From Cryobacterium sinapicolor (GTDB lineage Bacteria; Actinomycetota; Actinomycetes; Actinomycetales; Microbacteriaceae): 64,000 nucleotides of DNA. The notes beneath the pieces are model-generated. The model did no database searches. It saw only the letters and a program-made list of their open reading frames with translations, and was not told the origin of the DNA. Made by a program: the position numbers and the translations under genes. Positions 1 through 64,000 of this stretch are shown in pieces (the stretch's first letter is position 1; each line of letters starts with the position of its first letter). The stretch covers positions 1 through 64,000 of the forward strand of contig NZ_SOGQ01000019.1 of assembly GCF_004403465.1 (NCBI RefSeq). The letters are read 5' to 3'.

Positions 1-109
1 CACCTACCAGCAGTGGGTCCATGACTACAATCACCACAGACCCCACAGCGGCATCGGAAACACCCCACCCATCAACCGCGTTCACAAGGTCTCTGGGAGT
101 TACAGCTAG
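1..109 (+). mobile_element. IS481-type transposase, 3' end fragment
   Basis: The frame beginning at base 2 encodes about 35 residues and stops with TAG at 107-109. It contains the stretch YNHHRPHSGIG followed by a PPI-R-V segment. This is the end of the DDE integrase catalytic domain of IS481-family transposases, near the last catalytic glutamate region. The 5' part lies outside the window, so it cannot be told whether the element is intact. Its stop codon overlaps the livF stop codon read on the other strand, leaving no room for a separate terminal inverted repeat, so the element is either truncated or its end lies inside the livF tail. Confidence 0.75.
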
Positions 110-876
110 TCGTCCTGGCCGAGGGTGCCGAGGTAGAGGCCGATCACCTTGGGGTCGTTCAGCAGCTCGCGGCCGGTGCCCGTGTAGGCGTCGCGGCCCT
201 GGTCGAGCACGTAGCCGCGGTCGCAGATCTGCAGGCAGCGGCGGGCGTTCTGCTCCACCATGATCGTGGTCACACCGGCCTTGTTGATCTCCTTGACCCG
301 CAGGAACGCCTCGTCCTGGCGCACGGGGGAGAGGCCGGCACTCGGCTCGTCGAGCAGCAGCACGTGCGGGCCCATCATCAGCGCCCGCGACATGGCCACC
401 ATCTGGCGTTCGCCGCCGGACAGCGATCCGGCGCGCTGCTGGAGCCGCTTCCCGAGCTCCGGGAAGATCTCCGTGACGAACTGCAGCCGCTCGTCCAGGC
501 CCTTCGGTTTCAGGAACATGCCCATCTCCAGGTTCTCCTGGATCGTGAGCGTGGGGAAGACGTTGTTCGTCTGAGGCACGAAACCGACGCCCTTGGCCAC
601 GAGCTTGTTGGCCTTGAGGTTGGTGATGTTCTCGCCGCGAAGCAGGATCTCACCTTCCCTCACCTTGACCTGGCCGAAGATCGACTTGAGCAACGTGGAC
701 TTGCCGGCGCCGTTCGGGCCGATGATCCCGATCAGTTCGCCGTCGTAGGCGGTCAGGGAGCAGGCGTTGAGAATGTTGACGCCCGGCAGGTAGCCGGCCG
801 TCACCGTCTTGACCTCGACGACGGGCTGCCCGCTGGGGGTGTAGGCCGGCGCGGCGGCAGGGCTAGTGTTCGTCAA
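106..876 (-). CDS. livF: Branched-chain amino acid ABC transporter ATP-binding protein LivF
   Basis: This is the second ATPase of a LIV-type branched-chain amino acid importer, working on the cytoplasmic face of the LivH-LivM permease. The 256-residue protein has a Walker A GPNGAGKST at about 53-61, the signature LSGGE at about 152-156 and a Walker B LLLDEP at about 173-178, followed by the short C-terminal LYLG ending typical of LivF. The start is a TTG at 874-876 preceded by AAGGAG. It overlaps the livG stop by four bases (TTGA), which points to translational coupling in a livHMGF operon. The stop overlaps the stop of an opposing IS481 transposase fragment. The periplasmic-type binding protein LivK is not next to it. 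Confidence 0.93.
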   Translation of the reverse strand: MTNTSPAAAPAYTPSGQPVVEVKTVTAGYLPGVNILNACSLTAYDGELIGIIGPNGAGKSTLLKSIFGQVKVREGEILLRGENITNLKANKLVAKGVGFVPQTNNVFPTLTIQENLEMGMFLKPKGLDERLQFVTEIFPELGKRLQQRAGSLSGGERQMVAMSRALMMGPHVLLLDEPSAGLSPVRQDEAFLRVKEINKAGVTTIMVEQNARRCLQICDRGYVLDQGRDAYTGTGRELLNDPKVIGLYLGTLGQDD

Positions 877-1787
877 TCGAGCAGCTCCTTAATGGCTTCG
901 ACACGTTCTTCTTCGGCGGCCGGATCCTCGCCGAGGTCCTCGTCGTGGTGCTGGCCCAGGTAGGCGTCGATCACGGCGGGGTTGCGCATCACCTCGTGCG
1001 GGTCACCCTCGGCGACCACGCGGCCCTCGGCCATCACGATGACCCAGTCGGCGATGTGGCGCACCATGTGCATGTCGTGTTCCACGAAGAGAACCGTCAT
1101 GCCCTCCGCCTTCAGGTTCAGGATGTGGTCCAGCAGCGACTGCGTCAGCGCCGGGTTCACCCCGGCCATCGGCTCGTCGAGCATCACCAGGCTCGGCTCG
1201 CTCATCAGCGCCCGTGCCATCTCGAGAAGCTTGCGCTGCCCGCCGGAGAGGCTGGCGGCGTAGTCGTCCTTCTTGGAGTCGAGCTTGAACCGTTCGAGGA
1301 TATCGAGGGCCCGCACCCTGTTCGCCTCCTCCTGCTTGCTCCAGAAGAAGGGGAAGACCGCCCGGAACAGGTTCTCGCCGGCCTGGCCCTTGGCGCCGAG
1401 CAGCATGTTGTCCATGACGGTCAGCAGGCCGAGCGCCTTGGTGAGCTGGAAGGTGCGCACCTGGCCCATCCGTGCCACCTTGAACGCGGGCATCCCCGAC
1501 AGAGGGCGGCCCTCGAAGGTCCATGACCCGGTGTCGGGCTTATCGAAGCCCGTCAGCAGGTTGAACAGGGTGGTTTTGCCGGCTCCGTTGGGCCCGATCA
1601 GCGCCGTGATGGCGCCGCGCGGGATCTCGACGTGGTCGACGTCGACGGCCTTGAGACCGCCGAAGGTGCGGCTCACGCCGTCCGCGACCAGGATCGGATC
1701 GCGCTTCTTGCAGCCCGGTGCGGCCTCGCCGATGTGCAGGTCGGTCGACTTGACCGGCTTGTTGCTGGGAACTGTGTTATTTGACAA
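873..1787 (-). CDS. livG: Branched-chain amino acid ABC transporter ATP-binding protein LivG
   Basis: First ATPase of the LIV importer. Of its 304 residues, the ABC domain occupies about 30-280, with Walker A GPNGAGKT at about 65-72, LSGGQ at about 180-184 and Walker B VMLDEP at about 201-206. The insertion between Walker A and the signature is longer than in LivF, as is usual for LivG. A charged N-terminal extension of about 30 residues precedes the domain. The start is TTG at 1785-1787, inside the last codons of livM. It lies seven bases after AAGGAG, a well-spaced Shine-Dalgarno sequence that supports this unusual start. It overlaps livM by 11 bases and livF by 4. Confidence 0.93.
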   Translation of the reverse strand: MSNNTVPSNKPVKSTDLHIGEAAPGCKKRDPILVADGVSRTFGGLKAVDVDHVEIPRGAITALIGPNGAGKTTLFNLLTGFDKPDTGSWTFEGRPLSGMPAFKVARMGQVRTFQLTKALGLLTVMDNMLLGAKGQAGENLFRAVFPFFWSKQEEANRVRALDILERFKLDSKKDDYAASLSGGQRKLLEMARALMSEPSLVMLDEPMAGVNPALTQSLLDHILNLKAEGMTVLFVEHDMHMVRHIADWVIVMAEGRVVAEGDPHEVMRNPAVIDAYLGQHHDEDLGEDPAAEEERVEAIKELLD

Positions 1788-2760
1788 AGGCCAACTCCTT
1801 CTTGTTTCCGAAGATGCCTTGCGGTCTGAAGATGACTATAAGCATGATCGCCACTCCCACCAGGATGAAGCGCAGCTGGCCCGCCTGGATGCTGGTGATG
1901 AACGGAATCCAGCCTGCCTCCACCGCACGGGCGATGAACCCGGAGAAGAAGGACAGCAGAACCCAGAAGACCATCGAGCCGATGACCGGCCCGAGGATCG
2001 TGGACGCGCCGCCGAGGAGGAGTATCGCGTAGATGAAGAACGTCAGTGACGTCTGGTAGTTCGACGGAACCACGGCACGGGGGAGCACGAAGATCATGCC
2101 CGCGATCGTGCCGAATGCGCCGCCGAGAATCAGAGACTGCATCTTGTAGGAGTAGACGTTCTTGCCGAGCGCGCGCACGGCATCCTCGTCTTCACGGATT
2201 CCCTTGATCACGCGACCCCAGGGGCTGCGCATGATCTGCCACGTGAACAGGCAGGCGAGGGCCACGATCGACCAGGCCACGATCCGCAGCCACCAGTCGT
2301 ACTCGTTGTACTCGAACGGGCCGAAGCCGTAGCGCCCCTCCGGGATCGGGTTGAGGCCCGCAAAACCGCCCTTATACCCGCTCAGCCCGTTCGCGGAGCC
2401 GGTGAAGGACTGGAACGTGTTGGTCGTGAACAGGAGGCGCACGATCTCGGCCGCCGCGATCGTCACGATCGCGAGGTAGTCCGCCCGGAGGCGCAGGGTC
2501 GGTATACCCAGGATCAGGGCGAAGATGACGGATGCGCCGATCCCCACCAGCACGGCACCCCAGACGGGGAAGCCGAAGCTGAGGGTGGAGATGGCGAAGC
2601 CGTAGGCGCCCAGGGCCATGAAGCCGGCCTGGCCGAAGTTCAGGAGGCCGGTGTATCCGAAGTGGATCGCCAGCCCGAGCGCCGCGAGGGCGTAGGCGGC
2701 GGTGGTCGGGCTGATCAGCTCGACGGCTGCGTTGCTAAAGATTGCTCCCCAGTCGATCAT
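1777..2760 (-). CDS. livM: Branched-chain amino acid ABC transporter permease LivM
   Basis: One of the two membrane permease subunits of the LIV importer. The 327-residue protein is very hydrophobic. It contains the family signature region YTGLLNFGQAGFMALGAYG near 36-54 and the cytoplasmic loop RGIREDEDAVRALG typical of the coupling helix that contacts the ATPases. The start ATG lies 11 bases after the livH stop, and the 3' end overlaps livG. Length and gene order match canonical LivM, although the protein begins directly with a transmembrane segment and has no long N-terminal extension. Confidence 0.93.
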   Translation of the reverse strand: MIDWGAIFSNAAVELISPTTAAYALAALGLAIHFGYTGLLNFGQAGFMALGAYGFAISTLSFGFPVWGAVLVGIGASVIFALILGIPTLRLRADYLAIVTIAAAEIVRLLFTTNTFQSFTGSANGLSGYKGGFAGLNPIPEGRYGFGPFEYNEYDWWLRIVAWSIVALACLFTWQIMRSPWGRVIKGIREDEDAVRALGKNVYSYKMQSLILGGAFGTIAGMIFVLPRAVVPSNYQTSLTFFIYAILLLGGASTILGPVIGSMVFWVLLSFFSGFIARAVEAGWIPFITSIQAGQLRFILVGVAIMLIVIFRPQGIFGNKKELAFVK

Positions 2761-2771
2761 CGGATGCCCTT

Positions 2772-4088
2772 CTAGCCAATTCTCTCTTTGCGACCCAGGA
2801 TGCCTTGCGGCCGAAGCAGCAGCACCAGGATCAACACGACAAGTGCACCGACGTATTTAAGGTCGGAGGGAAGCCACAGCGTCGACAGTTCGACGAACAG
2901 GCCGACGATGATCGAACCGATCAGGGCGCCGAAGGCGGTGCCGAGACCGCCGAGGGTCACGGCCGCGAAGACGAGCAGCAGGATCTGGAAACCCATGTCC
3001 CAGCTGACACCCGGCCGGAAGTAGGCCCACAGGATGCCGCTGAGGCCGGCGAGGGCTCCACCGACCACCCAGACGATCCGGATGACGCCGTCGACGTCGA
3101 TCCCGCTGGCGGAGGCCAGGCTGGGATTGTCGGAGACCGCGCGGGTGGCCTTGCCGATGCGGGTGCGCAGCAGGAAGTAGGAGACGGCCAACAGCACCAC
3201 GATGCTGATGCCCATGCTGGCCAGGTCGATCATCGAGAGCCGGATCGGTCCCAGCTTCATGTCAGCCAGGCCGGAGCCCGGAAGCTGGCTCGTTCCGCCG
3301 CCGACGAAGATCTGGAACACGTACCGCAGGGCGAGCGAGAGCCCGATGCTCACGATCATCAGCGGGATCAGACCCACGCCCTTGCGGCGCAGCGGTTTCC
3401 AGATCACCGCGTCGAGGCTCCAGCCGAGACCTGCGCTCAGCACGACGGCGATGATGATCGCCAGCCAGATCGGCACGCCCAGCGTGACCGAGAAGAGCAG
3501 GGCCATCAGCGCGCCGAAGGTGATCATCTCGGCATGGGCGAAGTTGCTCAGCCCGGTGGTGCCGAAGATCAGGGACAACCCGATCGCCGCGAGGGCCAAG
3601 AGCAGGCCGAAGTTCAGCCCGTTGACGAAGCGGTTGACGAACTGGTCGAAGAAGCTGACCGTGGTGCGCGTGCCCTCGCCGAGGAAGAAGTTCACCGACT
3701 TCACCTTCGTGAGCGCGAACTCCGCCTCAATCACGTTGCCGCCCTTGGCAACGACGACACCCTTCGGAAGGGTCTCCTCATCGAGGCTGACCGTGTACGT
3801 GGCCTTCTCGGGCACGCCGACTTTCCACTTGCCCTCGGCGTCCGTTTCCACGGATGCCTCATAACCGCCGCCTTCGACGGTGATCAGCACGTTGTCGAGC
3901 GGTTTCTGGTCGAACTGCACGTTGCCAGTGAGCACGAACTCGTACTCGTCGGTTCCGACCTCGTCGGCGTGAGCCGGACCGGCGGAGACTGTGGCGAACG
4001 TGGACATCGTCAAGGCTGCGAAGAGCAGGCCGAGGAAGATCACCAGCATTCTGGGTGAGAATCTGCGAACAGCTTCAGGGGAATTCAC
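2772..4088 (-). CDS. livH: LivH permease with an N-terminal secreted carboxypeptidase-regulatory-like domain
   Basis: The second permease of the LIV importer and first gene of the operon. The C-terminal part (about 145-438) is a normal LivH with the motif FGTTGLSNFAHAEMI and the coupling-loop segment TRAVSDNPSLASASGID. The N-terminal 140 residues are extra. They comprise a signal peptide with a hydrophobic core at about 14-35 and a likely AHA-D cleavage site near 42. A beta-rich segment resembling a carboxypeptidase regulatory (Ig-like) domain follows (GNVQFDQKPLDNVLITVEGG). E. coli LivH is about 308 residues, so this is a real fusion. The start is GTG at 4086-4088 with GGAGGTG just upstream. 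The extracellular domain may help capture substrate or the binding protein, which is inference. Confidence 0.88.
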   Translation of the reverse strand: MNSPEAVRRFSPRMLVIFLGLLFAALTMSTFATVSAGPAHADEVGTDEYEFVLTGNVQFDQKPLDNVLITVEGGGYEASVETDAEGKWKVGVPEKATYTVSLDEETLPKGVVVAKGGNVIEAEFALTKVKSVNFFLGEGTRTTVSFFDQFVNRFVNGLNFGLLLALAAIGLSLIFGTTGLSNFAHAEMITFGALMALLFSVTLGVPIWLAIIIAVVLSAGLGWSLDAVIWKPLRRKGVGLIPLMIVSIGLSLALRYVFQIFVGGGTSQLPGSGLADMKLGPIRLSMIDLASMGISIVVLLAVSYFLLRTRIGKATRAVSDNPSLASASGIDVDGVIRIVWVVGGALAGLSGILWAYFRPGVSWDMGFQILLLVFAAVTLGGLGTAFGALIGSIIVGLFVELSTLWLPSDLKYVGALVVLILVLLLRPQGILGRKERIG

Positions 4089-6969
<2,881 letters not shown>

Positions 6970-7020
6970 CACCTCAGGATGCACCCCGCGGCATCCGTCG
7001 TCGAGGAGCCTCGCGGCACC

Positions 7021-7026
7021 TAAACT
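7021..7026 (+). promoter_or_regulatory. Leaderless -10 box of guaB3
   Basis: TAAACT ends six bases before the ATG at 7033, so transcription would start at the start codon. No Shine-Dalgarno sequence is present. Confidence 0.6.
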
Positions 7027-7032
7027 GGAACC

Positions 7033-8151
7033 ATGGAAATCGAGATCGGCCGCTCCAAGCGCGCCCGCCGCGTATATGCCTTCGACGACATCGCGATTGT
7101 GCCCAGCCGGCGCACCCGCGACCCGGAGGATGTGTCGGTCAACTGGACCATCGACGCGTACCAGTTCTCGATCCCGTTCCTCGCGGCTCCGATGGACTCC
7201 GTGGTGTCCCCGAAGACGGCCATCATGATGGGCCAGCTCGGCGGCGTCGGTGTGCTCGACCTCGAGGGTCTCTGGACCCGCTACGACGACCCTGAGCCGC
7301 TTCTCGCGGAGATCCGCGAGTTGCCCGCCGACCGGGCCACCGCCCGGATGCAGGAGATGTACTCCGAGCCGATCAAGCCCGAGCTCGTCACGGCGCGCCT
7401 CGCGGAGATCCGCGCGGCCGGCGTGACCGTGGCCGGCGCCCTGTCGCCGCAGCGCACGCAGGAGCTGTACGAGACCGTCGTCGCCGCCGGCGTCGACCTG
7501 TTCATCATCCGCGGCACCACCGTTTCGGCCGAGCACGTCTCGCAGAACCAGGAACCCCTCAACCTCAAGAAGTTCATCTATGAACTCGACGTGCCCGTGA
7601 TCGTGGGCGGGGCGGCGACCTACACCGCGGCCCTGCACCTCATGCGCACCGGTGCGGCCGGCGTGCTCGTAGGCTTCGGCGGCGGCGCGGCCTCGACCAC
7701 GCGCGCCTCCCTCGGCATCCACGCGCCCATGGCCACGGCCGTGGCCGATGTCGCCGGCGCGCGGCGGGACTACATGGACGAGTCCGGCGGACGCTACGTG
7801 CACGTCATCGCCGACGGCGGCCTCAACACCTCCGGTGACATCGTCAAGGCCATCGCCTGCGGCGCCGACGCCGTCATGCTCGGCACCGCGCTGGCCCGGG
7901 CGACGGATGCCCCCGGCGGCGGCTTCCACTGGGGTGCCGAGGTGCACCACTCGAAGCTGCCCCGCGGCAAGCGGGTCGAGGTGGGCGCCCTGGCGCCGCT
8001 CGAGACCATCCTCTACGGTCCGACTCCGATCGCAGACGGCACCGCGAACCTCGTCGGCGCGCTGCGCCGCTCGATGGCCACCACCGGCTACTCCGACCTG
8101 AAGGAATTCCAGCGCGTCGAGGTGGTCGTCGCCCCGTACCGGGTGAATTAG
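7033..8151 (+). CDS. guaB3: GuaB3 family IMP dehydrogenase-related protein
   Basis: A 372-residue IMPDH/GMP-reductase barrel protein without CBS domains, matching the GuaB3 family found beside guaB in actinobacteria. It retains the nucleotide phosphate segments IADGGLNTSGD and GADAVMLGTALA. The catalytic loop reads GGGAASTTR where guaB has GPGSICTTR, so the nucleophilic cysteine is replaced by Ser221. The biochemical role of actinobacterial GuaB3 is not settled; a canonical IMPDH reaction is unlikely without the cysteine. It appears to be leaderless, with TAAACT six bases upstream of ATG. It sits between the aminotransferase (divergent) and glpD (same strand). Confidence 0.9.
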   Translation: MEIEIGRSKRARRVYAFDDIAIVPSRRTRDPEDVSVNWTIDAYQFSIPFLAAPMDSVVSPKTAIMMGQLGGVGVLDLEGLWTRYDDPEPLLAEIRELPADRATARMQEMYSEPIKPELVTARLAEIRAAGVTVAGALSPQRTQELYETVVAAGVDLFIIRGTTVSAEHVSQNQEPLNLKKFIYELDVPVIVGGAATYTAALHLMRTGAAGVLVGFGGGAASTTRASLGIHAPMATAVADVAGARRDYMDESGGRYVHVIADGGLNTSGDIVKAIACGADAVMLGTALARATDAPGGGFHWGAEVHHSKLPRGKRVEVGALAPLETILYGPTPIADGTANLVGALRRSMATTGYSDLKEFQRVEVVVAPYRVN

Positions 8152-8223
8152 GCGGTTGTCGCGCCGCACCGAGTGAACTAGCGTCTGTGTACACACCACA
8201 CCATCCGAAATGGGAGTGAGCAC

Positions 8224-9954
8224 ATGGCAACTGGCAACTCTGCGTCGCGATCCACGAAACTGGGTCCGGAAGAACGGGCCGCGGCCCTCGAACGGCTGAA
8301 GGGCAAGGAGCTCGACATCCTGGTGGTCGGTGGCGGCATCGTCGGCACCGGGGCCGCCCTGGACGCGGTCACCCGCGGCCTGAGCGTGGGCATCCTCGAG
8401 GCCAGGGACTGGGCCTCGGGAACGTCGAGCCGGTCGTCCAAGCTGGTGCACGGCGGCATCCGATATCTGGAGCAAGCCGACTTCCGGCTGGTGCGCGAGG
8501 CTCTGACCGAGCGTGGCCTGCTCCTGCAGCGCATCGCCCCGCACCTGGTGAAGCCGGTGCGGTTCCTCTACCCGCTCCGGAAGCGCGTCACCGAGCGTTT
8601 CTACGTGGGCGCCGGCATGCTGCTCTACGACCTCTTCTCCTACACCGGCGGGCGCGGCCCCGGTGTGCCGCACCACCGCCACCTGTCCAAGCGGCAGGTG
8701 AAGGGGCTCCTGCCGAGCCTGAACACCGACACGATCGTCGGCGGCATCACCTACTACGACGGCCAGGTCGACGACGCGCTCTACGTCGCCTCGCTCGTGC
8801 GCACGGCCTCGTTCTACGGCGCGCACGCGGCCAGCCGGGTGCGGGTCGAGGGATTCATCAAGGTCGGCGAGCGGGTGGTCGGCGTGCACGCCCACGACCT
8901 GCAGACCGGCGAGCGGTTCGAGGTGCGGGCCCGGCAGGTCGTGAACGCGACCGGAGTCTGGACAGACGACACGCAGCGCATGGTCGGTGAACGCGGCACG
9001 TTCAAGGTGCGGGCGTCGAAGGGCATCCACCTGGTCGTGCCGCGGGACCGGTTCCAGTCGGCCATGGGGCTGCTGCTGCGCACCGAGAAGAGCGTACTGT
9101 TCGTGATCCCCTGGGGACGGCACTGGCTGATCGGCACGACCGACACCGACTGGCACCTCGACAAGGCCCACCCTGCCGCCACCGCCGCGGACATCGACTA
9201 CCTGCTCGAGCATGTGAACGCCGTGCTGCGGGTGCCGCTGACCAGGGAGGACGTCGAGGGGGTCTACGCGGGTCTCCGGCCGCTCCTGGCCGGCGAGTCG
9301 GAAAGCACGTCGAAGCTGTCCCGCGAACACCTCGTGGGTCATTCCGTGCCCGGACTCGTGGTGATCGCGGGCGGCAAATGGACCACCTATCGGGTGATGG
9401 CGAAGGATGCGATCGATGCGGCCGTCGACGCCTTCGACGAACGGGTCCCGGCCTCCACCACGGCGGACATCCCACTGCTCGGCGCCGAGGGCTATCAGGC
9501 CGCCTGGAACAAGCGCGGCCGGATCGCCCGGGCGTTCGGTCTGCACACCGTTCGCATCGAGCACCTGCTCAACCGGTACGGCACTCTGACCGACGAGTTG
9601 CTCGACCTGATCCGCACGACCCCGTCGCTCGCGGACCCGTTGCCGGGGGCCGACGACTACATCGAGGCGGAGGTCGTCTACGCGGCCTCGCATCTGGGTG
9701 CCCTGCACCTCGAGGACGTGCTGGCCCGCCGCACCCGCATCTCGATCGAGGCCTGGGACCGCGGCGTCTCGGCGGCGCCCGTGGCCGCCCGGCTGATGGC
9801 CGGGGTGCTCGGCTGGGACGAGGCCAGGGAAGAACGTGAGGTGGGCCACTACCTCAAGCGGGTGGCGGCGGAACTCGCGTCGCAGCAGCAGCCCGACGAC
9901 GAGTCCGCCGACCGCGTGCGGCTCGAGGCTCCGGACATCGTCGCCACGAAGTAG
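8224..9954 (+). CDS. glpD: Aerobic glycerol-3-phosphate dehydrogenase/oxidase
   Basis: FAD-dependent, membrane-associated oxidation of sn-glycerol 3-phosphate to dihydroxyacetone phosphate, feeding electrons to the quinone pool. The 576-residue protein has the Rossmann FAD motif VVGGGIVGTGAALDA at about 35-49, the family segments TSSRSSKLVHGGIRYLEQ and GLRPLLAGE, the GGKWTTYR motif near the end of the DAO domain, and the C-terminal alpha-helical GlpD domain. A GGGAGTG Shine-Dalgarno-like stretch precedes the ATG. It pairs functionally with the glycerophosphodiester phosphodiesterase at 16728, which can release glycerol 3-phosphate. Confidence 0.95.
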   Translation: MATGNSASRSTKLGPEERAAALERLKGKELDILVVGGGIVGTGAALDAVTRGLSVGILEARDWASGTSSRSSKLVHGGIRYLEQADFRLVREALTERGLLLQRIAPHLVKPVRFLYPLRKRVTERFYVGAGMLLYDLFSYTGGRGPGVPHHRHLSKRQVKGLLPSLNTDTIVGGITYYDGQVDDALYVASLVRTASFYGAHAASRVRVEGFIKVGERVVGVHAHDLQTGERFEVRARQVVNATGVWTDDTQRMVGERGTFKVRASKGIHLVVPRDRFQSAMGLLLRTEKSVLFVIPWGRHWLIGTTDTDWHLDKAHPAATAADIDYLLEHVNAVLRVPLTREDVEGVYAGLRPLLAGESESTSKLSREHLVGHSVPGLVVIAGGKWTTYRVMAKDAIDAAVDAFDERVPASTTADIPLLGAEGYQAAWNKRGRIARAFGLHTVRIEHLLNRYGTLTDELLDLIRTTPSLADPLPGADDYIEAEVVYAASHLGALHLEDVLARRTRISIEAWDRGVSAAPVAARLMAGVLGWDEAREEREVGHYLKRVAAELASQQQPDDESADRVRLEAPDIVATK

Positions 9955-9995
9955 CAGCCGCCGGCCGGCATCCGTCACATTCGCTCGGCGCGCGC

Positions 9996-10102
9996 GTGGC
10001 TAACTCAGGACATCCATTGCAGGGGTAACCGGGCCGCCACGAACGAGTGCGCAGCACGTGCGGATGCCCGGCCCGGGCGGTCGGATCTCCTGAGTTCGCC
10101 AC
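9996..10102. repeat. Palindromic element, TAACTCAGGA family, copy 1 (107 bp)
   Basis: The left arm GTGGCTAACTCAGGACA is matched by the right arm TCTCCTGAGTTCGCCAC, near-perfect inverted repeats of 17 bases around a 73-base GC-rich interior. The same arms recur at 30630-30726 and 62639-62735. It lies in the gap between glpD and the antiporter operon. No target duplication is visible at its ends. Confidence 0.85.
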
Positions 10103-10223
10103 GACACCCGAAGGAGGTGCCGCAGCGGAAGCATCCCACCCGGTGCGGGCGCTGCGGGCAGGGGGCACCCGAACTCGCTCCGGTAGACTGGGCTGACTGC
10201 CCATAAACCTCAGGAGTCGCACC

Positions 10224-10751
10224 ATGGTTGACGTTCGGCGGGTCAAACTTCCCGGGGTGGGAGTGCTGCACACCTTCATCACGGATGACGGCGGCAAAGT
10301 GGGCGTCATCGCCCACCGCTCGGGGCACAGCGACCTCATCACCTTCGCGGACGACGAGGGTGGCCCCGATGCCGCCAAGGTGTCCCTACGCCTGAGCGAG
10401 GACGAGGCGCATACCCTCGCCGAGCTCCTCGGCGGCACCCAGATCACCGAGTCGCTCACGGCGCTCGACCAGATCCCGGGCCTGAGCATCGACTGGTTCA
10501 CCGTGGACTACGAGGACCACATCGCCGGCCAGGCGTTGGGCAACCCCGCCGACCGCGGCATCGCCGGCCTGACCGTCGTGGCCGTCGTGCGCGGAGAGTC
10601 CGCCAACCCGGCACCCGCCCACGACTTCCGCGTTTTCCCCGGTGACACGCTCGTCGTCGCCGGCTCTCCCGAGAAGGTAGCGAAGGCTTTCGCGTTCTTC
10701 CGCACCGGCGAGGTTAAGGCCAAGTCCGTCGACGCGCCGCCCGGGGGGTAG
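10224..10751 (+). CDS. RCK_C (TrkA-C) domain regulatory subunit of a cation:proton antiporter
   Basis: A 175-residue cytoplasmic protein with an N-terminal KhtT-like segment and a TrkA_C/RCK_C domain at about 85-165 (GLTVVAVVRGES, followed by FPGDTLVVAGSPEKVAKA). Such proteins gate K+(Na+)/H+ antiporters in response to ligand. It is followed four bases later by a CPA2-type antiporter, forming a two-component system comparable to KhtT-KhtU of Bacillus. A Shine-Dalgarno-like CAGGAGTCGC precedes the ATG, and TAGACT near 10182 is a possible -10 box. Confidence 0.88.
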   Translation: MVDVRRVKLPGVGVLHTFITDDGGKVGVIAHRSGHSDLITFADDEGGPDAAKVSLRLSEDEAHTLAELLGGTQITESLTALDQIPGLSIDWFTVDYEDHIAGQALGNPADRGIAGLTVVAVVRGESANPAPAHDFRVFPGDTLVVAGSPEKVAKAFAFFRTGEVKAKSVDAPPGG

Positions 10752-10754
10752 TCC

Positions 10755-12287
10755 ATGCATCTCGGCGAAGACCTCATCACTCTTGGCATCCTGCTCGTCG
10801 TTGCCTACCTCCTCGGCCGCGCCGGAAAGTTGATCGGGCTGCCGTCCATCCCGCTTTACATGATCGTCGGGCTCCTCGCCAGCCCGAACACCGGCTGGTT
10901 CCCGCTGGACTTCCAGTCGGCAGACATCGAACTGATCGCCATCTTCGGCCTGATCCTGCTTCTGTTCAGCCTGGGCCTCGAATTCGACCAGGAGGCGTTC
11001 TTCGGCGACGCCGGAAAACTCCTGATCTCCGGCGGATCCTACGTTCTGATCAACATGGGCGCCGGCTTCGCGTTCGGTCTGATGGTCGGCTGGGGCAGCC
11101 GGGAGGCCCTCGTGATCGCCGGCATGACCGGCACCTCCTCGAGCGCCATCATCACCAAGCTCCTGATCGAACTGCGCCGGCTGGCCAACAAGGAAACCCC
11201 GATGATCCTCGGCGTGACCGTCGTCGGCGACATCTTCATCGCCGTCTATCTGGCGATCGTCTCCGTCGTTCTCAGCGGCAAGACCGAGGTCTGGCCGATC
11301 GTGCTGCAACTGAGCATCGCCTTCCTCTTCCTGGTCGTGATGTTCTCCGTGGCCCGCTGGGGAGCCAAAGTCGTGTCCCGGCTGATGCGCACCAAGGACG
11401 ACGAGCTGTTCACCATCCTCTTCTTCGGGCTCGCCGTGCTGTTCGCCGGGATCGGCGAGATCATCGGCGTGACGGATGCGATCGGTGCCTTCCTGATCGG
11501 GGTGGTGCTTGGCGCGAGTACATACCGCGGCCGGATCGAACGCGTCGCCGTGCCGCTCCGCGACGTGTTCGGGGCGTTCTTCTTCCTCAACTTCGGACTC
11601 GCGCTGAACGTGGCCGAATTCGGGTCGGTGATCACCATCGTCGTCGCGGCCGTGGGGATGACCTTCGTTCTCAGCCTGATCTCCGGCATGCTGATGGCGC
11701 GGCTGCACGGGATGGGCCCGCGGGAGGGACTCAACACCGCGGCCATCTTCGTCAACCGCGGCGAATTCACCCTGATCCTGGCGACCCTGTCGGTGACCGC
11801 GGGTCTCGATCAGCGGCTGCAGTCCTTCGCCGGGCTCTACGTGCTCACCATGGCGATCGTGGGACCGCTCTTCGCGGCGAACTCGGAGAAGATCGGCTCG
11901 GCCCTGCGGCGGCACCAGAATGCCGTTCCGGCGCGGAAACGCGCCCACGACGTGATGCTGGCCGAGGAAATCGCCCTGGTCGACGCGGCCACCGCCGCCG
12001 GAACCGGAACGGATGCCCAGCGGGCCGCCGACCGCCTCCTCGCCGACCACCGCAAACGCCCGGCCTCCGCCGCGCCTGCCGCTCGGCCTGCCACGACGCC
12101 TGCGGCAGCGCCGGTCGGCGTGCCGGGTGCCGACGCGGACGCGAACTCCGACGCCGACTCCGACTCCGACGAGCCGGGGTCCGCGGCCAGCGACTCGATG
12201 CTCGACTTCATCTCCGGCCGGCGTACGGCCGAAACCGGCCCGGCCGACAAGCCGGCGCGTGACACCGCTTCAGGGGACTACTCATGA
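10755..12287 (+). CDS. CPA2 family cation:proton antiporter
   Basis: Membrane antiporter of the KefB/KhtU type, 510 residues. About 12-13 hydrophobic segments fill residues 1-385, including the conserved TGTSSSAIITKLL helix region and GVTDAIGAFLIGV. The remainder (about 386-510) is a hydrophilic cytoplasmic tail rich in Ala, Asp, Ser and Pro, with runs such as DADANSDADSDSDE that look like low-complexity expansion. It probably exchanges K+ or Na+ for H+ under control of the RCK_C protein just upstream. The 3' end overlaps SURF1 by four bases (ATGA). Confidence 0.9.
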   Translation: MHLGEDLITLGILLVVAYLLGRAGKLIGLPSIPLYMIVGLLASPNTGWFPLDFQSADIELIAIFGLILLLFSLGLEFDQEAFFGDAGKLLISGGSYVLINMGAGFAFGLMVGWGSREALVIAGMTGTSSSAIITKLLIELRRLANKETPMILGVTVVGDIFIAVYLAIVSVVLSGKTEVWPIVLQLSIAFLFLVVMFSVARWGAKVVSRLMRTKDDELFTILFFGLAVLFAGIGEIIGVTDAIGAFLIGVVLGASTYRGRIERVAVPLRDVFGAFFFLNFGLALNVAEFGSVITIVVAAVGMTFVLSLISGMLMARLHGMGPREGLNTAAIFVNRGEFTLILATLSVTAGLDQRLQSFAGLYVLTMAIVGPLFAANSEKIGSALRRHQNAVPARKRAHDVMLAEEIALVDAATAAGTGTDAQRAADRLLADHRKRPASAAPAARPATTPAAAPVGVPGADADANSDADSDSDEPGSAASDSMLDFISGRRTAETGPADKPARDTASGDYS

Positions 12288-13069
12288 TCAAGACCATGCT
12301 CCGCCCGCGCTGGCTGCTCGCGCTGTTGCTGGCGCTCGCGATAGCCGCGGCCTTCGCGCTGCTCGGCCGGTGGCAGCTGGAACGCGCCATCGCGTCTGGC
12401 GAGGTCGTGGAGCGCAGCACCGAGACCGTGCTGCCGCTCAGTGACGCCGTCTCACCAGACGGTCCGCCGCGCGAGGCCGCGACCGGTCAGCTGGTCACCG
12501 TGGACGGCTCCTTCGTGCCGGGGGACGACGTGCTGATCAGCGAACGCCTCAACGGGGGCGAGCGCGGTTTCTGGATGGTGAGCCGGTTCGAGACGGTGGC
12601 AACGGCATCCGTGCCCGTCTCCACCATCGCCGTGGCTCGCGGCTGGTCCGCCACGGAGGCGGAGGTCCAGGCGGCGATCGACGAGCTCGCGGCCCAGGCC
12701 GCCGGGCAGCAGCAGACCGTGACCGGCCGGTTCGTACCCTCCGAGGCCCCGGCCGTGCCGGACTCGGAGCTGGACCCGCGCACCCAGGCCACGGTCTCCA
12801 CCGCCGCTTTGATCAACCAGTGGACTGACTTCACCGACCAGTCCGTCTACGCCGGCTACATCGTCGACACGGATGCCGTCGCGGGCCTGACCGTGATCGA
12901 CTCGCCGGTGCCCGGCAACGACGCGTCGGTCAACTGGCTGAACATCTTCTACGCCCTCGAGTGGGCCGTCTTCGCCGGGTTCGCGGTGTTCCTCTGGTAC
13001 CGCCTGGTCCGGGACGACTGGGAGCGCCACCAGGAGCAGGCCGCCATCGACGCGGCGGAGGCCGTCTAG
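12284..13069 (+). CDS. SURF1 family cytochrome oxidase biogenesis protein
   Basis: A 261-residue SURF1-like protein with the family topology: transmembrane helices at about 8-27 and 228-248 around an extracytoplasmic domain. The first helix leads into LLGRWQLERA, the family's GxWQxxR motif region. SURF1 proteins assist heme A insertion into aa3-type cytochrome c oxidase. The gene overlaps the antiporter stop and is followed by a DUF3817 membrane protein whose -10 box includes the SURF1 stop codon. No oxidase genes are in the window, so the partner lies elsewhere. Confidence 0.88.
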   Translation: MIKTMLRPRWLLALLLALAIAAAFALLGRWQLERAIASGEVVERSTETVLPLSDAVSPDGPPREAATGQLVTVDGSFVPGDDVLISERLNGGERGFWMVSRFETVATASVPVSTIAVARGWSATEAEVQAAIDELAAQAAGQQQTVTGRFVPSEAPAVPDSELDPRTQATVSTAALINQWTDFTDQSVYAGYIVDTDAVAGLTVIDSPVPGNDASVNWLNIFYALEWAVFAGFAVFLWYRLVRDDWERHQEQAAIDAAEAV

Positions 13070-13072
13070 AAT
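13067..13072 (+). promoter_or_regulatory. Leaderless -10 box of the DUF3817 gene
   Basis: TAGAAT ends six bases before the ATG at 13079. Its first three bases are also the SURF1 stop codon. Confidence 0.6.
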
Positions 13073-13078
13073 TGGCCT

Positions 13079-13521
13079 ATGCCACTTGACCCCAAGCCTG
13101 CCGACATCCCCAAAATCCCCGGCGCGCTCCGGCTTTACAAGATCTCCTCGGTGATCACCGGTGTCTTCCTCCTGCTGCTCTGCGTCGAGGTCTTCCTGAA
13201 GTTCGTGCTTCAGCTCGAAATCGAAGTCGGCGGCCCGAACGGGATCATCGCCCTCGTGGCGCGGGACTCGGTGACCGCCTTCAACCTGAGCACCGGCATC
13301 CTGATCGTGCACGGCTGGCTGTACGTGCTCTACCTGTTCAGCGACTTCCAGCTGTGGAGCCTGATGCGCTGGTCATTCCCCAGGTTCCTGCTGATCGCAC
13401 TCGGAGGCATCATTCCTACTCTGTCCTTCTTCCTCGAGGTGCGCGTCGCGCGCGAGGTCAACGCCTTCCTGGCGACGCACGCCGCCGTAGACTCGACTGC
13501 CGCGTCGGCCGAGGCCCGCCC

Positions 13522-13525
<4 letters not shown>
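13079..13525 (+). CDS. DUF3817 domain membrane protein
   Basis: A 148-residue protein with three hydrophobic segments (about 20-42, 70-100 and 103-120) matching the DUF3817 family, common upstream of guaA in actinobacteria. It carries the [21 protein letters not shown] segment that marks the family (positions about 80-100). Function is unknown. It appears to start a new transcript with a TAGAAT box six bases before ATG, and its stop overlaps the guaA GTG start by four bases, so guaA is probably translated by coupling from this gene. Confidence 0.87.
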
Positions 13526-15114
<1,589 letters not shown>

Positions 15115-15143
15115 GCGCTGCGCGCTCCTCCATGTTGTGAAAG

Positions 15144-15175
15144 AAAACACCCTCGACTTGGTCGGGGGTGTTTTT
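15144..15175 (+). terminator. Rho-independent terminator after guaA
   Basis: A 12-bp stem (AACACCCTCGAC against GTCGGGGGTGTT) with a TTG loop, followed by a run of T residues, 30 bases after guaA. Confidence 0.9.
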
Positions 15176-15216
15176 CATTCGCGGGGAGTGGGCGAGCGCG
15201 GGGCGGGGAGGACGAC

Positions 15217-15247
15217 AGAAGGGCCGCCCCGATGGGGCGGCCCTTCT
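15217..15247 (-). terminator. Terminator of the BI-1 family gene
   Basis: A perfect 14-bp stem AGAAGGGCCGCCCC / GGGGCGGCCCTTCT with a GAT loop, 23 bases beyond the stop of the minus-strand gene at 15270. No T-run follows, so it may act as a stabilising 3' hairpin. Confidence 0.75.
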
Positions 15248-15269
15248 ATCGTGCGGTGGTGCGGGGGTG

Positions 15270-16076
15270 CTACTCGCGGGCGATGGCGAAGATGCGGAGC
15301 ATCTCGACGTACAGCCAAACGACGGTCAGCATGATGCCGAAGGCACCGGTCCAGCCGTACTTGCGGGGGGCCCGGTTGTTGACGCCGCGCTGGATGAAGT
15401 CGAAGTCGAGCACCAGCGAGTACGCGGCCATGATCACGGCGAGGACGCCGATCAGGAGGCCGATCGGGATGCCGAAGATCTCGGCGCTGCGGAGGCCGAA
15501 AGCGTTGTCGGTCGCGCCGAAGACCATCATGCCGAAGTTGACTAGGGAGAACACGGCGTAGCCGACCATGGCGATCATGAAGACCTTGGTGGCCTTAGCC
15601 GAGGCACGGATCTTGCCGTTGGCGAAGAGGGCCAGGGTGACTCCGACGACGACGAGCGTGGCCAGCACGGCCTGGGTGACGACACCCGGGTAGATCTGCT
15701 CGAAGACGATCGAGATGCCACCGACGAAGAGACCCTGGGCCGCGGCGTAGGCGAGGATAAGGGGCGGCGACGGCTCCTTCTTGAACGCGTTGACCAGTCC
15801 GAGGACCAGACCCGCGATCGCGCCGACGATCAGCGGCAGGATCGTCACCGGGGTGACGATCCAGCCGATGGCCGCGGTGACCAGCAGCAGGGCGAAGCTG
15901 AGCACCGTCTTGCGGATGGTGTCGTCGTAGCTCATGCGGTCGGTGTCCTGCGAACCGGCGGAGGGCGCGTTGAACATGCCCTGCAGGTCGCTGTCGGAGA
16001 GCACCTTGCCACCTGCAGTGGCGCCGGGAGCGCCGAACGCGGCGTTTCGGGAGAATGCGGGGTTGGAGGATGCCAT
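15270..16076 (-). CDS. Bax inhibitor-1/YccA family membrane protein
   Basis: A 268-residue integral membrane protein with a soluble N-terminus of about 58 residues and seven predicted hydrophobic helices from about 60 to 262. This is the arrangement of the actinobacterial BI-1-like family, whose members form pH-sensitive leak channels in other bacteria (BsYetJ). The conserved acidic positions FDFIQRG and the final segment YVEMLRIFA are present. It stands alone, with a stem-loop after it and converging on guaA. The substrate and role in this organism cannot be inferred. Confidence 0.87.
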   Translation of the reverse strand: MASSNPAFSRNAAFGAPGATAGGKVLSDSDLQGMFNAPSAGSQDTDRMSYDDTIRKTVLSFALLLVTAAIGWIVTPVTILPLIVGAIAGLVLGLVNAFKKEPSPPLILAYAAAQGLFVGGISIVFEQIYPGVVTQAVLATLVVVGVTLALFANGKIRASAKATKVFMIAMVGYAVFSLVNFGMMVFGATDNAFGLRSAEIFGIPIGLLIGVLAVIMAAYSLVLDFDFIQRGVNNRAPRKYGWTGAFGIMLTVVWLYVEMLRIFAIARE

Positions 16077-16149
16077 GGGTGCCGTAGCTCACAATCACGT
16101 GGGTAGGTAGCGGAGCCAGCACCGGTAAGTGCTGGACAGTTCCTAGATT

Positions 16150-16689
16150 CTATTCAGATCTGCTGGGGATCCGCCGTATTCCGGTTGCGACCCGCGGTGA
16201 CCGAGGACGGTGCCCCGCGGACCAGCCGGCCAGCCACCAGGCGAGCCAGGACGCGGCCACCGTGGTGAGGAAGCCGACCAGGTAGCCGACCCAGTTCTGG
16301 TCGTAATTGTTCAGTGCGTCCTTGAGCAGGAAACTCATCGCGATCGGCGGGATCAGGGCCAGGTAGCTCAGAAGCGGGCGGTGCCGCACGAGCAGCCAGC
16401 AGGCCAGCAGGGCCGCGAAGACCCCGTTGAAATCGGCGCCGCCCAGCAGCAGGATGCTGCAGAGTAAGGCCGGTACCAGAACCGTGAGCCGCCGCCACAG
16501 CACCCCGGGCAGGATCAGCCAGCCCAGCACGTGCAGGGGCGGTCCGATGGCCAGGAAGAAGAGGCTGTAGGTGCTGGTGAAGTTCGTGGCGAGCACGCCG
16601 AGCACGACCAGGGTCAGCCCGGCGACGTAGCGGGCGCGGTAGCTGCCCCACCGGTGCAGGCGGGTCGGGGGAACGGTCCAGGGTGTCAT
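16150..16689 (-). CDS. Putative membrane protein, unknown family
   Basis: A 179-residue hydrophobic protein with about five transmembrane segments (about 22-40, 45-62, 72-90, 94-120 and 130-155) and a basic C-terminus. I do not recognise the family with certainty. An overlapping frame at 16154-16651 is arginine- and proline-rich and lacks membrane character, so this frame is preferred. It is divergent from the glycerophosphodiester phosphodiesterase gene and shares with it an intergenic gap of only 38 bases. Confidence 0.7.
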   Translation of the reverse strand: MTPWTVPPTRLHRWGSYRARYVAGLTLVVLGVLATNFTSTYSLFFLAIGPPLHVLGWLILPGVLWRRLTVLVPALLCSILLLGGADFNGVFAALLACWLLVRHRPLLSYLALIPPIAMSFLLKDALNNYDQNWVGYLVGFLTTVAASWLAWWLAGWSAGHRPRSPRVATGIRRIPSRSE

Positions 16690-16715
16690 CGCCTCGATTC
16701 TGGCAGTTGCACGCG

Positions 16716-16721
16716 TAGGGT
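16716..16721 (+). promoter_or_regulatory. Leaderless -10 box of the phosphodiesterase gene
   Basis: TAGGGT ends six bases before the ATG at 16728, in a 38-base gap between divergent genes. Confidence 0.5.
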
Positions 16722-16727
16722 TGGGAA

Positions 16728-17744
16728 ATGCAGCCGATCGTGATCGGTCACCGCGGGGCGAGCGGTTACCGTCCAGAGCACACCCGTTCCGCCTACGAGC
16801 TGGCCGTCGCCCTCGGGGCGGATGCCGTCGAGCCCGACATCGTCGCCACCCGCGACGGCGTTCTGGTGGTGCGCCACGAGAACGAGATCGGGGCGACCAC
16901 GGATGTCGCGGCGCACCCCGAGTTCGCCGGCCGCCGGACCAGCAAGGTGATCGACGGCATCCGTCTGACCGGCTGGTTCACCGAGGACTTCACGTGGGCC
17001 GAGCTGCGCACCCTGCGGGCCCGGGAACGCCTGCCCGAGGTGCGCAAGGCGAGCGCGACCTTCGATGACCGGTTCCCCCTGCTGCGTCTGCGGGACGTGT
17101 TCAAGCTGATGGACCGGCTCTCCGGGCGGGCGCGCCGGCCCATCGGCGTCGTCGCCGAGCTCAAACACGCCACCTACTTCGAGTCGATCGGACTGCCGCT
17201 CGACGAGCTGTTCACTGCCGAGGTCAACGACGCCGGCTGGAACGCCGGCGACGGCCGCCTCACCATCGAGAGCTTCGAGCGCAGCCTGCTTGACAAGGTC
17301 TACGCGCGCGGCATCTACGGCAAGCGCATCTTCCTGCTCGAGGCGCGCGGGAAACCCTACGACGAGGTCGCGCTCCTCGGGCCGAAAGCGCCCCACTACG
17401 CCGACTACCTCTCCGACACCGGGCTCTACGGGCTCAGCGGCAAGGTCGACGGGATCAGCGTGCCCAAATCGTTGATCCTGGCCACGGATGCCGACGGTCA
17501 CGTGTCCGGCGCCTCCGACCTGGTCGACGCCGCCCACGCCGCGGACCTGGAGATCTACTGCTGGACCCTGCGCCCTGAGAACCGGTATCTCGCGAAGACG
17601 TTCCGCCGCGGGCGGCTGCGGGCCGACTTCGGCGACTGGCAGGCCGAGTTCCGCACCATCCTCGGAACCGGGATCGACGGGGTCTTCGCCGACCACCCCG
17701 ACCTGGCGGTGCTCGTGCGGGACGAGCTGGCCGCCGAGGACTGA
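16728..17744 (+). CDS. Glycerophosphodiester phosphodiesterase
   Basis: Hydrolyses glycerophosphodiesters to sn-glycerol 3-phosphate and an alcohol. The 338-residue protein begins with the family motif IGHRGASGYRPEHT (His8, Arg9 and the glutamate of PEHT), followed by DAVEPDIVATRDGVLVVRHE with the metal-binding acidic pair and catalytic His. A GDPD barrel follows, with VVAELKH and DGVFADHPD. There is no signal peptide, so it is probably cytoplasmic like UgpQ. It could supply substrate to GlpD. Downstream lies a GC-rich tandem repeat before the helicase gene. Confidence 0.9.
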   Translation: MQPIVIGHRGASGYRPEHTRSAYELAVALGADAVEPDIVATRDGVLVVRHENEIGATTDVAAHPEFAGRRTSKVIDGIRLTGWFTEDFTWAELRTLRARERLPEVRKASATFDDRFPLLRLRDVFKLMDRLSGRARRPIGVVAELKHATYFESIGLPLDELFTAEVNDAGWNAGDGRLTIESFERSLLDKVYARGIYGKRIFLLEARGKPYDEVALLGPKAPHYADYLSDTGLYGLSGKVDGISVPKSLILATDADGHVSGASDLVDAAHAADLEIYCWTLRPENRYLAKTFRRGRLRADFGDWQAEFRTILGTGIDGVFADHPDLAVLVRDELAAED

Positions 17745-17761
17745 CCTGCGCCCTCGGCCGG

Positions 17762-17940
17762 CACGCCGGGCCGGGTAGGGCCGTGCCGCGCCGTGCCGCG
17801 CCGTGCTAGGTCGTGCCCGGTAGGGCCGTGCCGCGCCGTGCCGGGTAGGGCCGGGTAGGGCCGTGCCGCGCCGTGCCGGGTAGGGCCGTGCCGCGCCGCG
17901 CCGTGCCGGGTCGTGTCGGGTCGTGCCGGGCCGCGCCGAG
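17762..17940. repeat. GC-rich tandem repeat between phosphodiesterase and helicase genes
   Basis: About 180 bases consist of shuffled short units, chiefly GTGCCGCGCC, GTAGGGCC and GTCGTGCCG, repeated many times. It ends 20 bases before the helicase -10 box (TAGAAT at 17961). No coding function is apparent. Confidence 0.85.
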
Positions 17941-17960
17941 GCCCTGTCAGACGCAGCACC

Positions 17961-17966
17961 TAGAAT
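17961..17966 (+). promoter_or_regulatory. -10 box of the helicase gene
   Basis: TAGAAT lies ten bases before the ATG at 17977, right after the tandem repeat. The leader would be only a few bases long. Confidence 0.5.
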
Positions 17967-17976
17967 TGTGAGCGAT

Positions 17977-20433
17977 ATGACGACCCTCTTCGACCCGGAT
18001 CACACGCCCGCCCGCCAGGTTCCCTCCATGGTGCCCATCATCCTCGACGGTCAGGCTTCGGGCGACCGTGAGAGCCCGCTGCTGGAAGGGCTCAACCCGC
18101 AGCAACGGGAGGCCGTGCTCTACCGCGGCCCGGCGCTGCTGATCATCGCGGGCGCAGGGTCCGGCAAGACCAGCGTGCTCACCCGCCGGATCGCCAGCCT
18201 GCTGGAAAGCCGCGAGGCCTGGCCGAGTCAGATCCTCGCCATCACCTTCACCAACAAGGCCGCGGCGGAGATGCGCGAGCGGGTGCGGGCCATCCTCGGC
18301 CAGGGGGCCGACGGCATGTGGATCTCCACCTTCCACTCCTCCTGCGTGCGGATCCTGCGCCGCGAGGCGGAAAGCGCCGGCCTCTCCGCCACGTTCAGCA
18401 TCTACGACTCGGCCGATTCCAAGGTCACGCTCAAGCGCATCATCAAGGCCCTCGACGCCGACACGCTCGGCTTCACGCCCGGCAACGCGTCTGCGAAGAT
18501 CTCCAAGCTCAAGAACGAGCTCGCGGATGCCGACTCCTACGCCCGCAACGCGAACATGAGCGACCCGCAGGAGGTCATGTTCGTCGAGATCTTCCGGCAG
18601 TACACCCACCGCCTGCGCGCGGCCAACGCCCTTGACTTCGACGACCTGATCGGGGAGACGGTCTACCTGTTCCGCGCGTTCCCCAAGGTCGCGGCGCTCT
18701 ACCGGCGCCGGTTCCGCCACATCCTGGTCGACGAATACCAGGACACCAACCACGCGCAGTACTCGCTCGTGCGTGAGCTGACCCGTCCCGTCGAGGCCGA
18801 TCTGGCCGAGGAGATGGAGGCGACCGGCGTGCACGTGCGCAATCTGCGTGACGCGACCGGCGGCATCCCGGGTGCCTCGCTCACCGTGGTCGGCGACTCC
18901 GACCAATCGATCTACGCCTTCCGCGGCGCCGACACCCGCAACATCAGCGAGTTCGAACGCGACTTCCCGGGCACCCGGGTGATCCTGCTCGAGCAGAACT
19001 ACCGCTCGACCCAGAACATCCTCTCGGCCGCCAACGCCGTGATCGGCCACAACTTCGACCGCAAAGACAAGAAACTGTGGAGCGCTGGCGGTGATGGCGA
19101 GAAGATCGTGGGCTACACGGCCTACTCCGGCCACGATGAGGCCCAGTTCGTGTCCGACGAGATCGAGGTGCTGCACCGGGCCGGCATGGCCTACCGCGAC
19201 ATGGCGGTGTTCTACCGCACTAACGCGCAGACGCGTGCGCTGGAAGAGATCCTGGTGCGGTCCGCGGTGCCCTACCGGGTCGTCGGCGGCACCAAGTTCT
19301 ACGAGCGGGCCGAAATCAAGGATGCGCTGGCGTACCTGATATCCGTCGCCAACCCGAACGACGAGCTGGCCCTGCGGCGCATCCTGAACACCCCCAAGCG
19401 CGGGATCGGCCCGGCCACCGAAACGGCGTTGGCCGGCTTCGCGGAGGCGAACCAGATCAGCTTCCGGCAGGCCATGCGCGATTCCGCGTCGCTCGGGCTG
19501 GGCCCGAAGGTGACCGGGGCGATCCTGAAGCTGGCCACCCTGCTCGACGAGGCGGCGCTGAGGCTCGTGCCGGACAACCCGGCCGGCACGGCGAACGTGT
19601 CCGAGCTGCTGACCTTCCTGCTCGACGGCAGCGGGCTGCTCACCCTGCTGCGGAACAGCCGAGACCCGCAGGACGAGGCGCGCGCCGAGAATATCGAGGA
19701 GCTCGTCGCCCAGACCAAGGACTTCAACAAGGAGAACCCCGACTCGGGGTTGGTCGACTTCCTCACCCAGGTGTCGCTGGTGGCCGCCGCCGACGACCTC
19801 GACGACGCCTCCGGCACGGTGTCGCTGATGACGCTGCACACGGCGAAGGGTCTCGAATACGAGGCCGTGTTCCTGACCGGCGTCGAGGAGGGGCTGCTGC
19901 CTCACCAGATGTCGGCTAACGAGCCCGGCGGTCCGGCCGAGGAGCGGCGCCTGTTCTACGTGGGCATCACCCGTGCCCGGCAGAGGCTCTACCTCTCGCT
20001 GGCGATGACCCGGGCCCAGTTCGGCGACATCAACGTGGCCATGCCGAGCCGCTACCTGCAGGAGATCCCCGCCGACCTGATCGACTGGAAGCAGTCCCCG
20101 GGCATGGCGAACTCCCGCGGCGGCACCCAACCCCGGGCCTTGAACGCGAGACGTGACGGCTTCGGTGGCGGCTTCGCCAAGCGCGGTGAGGTGCAGGCGC
20201 TGCCACCCGCGCCGAAGAAGAAGACCGAGTGGGCCAGCCGGGTGCCGAGCCAGGTGCGCGACAACGGCGACCTCACCGTCGAAGCGGGCGACCGCATCCG
20301 TCACGTCGATTTCGGCGACGGTCGCGTCAACCAGGTCACCGGTGACGGCACCAAGCGCATCGCGCACGTGCAATTCGACACGGCGGGCGCAAAGAAGCTA
20401 TTGATCAAGATCGCGCCGATCGAGAAGATCTAG
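17977..20433 (+). CDS. pcrA: ATP-dependent DNA helicase, UvrD/PcrA type
   Basis: Superfamily 1A 3'-5' DNA helicase for repair and replication, 818 residues from ATG 17977. Motifs in order: Q motif GLNPQQREAV at about 39-48, Walker A GAGSGKTS at about 59-66, motif Ia ITFTNKAAAEM, motif II VDEYQDTN, motif III VVGDSDQSIYAFRGA, motif IV QNYRST, motif V MTLHTAKGLEYEAVF and motif VI FYVGITRAR. The C-terminus carries the PcrA-type RNA-polymerase-binding tail (GDRIRHVDFGDGRV to the end). The first 18 codons of the longer open frame overlap the repeat and are not needed. The TAG stop overlaps the next GTG by one base. Confidence 0.94.
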   Translation: MTTLFDPDHTPARQVPSMVPIILDGQASGDRESPLLEGLNPQQREAVLYRGPALLIIAGAGSGKTSVLTRRIASLLESREAWPSQILAITFTNKAAAEMRERVRAILGQGADGMWISTFHSSCVRILRREAESAGLSATFSIYDSADSKVTLKRIIKALDADTLGFTPGNASAKISKLKNELADADSYARNANMSDPQEVMFVEIFRQYTHRLRAANALDFDDLIGETVYLFRAFPKVAALYRRRFRHILVDEYQDTNHAQYSLVRELTRPVEADLAEEMEATGVHVRNLRDATGGIPGASLTVVGDSDQSIYAFRGADTRNISEFERDFPGTRVILLEQNYRSTQNILSAANAVIGHNFDRKDKKLWSAGGDGEKIVGYTAYSGHDEAQFVSDEIEVLHRAGMAYRDMAVFYRTNAQTRALEEILVRSAVPYRVVGGTKFYERAEIKDALAYLISVANPNDELALRRILNTPKRGIGPATETALAGFAEANQISFRQAMRDSASLGLGPKVTGAILKLATLLDEAALRLVPDNPAGTANVSELLTFLLDGSGLLTLLRNSRDPQDEARAENIEELVAQTKDFNKENPDSGLVDFLTQVSLVAAADDLDDASGTVSLMTLHTAKGLEYEAVFLTGVEEGLLPHQMSANEPGGPAEERRLFYVGITRARQRLYLSLAMTRAQFGDINVAMPSRYLQEIPADLIDWKQSPGMANSRGGTQPRALNARRDGFGGGFAKRGEVQALPPAPKKKTEWASRVPSQVRDNGDLTVEAGDRIRHVDFGDGRVNQVTGDGTKRIAHVQFDTAGAKKLLIKIAPIEKI

Positions 20434-21503
20434 TGGCGGGCCCGGCAAGCCGGCCGGAGACCCTGCTCGAACGGCTGAAGTCGTTGCGCGCCCTTGACCT
20501 CGAGGTGGCATCCCGGGCCAGCATCGCCGTCGTCGTGCCGCTGGTGGTGCTCGTGCTGGTGGGCCGGATCGACTGGGCGGCTTACGCGTCGTTCGGGGCG
20601 ATGGCGTCGCTCTACGGCCGGAATGAGCCCTACCGGCTGCGCGCCCGCACGGTCAGCGTCGCCGCGGCCTTCCTGCTGGTCAGCGTCGCGGCGGGGCTCG
20701 CACTGAGCGTGACCGGGGCCTCTCTGCCGGTCCTGGTGCTCGGGCTGATGCTCGTGATCACGGCGGGGATCCTGCTGGCGTCGACGTTCGGCCTGTTCCC
20801 CGGCACGCCGATCTTCTTCGTGTTCGCCTACCTGGTTTGCGCGCAGGTGCCCGCACCGGCCCACGAGCTGCTGCCGCGACTGTTGGTGGCCGTCGCGAGC
20901 GCCGCTCTGGCCTGGCTTCTCACCATGTCCGGCTGGGCAGCTCGGCGCCTGGCCGGCGACCGCTTCGGCGACCTGTTCAAGCAACTGCCCCGCATGCCGC
21001 TGCTGCGCCCGGCCGCCTTCCGCGACGCCCAGGTGTGGTTCACCATTCTGCAGAACCTGGTCGGCGTGCTGCTGGCCGGCGGCCTCGCCCTCTCCGTGGG
21101 AATCGGGCACCCGTACTGGGCCGTGGTGAGCGTGGTCGCGGTGCTGCCGCCGCCCCGCGCCGCGCACTCCCTCTCCCGGGCCGGGCACCGCATCGTCGGA
21201 ACCGTGCTCGGGGTGGCGGTGACCGCGCTGGTGCTGCTGCCCGGGCCATCCGTCTGGGTGCTGATCCTGGTGATCGCGATCGGCCAGTTCGGTGCGGAAA
21301 TCCTGATCGGCAAGCACTATGGCGCCGCCCTGTTGTTCGTCACGCCGCTGGCGCTCACCGTGGCGCACCTGGCCGACCCGGTGGCCGTGCCGACGCTGCT
21401 GGTCGACCGGGTAGTGGAGACGGCGCTCGGCGGCGTGGTCGCGGTGCTGATCGTGCTCACGGTGCGCGGTCTGGCCCGGCGGCGTTCGCGCCGGCTCGCC
21501 TAG
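20433..21503 (+). CDS. FUSC family membrane protein
   Basis: A 356-residue integral membrane protein of the fusaric acid resistance/aromatic acid exporter (FUSC) superfamily. It shows the typical duplicated half: hydrophobic blocks at about 30-160, a short cytoplasmic link with Arg and Lys residues around 168-200, and a second block at about 205-345 containing GIGHPYWAVVSVVAVLPPP. The start GTG overlaps the helicase stop, so the two may be cotranscribed. The substrate is unknown; homologues export aromatic compounds. The C-terminus is basic (RRRSRRLA). Confidence 0.82.
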   Translation: MAGPASRPETLLERLKSLRALDLEVASRASIAVVVPLVVLVLVGRIDWAAYASFGAMASLYGRNEPYRLRARTVSVAAAFLLVSVAAGLALSVTGASLPVLVLGLMLVITAGILLASTFGLFPGTPIFFVFAYLVCAQVPAPAHELLPRLLVAVASAALAWLLTMSGWAARRLAGDRFGDLFKQLPRMPLLRPAAFRDAQVWFTILQNLVGVLLAGGLALSVGIGHPYWAVVSVVAVLPPPRAAHSLSRAGHRIVGTVLGVAVTALVLLPGPSVWVLILVIAIGQFGAEILIGKHYGAALLFVTPLALTVAHLADPVAVPTLLVDRVVETALGGVVAVLIVLTVRGLARRRSRRLA

Positions 21504-21945
21504 CCTCGGCCGTGCCTTTCATCGCCCCGGTCCAGCCGAACGCGGTGCAGCCGAACGCAGTGCAACCGAACCCATTGGAACGGCAGAGGTTGCTCTCGGC
21601 TTCTCGATAGCCGGTCGATTGGTACGTTCGCCAAGCTCCCCTGATCAGCATCGACACCCGCACCACCCCGAATCGTTGGCGGACCGCACCCGCGCTGGGC
21701 GTTCGCCTCGAATACCGGCGACGGATGCGGCTGGCCGACACCCTGCAGATACGCTGCACCGTCTCCGTCTCCGTCTCCGTCTCCGTCTCCGTCTCCGTCT
21801 CCGTCTCCGTCTCCGTCTCCGTCTCCGTCTCCGTCTCCGTCTCCGTCGCCCTCGTCATCGCCTTGTCGCTTGCGACCCGGGAGCGTAGCGTTGCCGCCGC
21901 GGGGATGCCCAGAGGGGCGGCTCCCATCGAACTGGAGGTGCCATC
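21504..21945. other. Intergenic region with microsatellite
   Basis: A 442-base gap. Near 21535-21580 short imperfect copies of CCGAACGCAGTGCA occur. A hexamer array fills 21761-21844. GGAGGTG before the next gene is its Shine-Dalgarno site. No other gene is convincing; a long minus-strand open frame here arises from the hexamer array. Confidence 0.6.
21761..21844. repeat. Hexanucleotide microsatellite (GTCTCC)14
   Basis: Fourteen uninterrupted copies of GTCTCC, 84 bases. Such a run is a candidate for slipped-strand length change. It lies about 100 bases upstream of the small acidic protein gene. Confidence 0.95.
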
Positions 21946-22179
21946 ATGGCGAGCGACCCGAACGGACTCTGGCCGCGTCGAGCGGATGCCGCGAGCGACG
22001 GACTCGACGAGAATCGCGCGATCGATGACATCGAACTGACCCTCGAAGAGGAGGCGCCGATCATCGAGGAAGAAGACCCGGAGTGGATGGCCGACGCCGA
22101 TCAGCGTGCGGTCAAACAGGGTGATGAGGACGAGGACCGCGAAGCCGAGGAGCCCGTCGAGCCCGAGCCTCGGGAATAG
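21946..22179 (+). CDS. Small acidic protein, unknown function
   Basis: A 77-residue, strongly acidic protein with clusters of Glu and Asp (IELTLEEEAPIIEEEDPEW and a Glu/Pro-rich tail) and no membrane segment. The start is supported by GGAGGTG six bases before the ATG, and the codon choice is normal for the neighbourhood. I do not recognise the family. It is followed by a palindromic element of the ACGGAGATT family. A longer minus-strand frame overlaps it but is composed of microsatellite sequence and is rejected. Confidence 0.65.
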   Translation: MASDPNGLWPRRADAASDGLDENRAIDDIELTLEEEAPIIEEEDPEWMADADQRAVKQGDEDEDREAEEPVEPEPRE

Positions 22180-22222
22180 CCGAGGCGGTTCATCTCGGGC
22201 GGAGCACCGGGCCCGGCGTTGT

Positions 22223-22305
22223 ACCAATTCGACGGAGATTCTCGTGAAAATCGTCAATTTCGGCGTGTTCAGGGCTGTTTTAGCCAAAATCTCCGTCGAA
22301 TTCGT
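22223..22305. repeat. Palindromic element, ACGGAGATT family, copy 1 (83 bp)
   Basis: The left arm ACCAATTCGACGGAGATT and right arm AATCTCCGTCGAATTCGT pair over 18 bases with one mismatch, around a 47-base interior. The same arms occur at 26689, 44244 and 60207. It lies between the convergent small acidic protein and DUF3054 genes. No target-site duplication is seen. Confidence 0.9.
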
Positions 22306-22347
22306 TCGGGACGGAGGCGCTTGCGAACCCCGGACACGACAGGCGCA

Positions 22348-22389
22348 TGCTGGTGCTGGTGCTGGTGCTGGTGCTGGTGCTGGTGCTGG
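22348..22389. repeat. Hexanucleotide microsatellite (TGCTGG)7
   Basis: Seven perfect copies of TGCTGG end just before the DUF3054 stop codon at 22395, 43 bases from the palindromic element. Confidence 0.93.
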
Positions 22390-22394
22390 CGTGG

Positions 22395-22787
22395 CTACGC
22401 GACGGCGTGGGTGCGCGCCTGCCCGCGGCGGAGGAGCACGGCGATCCCGCGCCAGCCGAGCAGGAACACCCCGAGCACGACGGTCGTGACGACGACGAAG
22501 CTGAACTCCGTGCCCTGCCCGGTCACGGTGCGCAGCAGCATCCCGACGCCGACGGAGAAGAGCCAGATGCCGGTGCCCGTCCAGGCGATTTTCTGCGGGC
22601 TGCGCCAGGCGCGCATGACGAGCCAGCCCACGAGGAGGCCGCCGAGGAACGGCAGCCCGGTGAGCAAGGTGCCGAGGAGCCCCTCGCCGTGGCTGGCCCG
22701 GCCGATCAGCACGAAGATCAGCACCAGGGCGGCATCGAGCACTGCCGCGAGGAGGAGACCGGACCGACTGTTCTGCTGGATTGCCAT
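22395..22787 (-). CDS. DUF3054 family membrane protein
   Basis: A 130-residue hydrophobic protein with four transmembrane segments (about 10-30, 42-60, 68-90 and 96-118), matching the DUF3054 family of unknown function in actinobacteria. The start ATG at 22785-22787 has a TAGGCT box six bases upstream on the minus strand, so it is probably leaderless. Upstream of it lies the large 39-bp tandem array, and after its stop a TGCTGG microsatellite. Thus the gene is bracketed by repeats on both sides. Confidence 0.8.
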   Translation of the reverse strand: MAIQQNSRSGLLLAAVLDAALVLIFVLIGRASHGEGLLGTLLTGLPFLGGLLVGWLVMRAWRSPQKIAWTGTGIWLFSVGVGMLLRTVTGQGTEFSFVVVTTVVLGVFLLGWRGIAVLLRRGQARTHAVA

Positions 22788-22793
22788 GATTCC

Positions 22794-22799
22794 AGCCTA
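22794..22799 (-). promoter_or_regulatory. Leaderless -10 box of the DUF3054 gene
   Basis: Read on the minus strand, TAGGCT ends six bases before the ATG at 22787. It lies about 50 bases from the edge of the degenerate flank of the 39-bp array. Confidence 0.6.
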
Positions 22800-22847
22800 C
22801 GTGTCACCGGTCGCACGGCGGCCCGGCGGCTGAGGTCGCGGCGCTGG

Positions 22848-23530
22848 GACCGCAGGCCGGGAACGCGGGCTGGGACCGCAGGGCGGGACTGCGGGCTGGG
22901 ACCGCGGGCTGGGACCGCGGGCTGGGACCGCAGGGCGGGACTGCGGGCGGGGAACGCGGGCTGGGACCGCAGGGCGGGACTGCGGGCGGGGAACGCGGGC
23001 TGGGACCGCAGGGCGGGACTGCGGGCGGGGAACGCGGGCTGGGACCGCAGGGCGGGACTGCGGGCGGGGAACGCGGGCTGGGACCGCAGGGCGGGACTGC
23101 GGGCGGGGAACGCGGGCTGGGACCGCAGGGCGGGACTGCGGGCGGGGAACGCGGGCTGGGACCGCAGGGCGGGACTGCGGGCGGGGAACGCGGGCTGGGA
23201 CCGCAGGGCGGGACTGCGGGCGGGGAACGCGGGCTGGGACCGCAGGGCGGGACTGCGGGCGGGGAACGCGGGCTGGGACCGCAGGGCGGGACTGCGGGCG
23301 GGGAACGCGGGCTGGGACCGCAGGGCGGGACTGCGGGCGGGGAACGCGGGCTGGGACCGCAGGGCGGGACTGCGGGCGGGGAACGCGGGCTGGGACCGCA
23401 GGGCGGGACTGCGGGCGGGGAACGCGGGCTGGGACCGCAGGGCGGGACTGCGGGCGGGGAACGCGGGCTGGGACCGCAGGGCGGGACTGCGGGCGGGGAA
23501 CGCGGGCTGGGACCGCGGGCTGGGACCGCA
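22848..23530. repeat. 39-bp tandem repeat array, 15 copies plus degenerate flanks
   Basis: From 22931 to 23515 a 39-bp unit (first copy 22931-22969) is repeated 15 times with no visible change. The unit is built from CTGGGACCG, CAGGGCGGGACTG and CGGGCGGGGAACG. Partial units flank it on both sides (22848-22930 and 23516-23530). It fills the gap between the VIT1-type gene stop and the DUF3054 gene start. Because 39 is a multiple of three, long open frames run through it on both strands, but they are compositional artefacts. There are no spacers, so it is not a CRISPR array. Confidence 0.96.
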
Positions 23531-23533
23531 GGC

Positions 23534-24244
23534 TCAGACCGCGGTGCCGATCAGGGAACCGATCGCCCAGGTGACGCCGAGCGCGAGCAGGCCGCCGATC
23601 AGTACCCGGGAAATCGCGCGGGCCTTCGGGCTGCCGCCGAGGTAGGAGCTCAGCCAGCCGGTGATGACCAGGGCGATCGCGACGGCGAGGAAGGTGGCCG
23701 GCAGTCGCCACTCCGGCGGCGGCAGCAGCACCGCCAGGAGCGGCAGGATCGCGCCGACCGTGAAGGCGATCGCGGAGGCGAAGGCGGCGTGCCACGGGTT
23801 CGACAACTCATCGGTGCCGATGTGCAGTTCCACCTCCAAGTGCGCTCCGAGGGCGTCGTGCGCGGTCAGCTCGAGCGCCACCTGGTTCGCCGTCTGCGCG
23901 GTGAGCCCCTTCGCCTCGTAGAGGCCGGCCAGTTCGGCGAGCTCCTGCTCGGGCATGGTCTCGAGTTCCCAGGTCTCCTTGGCGATCAGGGCGCGCTCGG
24001 TGTCGCGCTGGCTGCTCACCGAGACGTACTCGCCCAGGGCCATCGAGATCGCCCCGGCGAGCAGGGCCGCGACACCCGCGATCAGGATCGCCGAGGCATC
24101 CGTCGTCGCCGCCGCGACGCCGACCACCAGGGCCGCCACCGACACGATGCCGTCATTGGCTCCGAGCACTCCGGCCCGCAGCCAGTTCAGGCGCGAGGCG
24201 TGGTCGGCGGAATGGGGATCGACGCCGTGCTCGGGTTCAGTCAT
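23534..24244 (-). CDS. VIT1/CCC1 family membrane protein
   Basis: A 236-residue protein of the vacuolar iron transporter (VIT1/CCC1) family, which moves Fe2+ or Mn2+ across membranes. Visible are [28 protein letters not shown] in helix 1 (about 18-45, start of the family signature), [20 protein letters not shown] in helix 2, a soluble acidic segment (metal-binding region) at about 85-140, and three more C-terminal helices. The ATG at 24244 is preferred over an in-frame TTG 12 bases upstream. The gene's 3' end runs directly into the 39-bp tandem array. Confidence 0.9.
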
Positions 24245-24487
24245 GACTGAATCCAAGCAGTCGGATGCGCGGCGCGCCAGCCGGACCCGATGGCGTCACG
24301 CGCGGCGCCGGCGTGTGCTCGGCGCCGACGTGTGTGCGATGCCGACGTGTTCGCGATGCCGGTGGGGACCGATAGAGTTTCACATGGTACTTATGTCTTG
24401 ATGTCGAGCTATCTGCGGCGCGGGCATCCGTGCCCCTTGCCCCTCAAGACCTTGCAGGAACGCTACGAAGCGGATTGGAAGAGCAGC
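24245..24487. promoter_or_regulatory. Divergent region and sucC promoter
   Basis: TAGAGT at 24373-24378 is a good -10 box for sucC and predicts a leader of about 100 bases. Around 24298-24360 GCGCCGACGTGT-like words are repeated with small changes. The palindromic motif at 24396-24409 lies just after the expected transcription start. Confidence 0.6.
24396..24409. promoter_or_regulatory. Candidate operator TCTTGATGTCGAGC upstream of sucC
   Basis: An imperfect palindrome TCTTGA-n2-TCGAGc located 10-25 bases downstream of the predicted start of transcription. The same pattern, read on the other strand, overlaps the -35 region of icd (38646-38659). Shared sites at two TCA-cycle genes suggest a common repressor, possibly of the MarR type such as TamR. 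Confidence 0.5.
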
Positions 24488-25657
24488 GTGGATCTTTACG
24501 AATATCAGGCACGAGACCTGTTTGAACAGTATGGAGTTCCGGTTCTTCCGGGCATCATCGCGGACACTCCGGAGGAGGTGCGTGCTGCGGCCGAGAAGCT
24601 GGGCGGCGTTGTCGTTGTCAAGGCCCAGGTCAAGGTCGGCGGACGCGGCAAGGCTGGCGGCGTGAAGGTGGCGAAGACCCCGGACGACGCTGAAGCCGCC
24701 GGGCGTGCCATCCTCGGACTCGACATCAAGGGCCACACCGTCAACCGGGTCATGGTTGCCGGTGGAGCCCGCATCGCTCAGGAATTCTACTTTTCCGTGC
24801 TGCTGGACCGCACCAACCGCTCCTACCTCTCGCTCGCGAGCTACGAAGGTGGCGTAGAGATCGAGATTCTCGCTGTTGAGAAGCCCGAAGCGCTCGCCTA
24901 CACGGCCATCGACCCGATTGCCGGGATCGATCTGGACACGGCCCGTCAGATCGCGGTCGCCGCGAAGTTCCCGGCCGACCTCGTCGACAAGGTCGCCCCC
25001 GTCTTCGTGCAGCTTTACAACGTGTTCACGGGTGAGGACGCGACCCTGGTCGAGGTCAACCCGCTCGTGCTGACCGAAGAGGGCGACGTCATCGCCCTCG
25101 ACGGCAAGGTCACGATCGACGAGAACGCCGGCTTCCGCCACCCGAAGCATGCCCTCCTCGAGGACGCCGCCGCCGCCGACCCGCTCGAGGCGAAGGCCAA
25201 GGCGAACGACCTGAACTACGTCAAGCTCGACGGCGAAGTGGGCATCATCGGCAACGGTGCCGGACTCGTCATGAGTACCCTGGACGTCGTCGCCTACGCC
25301 GGCGAGAACCACGGCGGCGTCAAGCCGGCCAACTTCCTCGACATCGGGGGCGGAGCATCCGCCGAGGTCATGGCCGCCGGCCTGGACGTCATCCTCGGTG
25401 ACCCGCAGGTCAAGGCCGTGTTCGTCAACGTCTTCGGCGGCATCACCGCCTGTGACGCTGTCGCCAGGGGCATTGTGGGTGCGCTCGCCGAACTCGGCAG
25501 CGCAGCGAACAAGCCGCTCGTTGTGCGCCTCGACGGCAACAACGTCGAGGAAGGCCGTCGTATTCTCGCCGAGGCCAACCACCCGCTCGTCACACTGGCC
25601 GCCACCATGGACGAGGGCGCCGCCAAGGCCGCCGAACTCGCCCACGCCGCGAAGTAA
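24488..25657 (+). CDS. sucC: Succinate-CoA ligase (ADP-forming) beta subunit
   Basis: Beta subunit of succinyl-CoA synthetase, converting succinyl-CoA to succinate with nucleotide phosphorylation in the TCA cycle. It is 389 residues from the GTG at 24488, the usual length. It starts with the canonical [21 protein letters not shown] and has the ATP-grasp fold ([16 protein letters not shown], then [20 protein letters not shown]) and the C-terminal ligase segment [15 protein letters not shown]. The frame is open further upstream but without homology. sucD follows after 13 bases. Confidence 0.95.
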
Positions 25658-25670
25658 GGGATTTTCGAAC

Positions 25671-26558
25671 ATGTCAATCTTCCTCAACAAGGACTCCAAG
25701 GTCATCGTGCAGGGCATCACCGGCGGTGAGGGCACCAAGCACACCGCCCTCATGCTCAAGGCCGGCACCCAGGTTGTCGGTGGCGTGAACGCGCGCAAGG
25801 CCGGCACCACGGTGCTGCACGGCGACGCGGAACTGCCCGTCTTCGGCACGGTCGCCGAGGCCATGGAAAAGACCGGGGCGGATGTCTCGATCGCCTTCGT
25901 GCCGCCGGCCTTCACCAAGGACGCCGTCATTGAAGCCATCGACGCCGGCATCCCGCTGCTCGTTATCATCACCGAGGGCGTGCCGGTGCAGGACTCGGCC
26001 GAGTTCTGGGCCTACAACATCGCCAAGGGCAACAAGACCCGCATCATCGGTCCGAACTGCCCCGGCATCATCACCCCCGGTGAGGCGCTCGTAGGCATCA
26101 CGCCGGCGAACATCACCGGCAAGGGCCCGGTCGGCCTCGTCTCCAAGTCGGGCACCCTGACCTACCAGATGATGTACGAACTGCGCGACCTCGGCTTCTC
26201 CACCGCCATCGGCATCGGCGGCGACCCCATCATCGGCACCACGCACATCGACGCGCTCGAGGCGTTCGAGGCTGACCCCGAGACGCTCGCCATCGTCATG
26301 ATCGGCGAGATCGGCGGCGACGCCGAGGAGAAGGCGGCCGAGTACATCAAGGCCCACGTCACCAAGCCCGTCATCGGCTACGTCGCCGGCTTCACCGCCC
26401 CTGAGGGCAAGACCATGGGCCACGCCGGCGCTATCGTCTCCAACGGAGCCGGAACCGCCCAGGGCAAGAAGGAGGCCCTCGAGGCCGCCGGGGTCAAAGT
26501 CGGCAAGACGCCGAGCGAGACCGCCACCCTGCTGCGCGAGGTTCTCGCGGCGCTGTAA
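25671..26558 (+). CDS. sucD: Succinate-CoA ligase alpha subunit
   Basis: Alpha subunit of succinyl-CoA synthetase, 295 residues from ATG 25671. It carries the CoA-binding N-terminal domain ([15 protein letters not shown]), the conserved [12 protein letters not shown] loop and the phosphohistidine His251 in [13 protein letters not shown]. It is in an operon with sucC. A strong hairpin terminator follows 70 bases on, and the first downstream palindromic element starts after it. Confidence 0.96.
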
Positions 26559-26628
26559 CCGGCACCGCTGCAACCGGCTCCGCTGCACGGTGGTGCCGCT
26601 GATCAGCGAGGCCACTGGCACCGAACGA

Positions 26629-26656
26629 AAGGGCCCGCCTCATCAGGCGGGCCCTT
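26629..26656 (+). terminator. Terminator of the sucCD operon
   Basis: Twelve-base perfect stem AAGGGCCCGCCT / AGGCGGGCCCTT with loop CATC, 70 bases after sucD. It is symmetric and lacks a long T-run. Confidence 0.85.
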
Positions 26657-26688
26657 GTGCGTTGCCGGCTGCCGGCATCCGTGCCCGA

Positions 26689-26771
26689 ACGAATTCGACG
26701 GAGATTCTGCTCTCAACCGCCCGATACGCCCGTTTTAGCCTGGACCCAAGCAAAATCTCCGTCGAATTCGT
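26689..26771. repeat. Palindromic element, ACGGAGATT family, copy 2 (83 bp)
   Basis: Arms ACGAATTCGACGGAGATT and AATCTCCGTCGAATTCGT are perfect inverted repeats of 18 bases around a 47-base interior. It lies between the sucD terminator and the DUF6350 gene. Confidence 0.92.
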
Positions 26772-26827
26772 CAGTGTGCGGCGGGGGCCGGGGAGCGAGG
26801 GTGCGGGAAACGGTAGGCTCCGATCGG

Positions 26828-28282
<1,455 letters not shown>

Positions 28283-28291
28283 GCTTCTCCC

Positions 28292-28885
28292 GTGCTGAAC
28301 TTGGTCGTATTGATCTCCGGCGGGGGATCCAACCTTCGCTCCCTGCTCGAGGCCTGCCGGGATGCTGACTACCCGGCCCGCGTGGTGGCCATCGGCGCCG
28401 ACCGCGACGCCGACGGGCTCGAGCTCGGCGAGGAATACGGCATCAGCACGTTCACGGTGCCGTTCACGTCGCATCCGTCCCGGGAGGCGTGGGGCGACGA
28501 GCTCCTCGCGCAGATCCAGCAGTGGGACGCCGACCTCGTCGTGCTCAGCGGCTTCATGCGCCTGCTGCCGCCCCGCGTCGTGGCCGCGTTGGCCCCGAAC
28601 CTGCTCAACACGCATCCGGCCTACCTGCCCGAATTCCCCGGGGCGCATGGGGTGCGTGATGCCCTCGCCGCCGGGGTCGACGAAACCGGTGCGAGCCTGA
28701 TCGTGGTCGACACCGGTGTCGACGACGGACCGATCATCGCGCAGGAACGAGTGCCGGTGCTGCCGGATGACACCCAGGCATCCCTGCACGACCGCATCAA
28801 AATCGTCGAGCGTCGCCTGCTGGTGCAGGCTGTGCTCGATATCGCCAACGGACACGTCGATCTCAAGGAGCATCCCCACATATGA
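28292..28885 (+). CDS. purN: Phosphoribosylglycinamide formyltransferase
   Basis: Transfers the formyl group of 10-formyl-THF to GAR in purine synthesis. The 197-residue protein has the N-terminal [13 protein letters not shown] phosphate-binding segment and the catalytic region [17 protein letters not shown] with the Asn-His pair, followed by [11 protein letters not shown] holding the catalytic Asp. The GTG start is preceded by a TAGGCT box and no Shine-Dalgarno site, pointing to a leaderless transcript. The stop overlaps the purH ATG by four bases, making a purNH operon. Confidence 0.95.
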
Positions 28886-30558
28886 GCGGTCCCACCAACG
28901 CCCAGAGTCTGTACCGCCACCGCGACGTCGTGCCCGTGCGGCGTGCCCTCATCTCGGTGAGCGACAAGACCGGTCTGGTCGAATTGGCCGCCGCCCTCGC
29001 GGTGACCGGCGTCGAAATCGTGTCGACCGGCTCGACCGCGGCCACCATCCGCGCCGCCGGCCACGACGTGACGGATGTCTCCACCGTCACCGGCTTCCCC
29101 GAATCCCTCGACGGCCGGGTCAAGACCCTGCACCCGGGAGTGCACGCCGGCATCCTCGCCGACCTGCGCCTCGAGGCCCACGAGGCCCAGCTCGCCGAAC
29201 TCGGCATCGACGCGTTCCAGCTCGTCGTCGTGAACCTGTACCCGTTCGTCGAGACCGCCCTGTCGGGCGCGGCCCCGGCCGACGTGATCGAGCAGATCGA
29301 CATCGGCGGACCGGCTCTCGTGCGTGCCGCAGCCAAGAACCACGCCAACGTCGCCATCGTGGTCGACCCCGACAACTACGACGAGATCATCGCCGCCGTC
29401 GAGGCCGGCGGCACCCCGCTGAAGCTGCGCCAGAAGCTGGCCTCGCTCGCCTTCGAGCACACCGCCGGCTACGACCTGAGCGTCTCGGCCTGGTTCACCG
29501 AGAACGTCTACGACCAGTGGCAGGACGATGCTGCGGCCCTGGACGAGGACATTCTCGAGGAGTTCGACGCCGTGATCGGCGATGCCCTCTCCGACGAGAT
29601 GCCGTTCCCCGAGACTCTCGTCATCGAGGCCACCCGCAGCGCGGTGCTCCGCTACGGCGAGAACTCGCACCAGGCCGCGGCGCTCTACCTGGGCGAAGGC
29701 GGCCAGGGCATCGCGCAGGCCGTGCAGCGCCACGGTAAGGAGATGTCGTACAACAACTACGTCGACGCGGATGCCGCCGTGCGCGCCGCCTTCGACTTCG
29801 CCGAACCGGCCGTGGCCATCATCAAGCACGCCAACCCGTGCGGCATCGCCGTCGCCAACCCCAAGGCGCCCGACGCGATCGCCTCCGCGCACCACCGCGC
29901 GCACGACTGCGACCCGATCTCGGCGTTCGGCGGCGTCATCGCGGCCAACCGCACGGTCACCCTCGGCATGGCCGAGACCGTCAGCCAGATCTTCACCGAG
30001 GTGCTCGTCGCCCCGGGCTTCGAGCCGGCCGCGTTCGAGCTGCTCAGCGCCAAGAAGAACATCCGCCTGCTGGAACTGCCGGCCGACTACCACCGCTCCT
30101 CGCTCGAGCTGCGCCAGATCTCGGGCGGCCTGCTGGTGCAGGAGTCCGACACGTTCGACAACCTCGACTCGTCGATCTGGACCCTCGCGGCCGGCGACGA
30201 GGTCGACGCGGCCACCCGGGCGGACCTCGAGTTCGCGTGGAAGGCCTGCCGCTCCGTGAAGTCGAACGCCATCCTGCTGGCGCGCGGCGGGGCATCCGTC
30301 GGCGTGGGTATGGGCCAGGTCAACCGGGTCGACTCCTGCCACCTCGCCGTGCTGCGCGCCGGCGACCGTGCAGCCGGCTCGGTCGCGGCCTCGGACGCGT
30401 TCTTCCCGTTCGCGGACGGCCTGCAGGTGCTGCTTGAGGCGGGCGTGACGGCGGTCGTGCAGCCCGGCGGCTCGGTACGCGACGCCGAGGTCATCCAGGC
30501 GGCCGCGGATGCCGGCGTCAGCATGTACTTCACCGGAGAGCGCCACTTCTTCCACTAG
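28882..30558 (+). CDS. purH: Bifunctional AICAR transformylase/IMP cyclohydrolase
   Basis: Carries out the last two steps of IMP synthesis. The N-terminal MGS-like cyclohydrolase domain spans about 20-160 ([31 protein letters not shown]). The transformylase domain follows, with [25 protein letters not shown] and the C-terminal end [12 protein letters not shown]. At 558 residues it is slightly longer than usual. It takes 10-formyl-THF, as PurN does. Depletion of that cofactor raises ZTP, the ligand of the riboswitch at 58747, which links this gene to glyA control. Confidence 0.96.
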
Positions 30559-30629
30559 GCGCCCCGGTGCCCTGTGCCCCTGTGCCTTGCCCTGTGCCCC
30601 TGTGCCCCTGTGCCTTGCCCTGTGCCCCT
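30559..30629. repeat. Short tandem repeat abutting a palindromic element
   Basis: Words GTGCCCCT, GCCCTGTG and GTGCCTT alternate through about 70 bases directly after purH. The run ends exactly at the left arm of the element at 30630. Confidence 0.88.
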
Positions 30630-30726
30630 GTGGCTAACTCAGGAGATCTGCGGATGCCGTTGGTCGCCCGCCGCGGAATTCCGGGGCGGTAGCCATGCGG
30701 CATCCGTTTTCTCCTGAATTCGCCAC
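30630..30726. repeat. Palindromic element, TAACTCAGGA family, copy 2 (97 bp)
   Basis: Left arm GTGGCTAACTCAGGAGA and right arm TCTCCTGAATTCGCCAC (two mismatches of 17) enclose 63 bases. The interior has a second inverted pair, TGCGGATGCCG against CGGCATCCG, so the whole can fold into an extended stem. It lies between purH and the MscS gene. Confidence 0.88.
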
Positions 30727-30789
30727 GGACTCTGGCACGATTGAAGGGTCCGTGGCTTCGCCAGAACCGTCCCGGCCAGAAGGAGCGCC

Positions 30790-31983
30790 GTGCCCGATTT
30801 CGAGGGATTCATCCAGACCGACTACCTGATCGCCCTTGCGGTCGCGGTCGTGGCCGCCGTGGCCGTCACGGCGATCATCGCCCTGGTCTTCCGGGTGGTC
30901 GGCCGTAAGGAGGCCTGGGCCCGCACGCTCGTCGGCCTGGTCAGGGTGCCGTTCCGGCTGACGCTGCTCGTGGGCGCGATTTGGACGGTGAACACGCTGT
31001 TCCTGCAGACGTCCGAGGAGATCGAGCGCCTGGTCGACTTCATCTTCCGGGCCCTCTTCATCGGCGCGGCCACCTGGCTGGTCTGTGCGCTGCTCTACTT
31101 CTTCGAGGAGGTCGCCGCCGCCCGCTACCGCATCGACGTGCGCGACAACCGAGTTGCCCGGCGCGTGCGTACCCAGCTGCGGATGCTGCGCCGCATCGGC
31201 GTCGTGGTGATCATCATCTGCGCGATCGGCGCCGTGCTGCTCAGCATCCCCGGCGCGGCGACCCTGGGTGCGAGCCTGTTCGCCTCCGCCGGCCTGCTCA
31301 GCGTCGTGGCCGGCCTGGCCGCGCAGTCCACGCTCGCGAACGTGTTCGCCGGCATCCAACTGGCCTTCAACAACGCCCTGCGCGTCGACGACGTCGTCAT
31401 CGTCGAGACCGAGTGGGGCAAGATCGAGGAGATCACCCTCACCTATGTGGTCGTACACATCTGGGACGACCGGCGCATGGTGCTGCCGTCGACCTACTTC
31501 ACGACCAACCCGTTCCAGAACTGGACCCGCCACAACAGCGAACTGCTCGGCGCGGTCGAATTCGACCTCGACTGGCGTGTCGACCCGGCCGGCATGCGCG
31601 TGGAACTCGACCGCATCGTCGCACAGACCGAGCTCTGGGACGAACGCGTGGTCGTGCTCCAGGTGACGGATGCCGTGGGCGGCTTCGTGCGCGTGCGCGT
31701 GCTGGTCTCCGCCGCCGACGCTCCCACCCTGTTCGACCTCCGCTGCCTCGTGCGTGAAAACCTGATCGACTGGCTCAACACCCATAACCCGGAGGCGCTG
31801 CCGGTGGGCCGGATGGAGCTGCGACGGGAGTCCGCGCGCTCGAAGGCGCCCGCCCGCACCGAGCCGGCGCACCCCGTCACCGCGCCCATCGGGCTGTTCT
31901 CCGGCGACGAGAACGCCAAGGCGCGGGCGGCCGAGTTCACCGCGACCATCCCCGTGCAGAAGGGGTCGGCCGAGGAGCGCTGA
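30790..31983 (+). CDS. MscS family mechanosensitive channel
   Basis: A 397-residue small-conductance mechanosensitive channel-like protein. N-terminal transmembrane segments lie at about 10-35, 52-75 and 82-105. The MscS pore helix and beta domain follow (LGASLFASAGLLSVVAGLAA at about 157-176, then NVFAGIQLAFNNALRVDDVV and EWGKIEEITLTYVVV). A C-terminal cytoplasmic domain with a charged tail completes it. It releases solutes upon hypo-osmotic shock in known members. GTG start with AAGGAG seven bases upstream. Confidence 0.9.
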   Translation: MPDFEGFIQTDYLIALAVAVVAAVAVTAIIALVFRVVGRKEAWARTLVGLVRVPFRLTLLVGAIWTVNTLFLQTSEEIERLVDFIFRALFIGAATWLVCALLYFFEEVAAARYRIDVRDNRVARRVRTQLRMLRRIGVVVIIICAIGAVLLSIPGAATLGASLFASAGLLSVVAGLAAQSTLANVFAGIQLAFNNALRVDDVVIVETEWGKIEEITLTYVVVHIWDDRRMVLPSTYFTTNPFQNWTRHNSELLGAVEFDLDWRVDPAGMRVELDRIVAQTELWDERVVVLQVTDAVGGFVRVRVLVSAADAPTLFDLRCLVRENLIDWLNTHNPEALPVGRMELRRESARSKAPARTEPAHPVTAPIGLFSGDENAKARAAEFTATIPVQKGSAEER

Positions 31984-32044
31984 CCGGCCGATGGTCACGG
32001 CGCGCGCGTGCTGCGCCGAGCCGACCGACAGATCCCGGTGCCCG

Positions 32045-32094
32045 TGAGAGTGCCGATTCCGGTCGAGAGTGACCGGCGGAATGGACACTCTCGT
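32045..32094. repeat. Imperfect inverted repeat between mscS and ddaH genes
   Basis: GAGAGTGCCGATTCCGG is mirrored by CGGAATGGACACTCTC about 15 bases later. Fourteen or so of 20 arm positions pair, and a third GAGAGTG lies between the arms. It may be an operator or a decayed palindromic element. Confidence 0.5.
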
Positions 32095-32131
32095 CCGGAA
32101 CGGCAACAGGAGGGCGATCGGGGGAGAGCCC

Positions 32132-32137
32132 TACACT
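32132..32137 (+). promoter_or_regulatory. Leaderless -10 box of the ddaH gene
   Basis: TACACT ends six bases before the ATG at 32144. Confidence 0.55.
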
Positions 32138-32143
32138 GGCGGG

Positions 32144-32968
32144 ATGGAAACTGCCGACTCCGAGACCTTGCCCGCCGCATCCGTTTCCGCGCCGGCATCC
32201 GATGCCGCGGGGCGGCGCGCGCTGGTGCGCCGACCGGCTCGGAACCTGGCCGAGGGACAGTTGACGCATATCGAGCGCAGCCCGATCGACCTGGCGCGCG
32301 CCGACGAGCAGTGGCTGGGCTATGTGGCGGCGCTGGCCGCCGCGGGGTGGGACACGGTCGAAGTCGAGCCGGCCCCCGACCTGCCCGACTCCGTCTTCAT
32401 CGAGGACGCCGTCATCCTCTTCGGCGACCTGGCCGTCGTGGCCAAGCCCGGCGCCCTCAGCCGCCGCGGCGAGACCGAGGCCGCCGAGGCCGCCGTGCGG
32501 GCCCTGGGCCTCACCGTGTACCGCCTCGAACTGCCGGGAACCCTCGACGGCGGCGATGTGCTCAAGGTCGGCCGCACGGTCTACGTGGGCCGGAGTCTCC
32601 GCACGAACGCGGAGGGCATCCGTCAGTTGCGCGCCATCCTCGAACCCCGCGGTTACACGGTCGTCGCCGTGCCGATCACGAAGGTGCTGCACCTCAAGAC
32701 CGCCGTCACGGCCCTGCCCGACGGCACCGTGATCGGCTACCGGCCGCTGATCGACGACCCCAGCGTGTTCCCGCGCTTCCTGCCGGTGCCCGAGCCGGAG
32801 GGTACCGCGGTCGTCGTGCTCGACCCCGGGACCGTGCTGATGTCGAGCGCGGCGCCGCGCTCGGCCGCGCTGTTCGCGGGTCTCGGCTACCAGGTGATCA
32901 CCGTCGACATCTCCGAGTTCGAGAAGCTCGAGGGCTGCGTCACCTGCCTGAGCGTGCGGGTGCGCTGA
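32144..32968 (+). CDS. ddaH: Dimethylarginine dimethylaminohydrolase family protein
   Basis: A 274-residue member of the amidinotransferase/guanidine-modifying superfamily, closest to DDAH, which hydrolyses methylated arginines to citrulline and methylamines. Conserved parts: PARNLAEGQLTHIER near the start, PDSVFIEDA with acidic substrate-binding residues, GTLDGGDVL, KVLHLKTAV with the catalytic His and EGCVTCLSV with the nucleophile probably Cys268. The start ATG 32144 is chosen because TACACT lies six bases upstream; an earlier in-frame start would add unrelated residues. The exact substrate (dimethylarginine versus another guanidine) is not certain. Confidence 0.85.
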   Translation: METADSETLPAASVSAPASDAAGRRALVRRPARNLAEGQLTHIERSPIDLARADEQWLGYVAALAAAGWDTVEVEPAPDLPDSVFIEDAVILFGDLAVVAKPGALSRRGETEAAEAAVRALGLTVYRLELPGTLDGGDVLKVGRTVYVGRSLRTNAEGIRQLRAILEPRGYTVVAVPITKVLHLKTAVTALPDGTVIGYRPLIDDPSVFPRFLPVPEPEGTAVVVLDPGTVLMSSAAPRSAALFAGLGYQVITVDISEFEKLEGCVTCLSVRVR

Positions 32969-32991
32969 CACCCCCACCACCCCCGCGAGAT

Positions 32992-33036
32992 GCGGACAAA
33001 ACACCCTTGATTGCGCGGCGAGGGTGTTATGTCCGC
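32992..33036 (+). terminator. Terminator after ddaH
   Basis: GCGGACAAAACACCCT pairs with AGGGTGTTATGTCCGC, a long stem with a two-base internal loop, followed by AATTTTG. Confidence 0.7.
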
Positions 33037-33046
33037 AATTTTGCGG

Positions 33047-33075
33047 TTGCGCCCACGGCTCCGGAGCCGTATCCT
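33047..33075 (+). promoter_or_regulatory. Predicted promoter of the ABC exporter leader
   Basis: TTGCGC at 33047-33052 and TATCCT at 33070-33075 are 17 bases apart, an optimal spacing. Transcription would begin near 33082, giving a 5' leader of about 340 bases. Confidence 0.5.
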
Positions 33076-33083
33076 GAAAGGCT

Positions 33084-33420
33084 GCCTGAACAGGGGGGGC
33101 ACAGCTCAGACACGACGCGCTCAGGAGGCCGACATGACCAAGACAGCACCGCACCCGATCGCAAAGCCTGCGAACGACGGCGCCCGCCTTGGCGCAGCCA
33201 TCCCGTTCAGGCGTTCCGCCTAGCGTCCTTCCCGCGCACACTCGCCCCGCCTCGCGCCTGACGCCTGGCCGTTGAAACCAGCGCCCCGCCGACCGCAGGC
33301 CGGCAGCACCGCTGCCCACCGGAAGCGAGAGCTTCCACCCCGCCGACCGACTCGTTCGTTATCGGCTTCCCGGCGCCCCGTGGCGCCGTTGCCCGGAAAC
33401 AGACTGTTCAGGACTCACTC
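33084..33420 (+). promoter_or_regulatory. Attenuator-like leader of the ABC exporter operon
   Basis: The leader contains a 29-codon open frame (33134-33223) and competing pairings. GCCTGAAC at 33084-33091 is complementary to GTTCAGGC at 33205-33212, within the last codons of that frame. CCTGAACAG at 33085-33093 is complementary to CTGTTCAGG at 33404-33412, which covers the CAGGA before the GTG at 33421. GGAAGC at 33321-33326 can pair either with GCTTCC at 33331-33336 or with GCTTCC at 33365-33370. A GC hairpin lies at 33371-33388. The layout fits ribosome-controlled exposure of the start site. Confidence 0.55.
33134..33223 (+). CDS. 29-residue leader peptide upstream of the ABC exporter
   Basis: A short frame with a perfect AGGAGG five bases before its ATG, encoding a 29-residue basic peptide (MTKTAPHPIAKPAND, then GARLGAAIPFRRSA) without a membrane segment. 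I know no family for it. The strong ribosome site, the position in a long structured leader and the complementarity of its last codons to the 5' end of the leader suggest that its translation, not the peptide itself, is the signal, as in drug-inducible transporters controlled by upstream open frames. Translation has not been shown; it might also be a small protein in its own right. Confidence 0.55.
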   Translation: MTKTAPHPIAKPANDGARLGAAIPFRRSA

Positions 33421-35292
33421 GTGACCACGCTCAGCGACCACAGCCATCCGCCCGATCCCGACCCCGCCGCGGGAACCGACCTGGTTCCCGCACCTCGGCG
33501 GAACACACTCCAGGTGCTGCTGCGCCTCTACCCGTTCGCCCGGCCGGCCCTGCCGCGGCTCGCGCTCGGCATGCTCGCCGCCCTGCTGGCGGCGCTCGTC
33601 GCGCTCGCCATCCCGCAGGTGCTCCAACGCCTCGTCGACGGGGCGCTGACCCGGCAGGATGCCGAGCAGATCTGGCCGGCCGTGATCGTCGTGCTCGCTC
33701 TCGGCGTGATCGAGGCGGTGCTGATCGCGCTGCGTCGCTGGTTCGTGCTCGGCCCCGGCACCCACATCGAGGCCCGGATGCGCAACGCGCTCTACGCCCG
33801 GCTGCAGGACCTCCCGGTCACGTTCCACGACAAGTGGCCGAGCGGCCAGCTGCTCTCCCGCGCCGTCAGCGACCTCAACCTGATTCGCCGGTGGATCTCG
33901 TTCGGGCTGGTGCTGCTCATCGTCAACGTGGTGACCATCGTGATCGGCGCCGTCATCCTGGTGTCGATGAACTGGATCCTCGGCCTCATCTTCCTCGTCT
34001 GCTCCGTTCCGCTGTGGATCGTCGGCTACCTGTTCGAGGAGAAGTACTCCGTCGTCGCGCGGCGCAGCCAGGATCAGGCCGGCGACCTTGCGACGGCGGT
34101 CGAGGAGTCGGTGCACGGCATCCGAGTGCTCAAGGCCTTCGGGCGCGGCAAATTCGCGTTGAAGAACTTCGCCGACCAGGCCGAGAGCCTGCGCGGCACC
34201 GAGATCGAAAAGGCGCGCGCCATCGCCGGCATCTGGCTGTGGCTGCTGATGATCCCGGACGTGGCCTTCGCCCTCTGCCTCGTGGCCGGCGTCTGGTTGG
34301 CCAGCCAGGGCGAGTTCAGCGTGGGTGGGCTCGTGGCCTTCTTCGCGACGGCCACCGTGCTGCGCTGGCCGATCGAGTCGGTCGGGTTCCTGCTCTCGAT
34401 GACCTTCGACGCCCGCACGGCGACCGACCGGTTCTTCGACGTGCTCGACGCGCCGAACGCGATCACCGACCCCGAGCATCCGGTCACCATCGACTCGCCC
34501 CGTGGCCGGCTGGCGTTTGAGGACGTGCACTTCCGCTACCCCGACTCGCCCAGCCGCTTCCCGGACCTGCTCGACGGCGTGGACCTCGTGCTCGAACCGG
34601 GGGAGACCATGGCGCTGGTCGGCCTGACCGGCTCCGGCAAGTCCACCCTGACGGCGCTGACCACCCGCCTCTACGACGTGACTGCAGGGCAGGTGACCCT
34701 GGACGGTGTCGACGTGCGCCACCTCGGCCGCGAGGAGCTGCGCCGGCACCTGTCGATGGCCTTCGAGGATGCGACGCTGTTCTCGGCATCCGTGCGCGAC
34801 AACGTGCTGCTCGGCCGCCCCGAGTGGGCCGAGCGCTCACCCGAAGCGGATGCCGCACTCGAGGAAGCGCTGATGGTCGCCCAGGCCGGCTTCGCCCACG
34901 ACCTCCCGGAGGGTGTCGACACGCTCGTCGGCGAGGAGGGAATGAGCCTCTCCGGCGGCCAGCGGCAGCGGATCGCGCTGGCGCGTGCGGTGGCGGCCAA
35001 GCCGGCCGTGCTGGTGCTCGACGACCCGCTGTCGGCCCTCGACGTGGACACCGAGTCCCTCGTCGAGGCCGCCCTGCGCGAGGTGCTCTCCGCGACCACG
35101 GCGCTGATCGTGGCGCACCGGCCGTCGACCGTGATGCTGGCCGACCGGGTTGCGCTGCTCGAGAACGGGCGCGTCACCGCGGTCGGGCGCCACTCCGACC
35201 TGCTCCGCGAGAGCGAACACTACAAGTTCGTGATCTCGAGCCTGGAAGACGAAGAACGACGAGAGTCCGCACGAGAGGAGGTGGCGCGATGA
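33421..35292 (+). CDS. Heterodimeric ABC exporter subunit with degenerate ATP site
   Basis: Type IV (ABCB-like) exporter half, 623 residues: six transmembrane helices at about 45-320 and an ATPase domain from about 360. Walker A is GLTGSGKST and the signature LSGGQ is canonical, but Walker B ends [11 protein letters not shown], with Asp in place of the catalytic Glu. That places it as the non-catalytic partner in pairs such as TM287/288 or BmrCD. The GTG start follows CAGGACTCACTC. It overlaps the next ABC gene by four bases (ATGA), and the two subunits surely form one complex. The substrate is probably a drug or lipid-like compound, by family only. Confidence 0.92.
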
Positions 35293-37094
35293 GCGTCACC
35301 GGTGTCGAGGGGGAAGACCGCAGCAATTTCAGCGCCGTGGAGAGCAAGCAGATCCGGCGCCGTTCGCTGCGCCTGCTCGGGTCGCTGCTGCACCCGGTGC
35401 GCCTCCCGGTCGTCGCCGCGATGCTGATCGTGGTCGTCTCCACGGCCGCGCAGGTGGCCGGCCCGGCCCTGATCGCCTACGGGATCGACCAGGGTCTCCC
35501 CGCGCTGATGGAACAGGACTGGGTGCCGCTGGCCGCGACCGGGGTGGTGTACCTGGCCACCGGCGTCGTCGGTGCCATCCTGATCGCCTGGTACACGATC
35601 ATGTCCGCCCGGATCAGCCAGGCGGTGCTGATCGACCTGCGCAAGCGGGTCTTCCTGCACACCCAGCGGCTCAGCCTCGAATTCCACGAGTCGTACACCT
35701 CGGGTCGCATCATCTCGCGGCAGACCAGCGACCTCGACGCCATCCGGGAGCTGCTGGACTCCGGCATCAACCAGCTCGTGCAGGGGCTGCTCTACATGGT
35801 GTTCACCGCGATCGCCCTGTTCCTGCTCGACGGCACGAGCGGGCTCGTGCTGTTGGCCTCGATCGTGCCGCTGGCCCTGCTCACCCGCTGGTTCCAGGTG
35901 CGCTCGCAGGCACTCTTCCGCCGGTCGAGAACGGCGTCGGCGAGTCTGATCGTGCAGTTCGTGGAGACCATGACCGGCATCCGTGCGGTCAAGGCCTTCC
36001 GGGCGGAGAAGCGCAACGAGAAGGTGTTCGGCGAACTGGTCGAGGACTACCGGAAGGTCAACTCGCGGGTCATCCAGCTGTTCGGCATCTTCGACCCGGG
36101 TCTCGTCCTGATCGGCAACGTGGCCGTCGCGGTCGTGCTGCTGGTCGGCGGGTTCCGCGTCGTCGACGGCCAGCTCGCTATCGGCGCGCTGCTCGCTGCG
36201 CTGCTCTACACCCGCCGGTTCTTCGACCCGATGGAGGAGATGGCGATGTTCTACAACTCCTACCAGTCGGCCGCCGCGGCGCTGGAGAAGATCTCCGGGG
36301 TGCTCGAGGAACACCCGGGGGTGCCGGACCCGGTGACGCCGGTGGACCTCTGGTCGTCGCAGGGGGCGGTCTCGTTCGAGGGCGTGCAGTTCGAGTATCA
36401 GGCCGACCGGGTCATTCTGCCGCGGTTCGATCTGGCCATTCCGGCCGGGCAGACCATCGCCCTGGTCGGTTCGACCGGAGCCGGCAAGTCCACCCTGGCC
36501 AAGCTGATGGCGCGCTTCTACGACCCCTCGACGGGCCAGGTGACCCTCGACGGCGTCGACCTGCGCGACCTGCACCCCAAGGACCTGCGCCGGGCGATCG
36601 TGATGGTCACCCAGGAGGCGTACCTGTTCAGCGGCTCGGTCGCCGACAACATCTCGATCGGCAAACCGGAGGCGACGCCCGCCGAGATCGTGGCGGCGGC
36701 GAAGGCGGTGGGTGCGCACGACTTCATCGCGGGGCTGCCGAACGGGTACGACACCGACGTGAACAAGCGCGGCGGGCGCGTTTCCGCCGGGCAGCGGCAG
36801 CTGATCTCGTTCGCACGGGCGTTCCTGGCCGACCCCGCGGTGCTGATCCTCGACGAAGCCACCTCGAGCCTGGATATCCCGAGCGAACGCCTGGTGCAGC
36901 AGGCCCTGCAGACCCTGCTCGGGGGGCGCACCGCCGTCATCATCGCGCACCGCCTGTCGACCGTGGCGATCGCCGACCGGGTGCTCGTGATGGAGCATGG
37001 GCGCGTCGTGGAGGACGGCACGCCCGACCAACTGATCGCCGGCACCGGACGGTTCGCGCAGCTGCACGCCGCCTGGCGCGACTCGCTGGTGTAG
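35289..37094 (+). CDS. Heterodimeric ABC exporter subunit with catalytic ATP site
   Basis: The second exporter half, 601 residues from the overlapping ATG at 35289; the frame is open further upstream but that part lies inside the first gene. Transmembrane helices span about 35-320. The ATPase domain has Walker [10 protein letters not shown] and an intact Walker [12 protein letters not shown] with the catalytic Glu. Its signature is VSAGQ instead of LSGGQ. In the dimer, this weak signature faces the degenerate Walker B of the first subunit, while the canonical elements face each other. That is exactly the asymmetry of known heterodimeric exporters. Confidence 0.93.
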
Positions 37095-37182
37095 CCGCGG
37101 GTCGCATCCGCGTCACGCGGCGCAGGGCTCGCGGCGCAGGGTGCGCCTCGGCGACGACGGATGTCCGGCCGCGCCGGAACGG

Positions 37183-37215
37183 AAAAGCCCGGCACCTGGA
37201 CCCCGCGGGTGCGGG
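37183..37215 (-). terminator. Terminator of the cupin gene
   Basis: Read on the minus strand, GCCCGCACC pairs with GGTGCCGGGC (one bulge) and is followed by TTTTCC, about 45 bases beyond the cupin stop. Confidence 0.7.
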
Positions 37216-37257
37216 CGACGGATGCCGGGCGATGCCGGGCGGGGGAACCGTGAGCGG

Positions 37258-37704
37258 TTAGGCGAACCCCCAGGCCTTCTCCTCGTCGCTGGAGGCGTCG
37301 GAGAGCGGCGTGCCCGACAGGGGGCGGTTGGAGGCCACCGGCCCGAGCGGGTGCTCGCTGGGATCCCGGGGGGTCACGGGAGCCTGCTTGAGCTCGACGA
37401 AGATTGCGTGCGACGGCGTGCTGCCGATGTTCAGGCCGGCGTGTTCCTGGGCCGGCAGCCACCGGGTCTCGCCGGCCGGCAGCTCGACGTCGACCTCGCG
37501 GCCCTCCGACGACAGGCGCCGGGCGTAGGCGTTGAGCGTGATCATGACGCTGTCGGGATGCGCGTGGGGCTTGGTCGCGTCGCCGGGAGCGTCGAGGAAC
37601 TCGAGCACGCGAACGCGGTCGTTCTCGAGCAGTACTCGGTAGGCGCCCGGGTCGGTGATGAGGGGATCGAGGGAGGTCTGTGCGGCTGAGTTTTCGCTGT
37701 CCAT
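37258..37704 (-). CDS. Cupin-fold cytoplasmic protein
   Basis: A 148-residue protein with a single cupin barrel at about 20-105: RVLEFLDAPGDATKPHAHPDSVMI carries the His-x-His metal pair (positions about 34-57), and LPAGETRWLPAQEHAGLNIGSTPSHAIFVELK (about 75-107) gives the second cupin motif. The C-terminal 40 residues are Pro/Ser-rich and unrelated. The substrate is unknown. A leaderless TAGCGT box lies six bases before the ATG at 37704 on the minus strand. It converges on the ABC exporter and is followed by its own terminator. Confidence 0.78.
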   Translation of the reverse strand: MDSENSAAQTSLDPLITDPGAYRVLLENDRVRVLEFLDAPGDATKPHAHPDSVMITLNAYARRLSSEGREVDVELPAGETRWLPAQEHAGLNIGSTPSHAIFVELKQAPVTPRDPSEHPLGPVASNRPLSGTPLSDASSDEEKAWGFA

Positions 37705-37710
37705 GGAAAA

Positions 37711-37716
37711 ACGCTA
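37711..37716 (-). promoter_or_regulatory. Leaderless -10 box of the cupin gene
   Basis: On the minus strand TAGCGT ends six bases before the ATG at 37704. Confidence 0.5.
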
Positions 37717-37769
37717 GCACCCGGAACAGCCCGGAACCTAGGGTTTCCGGGCAACCCAGCCGGAGAGCG

Positions 37770-38087
37770 TCAGGCGGGACTCCAGCGCGCCGCCGTGTAG
37801 TCGACGCGGTAGCCGTGCGGCCCAGTCTTCAGCGGTGTGCCCTCCGCCCGGTAGCGGGGGAGGGCGCGCTCCTCGTGCCCGATCGGCGGGTGTCCGCCGG
37901 CCCGGATCACCCGCCACCACGGCAGGTCGGCGCCGTGACGCGCCATGATCTGCCCGACCAGGCGGGCGCCGCGCGAGCCGAGCACGGCCGCGACGTCGCC
38001 GTAGGTCATCACCCGCCCGGGCGGGATCGACTCCACGATGCCGAGAACGTGCGTGACGAACGCTGGTTCGCGGGCGGCATCCGTCAT
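37770..38087 (-). CDS. Alkyltransferase-like protein (MGMT family, no active cysteine)
   Basis: A 105-residue protein equal to the C-terminal DNA-binding domain of O6-alkylguanine-DNA alkyltransferases. The helix-turn-helix region GRVMTYGDVAAVLGSRGARLVGQIM is present (about 25-49). The active-site motif, PCHRV in true MGMT, reads PWWRVIRAGG, so there is no alkyl-accepting cysteine. Such ATL proteins bind alkylated guanine and recruit nucleotide excision repair in other organisms. It follows the GNAT gene by ten bases in the same direction and is probably cotranscribed. Confidence 0.87.
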   Translation of the reverse strand: MTDAAREPAFVTHVLGIVESIPPGRVMTYGDVAAVLGSRGARLVGQIMARHGADLPWWRVIRAGGHPPIGHEERALPRYRAEGTPLKTGPHGYRVDYTAARWSPA

Positions 38088-38097
38088 CGGATCCCAG

Positions 38098-38550
38098 TCA
38101 GAGCTGCAGTGCGCCGATGGTCTCGCCGTAGACGGTCTGGCCGATGTCGCTGAAGCCGAGGTGGTGGAAGAACGACTCCGGGCCCTCCTCGCCGGGCTCC
38201 CAGATCACCGTGACGTGGTCGAAGCCGCGCTTGCGGGCCTCGTCGGCCAGGGCATCGGCGGCGAACTTGCCGACGCCCTGGCCCTGGGCCTCCGCGTCCA
38301 CGTTGATGCGCCAGATGCAGGCGCGGAATTCCTCGTGCGGTGAGTCCGGGTCGAAGTTGCCGTGGATGAAACCGACGACGTCTCCATCGAGCACGACGAC
38401 GCGCTGCCAGGCGGTGGCCGGGTTGATGACGGATGCCGCAACCGCATAGGACACGGGGGCGATGAACTGCTCCTGCCCCGGCTTCAGGCTCAGGCCGTTC
38501 GCCGCGACAATGTTTCGCGCGGACAGTTCTTCCAGTCGTAGTTCACCCAT
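38098..38550 (-). CDS. GNAT family N-acetyltransferase
   Basis: A 150-residue GCN5-related acetyltransferase. The acetyl-CoA site is seen as [24 protein letters not shown] (about 85-108; motif Q/R-x-x-G-x-G/A as QGQGVGKFA), preceded by the strand [14 protein letters not shown]. The acceptor is unknown. The start ATG at 38550 has a TAGCCT box six bases upstream on the minus strand, so it is probably leaderless and heads a two-gene unit with the alkyltransferase-like protein. Confidence 0.82.
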
Positions 38551-38556
38551 GCGAAC

Positions 38557-38562
38557 AGGCTA
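38557..38562 (-). promoter_or_regulatory. Leaderless -10 box of the GNAT gene
   Basis: On the minus strand TAGCCT ends six bases before the ATG at 38550. Confidence 0.55.
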
Positions 38563-38645
38563 ACGTGCACCGGAGCCGGTGGGGTAGTCGGGCTTTCGGA
38601 CGACACGGCGTGCGGGCGGCTGCAATTCGGGACATCCGGAAACTG

Positions 38646-38659
38646 TCTCGATGTCAAGA
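38646..38659. promoter_or_regulatory. Candidate operator TCTCGATGTCAAGA upstream of icd
   Basis: An imperfect palindrome (TCTCGA-TG-TCAAGA) overlapping the expected -35 region of icd, whose -10 box is TAGAAT at 38677-38682. Read on the other strand it is TCTTGA-CA-TCGAGA, the pattern of the site at sucC (24396-24409). A repressor bound here would block polymerase. Confidence 0.55.
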
Positions 38660-38726
38660 TAGTTGCGACCCTCCACTAGAATCGACGTGGCTATTCTTGC
38701 CCCCCGATATTCTGAGGAGATTTCCA

Positions 38727-39941
38727 TTGGCGAAGATCAAGGTTGAAGGCACTGTCGTCGAACTCGACGGGGACGAGATGACCCGCATCATCTGGCACGC
38801 GATCAAGGAGACCTTGATCCACCCGTATCTCGACATCGACCTCGAATATTACGACCTGTCGATCCAGAAGCGTGACGAGACGGACGACCAGATCACCATC
38901 GACTCGGCCCGCGCCATCCAGAAGCACGGCGTCGGCGTCAAGTGCGCGACCATCACGCCCGACGAGGCGCGCGTCGAGGAATTCGGCCTGAAGAAGATGT
39001 GGGCGTCGCCCAACGGCACCATCCGCAACATCCTCGGCGGCACCATCTTCCGCGAGCCCATCATCATCTCGAACATCCCGCGCCTGGTGCCGGGCTGGAA
39101 CAAGCCGATCATCATCGGCCGGCACGCGTTCGGCGACCAGTACAAGGCCACCAACTTCCGTTTCGAGGGCGAGGGCACGCTTAGCATGACCTTCACCCCG
39201 AAGGACGGCTCGGCTCCGCAGGAGTTCGAGGTCTTCCAGGCCCCCGGCAGCGGTGTCGCCATGGGAATGTACAACCTCGACAACTCCATTCGCGACTTTG
39301 CCCGCGCCTCGCTGAACTACGGCCTCGAGCGCAAGTACCCGGTCTACCTGTCGACCAAGAACACGATCCTCAAGGCGTACGACGGTCGTTTCAAGGACAT
39401 CTTCCAGGAGATCTTCGACGCCGAGTTCAAGGCCCGCTACGACGCGGCCGGCCTCACCTACGAGCACCGCCTCATCGATGACATGGTCGCTTCGGCCATG
39501 AAGTGGGAGGGTGGCTACGTCTGGGCCTGCAAGAACTACGACGGCGACGTGCAGTCCGACACCGTCGCGCAGGGCTTCGGCTCGCTGGGCCTGATGACCA
39601 GCGTGCTCTCCACGCCCGACGGCAAGGTCGTCGAGGCCGAGGCGGCGCACGGCACGGTGACGCGCCACTACCGTCAGCACCAGCAGGGCAAGCCCACTTC
39701 GACCAACCCGATCGCCTCGATCTACGCGTGGACGCGCGGCCTCGCGCACCGCGCCAAGCTCGACGGCAACCCGGCCCTCGCCGAGTTCGCGAACACGCTC
39801 GAAGACGTGGTCATCACGACCGTCGAGAGCGGCAAGATGACCAAGGACCTTGCGCTGCTCGTGGGCCCGGAGCAGGCCTTCCAGACGACCGAGGAGTTCC
39901 TCGCGGCCATCGCGGAGAACCTGCAGGCTCGCCTGGCGTAA
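38727..39941 (+). CDS. icd: NADP-dependent isocitrate dehydrogenase (homodimeric type)
   Basis: Oxidative decarboxylation of isocitrate to 2-oxoglutarate in the TCA cycle. At 404 residues it is of the eukaryote-like homodimeric subfamily, not the E. coli type. It shows [11 protein letters not shown], the substrate segment [29 protein letters not shown] and the NADP-binding [15 protein letters not shown]. The reading starts at TTG 38727, placed eight bases after GAGGAG; the next residues [19 protein letters not shown] match the normal N-terminus, so the rare start is credible. The open frame upstream has no homology. A strong terminator follows. Confidence 0.94.
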
Positions 39942-39953
39942 CCCGCAGAGAGG

Positions 39954-39993
39954 GGCGGCAGCCTCACCTTCGGGTGAGGGTGCCGCCTTTTTT
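39954..39993 (+). terminator. Rho-independent terminator of icd
   Basis: GGCGGCAGCCTCACC pairs with GGTGAGGGTGCCGCC (one mismatch) around a TTCG tetraloop, followed by six T residues, 12 bases after icd. Confidence 0.96.
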
Positions 39994-40071
39994 GTGCGCG
40001 TTGCCGGGGTTTTTCTGGGCGCTGAGGGGAGGCTTTCCTTGCTGGCGGAGCCCGGCCAGCGAGGCAAGAAT

Positions 40072-42099
40072 ATGACCATGTCGTCTCTGGTTGCCGCCGT
40101 GCGCCGTTACCCGCTGGTCACCACGACCGTGCTGATCGGGCTCATCGGCGCGGTACTCGTCTCGTTCGGTCACACGGATGCCGTGCGCTGGCTGTTCAGC
40201 GGATTCGGCCTGCTGGTCGCCGGTTACGAAACGATCGGCATGGTGCGACGGCTGCGACGCGGCACCCTCGGTATCGACGTGCTCGCGATCATGGCCATCG
40301 TCGCCACGGTCCTGGTGGGCGAATACGTCGCCACCCTCATCATCGTATTGATGCTCACCGGGGGCGCTGCCCTGGAGGACTTCGCCGTGAACCGCGCCAA
40401 GCGCGAACTCGACGCCCTGCTCCGGCGGGCCCCGCAGATCGCGCACCGGCTCGTCGCCGCGAACGGTGCCGGTCCGAGCGACGACACCGGTGCCGCTGCA
40501 GTCACCGGCGCCGCTGCAGGCGCCATTGCCATTGCCATTGCCATTGCCGTTACCGGTACCGGTACCGGTTCCGGCTCCGGCAACGGTAACGGTGAGGTCG
40601 AGGACGTGCCCGCCACCGAGGTGCGGCCGGGTGACCTGCTCCTCGTGCGCCCGGCCGAGATCGTTCCCGTCGACGGAGAACTCGTCTCCGTCAGCGCTGC
40701 CTTCGATGAGTCGTCGCTCACCGGGGAAAGCCTCCCGGTGGAGCGCGAGAACGGGGACGCCGTGCTCAGCGGGTCAATCAACGGTCAGGCCGCCGCCACC
40801 ATCCGGGCCACCGCGACTGCCGCGAACAGCCAGTACCAGCAGATCATCGCGCTGGTCGAGGAGGCCGCGGCCAGCAAGGCGCCGGTGGTTCGCCTGGCCG
40901 ACCGCTACGCCGTGCCGTTCACGGCGGTGTCGCTCTCGATCGCTGCCCTGGCCTGGCTCCTCAGCGGTGACCCGGCCCGTTTCGCCGAGGTTCTGGTGGT
41001 CGCCACCCCCTGCCCGCTGCTGATCTCCGCGCCGGTCGCTTTCATGGGTGGCATGAGTCGTGCCGCCCGCAACGGCATCATCGTCAAGGGTGGCGGTGTG
41101 CTCGAGATGCTCTCCCGCGCCAGGACCGTCGTCTTCGACAAGACCGGAACCCTCACCCACGGCACACCGACCATCGCCCGGGTGCTTCCCGAACCCGGCT
41201 TCGACGAGGACGAGCTGCTCGCGCTCGCCGCATCGGCGGAGCAATACTCGTCGCACGTGCTCGCGGCATCCGTCATCGCGGAGGCCCGTGCCCGCCGGCT
41301 CGAGCTGACCGGTACGGAGACCGCGAACGAGGTTCCCGCGCACGGGGTGGTGGCCCGGCTGGGTTCCCACGAGGTCACGGTCGGCAAGCTGTCGTTCATC
41401 AGGGAGCAGGCGACGGATGCCGCGGCCGCCCCCCTCGAGGGCGGCGAGCTGGCCATCTACATCGCCGTCGACGGCCGCTTCGCCGGCAGCATCGTCGCCA
41501 GCGACAGACTGCGGGAGAACGCACCGCAGACACTGGCCGACTTCCGGGCCCTCGGACTGCGGGACACGGTCATGCTCACCGGGGATGCCCGGCCGGCCGC
41601 CGAGCACATCGCCGCGCTGGTGGGAATCTCGCAGGTGCAGGCGGACTGCCTGCCCGCCGACAAGGTCAATGCGGTGCGCGCCCTGGCCCGCCGCCCGGTG
41701 ATCATGGTCGGCGACGGGGTGAACGACGCGCCCGTACTGGCCGTCGCCGACGTCGGCATTGCCATGGGAGCCCGCGGAGCCACGGCCGCCAGCGAGTCGG
41801 CCGACGTCGTCATCCTGATCGACGATCTGACCCGCGCCGCCCGCGCGGTCGCGATCGGACAGGACACCATCCGGATCGCGCTGCAGAGCATCTGGCTTGG
41901 AATCGTGATGAGCCTCGGCCTGATGCTCCTGGCCGCGTTCGGCTTCATCCCCGCCACCGCGGGGGCGCTCCTGCAGGAATTCGTCGACCTGGCCACGATC
42001 CTGAACGCGTTGCGGGCAATCGGCGGCCGCCGGGATGCCGCCGTGCAGGCCCGGGTCGCGGCCCGCACGCCGGCTCCAGCCGGCGCCCTGAGCTGCTGA
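40072..42099 (+). CDS. P1B-type heavy-metal-transporting ATPase
   Basis: A 675-residue P-type ATPase without N-terminal metal-binding domain. Motifs: TGE in SSLTGESLPVE (actuator), the membrane motif ATPCPLLISAP with Cys314, phosphorylation site DKTGTLTHGTP with Asp356, and hinge MVGDGVNDAPVLAVADVGIAMG. The nucleotide-domain His-Pro site reads SSHVLAAS. The metal cannot be assigned from the TPCP motif alone. An insertion at about 150-174, made of repeated Ala-Ile, Thr-Gly, Ser-Gly and Asn-Gly pairs, is encoded by a microsatellite and sits just before the actuator domain. The start ATG 40072 lies 78 bases after the icd terminator. Confidence 0.9.
   Translation: MTMSSLVAAVRRYPLVTTTVLIGLIGAVLVSFGHTDAVRWLFSGFGLLVAGYETIGMVRRLRRGTLGIDVLAIMAIVATVLVGEYVATLIIVLMLTGGAALEDFAVNRAKRELDALLRRAPQIAHRLVAANGAGPSDDTGAAAVTGAAAGAIAIAIAIAVTGTGTGSGSGNGNGEVEDVPATEVRPGDLLLVRPAEIVPVDGELVSVSAAFDESSLTGESLPVERENGDAVLSGSINGQAAATIRATATAANSQYQQIIALVEEAAASKAPVVRLADRYAVPFTAVSLSIAALAWLLSGDPARFAEVLVVATPCPLLISAPVAFMGGMSRAARNGIIVKGGGVLEMLSRARTVVFDKTGTLTHGTPTIARVLPEPGFDEDELLALAASAEQYSSHVLAASVIAEARARRLELTGTETANEVPAHGVVARLGSHEVTVGKLSFIREQATDAAAAPLEGGELAIYIAVDGRFAGSIVASDRLRENAPQTLADFRALGLRDTVMLTGDARPAAEHIAALVGISQVQADCLPADKVNAVRALARRPVIMVGDGVNDAPVLAVADVGIAMGARGATAASESADVVILIDDLTRAARAVAIGQDTIRIALQSIWLGIVMSLGLMLLAAFGFIPATAGALLQEFVDLATILNALRAIGGRRDAAVQARVAARTPAPAGALSC
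40522..40593 (+). repeat. Coding microsatellite in the P-type ATPase gene
   Basis: GCCATT x4 is followed by ACCGGT-, TCCGGC- and AACGGT-type six-base units, encoding AIAIAIAI then TGTGTGSGSGNGNG. The frame is kept. Confidence 0.93.
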
Positions 42100-42140
42100 G
42101 CTGCTGAGCCGCTGAGTCGCCGAGGTGCTGAGCCGCTGAG
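42091..42140. repeat. Short CTGAGC-type repeat between ATPase gene and subtilase remnant
   Basis: Units related to GCTGAGCTG and GCTGAGCCG follow one another for about 50 bases from the ATPase stop codon up to the truncated subtilase. Confidence 0.75.
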
Positions 42141-42153
42141 TCCGTGCCGTTCG

Positions 42154-44119
42154 CCGGTTGGGTCGGGTCACGCTTCCCGGATCGGCGCCGAGAGCGGCGG
42201 CGAGTACCTCTCGCCGCGCGACGGTGACGGCCACGGCTCACACACCGGTGGCACCGCGGCCGGCAACCACGCCGTCGCCGCGTCGGTCGGCGGCATCGAC
42301 TTCGGCACCATCGCGGGGGTCGCGCCCGCGGCGAAGATCGCCGCGTACAAGGTCTGCTGGTCCGGCCCCGACCCGGTCAGCCAGGACGACGACGGATGCG
42401 CCACCAGCGACCTCCTGTCGGCGATCGACCAGGCCACGGCCGACGGTGTCGACGTGATCAACTTCTCGATCGGCGGCGGTGCGGCGCAGACCACGGTCTC
42501 CGCCACCGAGGTCGCCTTCCTGGGTGCGGCCTCGGCCGGCATCTTCGTGGCGGCCTCGGCCGGCAACTCCGGACCCGAAGCGTCCACGCTGGACAACGCG
42601 TCGCCGTGGATCACGACCGTGGCGGCCAGCACGATCCCGAGCTACGAGGCCACCGCCACCCTCGGCAGCGGTCCGGCATATGCCGGCGGCTCGATCACGG
42701 TCCCTGCGGCCGGCGTGACCGGTGCGCTGGTGCGCGGTGACCTCGTCGCCGCCCGACGCGGCACGGACCCGCTGCTCTGCGGGCCGGACTCGCTCGACCC
42801 GGCCAAGGTGGCCGGCGCTATCGTGTTCTGCCAGCGCGGCGTCTACGACCGGGTCGCCAAGTCCGCCGAGGTGAAGCGGGCGACCGTGACCCTCACGCCG
42901 GGCAACGCGCTCGGCACCACCCCGCCCGCCCCGCAGGTCGCCGGTTTCTCCTCGCGCGGACCGGTCCTGGCCGACGGCAGTGACATCATCAAGCCGGACG
43001 TCTCGGCACCCGGGGTCGCGATTCTGGCCGGCGGCGCCAACGCCGCGGGCGCGCCAGGCACGGACCAGTTCCTGTCCGGAACGTCGATGTCGTCGCCGCA
43101 CGTCGCAGGGCTCGCCGCCCTCTACCTGGGCGAGAAGCCTGCGGACACCCCGGCCGAAGTGAAGTCGGCCTTCATGACCACCGCCTACGACACGGTCACC
43201 GCGTCCGGCATTGCCGTGACCGACCCGTTCGTTCAGGGTGCTGGCCAGGTCGATCCGACGACGTTCTTCACGCCGGGACTCGTCTACCTGAACGGGGAGA
43301 GCGACTGGAGGTCCTACATCAAGGGCGCCGGCTACACCTGGGAGGGCGACGGGGGTGTGGCCTCGGTCGACCCGTCGAACCTCAACCTGGCCTCGATCGG
43401 CATCGGCTTGCTCACTCGGCCGGAGACGATCACCCGCACGGTGACATCGACGCAGGCAGGCTCCGTCGACGCCTCGGTGTCGGGCCTCGCCGGCATCGAC
43501 GTGGCCGTAGAGCCTTCCACGCTGACCTTCGGTGCGGCGGGGGAGACGCAGTCCTATACGGCGACATTCGCCCGAACGGATGCGCCCGTCGACACGTTCG
43601 CGACCGGCTCGCTCGACTGGACCAGCGGAGCGACGGTCGTGCACAGCCCGGTGGCGGTCAAGCCCGCCACGCTCGAGGCGCCGGTCGCCGCCGACGTAAC
43701 CGGTGTGGCCGGATCCGTCGACATCAGCGTGACGACCTCGATTCGCTGGCCGACGCCGCCGACCTGGACCTCCTGGTCAACCGGCTGAGCGGCAAGGGCG
43801 GCACGCCGCTCGAAGGTGGCAGTCGGCCACGGCTGCGACGGACGAGCACGTCGACCTGCTGAACCCGACGGCCGGGTACTACCAGATCATCGTGTCGGTC
43901 TTCAGCGGCACCGACCGGTACGACCTGACCACTTTCACGGTCGCGCCGGGTACCGGCGCTGGGGCGTTCACCGTTGCCCCGAACCCTCTGCCGGGAGTGC
44001 AGGGCGTCGAGGCGACCTACACGGCCTCGTGGAGCGGCCTGGCCGCGGCCTCGGATTACCTCGGGCTGGTGCGCTACGGCGACAGCGGCTTCTCGACGGT
44101 CGTGGCGGTGGAGAACTAG
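42154..44119 (+). pseudogene. Decayed S8 family subtilisin-like protease
   Basis: A subtilase homologue without a functional reading frame. Homology begins abruptly near 42175 with ESGGEYLSPRDGDGHGSHT, containing the catalytic His but not the preceding Asp region, signal peptide or propeptide; there is no start codon. The protease-associated domain is shortened by an in-frame deletion near 42880 (KSAEVKRATVTL). The catalytic Ser motif GTSMSSPHVAG is intact. A frameshift near 43730 brings an early stop at 43786. The true frame continues (DLLVNRLSGKGG), and a second frameshift near 43830 returns it to ATDEHVDLLNPTAGYYQI and a C-terminal Ig-like domain ending at 44119. Originally a large secreted protease. 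Confidence 0.9.
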
Positions 44120-44243
44120 CAGCCGGCGGGTTCGGAACGGCGGCAGAGGGTGACGGATGCGCGGCATCCGTCACCCTCGCGTCGTCGGCTCGACGAGGGT
44201 GCCCCTGCCCGCTGGGCCGCTCGTCCGGTGTGCCTGCCCGTGA

Positions 44244-44326
44244 ACCAAATCGACGGAGATTTTCGACCAGAAGCGTGTTTCGGGCTGTTTTCGGGTCGTT
44301 GTGGGCAAAATCTCCGTCGAAGTCGT
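44244..44326. repeat. Palindromic element, ACGGAGATT family, copy 3 (83 bp)
   Basis: Arms ACCAAATCGACGGAGATT and AATCTCCGTCGAAGTCGT enclose 47 bases. Arm identity is slightly lower than in the other copies. It lies between the subtilase remnant and the MFS gene. Confidence 0.88.
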
Positions 44327-44374
44327 TAGGGGCCCAGGGGTGAGCGCGGGGCGGGCGGACTCCGGGCCAAGGCT

Positions 44375-44380
44375 TACCCT
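44375..44380 (+). promoter_or_regulatory. Leaderless -10 box of the MFS gene
   Basis: TACCCT ends six bases before the ATG at 44387. Confidence 0.5.
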
Positions 44381-44386
44381 GAGGTA

Positions 44387-45604
44387 ATGCGATTCGTGCG
44401 AATCCGCCGAGGCGGCGAGACCCCCGGCGTGAGCCGACCGCGGCTGTCCCGAGAGGTCTACGTGCTCGGCGTGATCGCGTTCTTCGTGATGGTGGGCTTC
44501 GGTGTCGTGGTGCCGGTGCTGCCCGTCTATGTGCGCAGCTTCGGGGTTGGCTACCTGGAAATCGGTGCCGTCGTCTCCGCCTTCGCGCTGATGCGCTTCG
44601 TGTCCAGCCCGTTCACCGGGCGCCTGATCGACTGGGCTGGCGAGCGGATGATCCTGGCCTCCGGTATCGGGATCGTCGCCGTCTCCAGTGGGCTGGTGGG
44701 CGTGGCCCAGAACTATCCGCAGCTGCTGCTCCTGCGCGGTGCCGGCGGCGTCGGTTCGGCCATGTTCACGGTGGCAGCCATGACCCTTCTGCTCGGCTCC
44801 ACGGCGCCGGGATTCCGGGCCAGGGCCATCGGGTTCTATCAGGGCGGGTTCCTGCTCGGCGGGATGGCCGGCCCCGCACTCGGCGGACTCCTCGCAACGA
44901 TCTCGCTCACCGCGCCCTTCTTCTTCTATGCCGGCACGCTTGGCGTTGCCGGCATTCTCGGGCTGGTGCTTCTGCGCCCGGTGCGGGGCGGGGTCGTCCC
45001 CGCGTCCGGCCCGCCGCCCGAGCGCATCCCGTTCCGAACGGTGCTGCGGGACACCCGGTTCCGCGCGGCGTGCATCGCCAACTTCGCCACCGGTTGGAAC
45101 TCGTTCGGCGTGCGCAACGCGCTGATCCCCGTGTTGATCGTCGAGGTGCTGCGGGGCCCGACCGCCTGGACCGGCATCGCTTTCGCCGTCGCGGCCGTCG
45201 CCCAGACGGTCGCGCTCGCGCCGGCTGCGCGGTTCGTCGACACCGTTGGCCGCCGCCCGGCCATCATCGGGGCGTTCCTGGTCGCCGGCCTCACGATCCT
45301 CGCGGTCCCGTTCGCGCCGAACATCATCGTGCTCACCGCACTTCTCTGCCTCTACGGCGTGGCCTCGGCGTTCATGGGCACCGCTCCGGCCGCGTCCGTC
45401 GGTGATGCGGCCGGGGCCGGCGGCGGACGTCCCGTGTCGGTCTTCTCGATGTTCTCCGATCTGGGTGCCATCGTCGGACCGCTCGCCGCCGGGTTTCTCG
45501 TCGACAGCGTCTCCTATCCGGTGGCCTTCGGCGTCGGCGCCCTGCTGTTCTTCGTGACCTCCGCCTACGCGCTGCGGATGCCGCGGCAGACCCGCGCGGC
45601 ATAG
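44387..45604 (+). CDS. Major facilitator superfamily transporter
   Basis: A 405-residue MFS protein with 12 predicted helices. The motif A loop between helices 2 and 3 reads GRLIDWAGERMILASG, and the N-terminal half matches DHA1-type drug exporters (FGVVVPVLPVYVRSFGVGY, positions about 38-56). The second half carries the related loop ARFVDTVGRRPAIIGAFL. The substrate is unknown. It is probably leaderless, with TACCCT six bases before ATG and no Shine-Dalgarno sequence. It is isolated between a palindromic element and the HNH gene. Confidence 0.87.
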   Translation: MRFVRIRRGGETPGVSRPRLSREVYVLGVIAFFVMVGFGVVVPVLPVYVRSFGVGYLEIGAVVSAFALMRFVSSPFTGRLIDWAGERMILASGIGIVAVSSGLVGVAQNYPQLLLLRGAGGVGSAMFTVAAMTLLLGSTAPGFRARAIGFYQGGFLLGGMAGPALGGLLATISLTAPFFFYAGTLGVAGILGLVLLRPVRGGVVPASGPPPERIPFRTVLRDTRFRAACIANFATGWNSFGVRNALIPVLIVEVLRGPTAWTGIAFAVAAVAQTVALAPAARFVDTVGRRPAIIGAFLVAGLTILAVPFAPNIIVLTALLCLYGVASAFMGTAPAASVGDAAGAGGGRPVSVFSMFSDLGAIVGPLAAGFLVDSVSYPVAFGVGALLFFVTSAYALRMPRQTRAA

Positions 45605-45689
45605 TCCGGGCGAGGGATTGTCTCGAATTCGGGTTCGAAAATACTTGCACAAAAAGTGACAAACTCTCGACTGTACGTGCGTCATGGGC

Positions 45690-45695
45690 TAAAAT
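45690..45695 (+). promoter_or_regulatory. Leaderless -10 box of the HNH gene
   Basis: TAAAAT ends six bases before the ATG at 45702, within an AT-rich patch (45630-45701) that is rare in this window. Confidence 0.65.
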
Positions 45696-45701
45696 TGGAA
45701 C

Positions 45702-47333
45702 ATGATGAACCTCGCGGAAGACCTCAGGCAGGCGGCCGAGGCTGTGGCCCTGTTGGGCTCCTCGAGTACGGACTATGAGGCTCTGCCCGATGCCGCCCTG
45801 TTGGCTGGTCAGGGGCAGATCGCGTCGGCCCGACGGCTGCTCGACACCCGCGCCGCGTGGATGGCGGGCACCATCGCCCGCCGGTCCCGGCCGGAGCTTG
45901 GGCACTCCGGGTTGGCGGCGCGGCAGGGGTTCCTGTCCCCGGAGGCTTTGATCCAGAAGTGGACCGGGTCGTCGAAGGGCGACGCGTACAAACTGGTCGC
46001 GGTCGGCACGATGATGGCGGATGCGGAGGCGGCGGAGAAACTGGTCGAGGCGGCGGTCTCGTCGCCCGGTACGGATGCCGCCGTGGTCGCCGCGTTCGTC
46101 GCGAAGGTGCCGTGGCAGGCGCCGATCGCCCGGGCCGTCACGGCCGGGACCCTTTCCGTCGACGCGGCGGAGTCGATCCGCGCCGGGCTTGGCCAGATCG
46201 ATGCCGCGGTGACCGCGGAAAAGCTCGCGGCGGCGCTTGAAGCCCTGTTGATCGAGGTGTCGTCGCTGAATGCGGACCAGGTCTTCAAACGTGCGAGGCG
46301 GATGCGTGACTCGCTCGACGAGGCCGGTATCGCCGCCCGGGAGAAGCAGGCCTATGACGACCGTTACCTGCGCGTGTACCGGCTGAATAACGGCAATGTG
46401 CGCCTGAATGGGCTGTTCTCGCCCGAAGATGGCGAGTTCGTGCTCTCCACCTTCGACTCCATCACCGGCCCCCGCCGTGGCGGGGTGCGCTTCGTGGACA
46501 CGGAGCGGGCCGCTTGGGCCAAGAAAATGCAGGACGACCCCCGCAGCAACGAGCAGATCGCCGCGGACTCACTCGTGCAACTGCTCAAGATCGCCGGCGA
46601 GGCCGACCCGGGCCGGATGTTCGGCGGGCGCCGTCCGTCGGTGCGGGTCATCATGACCCAGAAAGCGCTCACGAACCGTCAGCCGGACCAGCCGGATCAG
46701 CCGGGTCAGCCGGGTCAGCCGGGTCAGTCGGGTCAGGCAGGTCAGCCGGGTCAGCCGGATCAGCCGGGTCAGCCGGGTCAGCCGGGTCAGGCAGGTCAGG
46801 CAGGTCGAGCAGGTCAGCCGGGTCAGCCGGGTCGAGCAGGTCAGGCGGGTCAGTCAGGGGAGGCTGGGCAGGTCAGCGACCACGGGCCGGGCGAACCGGC
46901 CGCGCATGGGCAGATCGAGGGCAGCCCGGTCCCGATCTCGCAGGAGAGCATCGACCGGCTCCTCTGCGACACCGGCTCCCGCGGCATCACGTTCGACGGC
47001 AACGGCCAGATCATCAACGTCGGCCGCGACGAACGCCTCTTCACCGAGGCACAGCGAGCCGCGATGGCCGTTCGCGACGGCGGATGCCTCTGGATCGACT
47101 GCGACAGACCACCCGCCTGGAGCGAAGCGCACCACATCAACCAATGGCTCACAGACAACGGGCACACCAACCTCGCCGACGGAATACTCCTCTGCCACCC
47201 ACACCATCTACTGCTGCACAACCAGCACTGGAGCATCATCCGAACCGGCACCCAGTACTGGCTCCGGCCACCGGGCGAGGTCGCCCCGGAACAGACGCTG
47301 ATCGCACTGCCCAGCAAGCGAGCGAAGCTGTAG
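45702..47333 (+). CDS. DUF222/HNH endonuclease family protein (13E12-like)
   Basis: A 543-residue protein with an N-terminal DUF222 domain (about 20-320) and a C-terminal HNH nuclease motif at about 455-510 (DGGCLWIDCDRPP, AHHINQW, NLADGILLCHPHHLLLHN). The two Cys residues, His-His and terminal His residues of the HNH fold are present. The family is related to the mycobacterial 13E12 repeats, is multicopy in many actinobacteria and its role is unclear. Between the domains a low-complexity linker of about 60 residues (GQP, GQA, GQS and GRA triplets) is encoded by nine-base tandem repeats at 46680-46860. A leaderless TAAAAT box precedes the ATG. Confidence 0.87.
   Translation: MMNLAEDLRQAAEAVALLGSSSTDYEALPDAALLAGQGQIASARRLLDTRAAWMAGTIARRSRPELGHSGLAARQGFLSPEALIQKWTGSSKGDAYKLVAVGTMMADAEAAEKLVEAAVSSPGTDAAVVAAFVAKVPWQAPIARAVTAGTLSVDAAESIRAGLGQIDAAVTAEKLAAALEALLIEVSSLNADQVFKRARRMRDSLDEAGIAAREKQAYDDRYLRVYRLNNGNVRLNGLFSPEDGEFVLSTFDSITGPRRGGVRFVDTERAAWAKKMQDDPRSNEQIAADSLVQLLKIAGEADPGRMFGGRRPSVRVIMTQKALTNRQPDQPDQPGQPGQPGQSGQAGQPGQPDQPGQPGQPGQAGQAGRAGQPGQPGRAGQAGQSGEAGQVSDHGPGEPAAHGQIEGSPVPISQESIDRLLCDTGSRGITFDGNGQIINVGRDERLFTEAQRAAMAVRDGGCLWIDCDRPPAWSEAHHINQWLTDNGHTNLADGILLCHPHHLLLHNQHWSIIRTGTQYWLRPPGEVAPEQTLIALPSKRAKL
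46680..46860 (+). repeat. Coding nine-base tandem repeat in the HNH gene
   Basis: About 20 imperfect copies of GGTCAGCCG encode a collagen-like Gly-Gln-Pro linker between the DUF222 and HNH domains. Copies differ at single bases, giving Ala, Ser, Asp and Arg variants. Confidence 0.93.
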
Positions 47334-47372
47334 GCAGGGAGTGCGGCCCATGGTTCCAGGCCTCTGGTCCCT

Positions 47373-47396
47373 GGTTTCGACAGGCTCAACCACCGG
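47373..47396. repeat. Intergenic repeat TCGACAGGCTCAACCACC, copy 1
   Basis: The core TCGACAGGCTCAACCACC recurs at 47429 and, inverted and slightly changed, at 61511. This motif is common between genes in Microbacteriaceae. Confidence 0.75.
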
Positions 47397-47425
47397 GGTG
47401 GGAGCCTTCGGAGGGCGGTGCACCG

Positions 47426-47450
47426 GGTCTCGACAGGCTCAACCACCGGG
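47426..47450. repeat. Intergenic repeat TCGACAGGCTCAACCACC, copy 2
   Basis: Second direct copy 53 bases after the first, sharing the flanking GGT and CGG. Confidence 0.75.
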
Positions 47451-47489
47451 ACGAATCGGCAGTGCGCCGGCAGTGCTGCGTCGGTGGTT

Positions 47490-47849
47490 CTAGCGCAGTT
47501 CCGCGCGACCGGAGATGACGCCGCTGACCGTGGCCACCAGGGCGAAGACCACCGCGACCAGCGGCAGGCCGAGGTCCCACCAGGCCAACGCGGCGGCACC
47601 GAAGACACTGATCTCGATGATGGCCTTGCCGAACGGGTCGAGGCGGAAGACCGCCTTGGGCGAGCGGAACAGCGCCCAGATCAGAATGGCGAAGGCCGGG
47701 GCCAGGATGCCCACAAGCACGCCCGGCCACGGTAGCGGCCACGCGGCGAAGCCCCAGATGCCCAAGCTGATGAACGCGAACAGTTCGAGCAGGAATCGCA
47801 GAATGTCGTTGGGGCTGGTCTTCGCGCTCGTATCGGTCACTCGCCCCAT
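47490..47849 (-). CDS. YrdB family (DUF2568) membrane protein
   Basis: A 119-residue protein with four hydrophobic segments (about 17-35, 38-60, 76-92 and 95-112) matching the YrdB/DUF2568 family. The conserved piece LRFLLELFAFISLGIWGF starts helix 1. Function unknown. A TAGGCT box lies seven bases before the ATG on the minus strand, so the gene may be leaderless. It is read in the same direction as purU, which lies 29 bases upstream of its start. Confidence 0.8.
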   Translation of the reverse strand: MGRVTDTSAKTSPNDILRFLLELFAFISLGIWGFAAWPLPWPGVLVGILAPAFAILIWALFRSPKAVFRLDPFGKAIIEISVFGAAALAWWDLGLPLVAVVFALVATVSGVISGRAELR

Positions 47850-47878
47850 CCTACCGAGCCTACGGAGCCTGCCAGAGG

Positions 47879-48751
47879 CTACCGGAAGATGATGGTCCGG
47901 GCGCCGTCGAGCAGCACGCGGTGCTCGGCGAACCAGGTGACCGCCTGCGTCAGGGTGCGGCTCTCCTCGTCCTGTCCGATGGCGACGAGCTCGGCCGGGC
48001 TGCGCGAGTGGTCCACCCGCACGACGTTCTGCTCGATGATCGGACCCTCGTCGAGGTCGCCCGTGACGAAGTGGGCCGTGGCCCCGATCAGCTTCACGCC
48101 GCGGGCGTGCGCCTGCTTGTACGGGTTGGCGCCCTTGAACCCGGGCAGGAAGGAATGGTGGATATTGATGGCGCGGCCTTCCAGCAGCGTGCAGAGTGCG
48201 GGGGAGAGGATCTGCATGTACCGGGCGAGCACCACCAGCTCGATGTCGTGCTCGGTGATGGCGTCGACGACGCGGGCCTCGAAGGCGGCCTTGCTGGCGG
48301 CATCCGTCACCGGGCGCGACTCGAACGGCACCCCGTAGAAGCCGACCAGGTCGCGCAGCGTGCCGTGGTTGCTCAGCACCAGAGGCACCTCGATCGGCAA
48401 CTGGCCGCCGCGCTGGCGGAAGAGCATGTCGTTGACGCAGTTGCCGGCGGTCGACGCCAGGATCAGGGTGCGCTTGGGCCGCCCGACGACATCGATGACG
48501 GAGTCCATGGCGTACCGGCGCGCGACCGGGGCGAGCTCGTCCGCCAACTCCGCCTGGGTCGCCGGCGACTCCACCTGCAGCCGCATGAAGAACCGGCCGG
48601 TGTCGGCGCTGGTGAACTGCTGGCTCTCGGTGATGTTGCCGCGCGCCCGCACGATCGCGCCGCTGACCGCGTGCACGATACCCGGCTGGTCGACGCAGAC
48701 GAGGGTGATCACCCAGTGGTGGCGCGGGTTCGGAGCAAGGAGAGAAGTCAT
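47879..48751 (-). CDS. purU: Formyltetrahydrofolate deformylase
   Basis: Hydrolyses 10-formyl-THF to formate and THF, balancing the one-carbon pool with GlyA and FolD. The 290-residue protein has an N-terminal ACT domain (about 12-85, VITLVCVDQPGIVHAVSGAI) and a C-terminal formyltransferase-fold domain with the catalytic segment INIHHSFLPGFKGANPY and the Asp in HFVTGDLDEGPII. The minus-strand TAATCT box six bases before the ATG at 48751 marks it as probably leaderless. Presence of both purU and purN is typical of glycine-regulated one-carbon metabolism. Confidence 0.95.
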   Translation of the reverse strand: MTSLLAPNPRHHWVITLVCVDQPGIVHAVSGAIVRARGNITESQQFTSADTGRFFMRLQVESPATQAELADELAPVARRYAMDSVIDVVGRPKRTLILASTAGNCVNDMLFRQRGGQLPIEVPLVLSNHGTLRDLVGFYGVPFESRPVTDAASKAAFEARVVDAITEHDIELVVLARYMQILSPALCTLLEGRAINIHHSFLPGFKGANPYKQAHARGVKLIGATAHFVTGDLDEGPIIEQNVVRVDHSRSPAELVAIGQDEESRTLTQAVTWFAEHRVLLDGARTIIFR

Positions 48752-48757
48752 CGGACT

Positions 48758-48763
48758 AGATTA
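48758..48763 (-). promoter_or_regulatory. Leaderless -10 box of purU
   Basis: On the minus strand TAATCT ends six bases before the ATG at 48751. Confidence 0.6.
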
Positions 48764-48918
48764 CCGGCCCCCTGCCGCCTGCTCCGCCCGTCGGCTAGGC
48801 TGGGCAACGGTCGGCGCAACACGCCGGCCCCGGGCGCGCACGTCGGCGCGCAGTCGATCCGGACCGGCCCCGCGGCATGCCCGCGCTGCCACTGTTCCCG
48901 TCTGTGAGCCACAGAGCA

Positions 48919-50199
48919 ATGTCATTCACCGCACCCATCAACCTGCCCGCGCGGGACGCGCCGGATGCGCCGGAAAGCCCCTTGGCCGCCGCCCGACCCT
49001 TCCCGTGGGTGGGTCTGCTCGCTCTGGCCGCCGCAGTCTTCCTCTCCGTCACGTCCGAGATGCTGCCCACGGGCCTGCTGCCCGACATGAGCCGGACGCT
49101 CGGCGTGACCGAGGGGCAAGTCGGCCTGCTCGTATCCTGGTTCGCGTTCACCGTGGTGCTCACGAGCACCTCGCTCGCCCACCTCACCCGTCGCCTCCCG
49201 CGGCACGGCCTGATCGTGTTCGTTCTCGTGGTGCTCGCGATCAGCAATGTGCTCACCGCCATCGCGCCCAACTACGCCTTCATGGTGGGCGGGCGCATCA
49301 TCGGCGGCATGGCCCACGGTCTGTTCTGGGCCGTCGTCGGCGCCTACACGGCGCATCTCGTTCCGCGGGAGCAGATCGGCCGCGCTGTGGCCATCACCGT
49401 CTCTGGCGGAACGCTCGCCTTCGTGTTCGGGGTCCCCATCGCCACGGCAGCCGGGCATCTGCTCGGCTGGCGACTGTCGTTCCTGGCCCTCGCCGCGCTC
49501 ATGATGGTCGGCGCGATCGTCGTCTGGCGCTTCCTGCCGCCGGTGTCGCACTACGGCGCCCGCGCGACGGATGCCGCGGCAGCCACCCCGGGGAGGGCCG
49601 ACGGCGCCGCCGTGGTCCCGCCGCGCCGCGACCCGACCATGCGCGCCGTGATCCTGCTCTCCACGATCACCGGCCTGACCATGGTCGGGCACTACACGTT
49701 CTACACCTACATCGCACCGTTCCTGATCGACGAGATGGGTGTGGACTCCGCCGCGGTCGCCCCACTCCTGTTCGCCTACGGCATTGCCGGCGCGGTCGGC
49801 CTGGTGCTCTCCGGAACGGTCTTCGGTCCCCGGCCGCAGCTCGGACTGGTGATCGGCATCGCAGTGTCGGCGCTGAGCGTGACCGTGCTGGCCCTCTTCG
49901 CGGCGACACTGCCGGTGGCCGTGACCGCCTTCGTGCTCTGGGGTCTGGCCTTCGGCATGCTGCCGCCGCTGCTGCAGACGCGGCTGCTGCGCACCGCCTC
50001 ACTCCGCATCCGTGACACCGCCAGCGCCATCTACACGACCGCGTTCAACGCCGGGATCGGCGGCGGCGCCCTCCTCGGCGCCGCGCTGCTCAGCTCGGCG
50101 GGAATGCAGGCCGTGCCACTGGCCTACGTCGGGATCCTGATGCTCGCCTTCGTGCTCGTGATCGTCAGCGACGTGGTCGTGCGCCGCCGGGCGGCCTGA
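48919..50199 (+). CDS. MFS exporter of the arabinose/sugar-efflux (DHA1) type
   Basis: A 426-residue 12-helix transporter. The first helix contains the family segment LSVTSEMLPTGLLPDMS, helix 2-3 loop HLTRRLPRHG, helix 4 GGRIIGGMAHGLFWAVVGAYTAHLVPREQIGRA, positions about 118-150, typical of the YdhP/AraJ branch. The Shine-Dalgarno site is weak and an in-frame ATG 42 bases upstream (48877) is possible; 48919 is chosen because similarity begins soon after it. Substrate unknown. It is divergent from purU and converges on the GreA-type gene. Confidence 0.85.
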   Translation: MSFTAPINLPARDAPDAPESPLAAARPFPWVGLLALAAAVFLSVTSEMLPTGLLPDMSRTLGVTEGQVGLLVSWFAFTVVLTSTSLAHLTRRLPRHGLIVFVLVVLAISNVLTAIAPNYAFMVGGRIIGGMAHGLFWAVVGAYTAHLVPREQIGRAVAITVSGGTLAFVFGVPIATAAGHLLGWRLSFLALAALMMVGAIVVWRFLPPVSHYGARATDAAAATPGRADGAAVVPPRRDPTMRAVILLSTITGLTMVGHYTFYTYIAPFLIDEMGVDSAAVAPLLFAYGIAGAVGLVLSGTVFGPRPQLGLVIGIAVSALSVTVLALFAATLPVAVTAFVLWGLAFGMLPPLLQTRLLRTASLRIRDTASAIYTTAFNAGIGGGALLGAALLSSAGMQAVPLAYVGILMLAFVLVIVSDVVVRRRAA

Positions 50200-50235
50200 C
50201 TCAGCGCTTCCGACGCGGCCGACACGACGGAAAAA

Positions 50236-50261
50236 AGGGGTGCGGACGCATCCGCACCCCT
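50236..50261 (-). terminator. Terminator of the GreA-type gene
   Basis: AGGGGTGCGGA pairs with TCCGCACCCCT around CGCA. On the minus strand the stem is followed by six T residues (AAAAAA at 50231-50236 on the plus strand). Confidence 0.93.
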
Positions 50262-50274
50262 CAATCTCGTCGGT

Positions 50275-50694
50275 TCAACGACCGCCGGTGTACGGGACTG
50301 CTGCGAGGATCTCGATCTCGATGCGGGCGTTCGTCGGCGTCGTGTACGCGACGGTGTCGCCGACGTATGATCCGAGGATGGCCTGGCCGATCGGCGAGGA
50401 GGGGGAGTACACCTCGACTTCCACCTCAGGGTCGAGGGAGACGAGTTCACGCTCGCCGAGCAGGAACACGGTCGCCCGGGTGTCACCGGAGAGCATCGCT
50501 GTGATCCGCATCCCGGGCTCGACCAGGCCGTCGTCCGGTTTGATCGAGGCCTCGGCCTGGCTGAGGGTCTTGCGCAGCTCCCGGATCCGCTCCTTCGTGG
50601 CCGCGTCCGGGCTGGGCTGACTGGCCAGCACGGCGAGTTCCTCGATCAGGAGAGCGAGCGAGCTGGGTGGCATCCACACCGATTCGGTGGTCAT
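50275..50694 (-). CDS. GreA/GreB-type transcription factor, short form
   Basis: A 139-residue protein containing the GreA/GreB C-terminal FKBP-like domain (about 65-137: DGLVEPGMRITAMLSGDTRATVFLLGE, then YSPSSPIGQAILGSYVGDTVAY) and a shortened N-terminal helical segment of about 60 residues with a Lys/Arg-rich ERIRELRKTL. True GreA (about 158-165 residues) has a longer coiled coil that reaches into the polymerase channel, so this may be a Gfh- or Rnk-like regulator instead of a cleavage factor. ATG 50694 is preferred over an upstream alternative because CGGAGAAC precedes it. Followed by a clear terminator. Confidence 0.82.
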   Translation of the reverse strand: MTTESVWMPPSSLALLIEELAVLASQPSPDAATKERIRELRKTLSQAEASIKPDDGLVEPGMRITAMLSGDTRATVFLLGERELVSLDPEVEVEVYSPSSPIGQAILGSYVGDTVAYTTPTNARIEIEILAAVPYTGGR

Positions 50695-50799
50695 AGTGTT
50701 CTCCGTTAATCGCGAGACAATCTGCCGCGCAGTGATCAATCGGCCATGTTAGCCGCCCGGGCTCCCCGCACGGGGAAACGGCGATCGGTGGCGTGGCGG

Positions 50800-52395
50800 C
50801 TACTCCGTGCGGTCGGTGTCCGTGTGGTCGGACTCGCGCAGCTGGTCCGACAGTGGGCGGCTGGGCAGGATCGGCACCAGGCCGGTGAACCCCTCGCGGG
50901 CGGCGGCGATCTCGAGGATGCGGCCGCGGCAGGCGTACCAGCCCACGATCAGCAGCGGGATGATGATCACGAGCGAGCTGATCGTGAGCGTGCCCACCGG
51001 CCAGTCGAATGCCATCAGCACGAGCACGGCGACCAGGAAGGCCAGGCTGGCGTAGCCCGTGTACGGAGCCCCGAACATCCGGAACGCGGGACGCTGCAGG
51101 ATGCCGAGCTTCGACCAGGCGTGCAGGCGCAGCTGGCAGAGCACGATCATGCCCCAGGCGCTGATGATGCCGATGGCGGCCATGTTCAGCACGATCTCGA
51201 AGGCCTTGTCGGGCACGACGGCGTTCAGGCCGACGCCGAGCAGGGTGACCACGCCGGTGAGCAGGATGCCGCCGAACGGCACACCCGTGCGGCTCACCTT
51301 GCCGGCGAAGCGCGGCGCCGACCCTGCCAGCGCCATCGACCGCAGGATGCGCCCGGTCGAGTAGAGCCCCGCGTTGAGCGAGGACAGGGCCGCCGTGAGC
51401 ACGACCAGGTTCATGATCACGTCGACGCCGCCGACGCCGATGGTTCCGAAGAACGTCACGAACGGGCTCTCGCCGGCCTTGTACGCGGTGTACGGCAGCA
51501 GCAGCGAGAGTAGAAGGATCGAGCCGACGTAGAAGACGGCGATGCGAATGATGACGGTGTTGATCGCCTTCGGCATCACCTTCTCCGGATTCTCGGTCTC
51601 CCCGGCGGTCGTGCCGACCAGTTCGATCGAGGCGTAGGCGAAGACGACGCCCTGCACCACGAGAACGGATGCGATCAGGCCGTTCGGCAGCCAGCCCCCG
51701 TTGTCCCCGATCAGGCTGAATCCCGCTTCCTGGCCGGGGATCGGAGTGCCGAAGATGACCATCCAGGTGCCGACCAGCAGGAAGGCCACGATGGCGAGGA
51801 CCTTGATCAGGGCGAACCAGAATTCGAGTTCGCCGAACACGCTCACTGACAGCAGGTTCAGGGAAAGGACGACGGCAAGGGCAGCGAAGGCGTACAGCCA
51901 CTGCGGCACGTCGCCGAATGGGGCCCAGTACTTGGCGAAGAATTTCATGTAGATCGCCACGGCCGTGACGTCGACGATCGCGGTCATCACCCAGTTCAGC
52001 CAGTAGAGCCAGCCCGTGACGAACGCCGTTTTCTCGCCGAAGAACTCGCGGGCGTAGGAGACGAACGAGCCCGACGACGGGCGGTGCAGCACGAGCTCCC
52101 CGAGGGCGCGCAGGATCAGGAACGCGAAGAAACCGCAGATCGCATAGACGAAGACCAGGGAGGGCCCGGCCGTGGCCAGGCGTCCGCCGGCCCCGAGGAA
52201 CAGGCCGGTGCCGATGGCCCCGCCGATGGCGATCATCTGCACCTGGCGGGCCTTGAGTCCCTTGTGCAGCCCCTCGTCCTCGTGAACGCTCAGGGCATCC
52301 GAGATGTGCTCGAACGGCGTCTCCACGCCACGACCGTGGTACTCGGAGTGGTCAAGTTTCTGGGGGAGTTGAGGCCCCCGGTTTGCACGCGTCAT
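50800..52395 (-). CDS. Amino acid permease of the AAT family (AnsP-like)
   Basis: A 531-residue APC-superfamily permease with 12 helices. The N-terminal signature is [21 protein letters not shown], spanning helix 1, and [28 protein letters not shown], residues about 253-280, marks the AAT subfamily that includes L-asparagine (AnsP), GABA and aromatic permeases. The closest match by eye is AnsP, so asparagine is likely but not proven. There is a long hydrophilic N-terminus of about 45 residues. The gene is divergent from the mrp operon. Confidence 0.85.
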
Positions 52396-52513
52396 GGGGC
52401 TCTTCCGATTATCGGGTTTTGGCCAACCCTAGCGGCCCTCGGACGGGGCCGACGTCCACGGCCTCCGGTAGACTCGCCCTGACACTCTGACTTCGAGAAA
52501 GCCGGGAGGCCTC

Positions 52514-55429
52514 ATGGCGACAATCCTCCTGGCTTTCGCCGCCCTTTCCGCGCTCACGCCGCTGCTGACCCGGTGGCTCTCCATCCGCGTCTTCTACGTC
52601 GTCGCACTGCTCCCCGCGGCCGCCTTCGGCTTCACGCTCACCCAGACCCGGGCCGTGTCGGCAGGTGAAGCGATCACCGAAAGCATCCCGTGGATCCCCG
52701 CGCTGGGCATCTCGCTCTCGTTTCGCGTCGACACCCTTGCCTGGTTGCTCGCCCTGGTCGTGACGGGGGTCGGCGCCCTCGTGCTGGTCTATTGCGTCCG
52801 CTACTTCAGCGCCGACGAACCCGCGCTGGGCCGGTTCGCGGCCAGCCTGCTGGCGTTCGCCGGGGCAATGTACGGCCTGGTGACATCCGACGACATCGTT
52901 GTCATGTTCATCTTCTGGGAGATCACGAGCGTGCTCTCCTACATTCTGATCGGGCACTACACCTTCAAGCGGGCGAGCCGCGGCGCCGCCCTGCAGGCGT
53001 TGCTGGTGACCACCTTCGGCGGCTTGATCATGCTGGTCGGGGTCGTCATCCTCACCGTGGAGGCCGGCACCACGTCGCTGGCCGTGATCGTCGCCGACCC
53101 TGTCACCGGCCCGGCCACCACCTGGGCGGTGCTGCTCATCCTGGTCGGCGCGCTGTCGAAGTCCGCGCTCGTGCCCTTCCACTTCTGGCTCCCGGCCGCG
53201 ATGGCGGCGCCGACCCCGGTCAGCGCCTACCTGCACGCGGCGGCGATGGTCAAGGCCGGCCTCTACCTGGTCGCCCGTCTCGCACCGGGCTATGCCGACA
53301 CTCCGGGCTGGATGCCGGTGCTCGTCACCCTCGGCGTCGGCACCATGCTGGTCGGTGCGTGGCGTTCGCTGCGCCAGTACGACCTCAAGCTGGTGCTGGC
53401 CTACGGCACGGTCAGCCAGCTCGGGTTCCTGATGGTCGTCGTCGGCTTCGGCACCCGGGACGCGGCGCTCGCCGGGGTCGCGCTGCTCCTCGCGCACGCC
53501 CTCTACAAGTCGGCGCTGTTCCTGACCGTGGGCATCATCGACCACCGCGCCGGCACCCGCGACTGGCGGCAGCTCTCCGGCGTGGGGCGCAACGCGCCCG
53601 TGCTGGCCGCGATCGCCCTGGTGTCGGTCGCCTCCATGGCGGGCATCCCGCCGCTGCTCGGCTTCGTCGCGAAGGAAGCCGTGTTCACGGCGTTCCTGGA
53701 AGCCGCTCTGGCCGGTGACGGATGGGGCTGGGTCGCTCTGATCGGCACCGTGCTCGGCTCGGTGCTGACGGTCGCCTACAGCGCCCGCTTCCTCTGGGGT
53801 GCCTTCGGAACCCGGGTGACCCTCGCGGACACCGCGCTGCACCCCGCCCGCTGGGACTTCCAGCTGGCGCCGGGGCTGCTGGCCGTGGCCACCGTCCTGC
53901 TCGGCCCACTCGTCTTCCTGCTCGACCCCGTGCTCGCCTCCTATGCCGACACCGTGCCCGGCGTCGGCGACTACCACCTCGCGCTCTGGCACGGCTTCGA
54001 ACCGGCGCTCGCCGTGAGCGCCGCGGTGGTCGTTCTCGGCCTCGCACTGTTCTGGAAGCGGCGAGGGGTGGCCCGGTTGCAGGGCATCGTGCCGGCCTAC
54101 GTCGACGCCGGGCAGGGCTACGGCTACACCGTGCGCAGCATCGACCGGGCCGCGGCGCGCATCACCCATTTCGCCCAGATCGGCGGACTGCCGCAGTACC
54201 TGTCCACCATCCTCATCGTCTTCGTGCTGGCGCTCGGGTTCGCGGCCTTCGTGAACCGCAGCTGGCCGGACCAGGTCGTGCTCTGGGACTACCCCGGCCA
54301 GGTGGCGATCGCCCTCACCATGGGCATCGCCGCGGTGATGGCCGCGCGCGTCGGCGAGCGGATCACCGCCGTGCTGCTGGCCGGAGTCACCGGCTACGGC
54401 CTGGTCGCTCTGTTCGCGTTCCACGGCGCCCCCGATCTGGCCCTGACCCAGGCGCTCGTGGAAACCATCACCATCGTCGTCTTCGTGCTGGTGCTGCGTC
54501 GGCTGCCCCAGAAGATCGCCCAGCGCAACCGGCCCGTTCACCCGCGGCGGCGCGCGGTGATCGGCGTGCTGGTGGGCGCCGTGATGGGCACCATCGGTGT
54601 GATCGCGCTCGGCGCCCGGCAGGCCCCGAGCATCGCCGCGGAGCTGCCGCGACTCGCGGTCGAGGAGGGGCACGGACGCAACATCGTGAATGTGATGCTC
54701 GTGGACATCCGTGCCTGGGACACGATGGGCGAGATCTCCGTGCTGATCGTGGTGGCCACCGGCGTCGCCAGCCTGCTGTTCGTCTCGGGCCGCAACACGG
54801 TCGTGCCGCGGCTGCGCGAATCGCGGAAGCTCCGATCTCTGCCGCACCGGCGCACGGTGGTCGCCGACCCGGCCGCGCCCTCCGAGGGGCATGCCGTCAC
54901 CCGCCAGTCCTGGCTCCTGGCCGGTCGCACGGTCGCCGAGAAGGACCGCTCGATCATGGTCGAGGTGCTGGTTCGCCTGCTCTTCCACCCGGCCATGATC
55001 GTCTCGGTCTACCTGCTCATCGCCGGGCACAACGCGCCCGGCGGCGGTTTCGCCGGCGGACTGATCGCCGGCCTGGCCCTCGTCTCCCGCTACCTCGCGG
55101 GAGGCCGCTACGAACTGGGCGAGGCGGTGCCCGTCCACCCCGGCAAGATCCTCGGGCTCGGCATCGTGCTGGCCGTCGGGATGGCCGTGGTCTCCCTCTT
55201 CTTCAGCGGCATCCCGTTGGAATCCGCCTACTTCGAAACCACGGTGGCCGTGCTCGGTCCCCTGTCCTTCGGCACCTCGACGATCTTCGACGTCGGCGTG
55301 TACCTGGTCGTGGTCGGTCTGGTGCTGGACATCCTGCGCAGCCTCGGTAGCGAGGTCGACCGCCAGCAGGAAGCCGGCGAGACCGAGCCCCGCTCGCAGT
55401 CGCAGCAGGGTGCGGAGGCCTCGGCATGA
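52514..55429 (+). CDS. mnhA: Na+/H+ antiporter Mrp subunit A fused to subunit B
   Basis: Large subunit of the multi-subunit Mrp/Mnh cation:proton antiporter, 971 residues. Residues 1 to about 790 form MrpA, with the NuoL/ND5-like core (LYKSALFLTVGIIDHRAGTRDW, FHFWLPAAMAAPTPVSAYLHA). The last 150 or so residues (from about 815, VEVLVRLLFHPAMIVSVYLLIAGHNAPGGGFAGGLIAG) are MrpB, which is separate in Bacillus. The A-B fusion is known in actinobacteria and some other groups. GGGAGG precedes the ATG; TAGACT near 52468 may be the -10 box. It starts a six-gene operon in which each gene overlaps the next by four bases or less. Confidence 0.93.
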   Translation: MATILLAFAALSALTPLLTRWLSIRVFYVVALLPAAAFGFTLTQTRAVSAGEAITESIPWIPALGISLSFRVDTLAWLLALVVTGVGALVLVYCVRYFSADEPALGRFAASLLAFAGAMYGLVTSDDIVVMFIFWEITSVLSYILIGHYTFKRASRGAALQALLVTTFGGLIMLVGVVILTVEAGTTSLAVIVADPVTGPATTWAVLLILVGALSKSALVPFHFWLPAAMAAPTPVSAYLHAAAMVKAGLYLVARLAPGYADTPGWMPVLVTLGVGTMLVGAWRSLRQYDLKLVLAYGTVSQLGFLMVVVGFGTRDAALAGVALLLAHALYKSALFLTVGIIDHRAGTRDWRQLSGVGRNAPVLAAIALVSVASMAGIPPLLGFVAKEAVFTAFLEAALAGDGWGWVALIGTVLGSVLTVAYSARFLWGAFGTRVTLADTALHPARWDFQLAPGLLAVATVLLGPLVFLLDPVLASYADTVPGVGDYHLALWHGFEPALAVSAAVVVLGLALFWKRRGVARLQGIVPAYVDAGQGYGYTVRSIDRAAARITHFAQIGGLPQYLSTILIVFVLALGFAAFVNRSWPDQVVLWDYPGQVAIALTMGIAAVMAARVGERITAVLLAGVTGYGLVALFAFHGAPDLALTQALVETITIVVFVLVLRRLPQKIAQRNRPVHPRRRAVIGVLVGAVMGTIGVIALGARQAPSIAAELPRLAVEEGHGRNIVNVMLVDIRAWDTMGEISVLIVVATGVASLLFVSGRNTVVPRLRESRKLRSLPHRRTVVADPAAPSEGHAVTRQSWLLAGRTVAEKDRSIMVEVLVRLLFHPAMIVSVYLLIAGHNAPGGGFAGGLIAGLALVSRYLAGGRYELGEAVPVHPGKILGLGIVLAVGMAVVSLFFSGIPLESAYFETTVAVLGPLSFGTSTIFDVGVYLVVVGLVLDILRSLGSEVDRQQEAGETEPRSQSQQGAEASA

Positions 55430-55944
55430 GCGTCTCCCTCACCCTCGTGATCGTGATGGCGGTCATGTACGCCGCCGGGGTCTACGTGATGCTGGAGCGC
55501 AGCCTCACCCGGGTGCTGATCGGATTCCTGCTGGTGGGCAACGCGACGAACCTGTTGATCTTCATCATGAGCGGCCGCCCGGGCAACTCGCCCATCGTCA
55601 CCGGAACGGCCGCCGACGCCGCGATGGCCGACCCGGTGCCGCAGGTGCTCATGCTCACCGCCATCGTGATCAACTTCGGTATCACGGCGCTGATCCTCGC
55701 GCTCATCTACCGGTCCTGGTGGCTGGCGCGTCTGGGTGACGAAGGCGACACGCTCACGGATGAGCACGCGGCCGAGACCTTCGCAAGCACCGAGGAGTCC
55801 TTCCGCTCGGTGACCGAAGATGAGGCGGCCAGCCAGGAAGACCTCGACGCCAGCGAGCGCGGGACCGAGCACGAGCACCAGCACGGGCACACGGGCGAGC
55901 GCGGCGACCCGGCCAACGCGCCGGGCGAGGGGATGAACCGATGA
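55426..55944 (+). CDS. mnhC: Na+/H+ antiporter Mrp subunit C
   Basis: A NuoK-like subunit of 172 residues with three helices in the first 110 residues (VYVMLERSLTRVLIGFLLVGNATNLLI, positions about 19-45, and DPVPQVLMLTAIVINFGITA). The C-terminal 60 residues are hydrophilic and rich in Glu, Asp and His, an extension longer than in Bacillus MrpC. ATGA overlap with mnhA and with mnhD. Confidence 0.92.
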   Translation: MSVSLTLVIVMAVMYAAGVYVMLERSLTRVLIGFLLVGNATNLLIFIMSGRPGNSPIVTGTAADAAMADPVPQVLMLTAIVINFGITALILALIYRSWWLARLGDEGDTLTDEHAAETFASTEESFRSVTEDEAASQEDLDASERGTEHEHQHGHTGERGDPANAPGEGMNR

Positions 55945-57512
55945 ACCTTCCGGCGAACATTCTCGTGCCCCTCGTCGTCACGATCCCGCTTCTGGGCAGC
56001 GCGCTGACCCTGGCCTTCGGCCGGCGCCGACCCCAGCAGATCGCGGTGAGTGTCTTCGCCCTGACGATGGTGGCCGTCATCGGCGCCGTGCTCCTGATCC
56101 AGGTCGATCAGGGCGGCACGGCCGTCGTTCATGTGGGCGGCTGGGACGCCCCGTGGGGCATCGTGCTCGTCGTCGACCGTCTGTCCGCGATCATGCTCCT
56201 GGTCTCGGCGCTGATGCTGCTCGGCGTGCTCCTGTTCGCCGTGGGGCAGGGCATCGTCGACGGCGACCGGGAAACCCCCGTCTCGATCTTCCACCCCACT
56301 TACCTTGTGCTGGCGGCCGGGTTGTTCAACGCGTTCATCGCCGGGGACCTGTTCAACCTCTACGTCGGGTTCGAGATGCTGCTCTCGGCGAGTTACGTGC
56401 TGCTGACGCTCGGCGGCACGGGTGCGCGCATCCGGGTCGGTGTCACCTACATCGTGGTGAGCCTGGTCTCCTCCATTCTGTTCCTCAGTGCGATCGCCCT
56501 GATCTATGGCGCCACGGGCACCGTGACCATGGCGCTGATCGCCGACCGGGTGGCGGACCTCCCGCCCGACGTGCAGCTGATCCTCAACTTGCTGCTCCTG
56601 CTCGCCTTCTGCGTGAAGGCCGCGGTCTTCCCGCTGTCGTTCTGGTTGCCCGACTCGTATCCCACCGCTCCGGCCCCGGTCACGGCGGTGTTCGCGGGTC
56701 TGCTCACGAAGGTCGGCATCTACGCGATCATCCGCACGCAGACCCTGCTCTTCCCCGACAGCGTGCTGTCGGTGCCGTTGATGGTGGTGGCCTTCCTGAC
56801 CATGATCGTGGGCATCCTCGGGGCGCTCGCGCAGGCGGACATCAAGAGACTGCTGTCGTTCACTCTGGTGAGCCACATCGGCTACATGATCTTCGGCATC
56901 GCGATGGGCACGCCCCTGGCGATCGCGGCCACCATCTTCTACGTCGTGCACCACATCACGGTTCAGACGACCCTCTTCCTCTGCGCGGGGCTGATCGAGC
57001 GGGTGGGCGGCACCACCTCGCTGGCACGGTTGGGCGGGCTGCTGAAAGCGGCGCCGTTCGTGGCCTTCCTGTTCTTCGTGGGGGCGCTCAACCTCGGCGG
57101 CATCCCGCCGTTCTCCGGTTTCCTCGGCAAGATCGCCCTCTTCCAGGCCGGCGCGGACATCGCCGAACCGGTGACGTACATCCTGATGGGCGCCGGAGCC
57201 GCCACCTCGCTGCTCACGCTCTACGCCCTGGCCCGGGTTTGGAACATCGCGTTCTGGCGCGGGGCAGGCGAGGTCGAGGACTACGAGTCGCCGATGCTCG
57301 ATGCGCTCCTCGAGGATCCCGACGACGAGGGCGCGGTCACGACCCGCACCATCTCGCCGCTGATGACCGCTGCGACGACTGCGCTGCTGCTGCTGACCGT
57401 CTCGCTCACCGTGTTCGCCGGGCCGGTTTTCGCACTCACCACCCGCGCGGCCGCCGACATCGAGACCCCCGCCACCTACATCGACGCCGTCTTCCCGAAC
57501 GGCACGCCATGA
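55941..57512 (+). CDS. mnhD: Na+/H+ antiporter Mrp subunit D
   Basis: A NuoN/NuoM-like proton-pumping subunit of 523 residues with about 14 helices. Conserved positions: FAGDLFNLYVGFEMLLSASY region (about 133-155) with Glu, KAAVFPLSFWLPDSYPTAP with the Lys in the channel, and HITVQTTLFLCAGLI. Residues 430-465 form a charged loop. It overlaps mnhC and mnhE by four bases. Confidence 0.94.
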   Translation: MNLPANILVPLVVTIPLLGSALTLAFGRRRPQQIAVSVFALTMVAVIGAVLLIQVDQGGTAVVHVGGWDAPWGIVLVVDRLSAIMLLVSALMLLGVLLFAVGQGIVDGDRETPVSIFHPTYLVLAAGLFNAFIAGDLFNLYVGFEMLLSASYVLLTLGGTGARIRVGVTYIVVSLVSSILFLSAIALIYGATGTVTMALIADRVADLPPDVQLILNLLLLLAFCVKAAVFPLSFWLPDSYPTAPAPVTAVFAGLLTKVGIYAIIRTQTLLFPDSVLSVPLMVVAFLTMIVGILGALAQADIKRLLSFTLVSHIGYMIFGIAMGTPLAIAATIFYVVHHITVQTTLFLCAGLIERVGGTTSLARLGGLLKAAPFVAFLFFVGALNLGGIPPFSGFLGKIALFQAGADIAEPVTYILMGAGAATSLLTLYALARVWNIAFWRGAGEVEDYESPMLDALLEDPDDEGAVTTRTISPLMTAATTALLLLTVSLTVFAGPVFALTTRAAADIETPATYIDAVFPNGTP

Positions 57513-58135
57513 GCACCCCGAAGCAGCGCCTCGCCACGTTCGCGAATCAGGTGCCTCTCTTCCTCGGGCTCGTGCTGCTGTGGATGCTGCTCTGGGGTTC
57601 CTTCTCCTGGCTCAACCTGCTCACCGGAATGTTGCTGGCCGCCATCGTCTCTGTGGGCTTCTACCTGCCCGCGGTGGAACTGGGTCTGCGCCTGAACCTC
57701 TGGTACACGCTCACCTTCCTGGTCCGGCTCGGCTTCGACATCGTACGTGGTTCGCTGCAGGTGGCCGTCCTCGCGCTCTCCCCGCGCTACACGCCCAGCA
57801 ACGCCATCGTCGCCGTGCACCTGCGCACCCGCAGCGATTTCATCCTGACGCTGACCGGGGTGTCGACGTCGATCGTCCCGGGCGCGATCGTGGTCGATGT
57901 GGACCGGGTGCGGTCGACCCTGTACCTGCACGTGCTCAACGTGCATCGGCCGGACCAGGTGGAACGGTTCCGGAACGGCGTCCTGGACGAGGAACGCCGG
58001 ATCGTGATGGCCCTTGGGTCCCGGGAAGACGTGGAACGCCTCCGCCGGGTCCGCGGCGAGGACAGGAGCGTGCAAGACCAACGCGCACGCGACCAGCATG
58101 CGCACGAGAAACGAAAGCGGGGAGGAACCGCCTGA
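57509..58135 (+). CDS. mnhE: Na+/H+ antiporter Mrp subunit E
   Basis: A 208-residue subunit starting at the ATG overlapping mnhD. Two to three helices fill about 15-60 and 70-90. The conserved cytoplasmic part has VHLRTRSDFILTLTGVSTS and GAIVVDVDRVRSTLYLHVLNV. The C-terminus is strongly charged (Arg, Asp, Glu, Lys), longer than in the Bacillus protein. A reading frame extending upstream inside mnhD is not the gene. Confidence 0.92.
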   Translation: MSTPKQRLATFANQVPLFLGLVLLWMLLWGSFSWLNLLTGMLLAAIVSVGFYLPAVELGLRLNLWYTLTFLVRLGFDIVRGSLQVAVLALSPRYTPSNAIVAVHLRTRSDFILTLTGVSTSIVPGAIVVDVDRVRSTLYLHVLNVHRPDQVERFRNGVLDEERRIVMALGSREDVERLRRVRGEDRSVQDQRARDQHAHEKRKRGGTA

Positions 58136-58398
58136 TGCTCATCGTCGCCGTTATTGCCGGGGTGCTGTTCGGGGCCGGCGCCCTGTGCGCCCTCTATCGA
58201 ATCGTGCGCGGCCCGACCGTGCTGGACCGGGTCATCGCCTCGGATGTCCTGGTCGCGACCGTGATCTGCGCGATGGGCGCTGAGATGGCGTTCAACCGGC
58301 ACACGGACACGCTGCCGGTGCTGCTCGTTCTCGCCCTCTTCGCGGTGCTCGGGTCGCTCAGCGTCGCACGCTTCCTTCCCGTGGAGGACAGCGAATGA
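58135..58398 (+). CDS. mnhF: Na+/H+ antiporter Mrp subunit F
   Basis: An 87-residue hydrophobic protein with three helices. It contains IVRGPTVLDRVIASDVL, the MrpF hallmark, and a short Glu-rich end. ATG shares its A with the mnhE stop TGA. A GGGGAGG site lies just upstream. Confidence 0.92.
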   Translation: MLIVAVIAGVLFGAGALCALYRIVRGPTVLDRVIASDVLVATVICAMGAEMAFNRHTDTLPVLLVLALFAVLGSLSVARFLPVEDSE

Positions 58399-58733
58399 GC
58401 GACGAACTGCAAGACGTGATCTCGGCGGTTCTGGTGCTCGCCGGGGCCGTGATGTGCCTCGCGGCCGGGATCGGCGTCATCCGTTTCCCCGACGTGTTGT
58501 CGCGGCTGCACGCCGCTACCAAGCCGCAGATCTTCGGGCTGATGGCAATCACGGCCGATGTGGCCCTGAACAACTTCACCGTGGGCACCGTCACCCTCGT
58601 CATTGCGATCGTCGTGTTCCAGGCGTTGACAGCCCCGGTGGCCGCGCACATGGTGGGCCGGGCCGCCTATGACACGCACCATGTGCGCGTCGACGTGCTC
58701 ATAATCGATGAGCTGGGCACCCGGCCCGACTGA
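58395..58733 (+). CDS. mnhG: Na+/H+ antiporter Mrp subunit G
   Basis: The final antiporter subunit, 112 residues, with three helices and the family segment GVIRFPDVLSRLHAATKPQIFG. ATGA overlap with mnhF. The TGA stop is directly followed by the -10 box TAAGAT for glyA, so that promoter starts within the end of the operon. Confidence 0.92.
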   Translation: MSDELQDVISAVLVLAGAVMCLAAGIGVIRFPDVLSRLHAATKPQIFGLMAITADVALNNFTVGTVTLVIAIVVFQALTAPVAAHMVGRAAYDTHHVRVDVLIIDELGTRPD

Positions 58734-58739
58734 TAAGAT
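58734..58739 (+). promoter_or_regulatory. -10 box of glyA
   Basis: TAAGAT lies immediately after the mnhG stop and about eight bases before the start of the riboswitch aptamer at 58747. Confidence 0.65.
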
Positions 58740-58746
58740 CGAGCCT

Positions 58747-58847
58747 GTCGCGACTGGCGTAGCACGAAAGATGGGTCACCATCGGGGAGCGACTGACACG
58801 GTTAGTGACCGCACGCCTGGGCCACGACGATTGATCATCACGTCGTA
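58747..58847 (+). promoter_or_regulatory. ZTP (pfl) riboswitch upstream of glyA
   Basis: GTCGCGACTGGCG at the 5' side and GGGGAGCGAC (58784-58793) close the first stem (GTCGC/GCGAC), with the conserved CUGGCG and GGGGAG elements in the junction. The 3' pseudoknot domain GCACGCCTGGGCC (58811-58823) holds the conserved CGCCUGGGC. These match the consensus of the ZTP-sensing pfl motif. A following hairpin, ACGACG to CGTCGT (58824-58846), could be the expression platform in front of the glyA ribosome site (GAGGAG at 58860-58865). ZTP/ZMP accumulates when 10-formyl-THF is short, and binding would raise glyA expression. Confidence 0.85.
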
Positions 58848-58871
58848 ATCACAAAGTCTGAGGAGACCCCC

Positions 58872-60170
58872 GTGCCCGATTCCGTGCCATCCACCGTTCT
58901 GCGGTCCACGTTCAACGATCCTCTGGAGGTTGTCGACCCCGAGATCGCCGCCGTCCTCGAGCAGGAGCTCGGACGCCAGCGCGACTACCTCGAAATGATC
59001 GCCAGCGAGAACTTCGTGCCGCGTGCAGTGCTGCAGTCGCAGGGCTCGGTGCTCACCAACAAGTACGCCGAGGGCTACCCGGGACGCCGTTACTACGGCG
59101 GCTGCGAGTACGTGGACGTCGCCGAGCAGCTCGCCATCGACCGGGCCAAGTCCCTCTTCGGCGCCGCCTACGCCAATGTGCAGCCCCACTCCGGCGCCAC
59201 CGCGAACGCCGCCGTGCTGTCGGCCATCGCGACGCCCGGCGACACCATCCTCGGGCTGGAACTGGCCCACGGCGGCCACCTCACCCACGGAATGAAGCTC
59301 AACTTCTCCGGTAAGCTCTACAACCCCGTCGCCTACGGCGTCGACCCGACAACGTTCCTCGTCGATATGGACGTCGTGCGTGAGAAGGCGCTCGAGTCCC
59401 GCCCCCGGGTCATCATCGCCGGCTGGTCCGCCTACCCCCGCCACCTCGACTTCGAGGCGTTCCGCAGTATCGCCGACGAGGTCGGCGCCATGCTCTGGGT
59501 CGACATGGCCCACTTCTCCGGACTCGTCGCCGCGGGCCTGCACCCGTCCCCGGTTCCCTACGCGGATGTCGTGTCCACCACGGTGCACAAGACCCTCGCC
59601 GGTCCCCGGTCCGGTCTGATCCTCTCGCGCGACATGGCGCTGGCGAAGAAGCTCAACTCGAACGTGTTCCCCGGCCAGCAGGGCGGCCCGCTGATGCACG
59701 TGATCGCAGCCAAGGCGACCGCGTTCAAGCTCGCGGCCGAGCCCGAGTTCAAGGAACGTCAGGAGCGCACCCTGCGCGGTGCGAGCATCCTCGCCGACCG
59801 TCTGATGGCGGATGACTCGCGCGCCGGCGGTGTCGACGTGCTCACCGGCGGCACCGACGTGCACCTCGTGCTCGCCGACCTCCGCAACTCGCCGATCAAC
59901 GGCCAGCAGGCCGAGGACGCCCTGCACGCGGTCGGCATCACGGTCAACCGCAACTCGGTGCCGTTCGACCCGCGGCCGCCGATGGTCACCAGCGGATTGC
60001 GCATCGGAACCCCCGCCCTGGCCACCCGCGGCTTCGGGGACGAGGAGTTCACGGTCGTCGCCGACGTCATCGCCGAGGCGCTCAAGCCCGACGCCGACGT
60101 CGAGGGCCTCCGCGCCCGCGTCAAGGTGCTCACCGAAGCTTTCCCGCTGTACCCCGGCCTGCAGCAGTAG
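58872..60170 (+). CDS. glyA: Serine hydroxymethyltransferase
   Basis: Interconverts serine and glycine with THF, the main one-carbon donor. The 432-residue PLP protein has [10 protein letters not shown] (about 41-50), [19 protein letters not shown] and the PLP lysine Lys240 in [16 protein letters not shown], plus [15 protein letters not shown] with the conserved Asp/His. GTG start after GAGGAGACCCCC. The leader is a ZTP riboswitch. folD follows 268 bases on with a palindromic element and a microsatellite between. Confidence 0.96.
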
Positions 60171-60206
60171 CGCCCGCCGCGCCGGGGCTCAGCGCCCTGC
60201 GTGTAA

Positions 60207-60290
60207 ACGAATTCGACGGAGATTGTGCCTTGAAAGCCCGCTGGCGGCATCCGTCACCGGCGTGTCGCCCAAAATCTCCGTCGAATTCGC
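60207..60290. repeat. Palindromic element, ACGGAGATT family, copy 4 (84 bp)
   Basis: Arms ACGAATTCGACGGAGATT and AATCTCCGTCGAATTCGC enclose 48 bases. It lies between glyA and folD and is followed after 15 bases by an octamer array. Confidence 0.92.
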
Positions 60291-60305
60291 ACGCGCCTCC
60301 GGCAC

Positions 60306-60409
60306 CAGAGCATCAGAGCATCAGAGCACCAGAGCACCAGAGCACCAGGGCATCAGAGCAGCAGGGCATCAGGGCAGCAGAGCATCAGAGCATCAGGGCA
60401 TCAGGGCAC
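60306..60409. repeat. Eight-base tandem repeat (CAGAGCAT-type) x13
   Basis: Thirteen tandem units of CAGAGCAT, CAGAGCAC, CAGGGCAT and CAGGGCAG sit between the palindromic element and folD. The array ends 29 bases before the folD start. Confidence 0.93.
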
Positions 60410-60438
60410 TTGAGCACGATCGATTGAATGGAACCACA

Positions 60439-61323
60439 ATGACGGCAATCATCCTCGACGGAGTCAAGACCGCCTCCACGGTCAAGACCGAGCTCATCGA
60501 CCGGATCGCGGAGCTGCGCGCGCACGGGATCGTGCCCGGGCTCGGCACGCTCCTGGTCGGCGACGACCCGGGATCGCGCTCGTACGTCGCCGGCAAGCAC
60601 CGCGACTGCGCCGAGGTCGGCATCGAATCGATCCGCGTCGACCTGCCCGCGTCGGCGACCAGCGCCGATGTGCGCGCCGCGATCAAGGACCTGAACTCCG
60701 CTCGCGAGGTGACCGGCTACATCATTCAGCTACCGCTGCCGGTCGGCCACAACGACAACGCCATGCTCGAATTGATCGACCCGTCGAAGGATGCCGACGG
60801 CCTGCACCCGACGAACCTCGGCCGCCTGGTACTCGGCATCGAGGGCGAGCTGGACTCGCCACTGCCATGCACCCCGGCCGGCATCGTCGAGCTGCTGCGC
60901 CGATACGACGTTCCGATCGTCGGCCGGCGCGTCGTCGTCGTCGGACGCGGCCTCACCGTCGGGCGCCCGCTCGGCCTGCTGTTCACCCGCAAGGGCCTGG
61001 ATGCCACCGTCACCCTGACTCACTCCCGCACGGTCGACTTGCCCGGCGAGGTACGCCGCGCCGACATCGTCGTGGCGGCCGTCGGCGTGCCGCATCTGAT
61101 CCAGGCCGACTGGGTCAAGCCAGGCGCCGCGGTGCTCGACGTGGGAATCACCCGCGTGACCGACCCGATCACCGGCACGGGCACTCTGACCGGTGACGTG
61201 CACCCGGATGTCGCGAACGTCGCCGGTCATCTCTCCCCGAACCCGCGCGGGGTCGGCCCGATGACCCGTGCCATGCTGCTCTGCAACGTGGTGAAGGCCG
61301 CCGAGCTGTCCCTCATCCGCTAA
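60439..61323 (+). CDS. folD: Methylenetetrahydrofolate dehydrogenase/cyclohydrolase
   Basis: Bifunctional conversion of 5,10-methylene-THF to 10-formyl-THF with NADP, linking GlyA to PurN and PurH. The 294-residue protein has the catalytic YVAGKHRDC segment with Lys, IIQLPLP, the [10 protein letters not shown] motif and the nucleotide-binding [13 protein letters not shown], and ends with [18 protein letters not shown]. The ATG at 60439 is chosen by the usual MTAIILDG start. The upstream frame extends into glyA and is ignored. The leader is occupied by an octamer microsatellite. Confidence 0.94.
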
Positions 61324-61342
61324 TCCGGCACGCTCGCTCGTC

Positions 61343-61391
61343 GTCTCTGGTCTCTGGTCTCTGGTCTCTCGTCTCTGGTCTCTCGTCTCTC
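61343..61391. repeat. Seven-base tandem repeat (GTCTCTG-type) x7
   Basis: Seven units of GTCTCTG or GTCTCTC lie about 20 bases after the folD stop codon. Confidence 0.93.
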
Positions 61392-61510
61392 GGCGACCGG
61401 GACCCGCTAGGACCAATGATGATGCCGTCGCAGCGCACGCCGTGGGCACCGACGCACGTTAGAACTTGCGCCGCGAGCCCGAGTCCGCGCCGGGAGCCCA
61501 AGTCTGCGCC

Positions 61511-61533
61511 GGTGGTCGAGCCTGTCGAGACCC
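61511..61533. repeat. Intergenic repeat TCGACAGGCTCAACCACC, copy 3 (inverted)
   Basis: GGTGGTCGAGCCTGTCGAGACCC is the inverted, slightly divergent counterpart of the repeats at 47373 and 47426, placed right beyond the gamma carbonic anhydrase gene. Confidence 0.7.
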
Positions 61534-61541
61534 GTTCCGAC

Positions 61542-62090
61542 TCAGTCCTCGGGCGGCGCCGCCACCGAGGCATGCAGGGCGGAGTGGCGCAGGTACTCCT
61601 CGGCGTTGTGGCCGAGGCCGGCCACCTCGTCATCCGTCAGGGGGCGCCGCACCTTGGCGGGAACGCCGGCGACCAGCGACCGCGGCGGCACGATTGTGCC
61701 CTCGAGCACCACGGCTCCCGCGGCGACCAGCGACCCGGAACCGATGACGGCGCCGTTCAGTACGGTGGCCATCATGCCGATCAGCGAGCCGTCCTCGACC
61801 GTGCAGCCGTGCAGCACGGCTCCGTGCCCGACGGACACATTCCGGCCGACGATCAGCGGGAAGCCGTGGTCCACGTGACAGGAGACGTTGTCCTGAAGGT
61901 TGGAGCCGGGGCCGATGCGGATGGGCTCGGCTTCGGCGCGCAGCACGGCGTTGTACCAGATGCTGGCGTGTTCGGCGAGGGTGACGTTGCCGACGAGCAC
62001 GGCCCCCGGGGCGACGAAGGCGGTCTCGGCGACGACCGGTCCGGGTCGGTCGGGCAAGATGATGATGCGGGCGGCGCTGTCGGCAGTCAT
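61542..62090 (-). CDS. Gamma carbonic anhydrase-like hexapeptide-repeat protein
   Basis: A 182-residue left-handed beta-helix protein of the gamma-CA/PaaY family. Hexapeptide-type turns run from about 25 to 150 (GAVLVGNVTLAEHASIWYNAVL, GSNLQDNVSCHVDHGFP with metal-binding His, VSVGHGAVLHGCTVEDGSLIG with two more His). The metal ligands His-His-His are present, which suggests zinc binding, but carbonic anhydrase activity is uncertain in this family. The start is taken as ATG 62090, seven bases from a TAGGCT box; a longer frame runs antisense to the next gene. Confidence 0.87.
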   Translation of the reverse strand: MTADSAARIIILPDRPGPVVAETAFVAPGAVLVGNVTLAEHASIWYNAVLRAEAEPIRIGPGSNLQDNVSCHVDHGFPLIVGRNVSVGHGAVLHGCTVEDGSLIGMMATVLNGAVIGSGSLVAAGAVVLEGTIVPPRSLVAGVPAKVRRPLTDDEVAGLGHNAEEYLRHSALHASVAAPPED

Positions 62091-62126
62091 ACGCGTCAGC
62101 CTATCGGGCGCGCCTCGCACAGGCCC

Positions 62127-62132
62127 TAGGCT
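62127..62132 (+). promoter_or_regulatory. Leaderless -10 box of the YbaK gene
   Basis: TAGGCT ends six bases before the ATG at 62139. Confidence 0.6.
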
Positions 62133-62138
62133 TCCGGC

Positions 62139-62615
62139 ATGGTGAATACCGCGCATCCGTCCGTCGATCGGGTTCGGCAGGCTCTTCGCGCCCACGGAAC
62201 AGACCCGGAGATCCGCTGGTTCGACGCTGCTGCCCCAACGGCCGCCGCCGCCGCGGAGGCGCTCGGAATCGAGATCGGCGCCATCGCGAATTCGCTCGTC
62301 TTCACCCTCGACGGCGAGCCGCTGCTCGTGCTCACCTCCGGGGCGCACCGAGTCGACGCGGCCTGGCTGGGGGACAGGCTGGGCGGCACGATCGGACGCG
62401 CCTCGAAAGATGTCGTCGAGCAGGCCACCGGTCAGGTCATCGGCGGGGTCGCGCCGCTGGGGCATCCGTCGTCGCTCCGTACCCTGGTGGACGTCGCGCT
62501 CGCCGAATTCCCCGTCGTCTGGGCCGCGGCGGGACACGCGCACACCGTGTTCCCCACCACGTTCGACGAACTCGTGCGGATCACCGGCGGCGAGCCCACC
62601 GCGGTCGCGCCGTGA
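62139..62615 (+). CDS. YbaK/EbsC family aminoacyl-tRNA deacylase
   Basis: A 158-residue single-domain protein of the prolyl-tRNA editing superfamily. It has the IGAIANSLVFTLDGEPLLVLTSG core (about 48-70), GRASKDVVEQATGQVIGGVAPLGHP with the conserved Lys and the G-G-V-A-P-L-G-H segment, and a C-terminal GHAHTVFPTTFDELVRITGG. Such enzymes hydrolyse mischarged Cys- or Ala-tRNA(Pro) or related species. TAGGCT lies six bases before the ATG. A hairpin at the 3' end is followed by seven T residues. Confidence 0.9.
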   Translation: MVNTAHPSVDRVRQALRAHGTDPEIRWFDAAAPTAAAAAEALGIEIGAIANSLVFTLDGEPLLVLTSGAHRVDAAWLGDRLGGTIGRASKDVVEQATGQVIGGVAPLGHPSSLRTLVDVALAEFPVVWAAAGHAHTVFPTTFDELVRITGGEPTAVAP

Positions 62616-62638
62616 ACGCACGCGGTGTGGGTTTTTTT
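62595..62638 (+). terminator. Terminator of the YbaK gene
   Basis: CCCACCGCG near the end of the gene pairs with CGCGGTGTGGG downstream (two-base bulge), followed by seven T residues. The palindromic element of 62639 begins right after it. Confidence 0.75.
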
Positions 62639-62735
62639 GTGGCTAACTCAGGAGATACGGATGTCCCGAGTCACGTCGGCCCCGTAATCCGCGGGTACTG
62701 CCGACGGTCCGGTCAGTTTCTCCTGAGTTAGCCAC
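62639..62735. repeat. Palindromic element, TAACTCAGGA family, copy 3 (97 bp)
   Basis: Arms GTGGCTAACTCAGGAGA and TCTCCTGAGTTAGCCAC are perfect inverted repeats of 17 bases around 63 bases, equal in total length to copy 2. It lies right after the YbaK terminator. Confidence 0.93.
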
Positions 62736-62915
62736 TAAGCCAAGCGGAGCCAAGCCGAGCGGAGCCAAGCCGAGCGGAGCCAAGCCGAGCGGAGCCAAGC
62801 CGAGCGGAGCCAAGCCGAGCGGAGCCAAGCCGAGCGGAGCCAAGCCGAGCGGAGCCAAGCCGAGCGGAGCTAAGCCGAGCGGAGCTAAGCCGAGCGGAGC
62901 TAAGCCGAGCGGAGC
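62736..62915. repeat. 15-bp tandem repeat x12 abutting the palindromic element
   Basis: Twelve consecutive 15-base units (first a variant, then CAAGCCGAGCGGAGC, last three beginning with T) start at the very next base after the right arm of the element and end 13 bases before the galK stop. Confidence 0.95.
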
Positions 62916-62928
62916 GCGTAGCCCGGCG

Positions 62929-64000
62929 CTACTGCTGCCGGGCGGCCCCATCGGCGGCGCGCACCACGAACAGGTCCGGCACCGCGAAGCCCCGGGCCGC
63001 GAACGCGGCGGTGACCGCGGCCGTGACCGCGGGGATCAGGTCGCTCGGAGTCAGGGCGATGGCCGCGCCGCCGAAGCCGCCGCCGGTCATCCGGGCGCCG
63101 ATGGACCCGGCGCCGCGCGCGGTCTCCACCGCGAGGTCGAGCTCCGGCACCGAGATCTCGAAGTCGTCCCTCATAGACAGGTGCGACGCGTCCAGGAGGG
63201 CGCCGATCGCGGTCGGTCCCTGCTCGCGCAGGGTGCGCACGGTGTCCTGCACGCGCTGATTCTCGGTGACCACGTGCCGCACCCGGCGGAACGTCTCGTC
63301 GTCGAGCACGTCGGAGGCGGGGCCGAGGTCGTCCACGGTGAGGTCGCGCAGGGAGGTGACCCCCAGCATCCGTGCACCCAGCTCACAGGAGGCCCGGCGC
63401 GAGGCGTACCCTCCGGTCGAGTGGGCATGGCTCACCCGGGTGTCGATGATCAGCAGCTCGAGTCCGGCGGCGTCGAAGCCGAGCGGGATCACCTCGGCCT
63501 CGAGGGTGCGGCAGTCCAGGAACACGGCCGAGTCGGCCTCGCCGAGCAGCGACGCTGACTGGTCCATGATGCCGGTGGGAGCCCCGACGGCCCGGTTCTC
63601 GGCCAGCTGGCCCACCCGGGCGAGCACGCGCCGGTCGAGCCCCAGATCCCAGAGGTCGTTCAGGGCAACGGCGACCGCGCTCTCGATCGCGGCGGACGAC
63701 GACAGCCCGGCCCCGATCGGCACGTCCGAGTCGATGAACACGTCGAAGCCGGGGACGACGGCCAGGTCGGCGCCGAACTCGCCGAGGGCCCAGGCCACGC
63801 CGAGCGGGTAGGCCGACCAGCCCGCCAGGTTCTCCGGGGTCAGCTCGTCGAGGGACAGCTCCACGGTCTCCGTGGCGAACGAGCTCGCGACCCTCAGCAG
63901 GCGGTCGCCGCGCAGGCGGAGCCCGACGAGCGTGCGCCGGTTGATCGCGAAGGGGAACACGAAGCCGTCGTTGTAGTCGGTGTGCTCGCCGATCAGGTTG
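62929..64000 (-). CDS. galK: Galactokinase, 5' end beyond the window
   Basis: Phosphorylates galactose at C1 in the Leloir pathway. The 3' part of the gene (about 356 codons) is in view, the N-terminus being cut at 64000. The visible start has NLIGEHTDYNDGF, the galactokinase signature; then the GHMP kinase loop PIGAGLSSSAAIESA, GIMDQSASLLGEADSA with the catalytic Asp, and the C-terminal ARMTGGGFGGAAIAL. The upstream part may contain the GRVNLIGEHTD start and, beyond it, other gal genes. The stop is next to the 15-bp array. Confidence 0.95.
   Translation of the reverse strand, partial: NLIGEHTDYNDGFVFPFAINRRTLVGLRLRGDRLLRVASSFATETVELSLDELTPENLAGWSAYPLGVAWALGEFGADLAVVPGFDVFIDSDVPIGAGLSSSAAIESAVAVALNDLWDLGLDRRVLARVGQLAENRAVGAPTGIMDQSASLLGEADSAVFLDCRTLEAEVIPLGFDAAGLELLIIDTRVSHAHSTGGYASRRASCELGARMLGVTSLRDLTVDDLGPASDVLDDETFRRVRHVVTENQRVQDTVRTLREQGPTAIGALLDASHLSMRDDFEISVPELDLAVETARGAGSIGARMTGGGFGGAAIALTPSDLIPAVTAAVTAAFAARGFAVPDLFVVRAADGAARQQ

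Follow-up and report, generated by a model that had tools for sequence, protein, structure and literature searches.

We describe here a family of short palindromic elements in Cryobacterium whose two arms stand at a fixed spacing quantised in helical turns, enclose A/T tracts phased with the helix, and are conserved in place while the DNA between and around them drifts. The elements are found in excess at gene 3' ends and retain traces of common ancestry. This pattern, read from sequence, suggests that a putative protein probably bridges both arms. To the whole statement, in which a family of MITE-like origin would now be used in place by the host as bridged, bent or wrapped sites, we give roughly even chances.

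The window (the entire 64,000-nucleotide stretch of C. sinapicolor DNA analysed) contains four elements of this family, which we call GAC-type, at 22218-22310 (element 1), 26684-26776 (element 2), 44239-44331 (element 3) and 60202-60295 (element 4), with cores of 69, 69, 69 and 70 bp and no strand assigned. An earlier note on this DNA had placed them at 22223-22305, 26689-26771, 44244-44326 and 60207-60290; its positions, arms and lengths (83, 83, 83 and 84 bp) are all as it stated, and its ends are right for the arms but too narrow, because conservation extends ~5 bp further on each side. Outer conservation reaches CCC(T/G)AAC, giving a unit of ~93 bp. The window has 8 matches to the arm ACGAATTCGACGGAGATT at a tolerance of 3 mismatches, against a mean of 0.05 and a maximum of 1 in 100 dinucleotide shuffles. 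Element 1 has the side of a FUSC-like gene on one hand and DUF3054 on the other, and its orthologue in genome G314 matches at 22/22 core and 33/41 interior positions. Element 2 occupies the gap between sucD and a DUF6350 gene and has orthologues in G314, G239, G370 and Cryobacterium sp. M96; element 3 lies upstream of an MFS gene. Element 4 sits between glyA and folD, a position that also holds an element in C. algoritolerans, G239, G370 and Glaciibacter superstes; a copy near folD in G078 was dropped as an orthologue, being ~1.1 kb off.

The family is not confined to the window. Exact palindromic cores number 99 in the whole C. sinapicolor genome, compared with 0 for a reversed control, and at least 119 GAC-type copies are present when up to 2 or 3 mismatches are allowed at fixed core length; two other genomes likewise have at least 119. 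The family occurs in 21/57 Cryobacterium genomes and, beyond that genus, in a handful of Microbacteriaceae, with outer arms that differ between lineages; because it is absent from the remaining 36/57 Cryobacterium genomes, it is dispensable. On the complete C. breve chromosome (3959 kb), the 23 places listed with at most 1 mismatch extend from 157 kb to 3922 kb and leave two stretches of more than 600 kb empty, and confinement to one chromosomal domain was rejected by eye on this spread. A phage origin was likewise rejected, the exact palindromic core being absent from a viral contig collection. Some element places are common to different genera (e.g. Compostimonas), perhaps by chance, and genome G193 holds one copy of a palindrome with another arm type. 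The earlier note knew of no description of the family, and our searches of the open PubMed Central literature listed none.

The 47-bp interior, which the earlier note had taken to be free, contains A/T tracts that peak every 10 bp and are locked to the arms. Across 203 elements, this phasing has an amplitude of 7.42 (null maxima 0.62 and 1.13); single-interior power is 5.64 versus 0.90 in flanks, and the interior signal is strongest at a period of 9.75-10 bp. GAC-type copies out of phase were found at distances of 38, 56 and 68, once each, the copy at 68 having a 7-bp insertion in one arm. A second palindromic family, with AACTCAGGA arms (TCA-type), has 23 exact copies in the C. sinapicolor genome. 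Its inter-arm distances fall into three classes (61, 72-73 and 82-84), and the rest of the range from 59 to 89 is empty; neighbouring classes differ by one helical turn and share the phase of the GAC-type family. Their period is 10.75, with a resultant of 0.935 versus a null maximum of 0.73, although the copies share interiors, so the 23 distances are not all independent. Three TCA-type elements in the window had been overlooked: 9995-10103 (GTGGCTAACTCAGGA arms, GGA-TCC distance 83), 30631-30725 and 62640-62734 (distance 73 in both), all without an assigned strand. The element at 30631-30725 has one change in its right arm and hence falls outside the 23 exact copies.

The fixed spacing and its helical phase fit the idea, raised in the earlier note, of a protein that reads both arms at a set distance. 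Each element would now be bound by a single protein or complex with dyad symmetry. Contacting both arms (18-23 bp each) from one face of the helix, it would keep the intervening DNA sharply bent or wrapped, a shape that the in-phase A/T tracts would make easier to adopt. The role would be architectural or topological, for example in delimiting supercoils or transcription downstream of genes. In a more speculative form of this proposal, which we think rather less likely than not, the element may be a bacterial analogue of a nucleosome-positioning site. Some 93 bp of sequence-coded DNA, built from a dyad, phased A/T tracts and an address arm at either end, would make one turn around the putative protein at ~100 places mostly after genes, the outer-arm address changing between lineages. 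If the bridged-arms proposal is right, Microbacteriaceae have a sequence-specific protein, so far unrecognised, that bridges or wraps DNA at ~100 defined sites, with the spacing ruler built into the site and length variants supplied by nature. It would then be a handy system in which to study how DNA loops or supercoil boundaries are positioned at the ends of bacterial genes, and how a family of such sites spreads and alters the word that is recognised.

The arms are conserved where they stand. In 51 orthologous pairs, several of which share a locus and most of which come from loci chosen for carrying arms, a bias toward intact arms, the arm cores are identical at 1107/1122 positions (98.7%), while interiors and flanks are each 71% identical. 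Core length is equal in 46 of these pairs, and the four pairs fetched without using the arms give 85/88 for cores and 110/164 for interiors. Arms kept in place as their neighbours drift, together with patchy presence, could also reflect a biased process such as DNA uptake, which would preserve the sites irrespective of use at each place. Known uptake signals, however, consist of one short word each and are far more numerous, and neither a fixed two-arm spacing nor a phased interior would be expected of them; we consider this explanation very improbable.

Conservation in place also bears on whether the elements are still-mobile or recently mobile miniature transposons. Here the arms would be terminal repeats, and length would be quantised because a transposase synapses both ends across a very short loop, so that only intact copies move. 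Helical length classes of this kind are reported, in PMC3464196, for short elements synapsed at both ends, and the many copies, patchy presence, lineage-specific outer arms, shared interiors in C. breve and residual polarity all accord with mobility. Against it, no target duplication was found in 216 elements, as the earlier note had observed in its four (direct-repeat excesses are small, z about 3, and lie inside the conserved outer arm), and none of the loci aligned across genomes showed a clean empty site. An autonomous copy would be expected to leave lone arms, but in 1.6 Mb of fetched loci the arms are paired in 378/381 occurrences, leaving 3 unpaired. The RAYT/Y1 partner that had been proposed did not materialise: a search limited to the Y1 family (PF01797) found it in 0/18 genomes, including C. 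sinapicolor, with controls positive in 5/14. Mobility by itself does not account for arms that stay conserved at given sites as the interior and flanks diverge, and we judge it unlikely as an account of the elements as they now stand.

Copies in C. breve ERMR7:08 share a recognisable interior (mean sharing 0.58 among 20 copies, versus 0.45 among 47 in C. sinapicolor), and a weak shared polarity persists among copies. Because the copies keep these traces of shared ancestry, the family spread from a common ancestor, and under the bridged-arms explanation its origin would be a MITE-like family of short dispersed extragenic elements. Like MITEs, the elements have terminal inverted repeats, no coding capacity and many copies along with these ancestral traces; ERIC and Correia are short non-autonomous repeats akin to MITEs. 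The Cryobacterium elements differ from MITEs in having no target duplication and no autonomous relative in the fetched loci; their interiors have diverged yet contain phased A/T tracts, and their arms are conserved where they stand. The earlier contrast with MITEs, which were said to keep their interiors, was therefore half right, since the C. breve ERMR7:08 copies do keep theirs in recognisable form.

According to PMC2817692, REPs are hairpins of ~20-35 nt that start mostly with GTAG or GTGG and are tied to a Y1 (RAYT) transposase, and BIMEs bind IHF or gyrase. The Cryobacterium elements resemble the REPs and BIMEs of enterobacteria and Pseudomonas, as portrayed there, in being palindromic, extragenic and scattered over the genome at a copy number of about a hundred. 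By contrast, a single Cryobacterium arm forms no hairpin and has no GTAG-like head, the arms lie 61, 72 or 83 bp apart around an interior that diverges, and no Y1 gene was found in the genomes searched. Paramecium IESs (internal eliminated sequences), as PMC3464196 presents them, conserve their ends alone while the interior decays, and have length classes one helical turn apart, which are interpreted as loops of DNA formed within a complex that bridges the ends. The Cryobacterium length classes are also one turn apart; IESs, as presented there, are eukaryotic, excised in development and have weak short ends, whereas the Cryobacterium arms are 18-23 bp.

The elements are in excess at gene 3' ends: convergent gaps hold 52 elements versus 109 gaps, tandem 56 versus 462 and divergent 9 versus 110, counted from 130 elements minus 5 overlapping predicted genes and 8 at a locus edge, with our own gene calls at loci fetched for having elements. 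An alternative comparison of gaps (convergent 61/141 versus 24/245) is biased, since an element lengthens its gap. Orientation is random relative to transcription (31 versus 28), and tandem repeats beside elements show no clear enrichment (22/41 element-bearing gaps versus 15/37 others). When genes flanking 188 elements were clustered, ten recurrent ones looked by eye like housekeeping or transport genes, and a self-regulating partner gene was rejected.

The preference for convergent gaps would suit gyrase-binding sites, a counterpart of E. coli BIME-2 in which DNA of phased GC content wraps around the gyrase C-terminal domains and the sites relieve supercoils after genes. According to PMC6379681, the GC content of gyrase sites is symmetric and phased with the helix, and many such sites lie in BIME-2 elements. 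The gyrase motif described there, however, has a 36-bp centre, two 47-bp flanks and a 10.75-bp period, while the element interior has a period of 9.75-10 bp between fixed arms, the layouts being compared by description. Invariant 18-bp arms of lineage-specific sequence would not be expected either. Strong gyrase sites and nucleosome-positioning DNA share with the elements a dyad about which GC/AT content oscillates with the helical repeat; they differ in having no invariant sequence-specific arms, and gyrase also in period and layout. We regard gyrase binding as improbable.

The position after genes, and arms that can pair, would also agree with an RNA hairpin acting as a bidirectional terminator or mRNA 3'-end stabiliser. 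In a mixed set of 116 elements, outer positions -7, -6, -4, -2, -1 and 12 covary, but this covariation separates lineages with different arm types; within the C. sinapicolor genome (47 elements), pairing of variable positions falls below chance, at 163 versus 187 ± 7 for outer and 371 versus 413 ± 13 for inner positions. No T-run follows the arms of the four window elements, a terminator scan that allows loops of 3-8 only marks 0/4 of them, and no Rfam match falls at the elements, the sole match in the window being a ZTP riboswitch. A 10-bp A/T phase would have no role in an RNA loop. Because the arms do not covary within the C. sinapicolor genome and orientation ignores gene direction, the RNA structure entertained in the earlier note is very unlikely. 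A separate GC hairpin at 26631-26654 (no strand assigned), directly 3' of sucD and outside element 2, is probably the sucD terminator; it scores as terminator-like on the minus strand only. The comparison of this locus covered 9 genomes, of which G239, G392 and G078 were misplaced with low scores (G239 and G078 were judged from other comparisons and G392 was left out). The correctly placed relatives carry a hairpin at the same place.

The four first-family (GAC-type) elements in the window lie at 22223-22305, 26689-26771, 44244-44326 and 60207-60290, just where the earlier note had placed them. Across the C. sinapicolor genome we found 99 exact palindromic cores TCGACGGAGATT-N-AATCTCCGTCGA (the core spans both conserved inner arms), against 0 for the reversed control, and at least 119 copies when up to two or three mismatches were permitted with the core fixed at 69 bp; two further genomes (G793 and G795) likewise hold at least 119 each at up to two mismatches. 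At this last threshold the family occurs in 21 of 57 Cryobacterium genomes, C. sinapicolor counted, with 2 to at least 119 copies. Among Microbacteriaceae, 32 of 398 genomes match at up to three mismatches, 18 of them two or more times; the 14 with one match look like chance matches. Larger counts outside Cryobacterium are found in genomes G060 (87), G201 (22), G008 (17), G288 (17), G205 (16), G321 (15) and G091 (10), and G060 has identical loci in common with Compostimonas suwonensis. Carriers among the matches listed include several Cryobacterium species, Glaciibacter superstes and C. suwonensis. An order-wide scan matched 2 of 396 genomes, C. sinapicolor and one elsewhere with a single two-mismatch match, and a search of a viral contig collection returned no first-family element.

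With a permitted core range of 31-109 bp, the core is exactly 69 bp in 116 of 130 elements and 70 bp in 8. In a symmetrised profile (98 + 18 elements) the arms are nearly invariant; inside them A/T peaks stand at positions 18-20, 28-30 and the mirror positions, with GC between the peaks and at the dyad. The phase-locked 10-bp A/T amplitude is 7.42 over 203 elements (null maxima 0.62 shuffled and 1.13 rotated), and power at 10 bp is 5.64 in single interiors versus 0.90 in flanks. The inner arm CGACGGAG is mostly kept across lineages. The outer arm is lineage-specific: most Cryobacterium have CGAAC(C/G)AATT, Compostimonas has ACTCAAAA, G201 has CATATG and the g12 genomes have GAAA. In the g12 genomes a third CGACGGA box also lies some 30 bp inward of one arm (loci L140 and L142-L145, ~1500-1570), with the core length still 69 bp. 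In G201, related arms (CATATGGACGGAGATTC) are densely arrayed at L134 1400-1720, and both orientations occur among the several boxes there.

Scanning the window for inverted repeats independently of the first-family arms recovered a second family with arms GTGGCTAACTCAGGA at 9995-10103, 30631-30725 and 62640-62734. The C. sinapicolor genome holds 23 exact AACTCAGGA/TCCTGAGTT pairs of this type, whose GGA-to-TCC distances are 61 (1), 72-73 (8) or 82-84 (14), with no others from 59 to 89. Their best period is 10.75 (resultant 0.935, null maximum 0.73), the 23 being not all independent because interiors are shared between copies. First-family inter-arm distances (n=148) are 61 in 130, 60, 62 or 63 in 12 and 71 in one; the outliers are 38, 56 and 68, once each, and 101 twice, both in one array. 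A third arm type, CTGCGGAGAT, has exact copies at distances of 59-62 (5 in G078, 2 in G193) and longer copies at 83 in G078 and 82 in G193. Across three length classes and three arm types, then, the arms keep to almost one face of the helix.

The elements are conserved at fixed places. In 51 orthologous pairs, several of which share a locus and most of which were fetched for carrying arms, which biases towards intact arms, arm cores are identical at 1107 of 1122 positions, interiors at 71% (aligner null 56%) and flanking intergenic DNA at 71%; core length is equal in 46. Four pairs fetched by neighbouring-DNA similarity or synteny gave 85/88 for cores and 110/164 for interiors. Among carrier genomes the element is kept in 172 of 175 comparisons; the exceptions are a diverged copy still at the 61-bp distance (L020, compared twice) and a shortened copy (L059). 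Arms are paired in 378 of 381 occurrences. At one of these places, between sucD and DUF6350, a GC hairpin distinct from the element stands between it and sucD and is probably the terminator; a terminator scan scores it on the minus strand only.

Regarding origin, interiors are shared among 20 fetched copies of C. breve ERMR7:08 (mean 0.58, maximum 0.88; the same measure over 47 C. sinapicolor copies has mean 0.45), which indicates that the first family has a common ancestor from which its copies spread. In 216 elements there was no target duplication, as the earlier note had observed in the window, and the loci compared showed no clean empty site. The RAYT/Y1 partner it had proposed to look for did not appear, Y1 transposase being present in 0 of 18 genomes. 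Near-identical element pairs a few hundred bases apart in C. sinapicolor (contig C64, 33756-33849 and 33948-34041; contig C56, 68659 and 68982) are probably local duplications. The right arm is truncated at L030 (1-155) and L048 (1-143, minus strand), and at both the same foreign sequence, GGCTCYCCTGCTG..., comes next, which looks like the entry of an insertion sequence into the arm; at L019 7603 an arm has a 7-bp insertion.

The alternative of an RNA stem under selection predicts complementary arms. Some outer positions do covary in a mixed set of 116 elements, because arm types differ between lineages. Within 47 C. sinapicolor elements, variable positions of the two arms complement each other more rarely than random pairing would give (outer 163 vs 187 ± 7, inner 371 vs 413 ± 13). 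This shortfall is consistent with a genuine asymmetry between the halves: the gain of a two-arm model is 544 log units, versus a mean of 323 and a maximum of 378 for re-paired arms (158 Cryobacterium elements, orthologues not removed). Orientation is random to transcription (31 vs 28, tandem contexts). The pairing deficit and the random orientation make an RNA element unlikely, and the orientation also speaks against polarity to genes. By our own codon-based gene calls, elements versus gaps number 52 vs 109 in convergent, 56 vs 462 in tandem and 9 vs 110 in divergent contexts; from position alone we infer a possible role, architectural or topological, downstream of genes.

DNA looped or wrapped on a protein would call for quantised spacing, dyad symmetry and phased A/T tracts, as seen here. 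The likeliest interpretation is that the elements derive from MITEs and are now kept in place by use, as sites where a predicted dyadic protein would bridge both arms. In the text available, the same looping argument is made for Paramecium IES from 10-bp length classes (PMC3464196), and gyrase sites are described with helix-phased GC content and compared to nucleosomes (PMC6379681; see also PMC12393610). The gyrase period is 10.75 bp and lies in flanks around a centre (PMC6379681, same portion), whereas that of the first-family elements is 10 bp and lies in the interior between fixed arms. Dispersed extragenic palindromic repeats are already known as a kind; the spacing ruler and the phased interior are new. 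Open PubMed Central searches on the arm words, Cryobacterium palindromic repeats, and Microbacteriaceae extragenic and actinobacterial intergenic palindromes found no description among the papers listed; those for the arm words deal, by title, with yeast, Leishmania, mammals and plants, and in the portion of PMC7381226 available, "palindromic" is used both times of CRISPR.

The window also contains a tandem array at 22837-23533 (39-bp unit, 17.8 copies, 96% identity), which starts about 530 bp after the first element, and a ZMP/ZTP riboswitch at 58740-58829 (53.2 bits, plus strand) that directly precedes glyA (58884).
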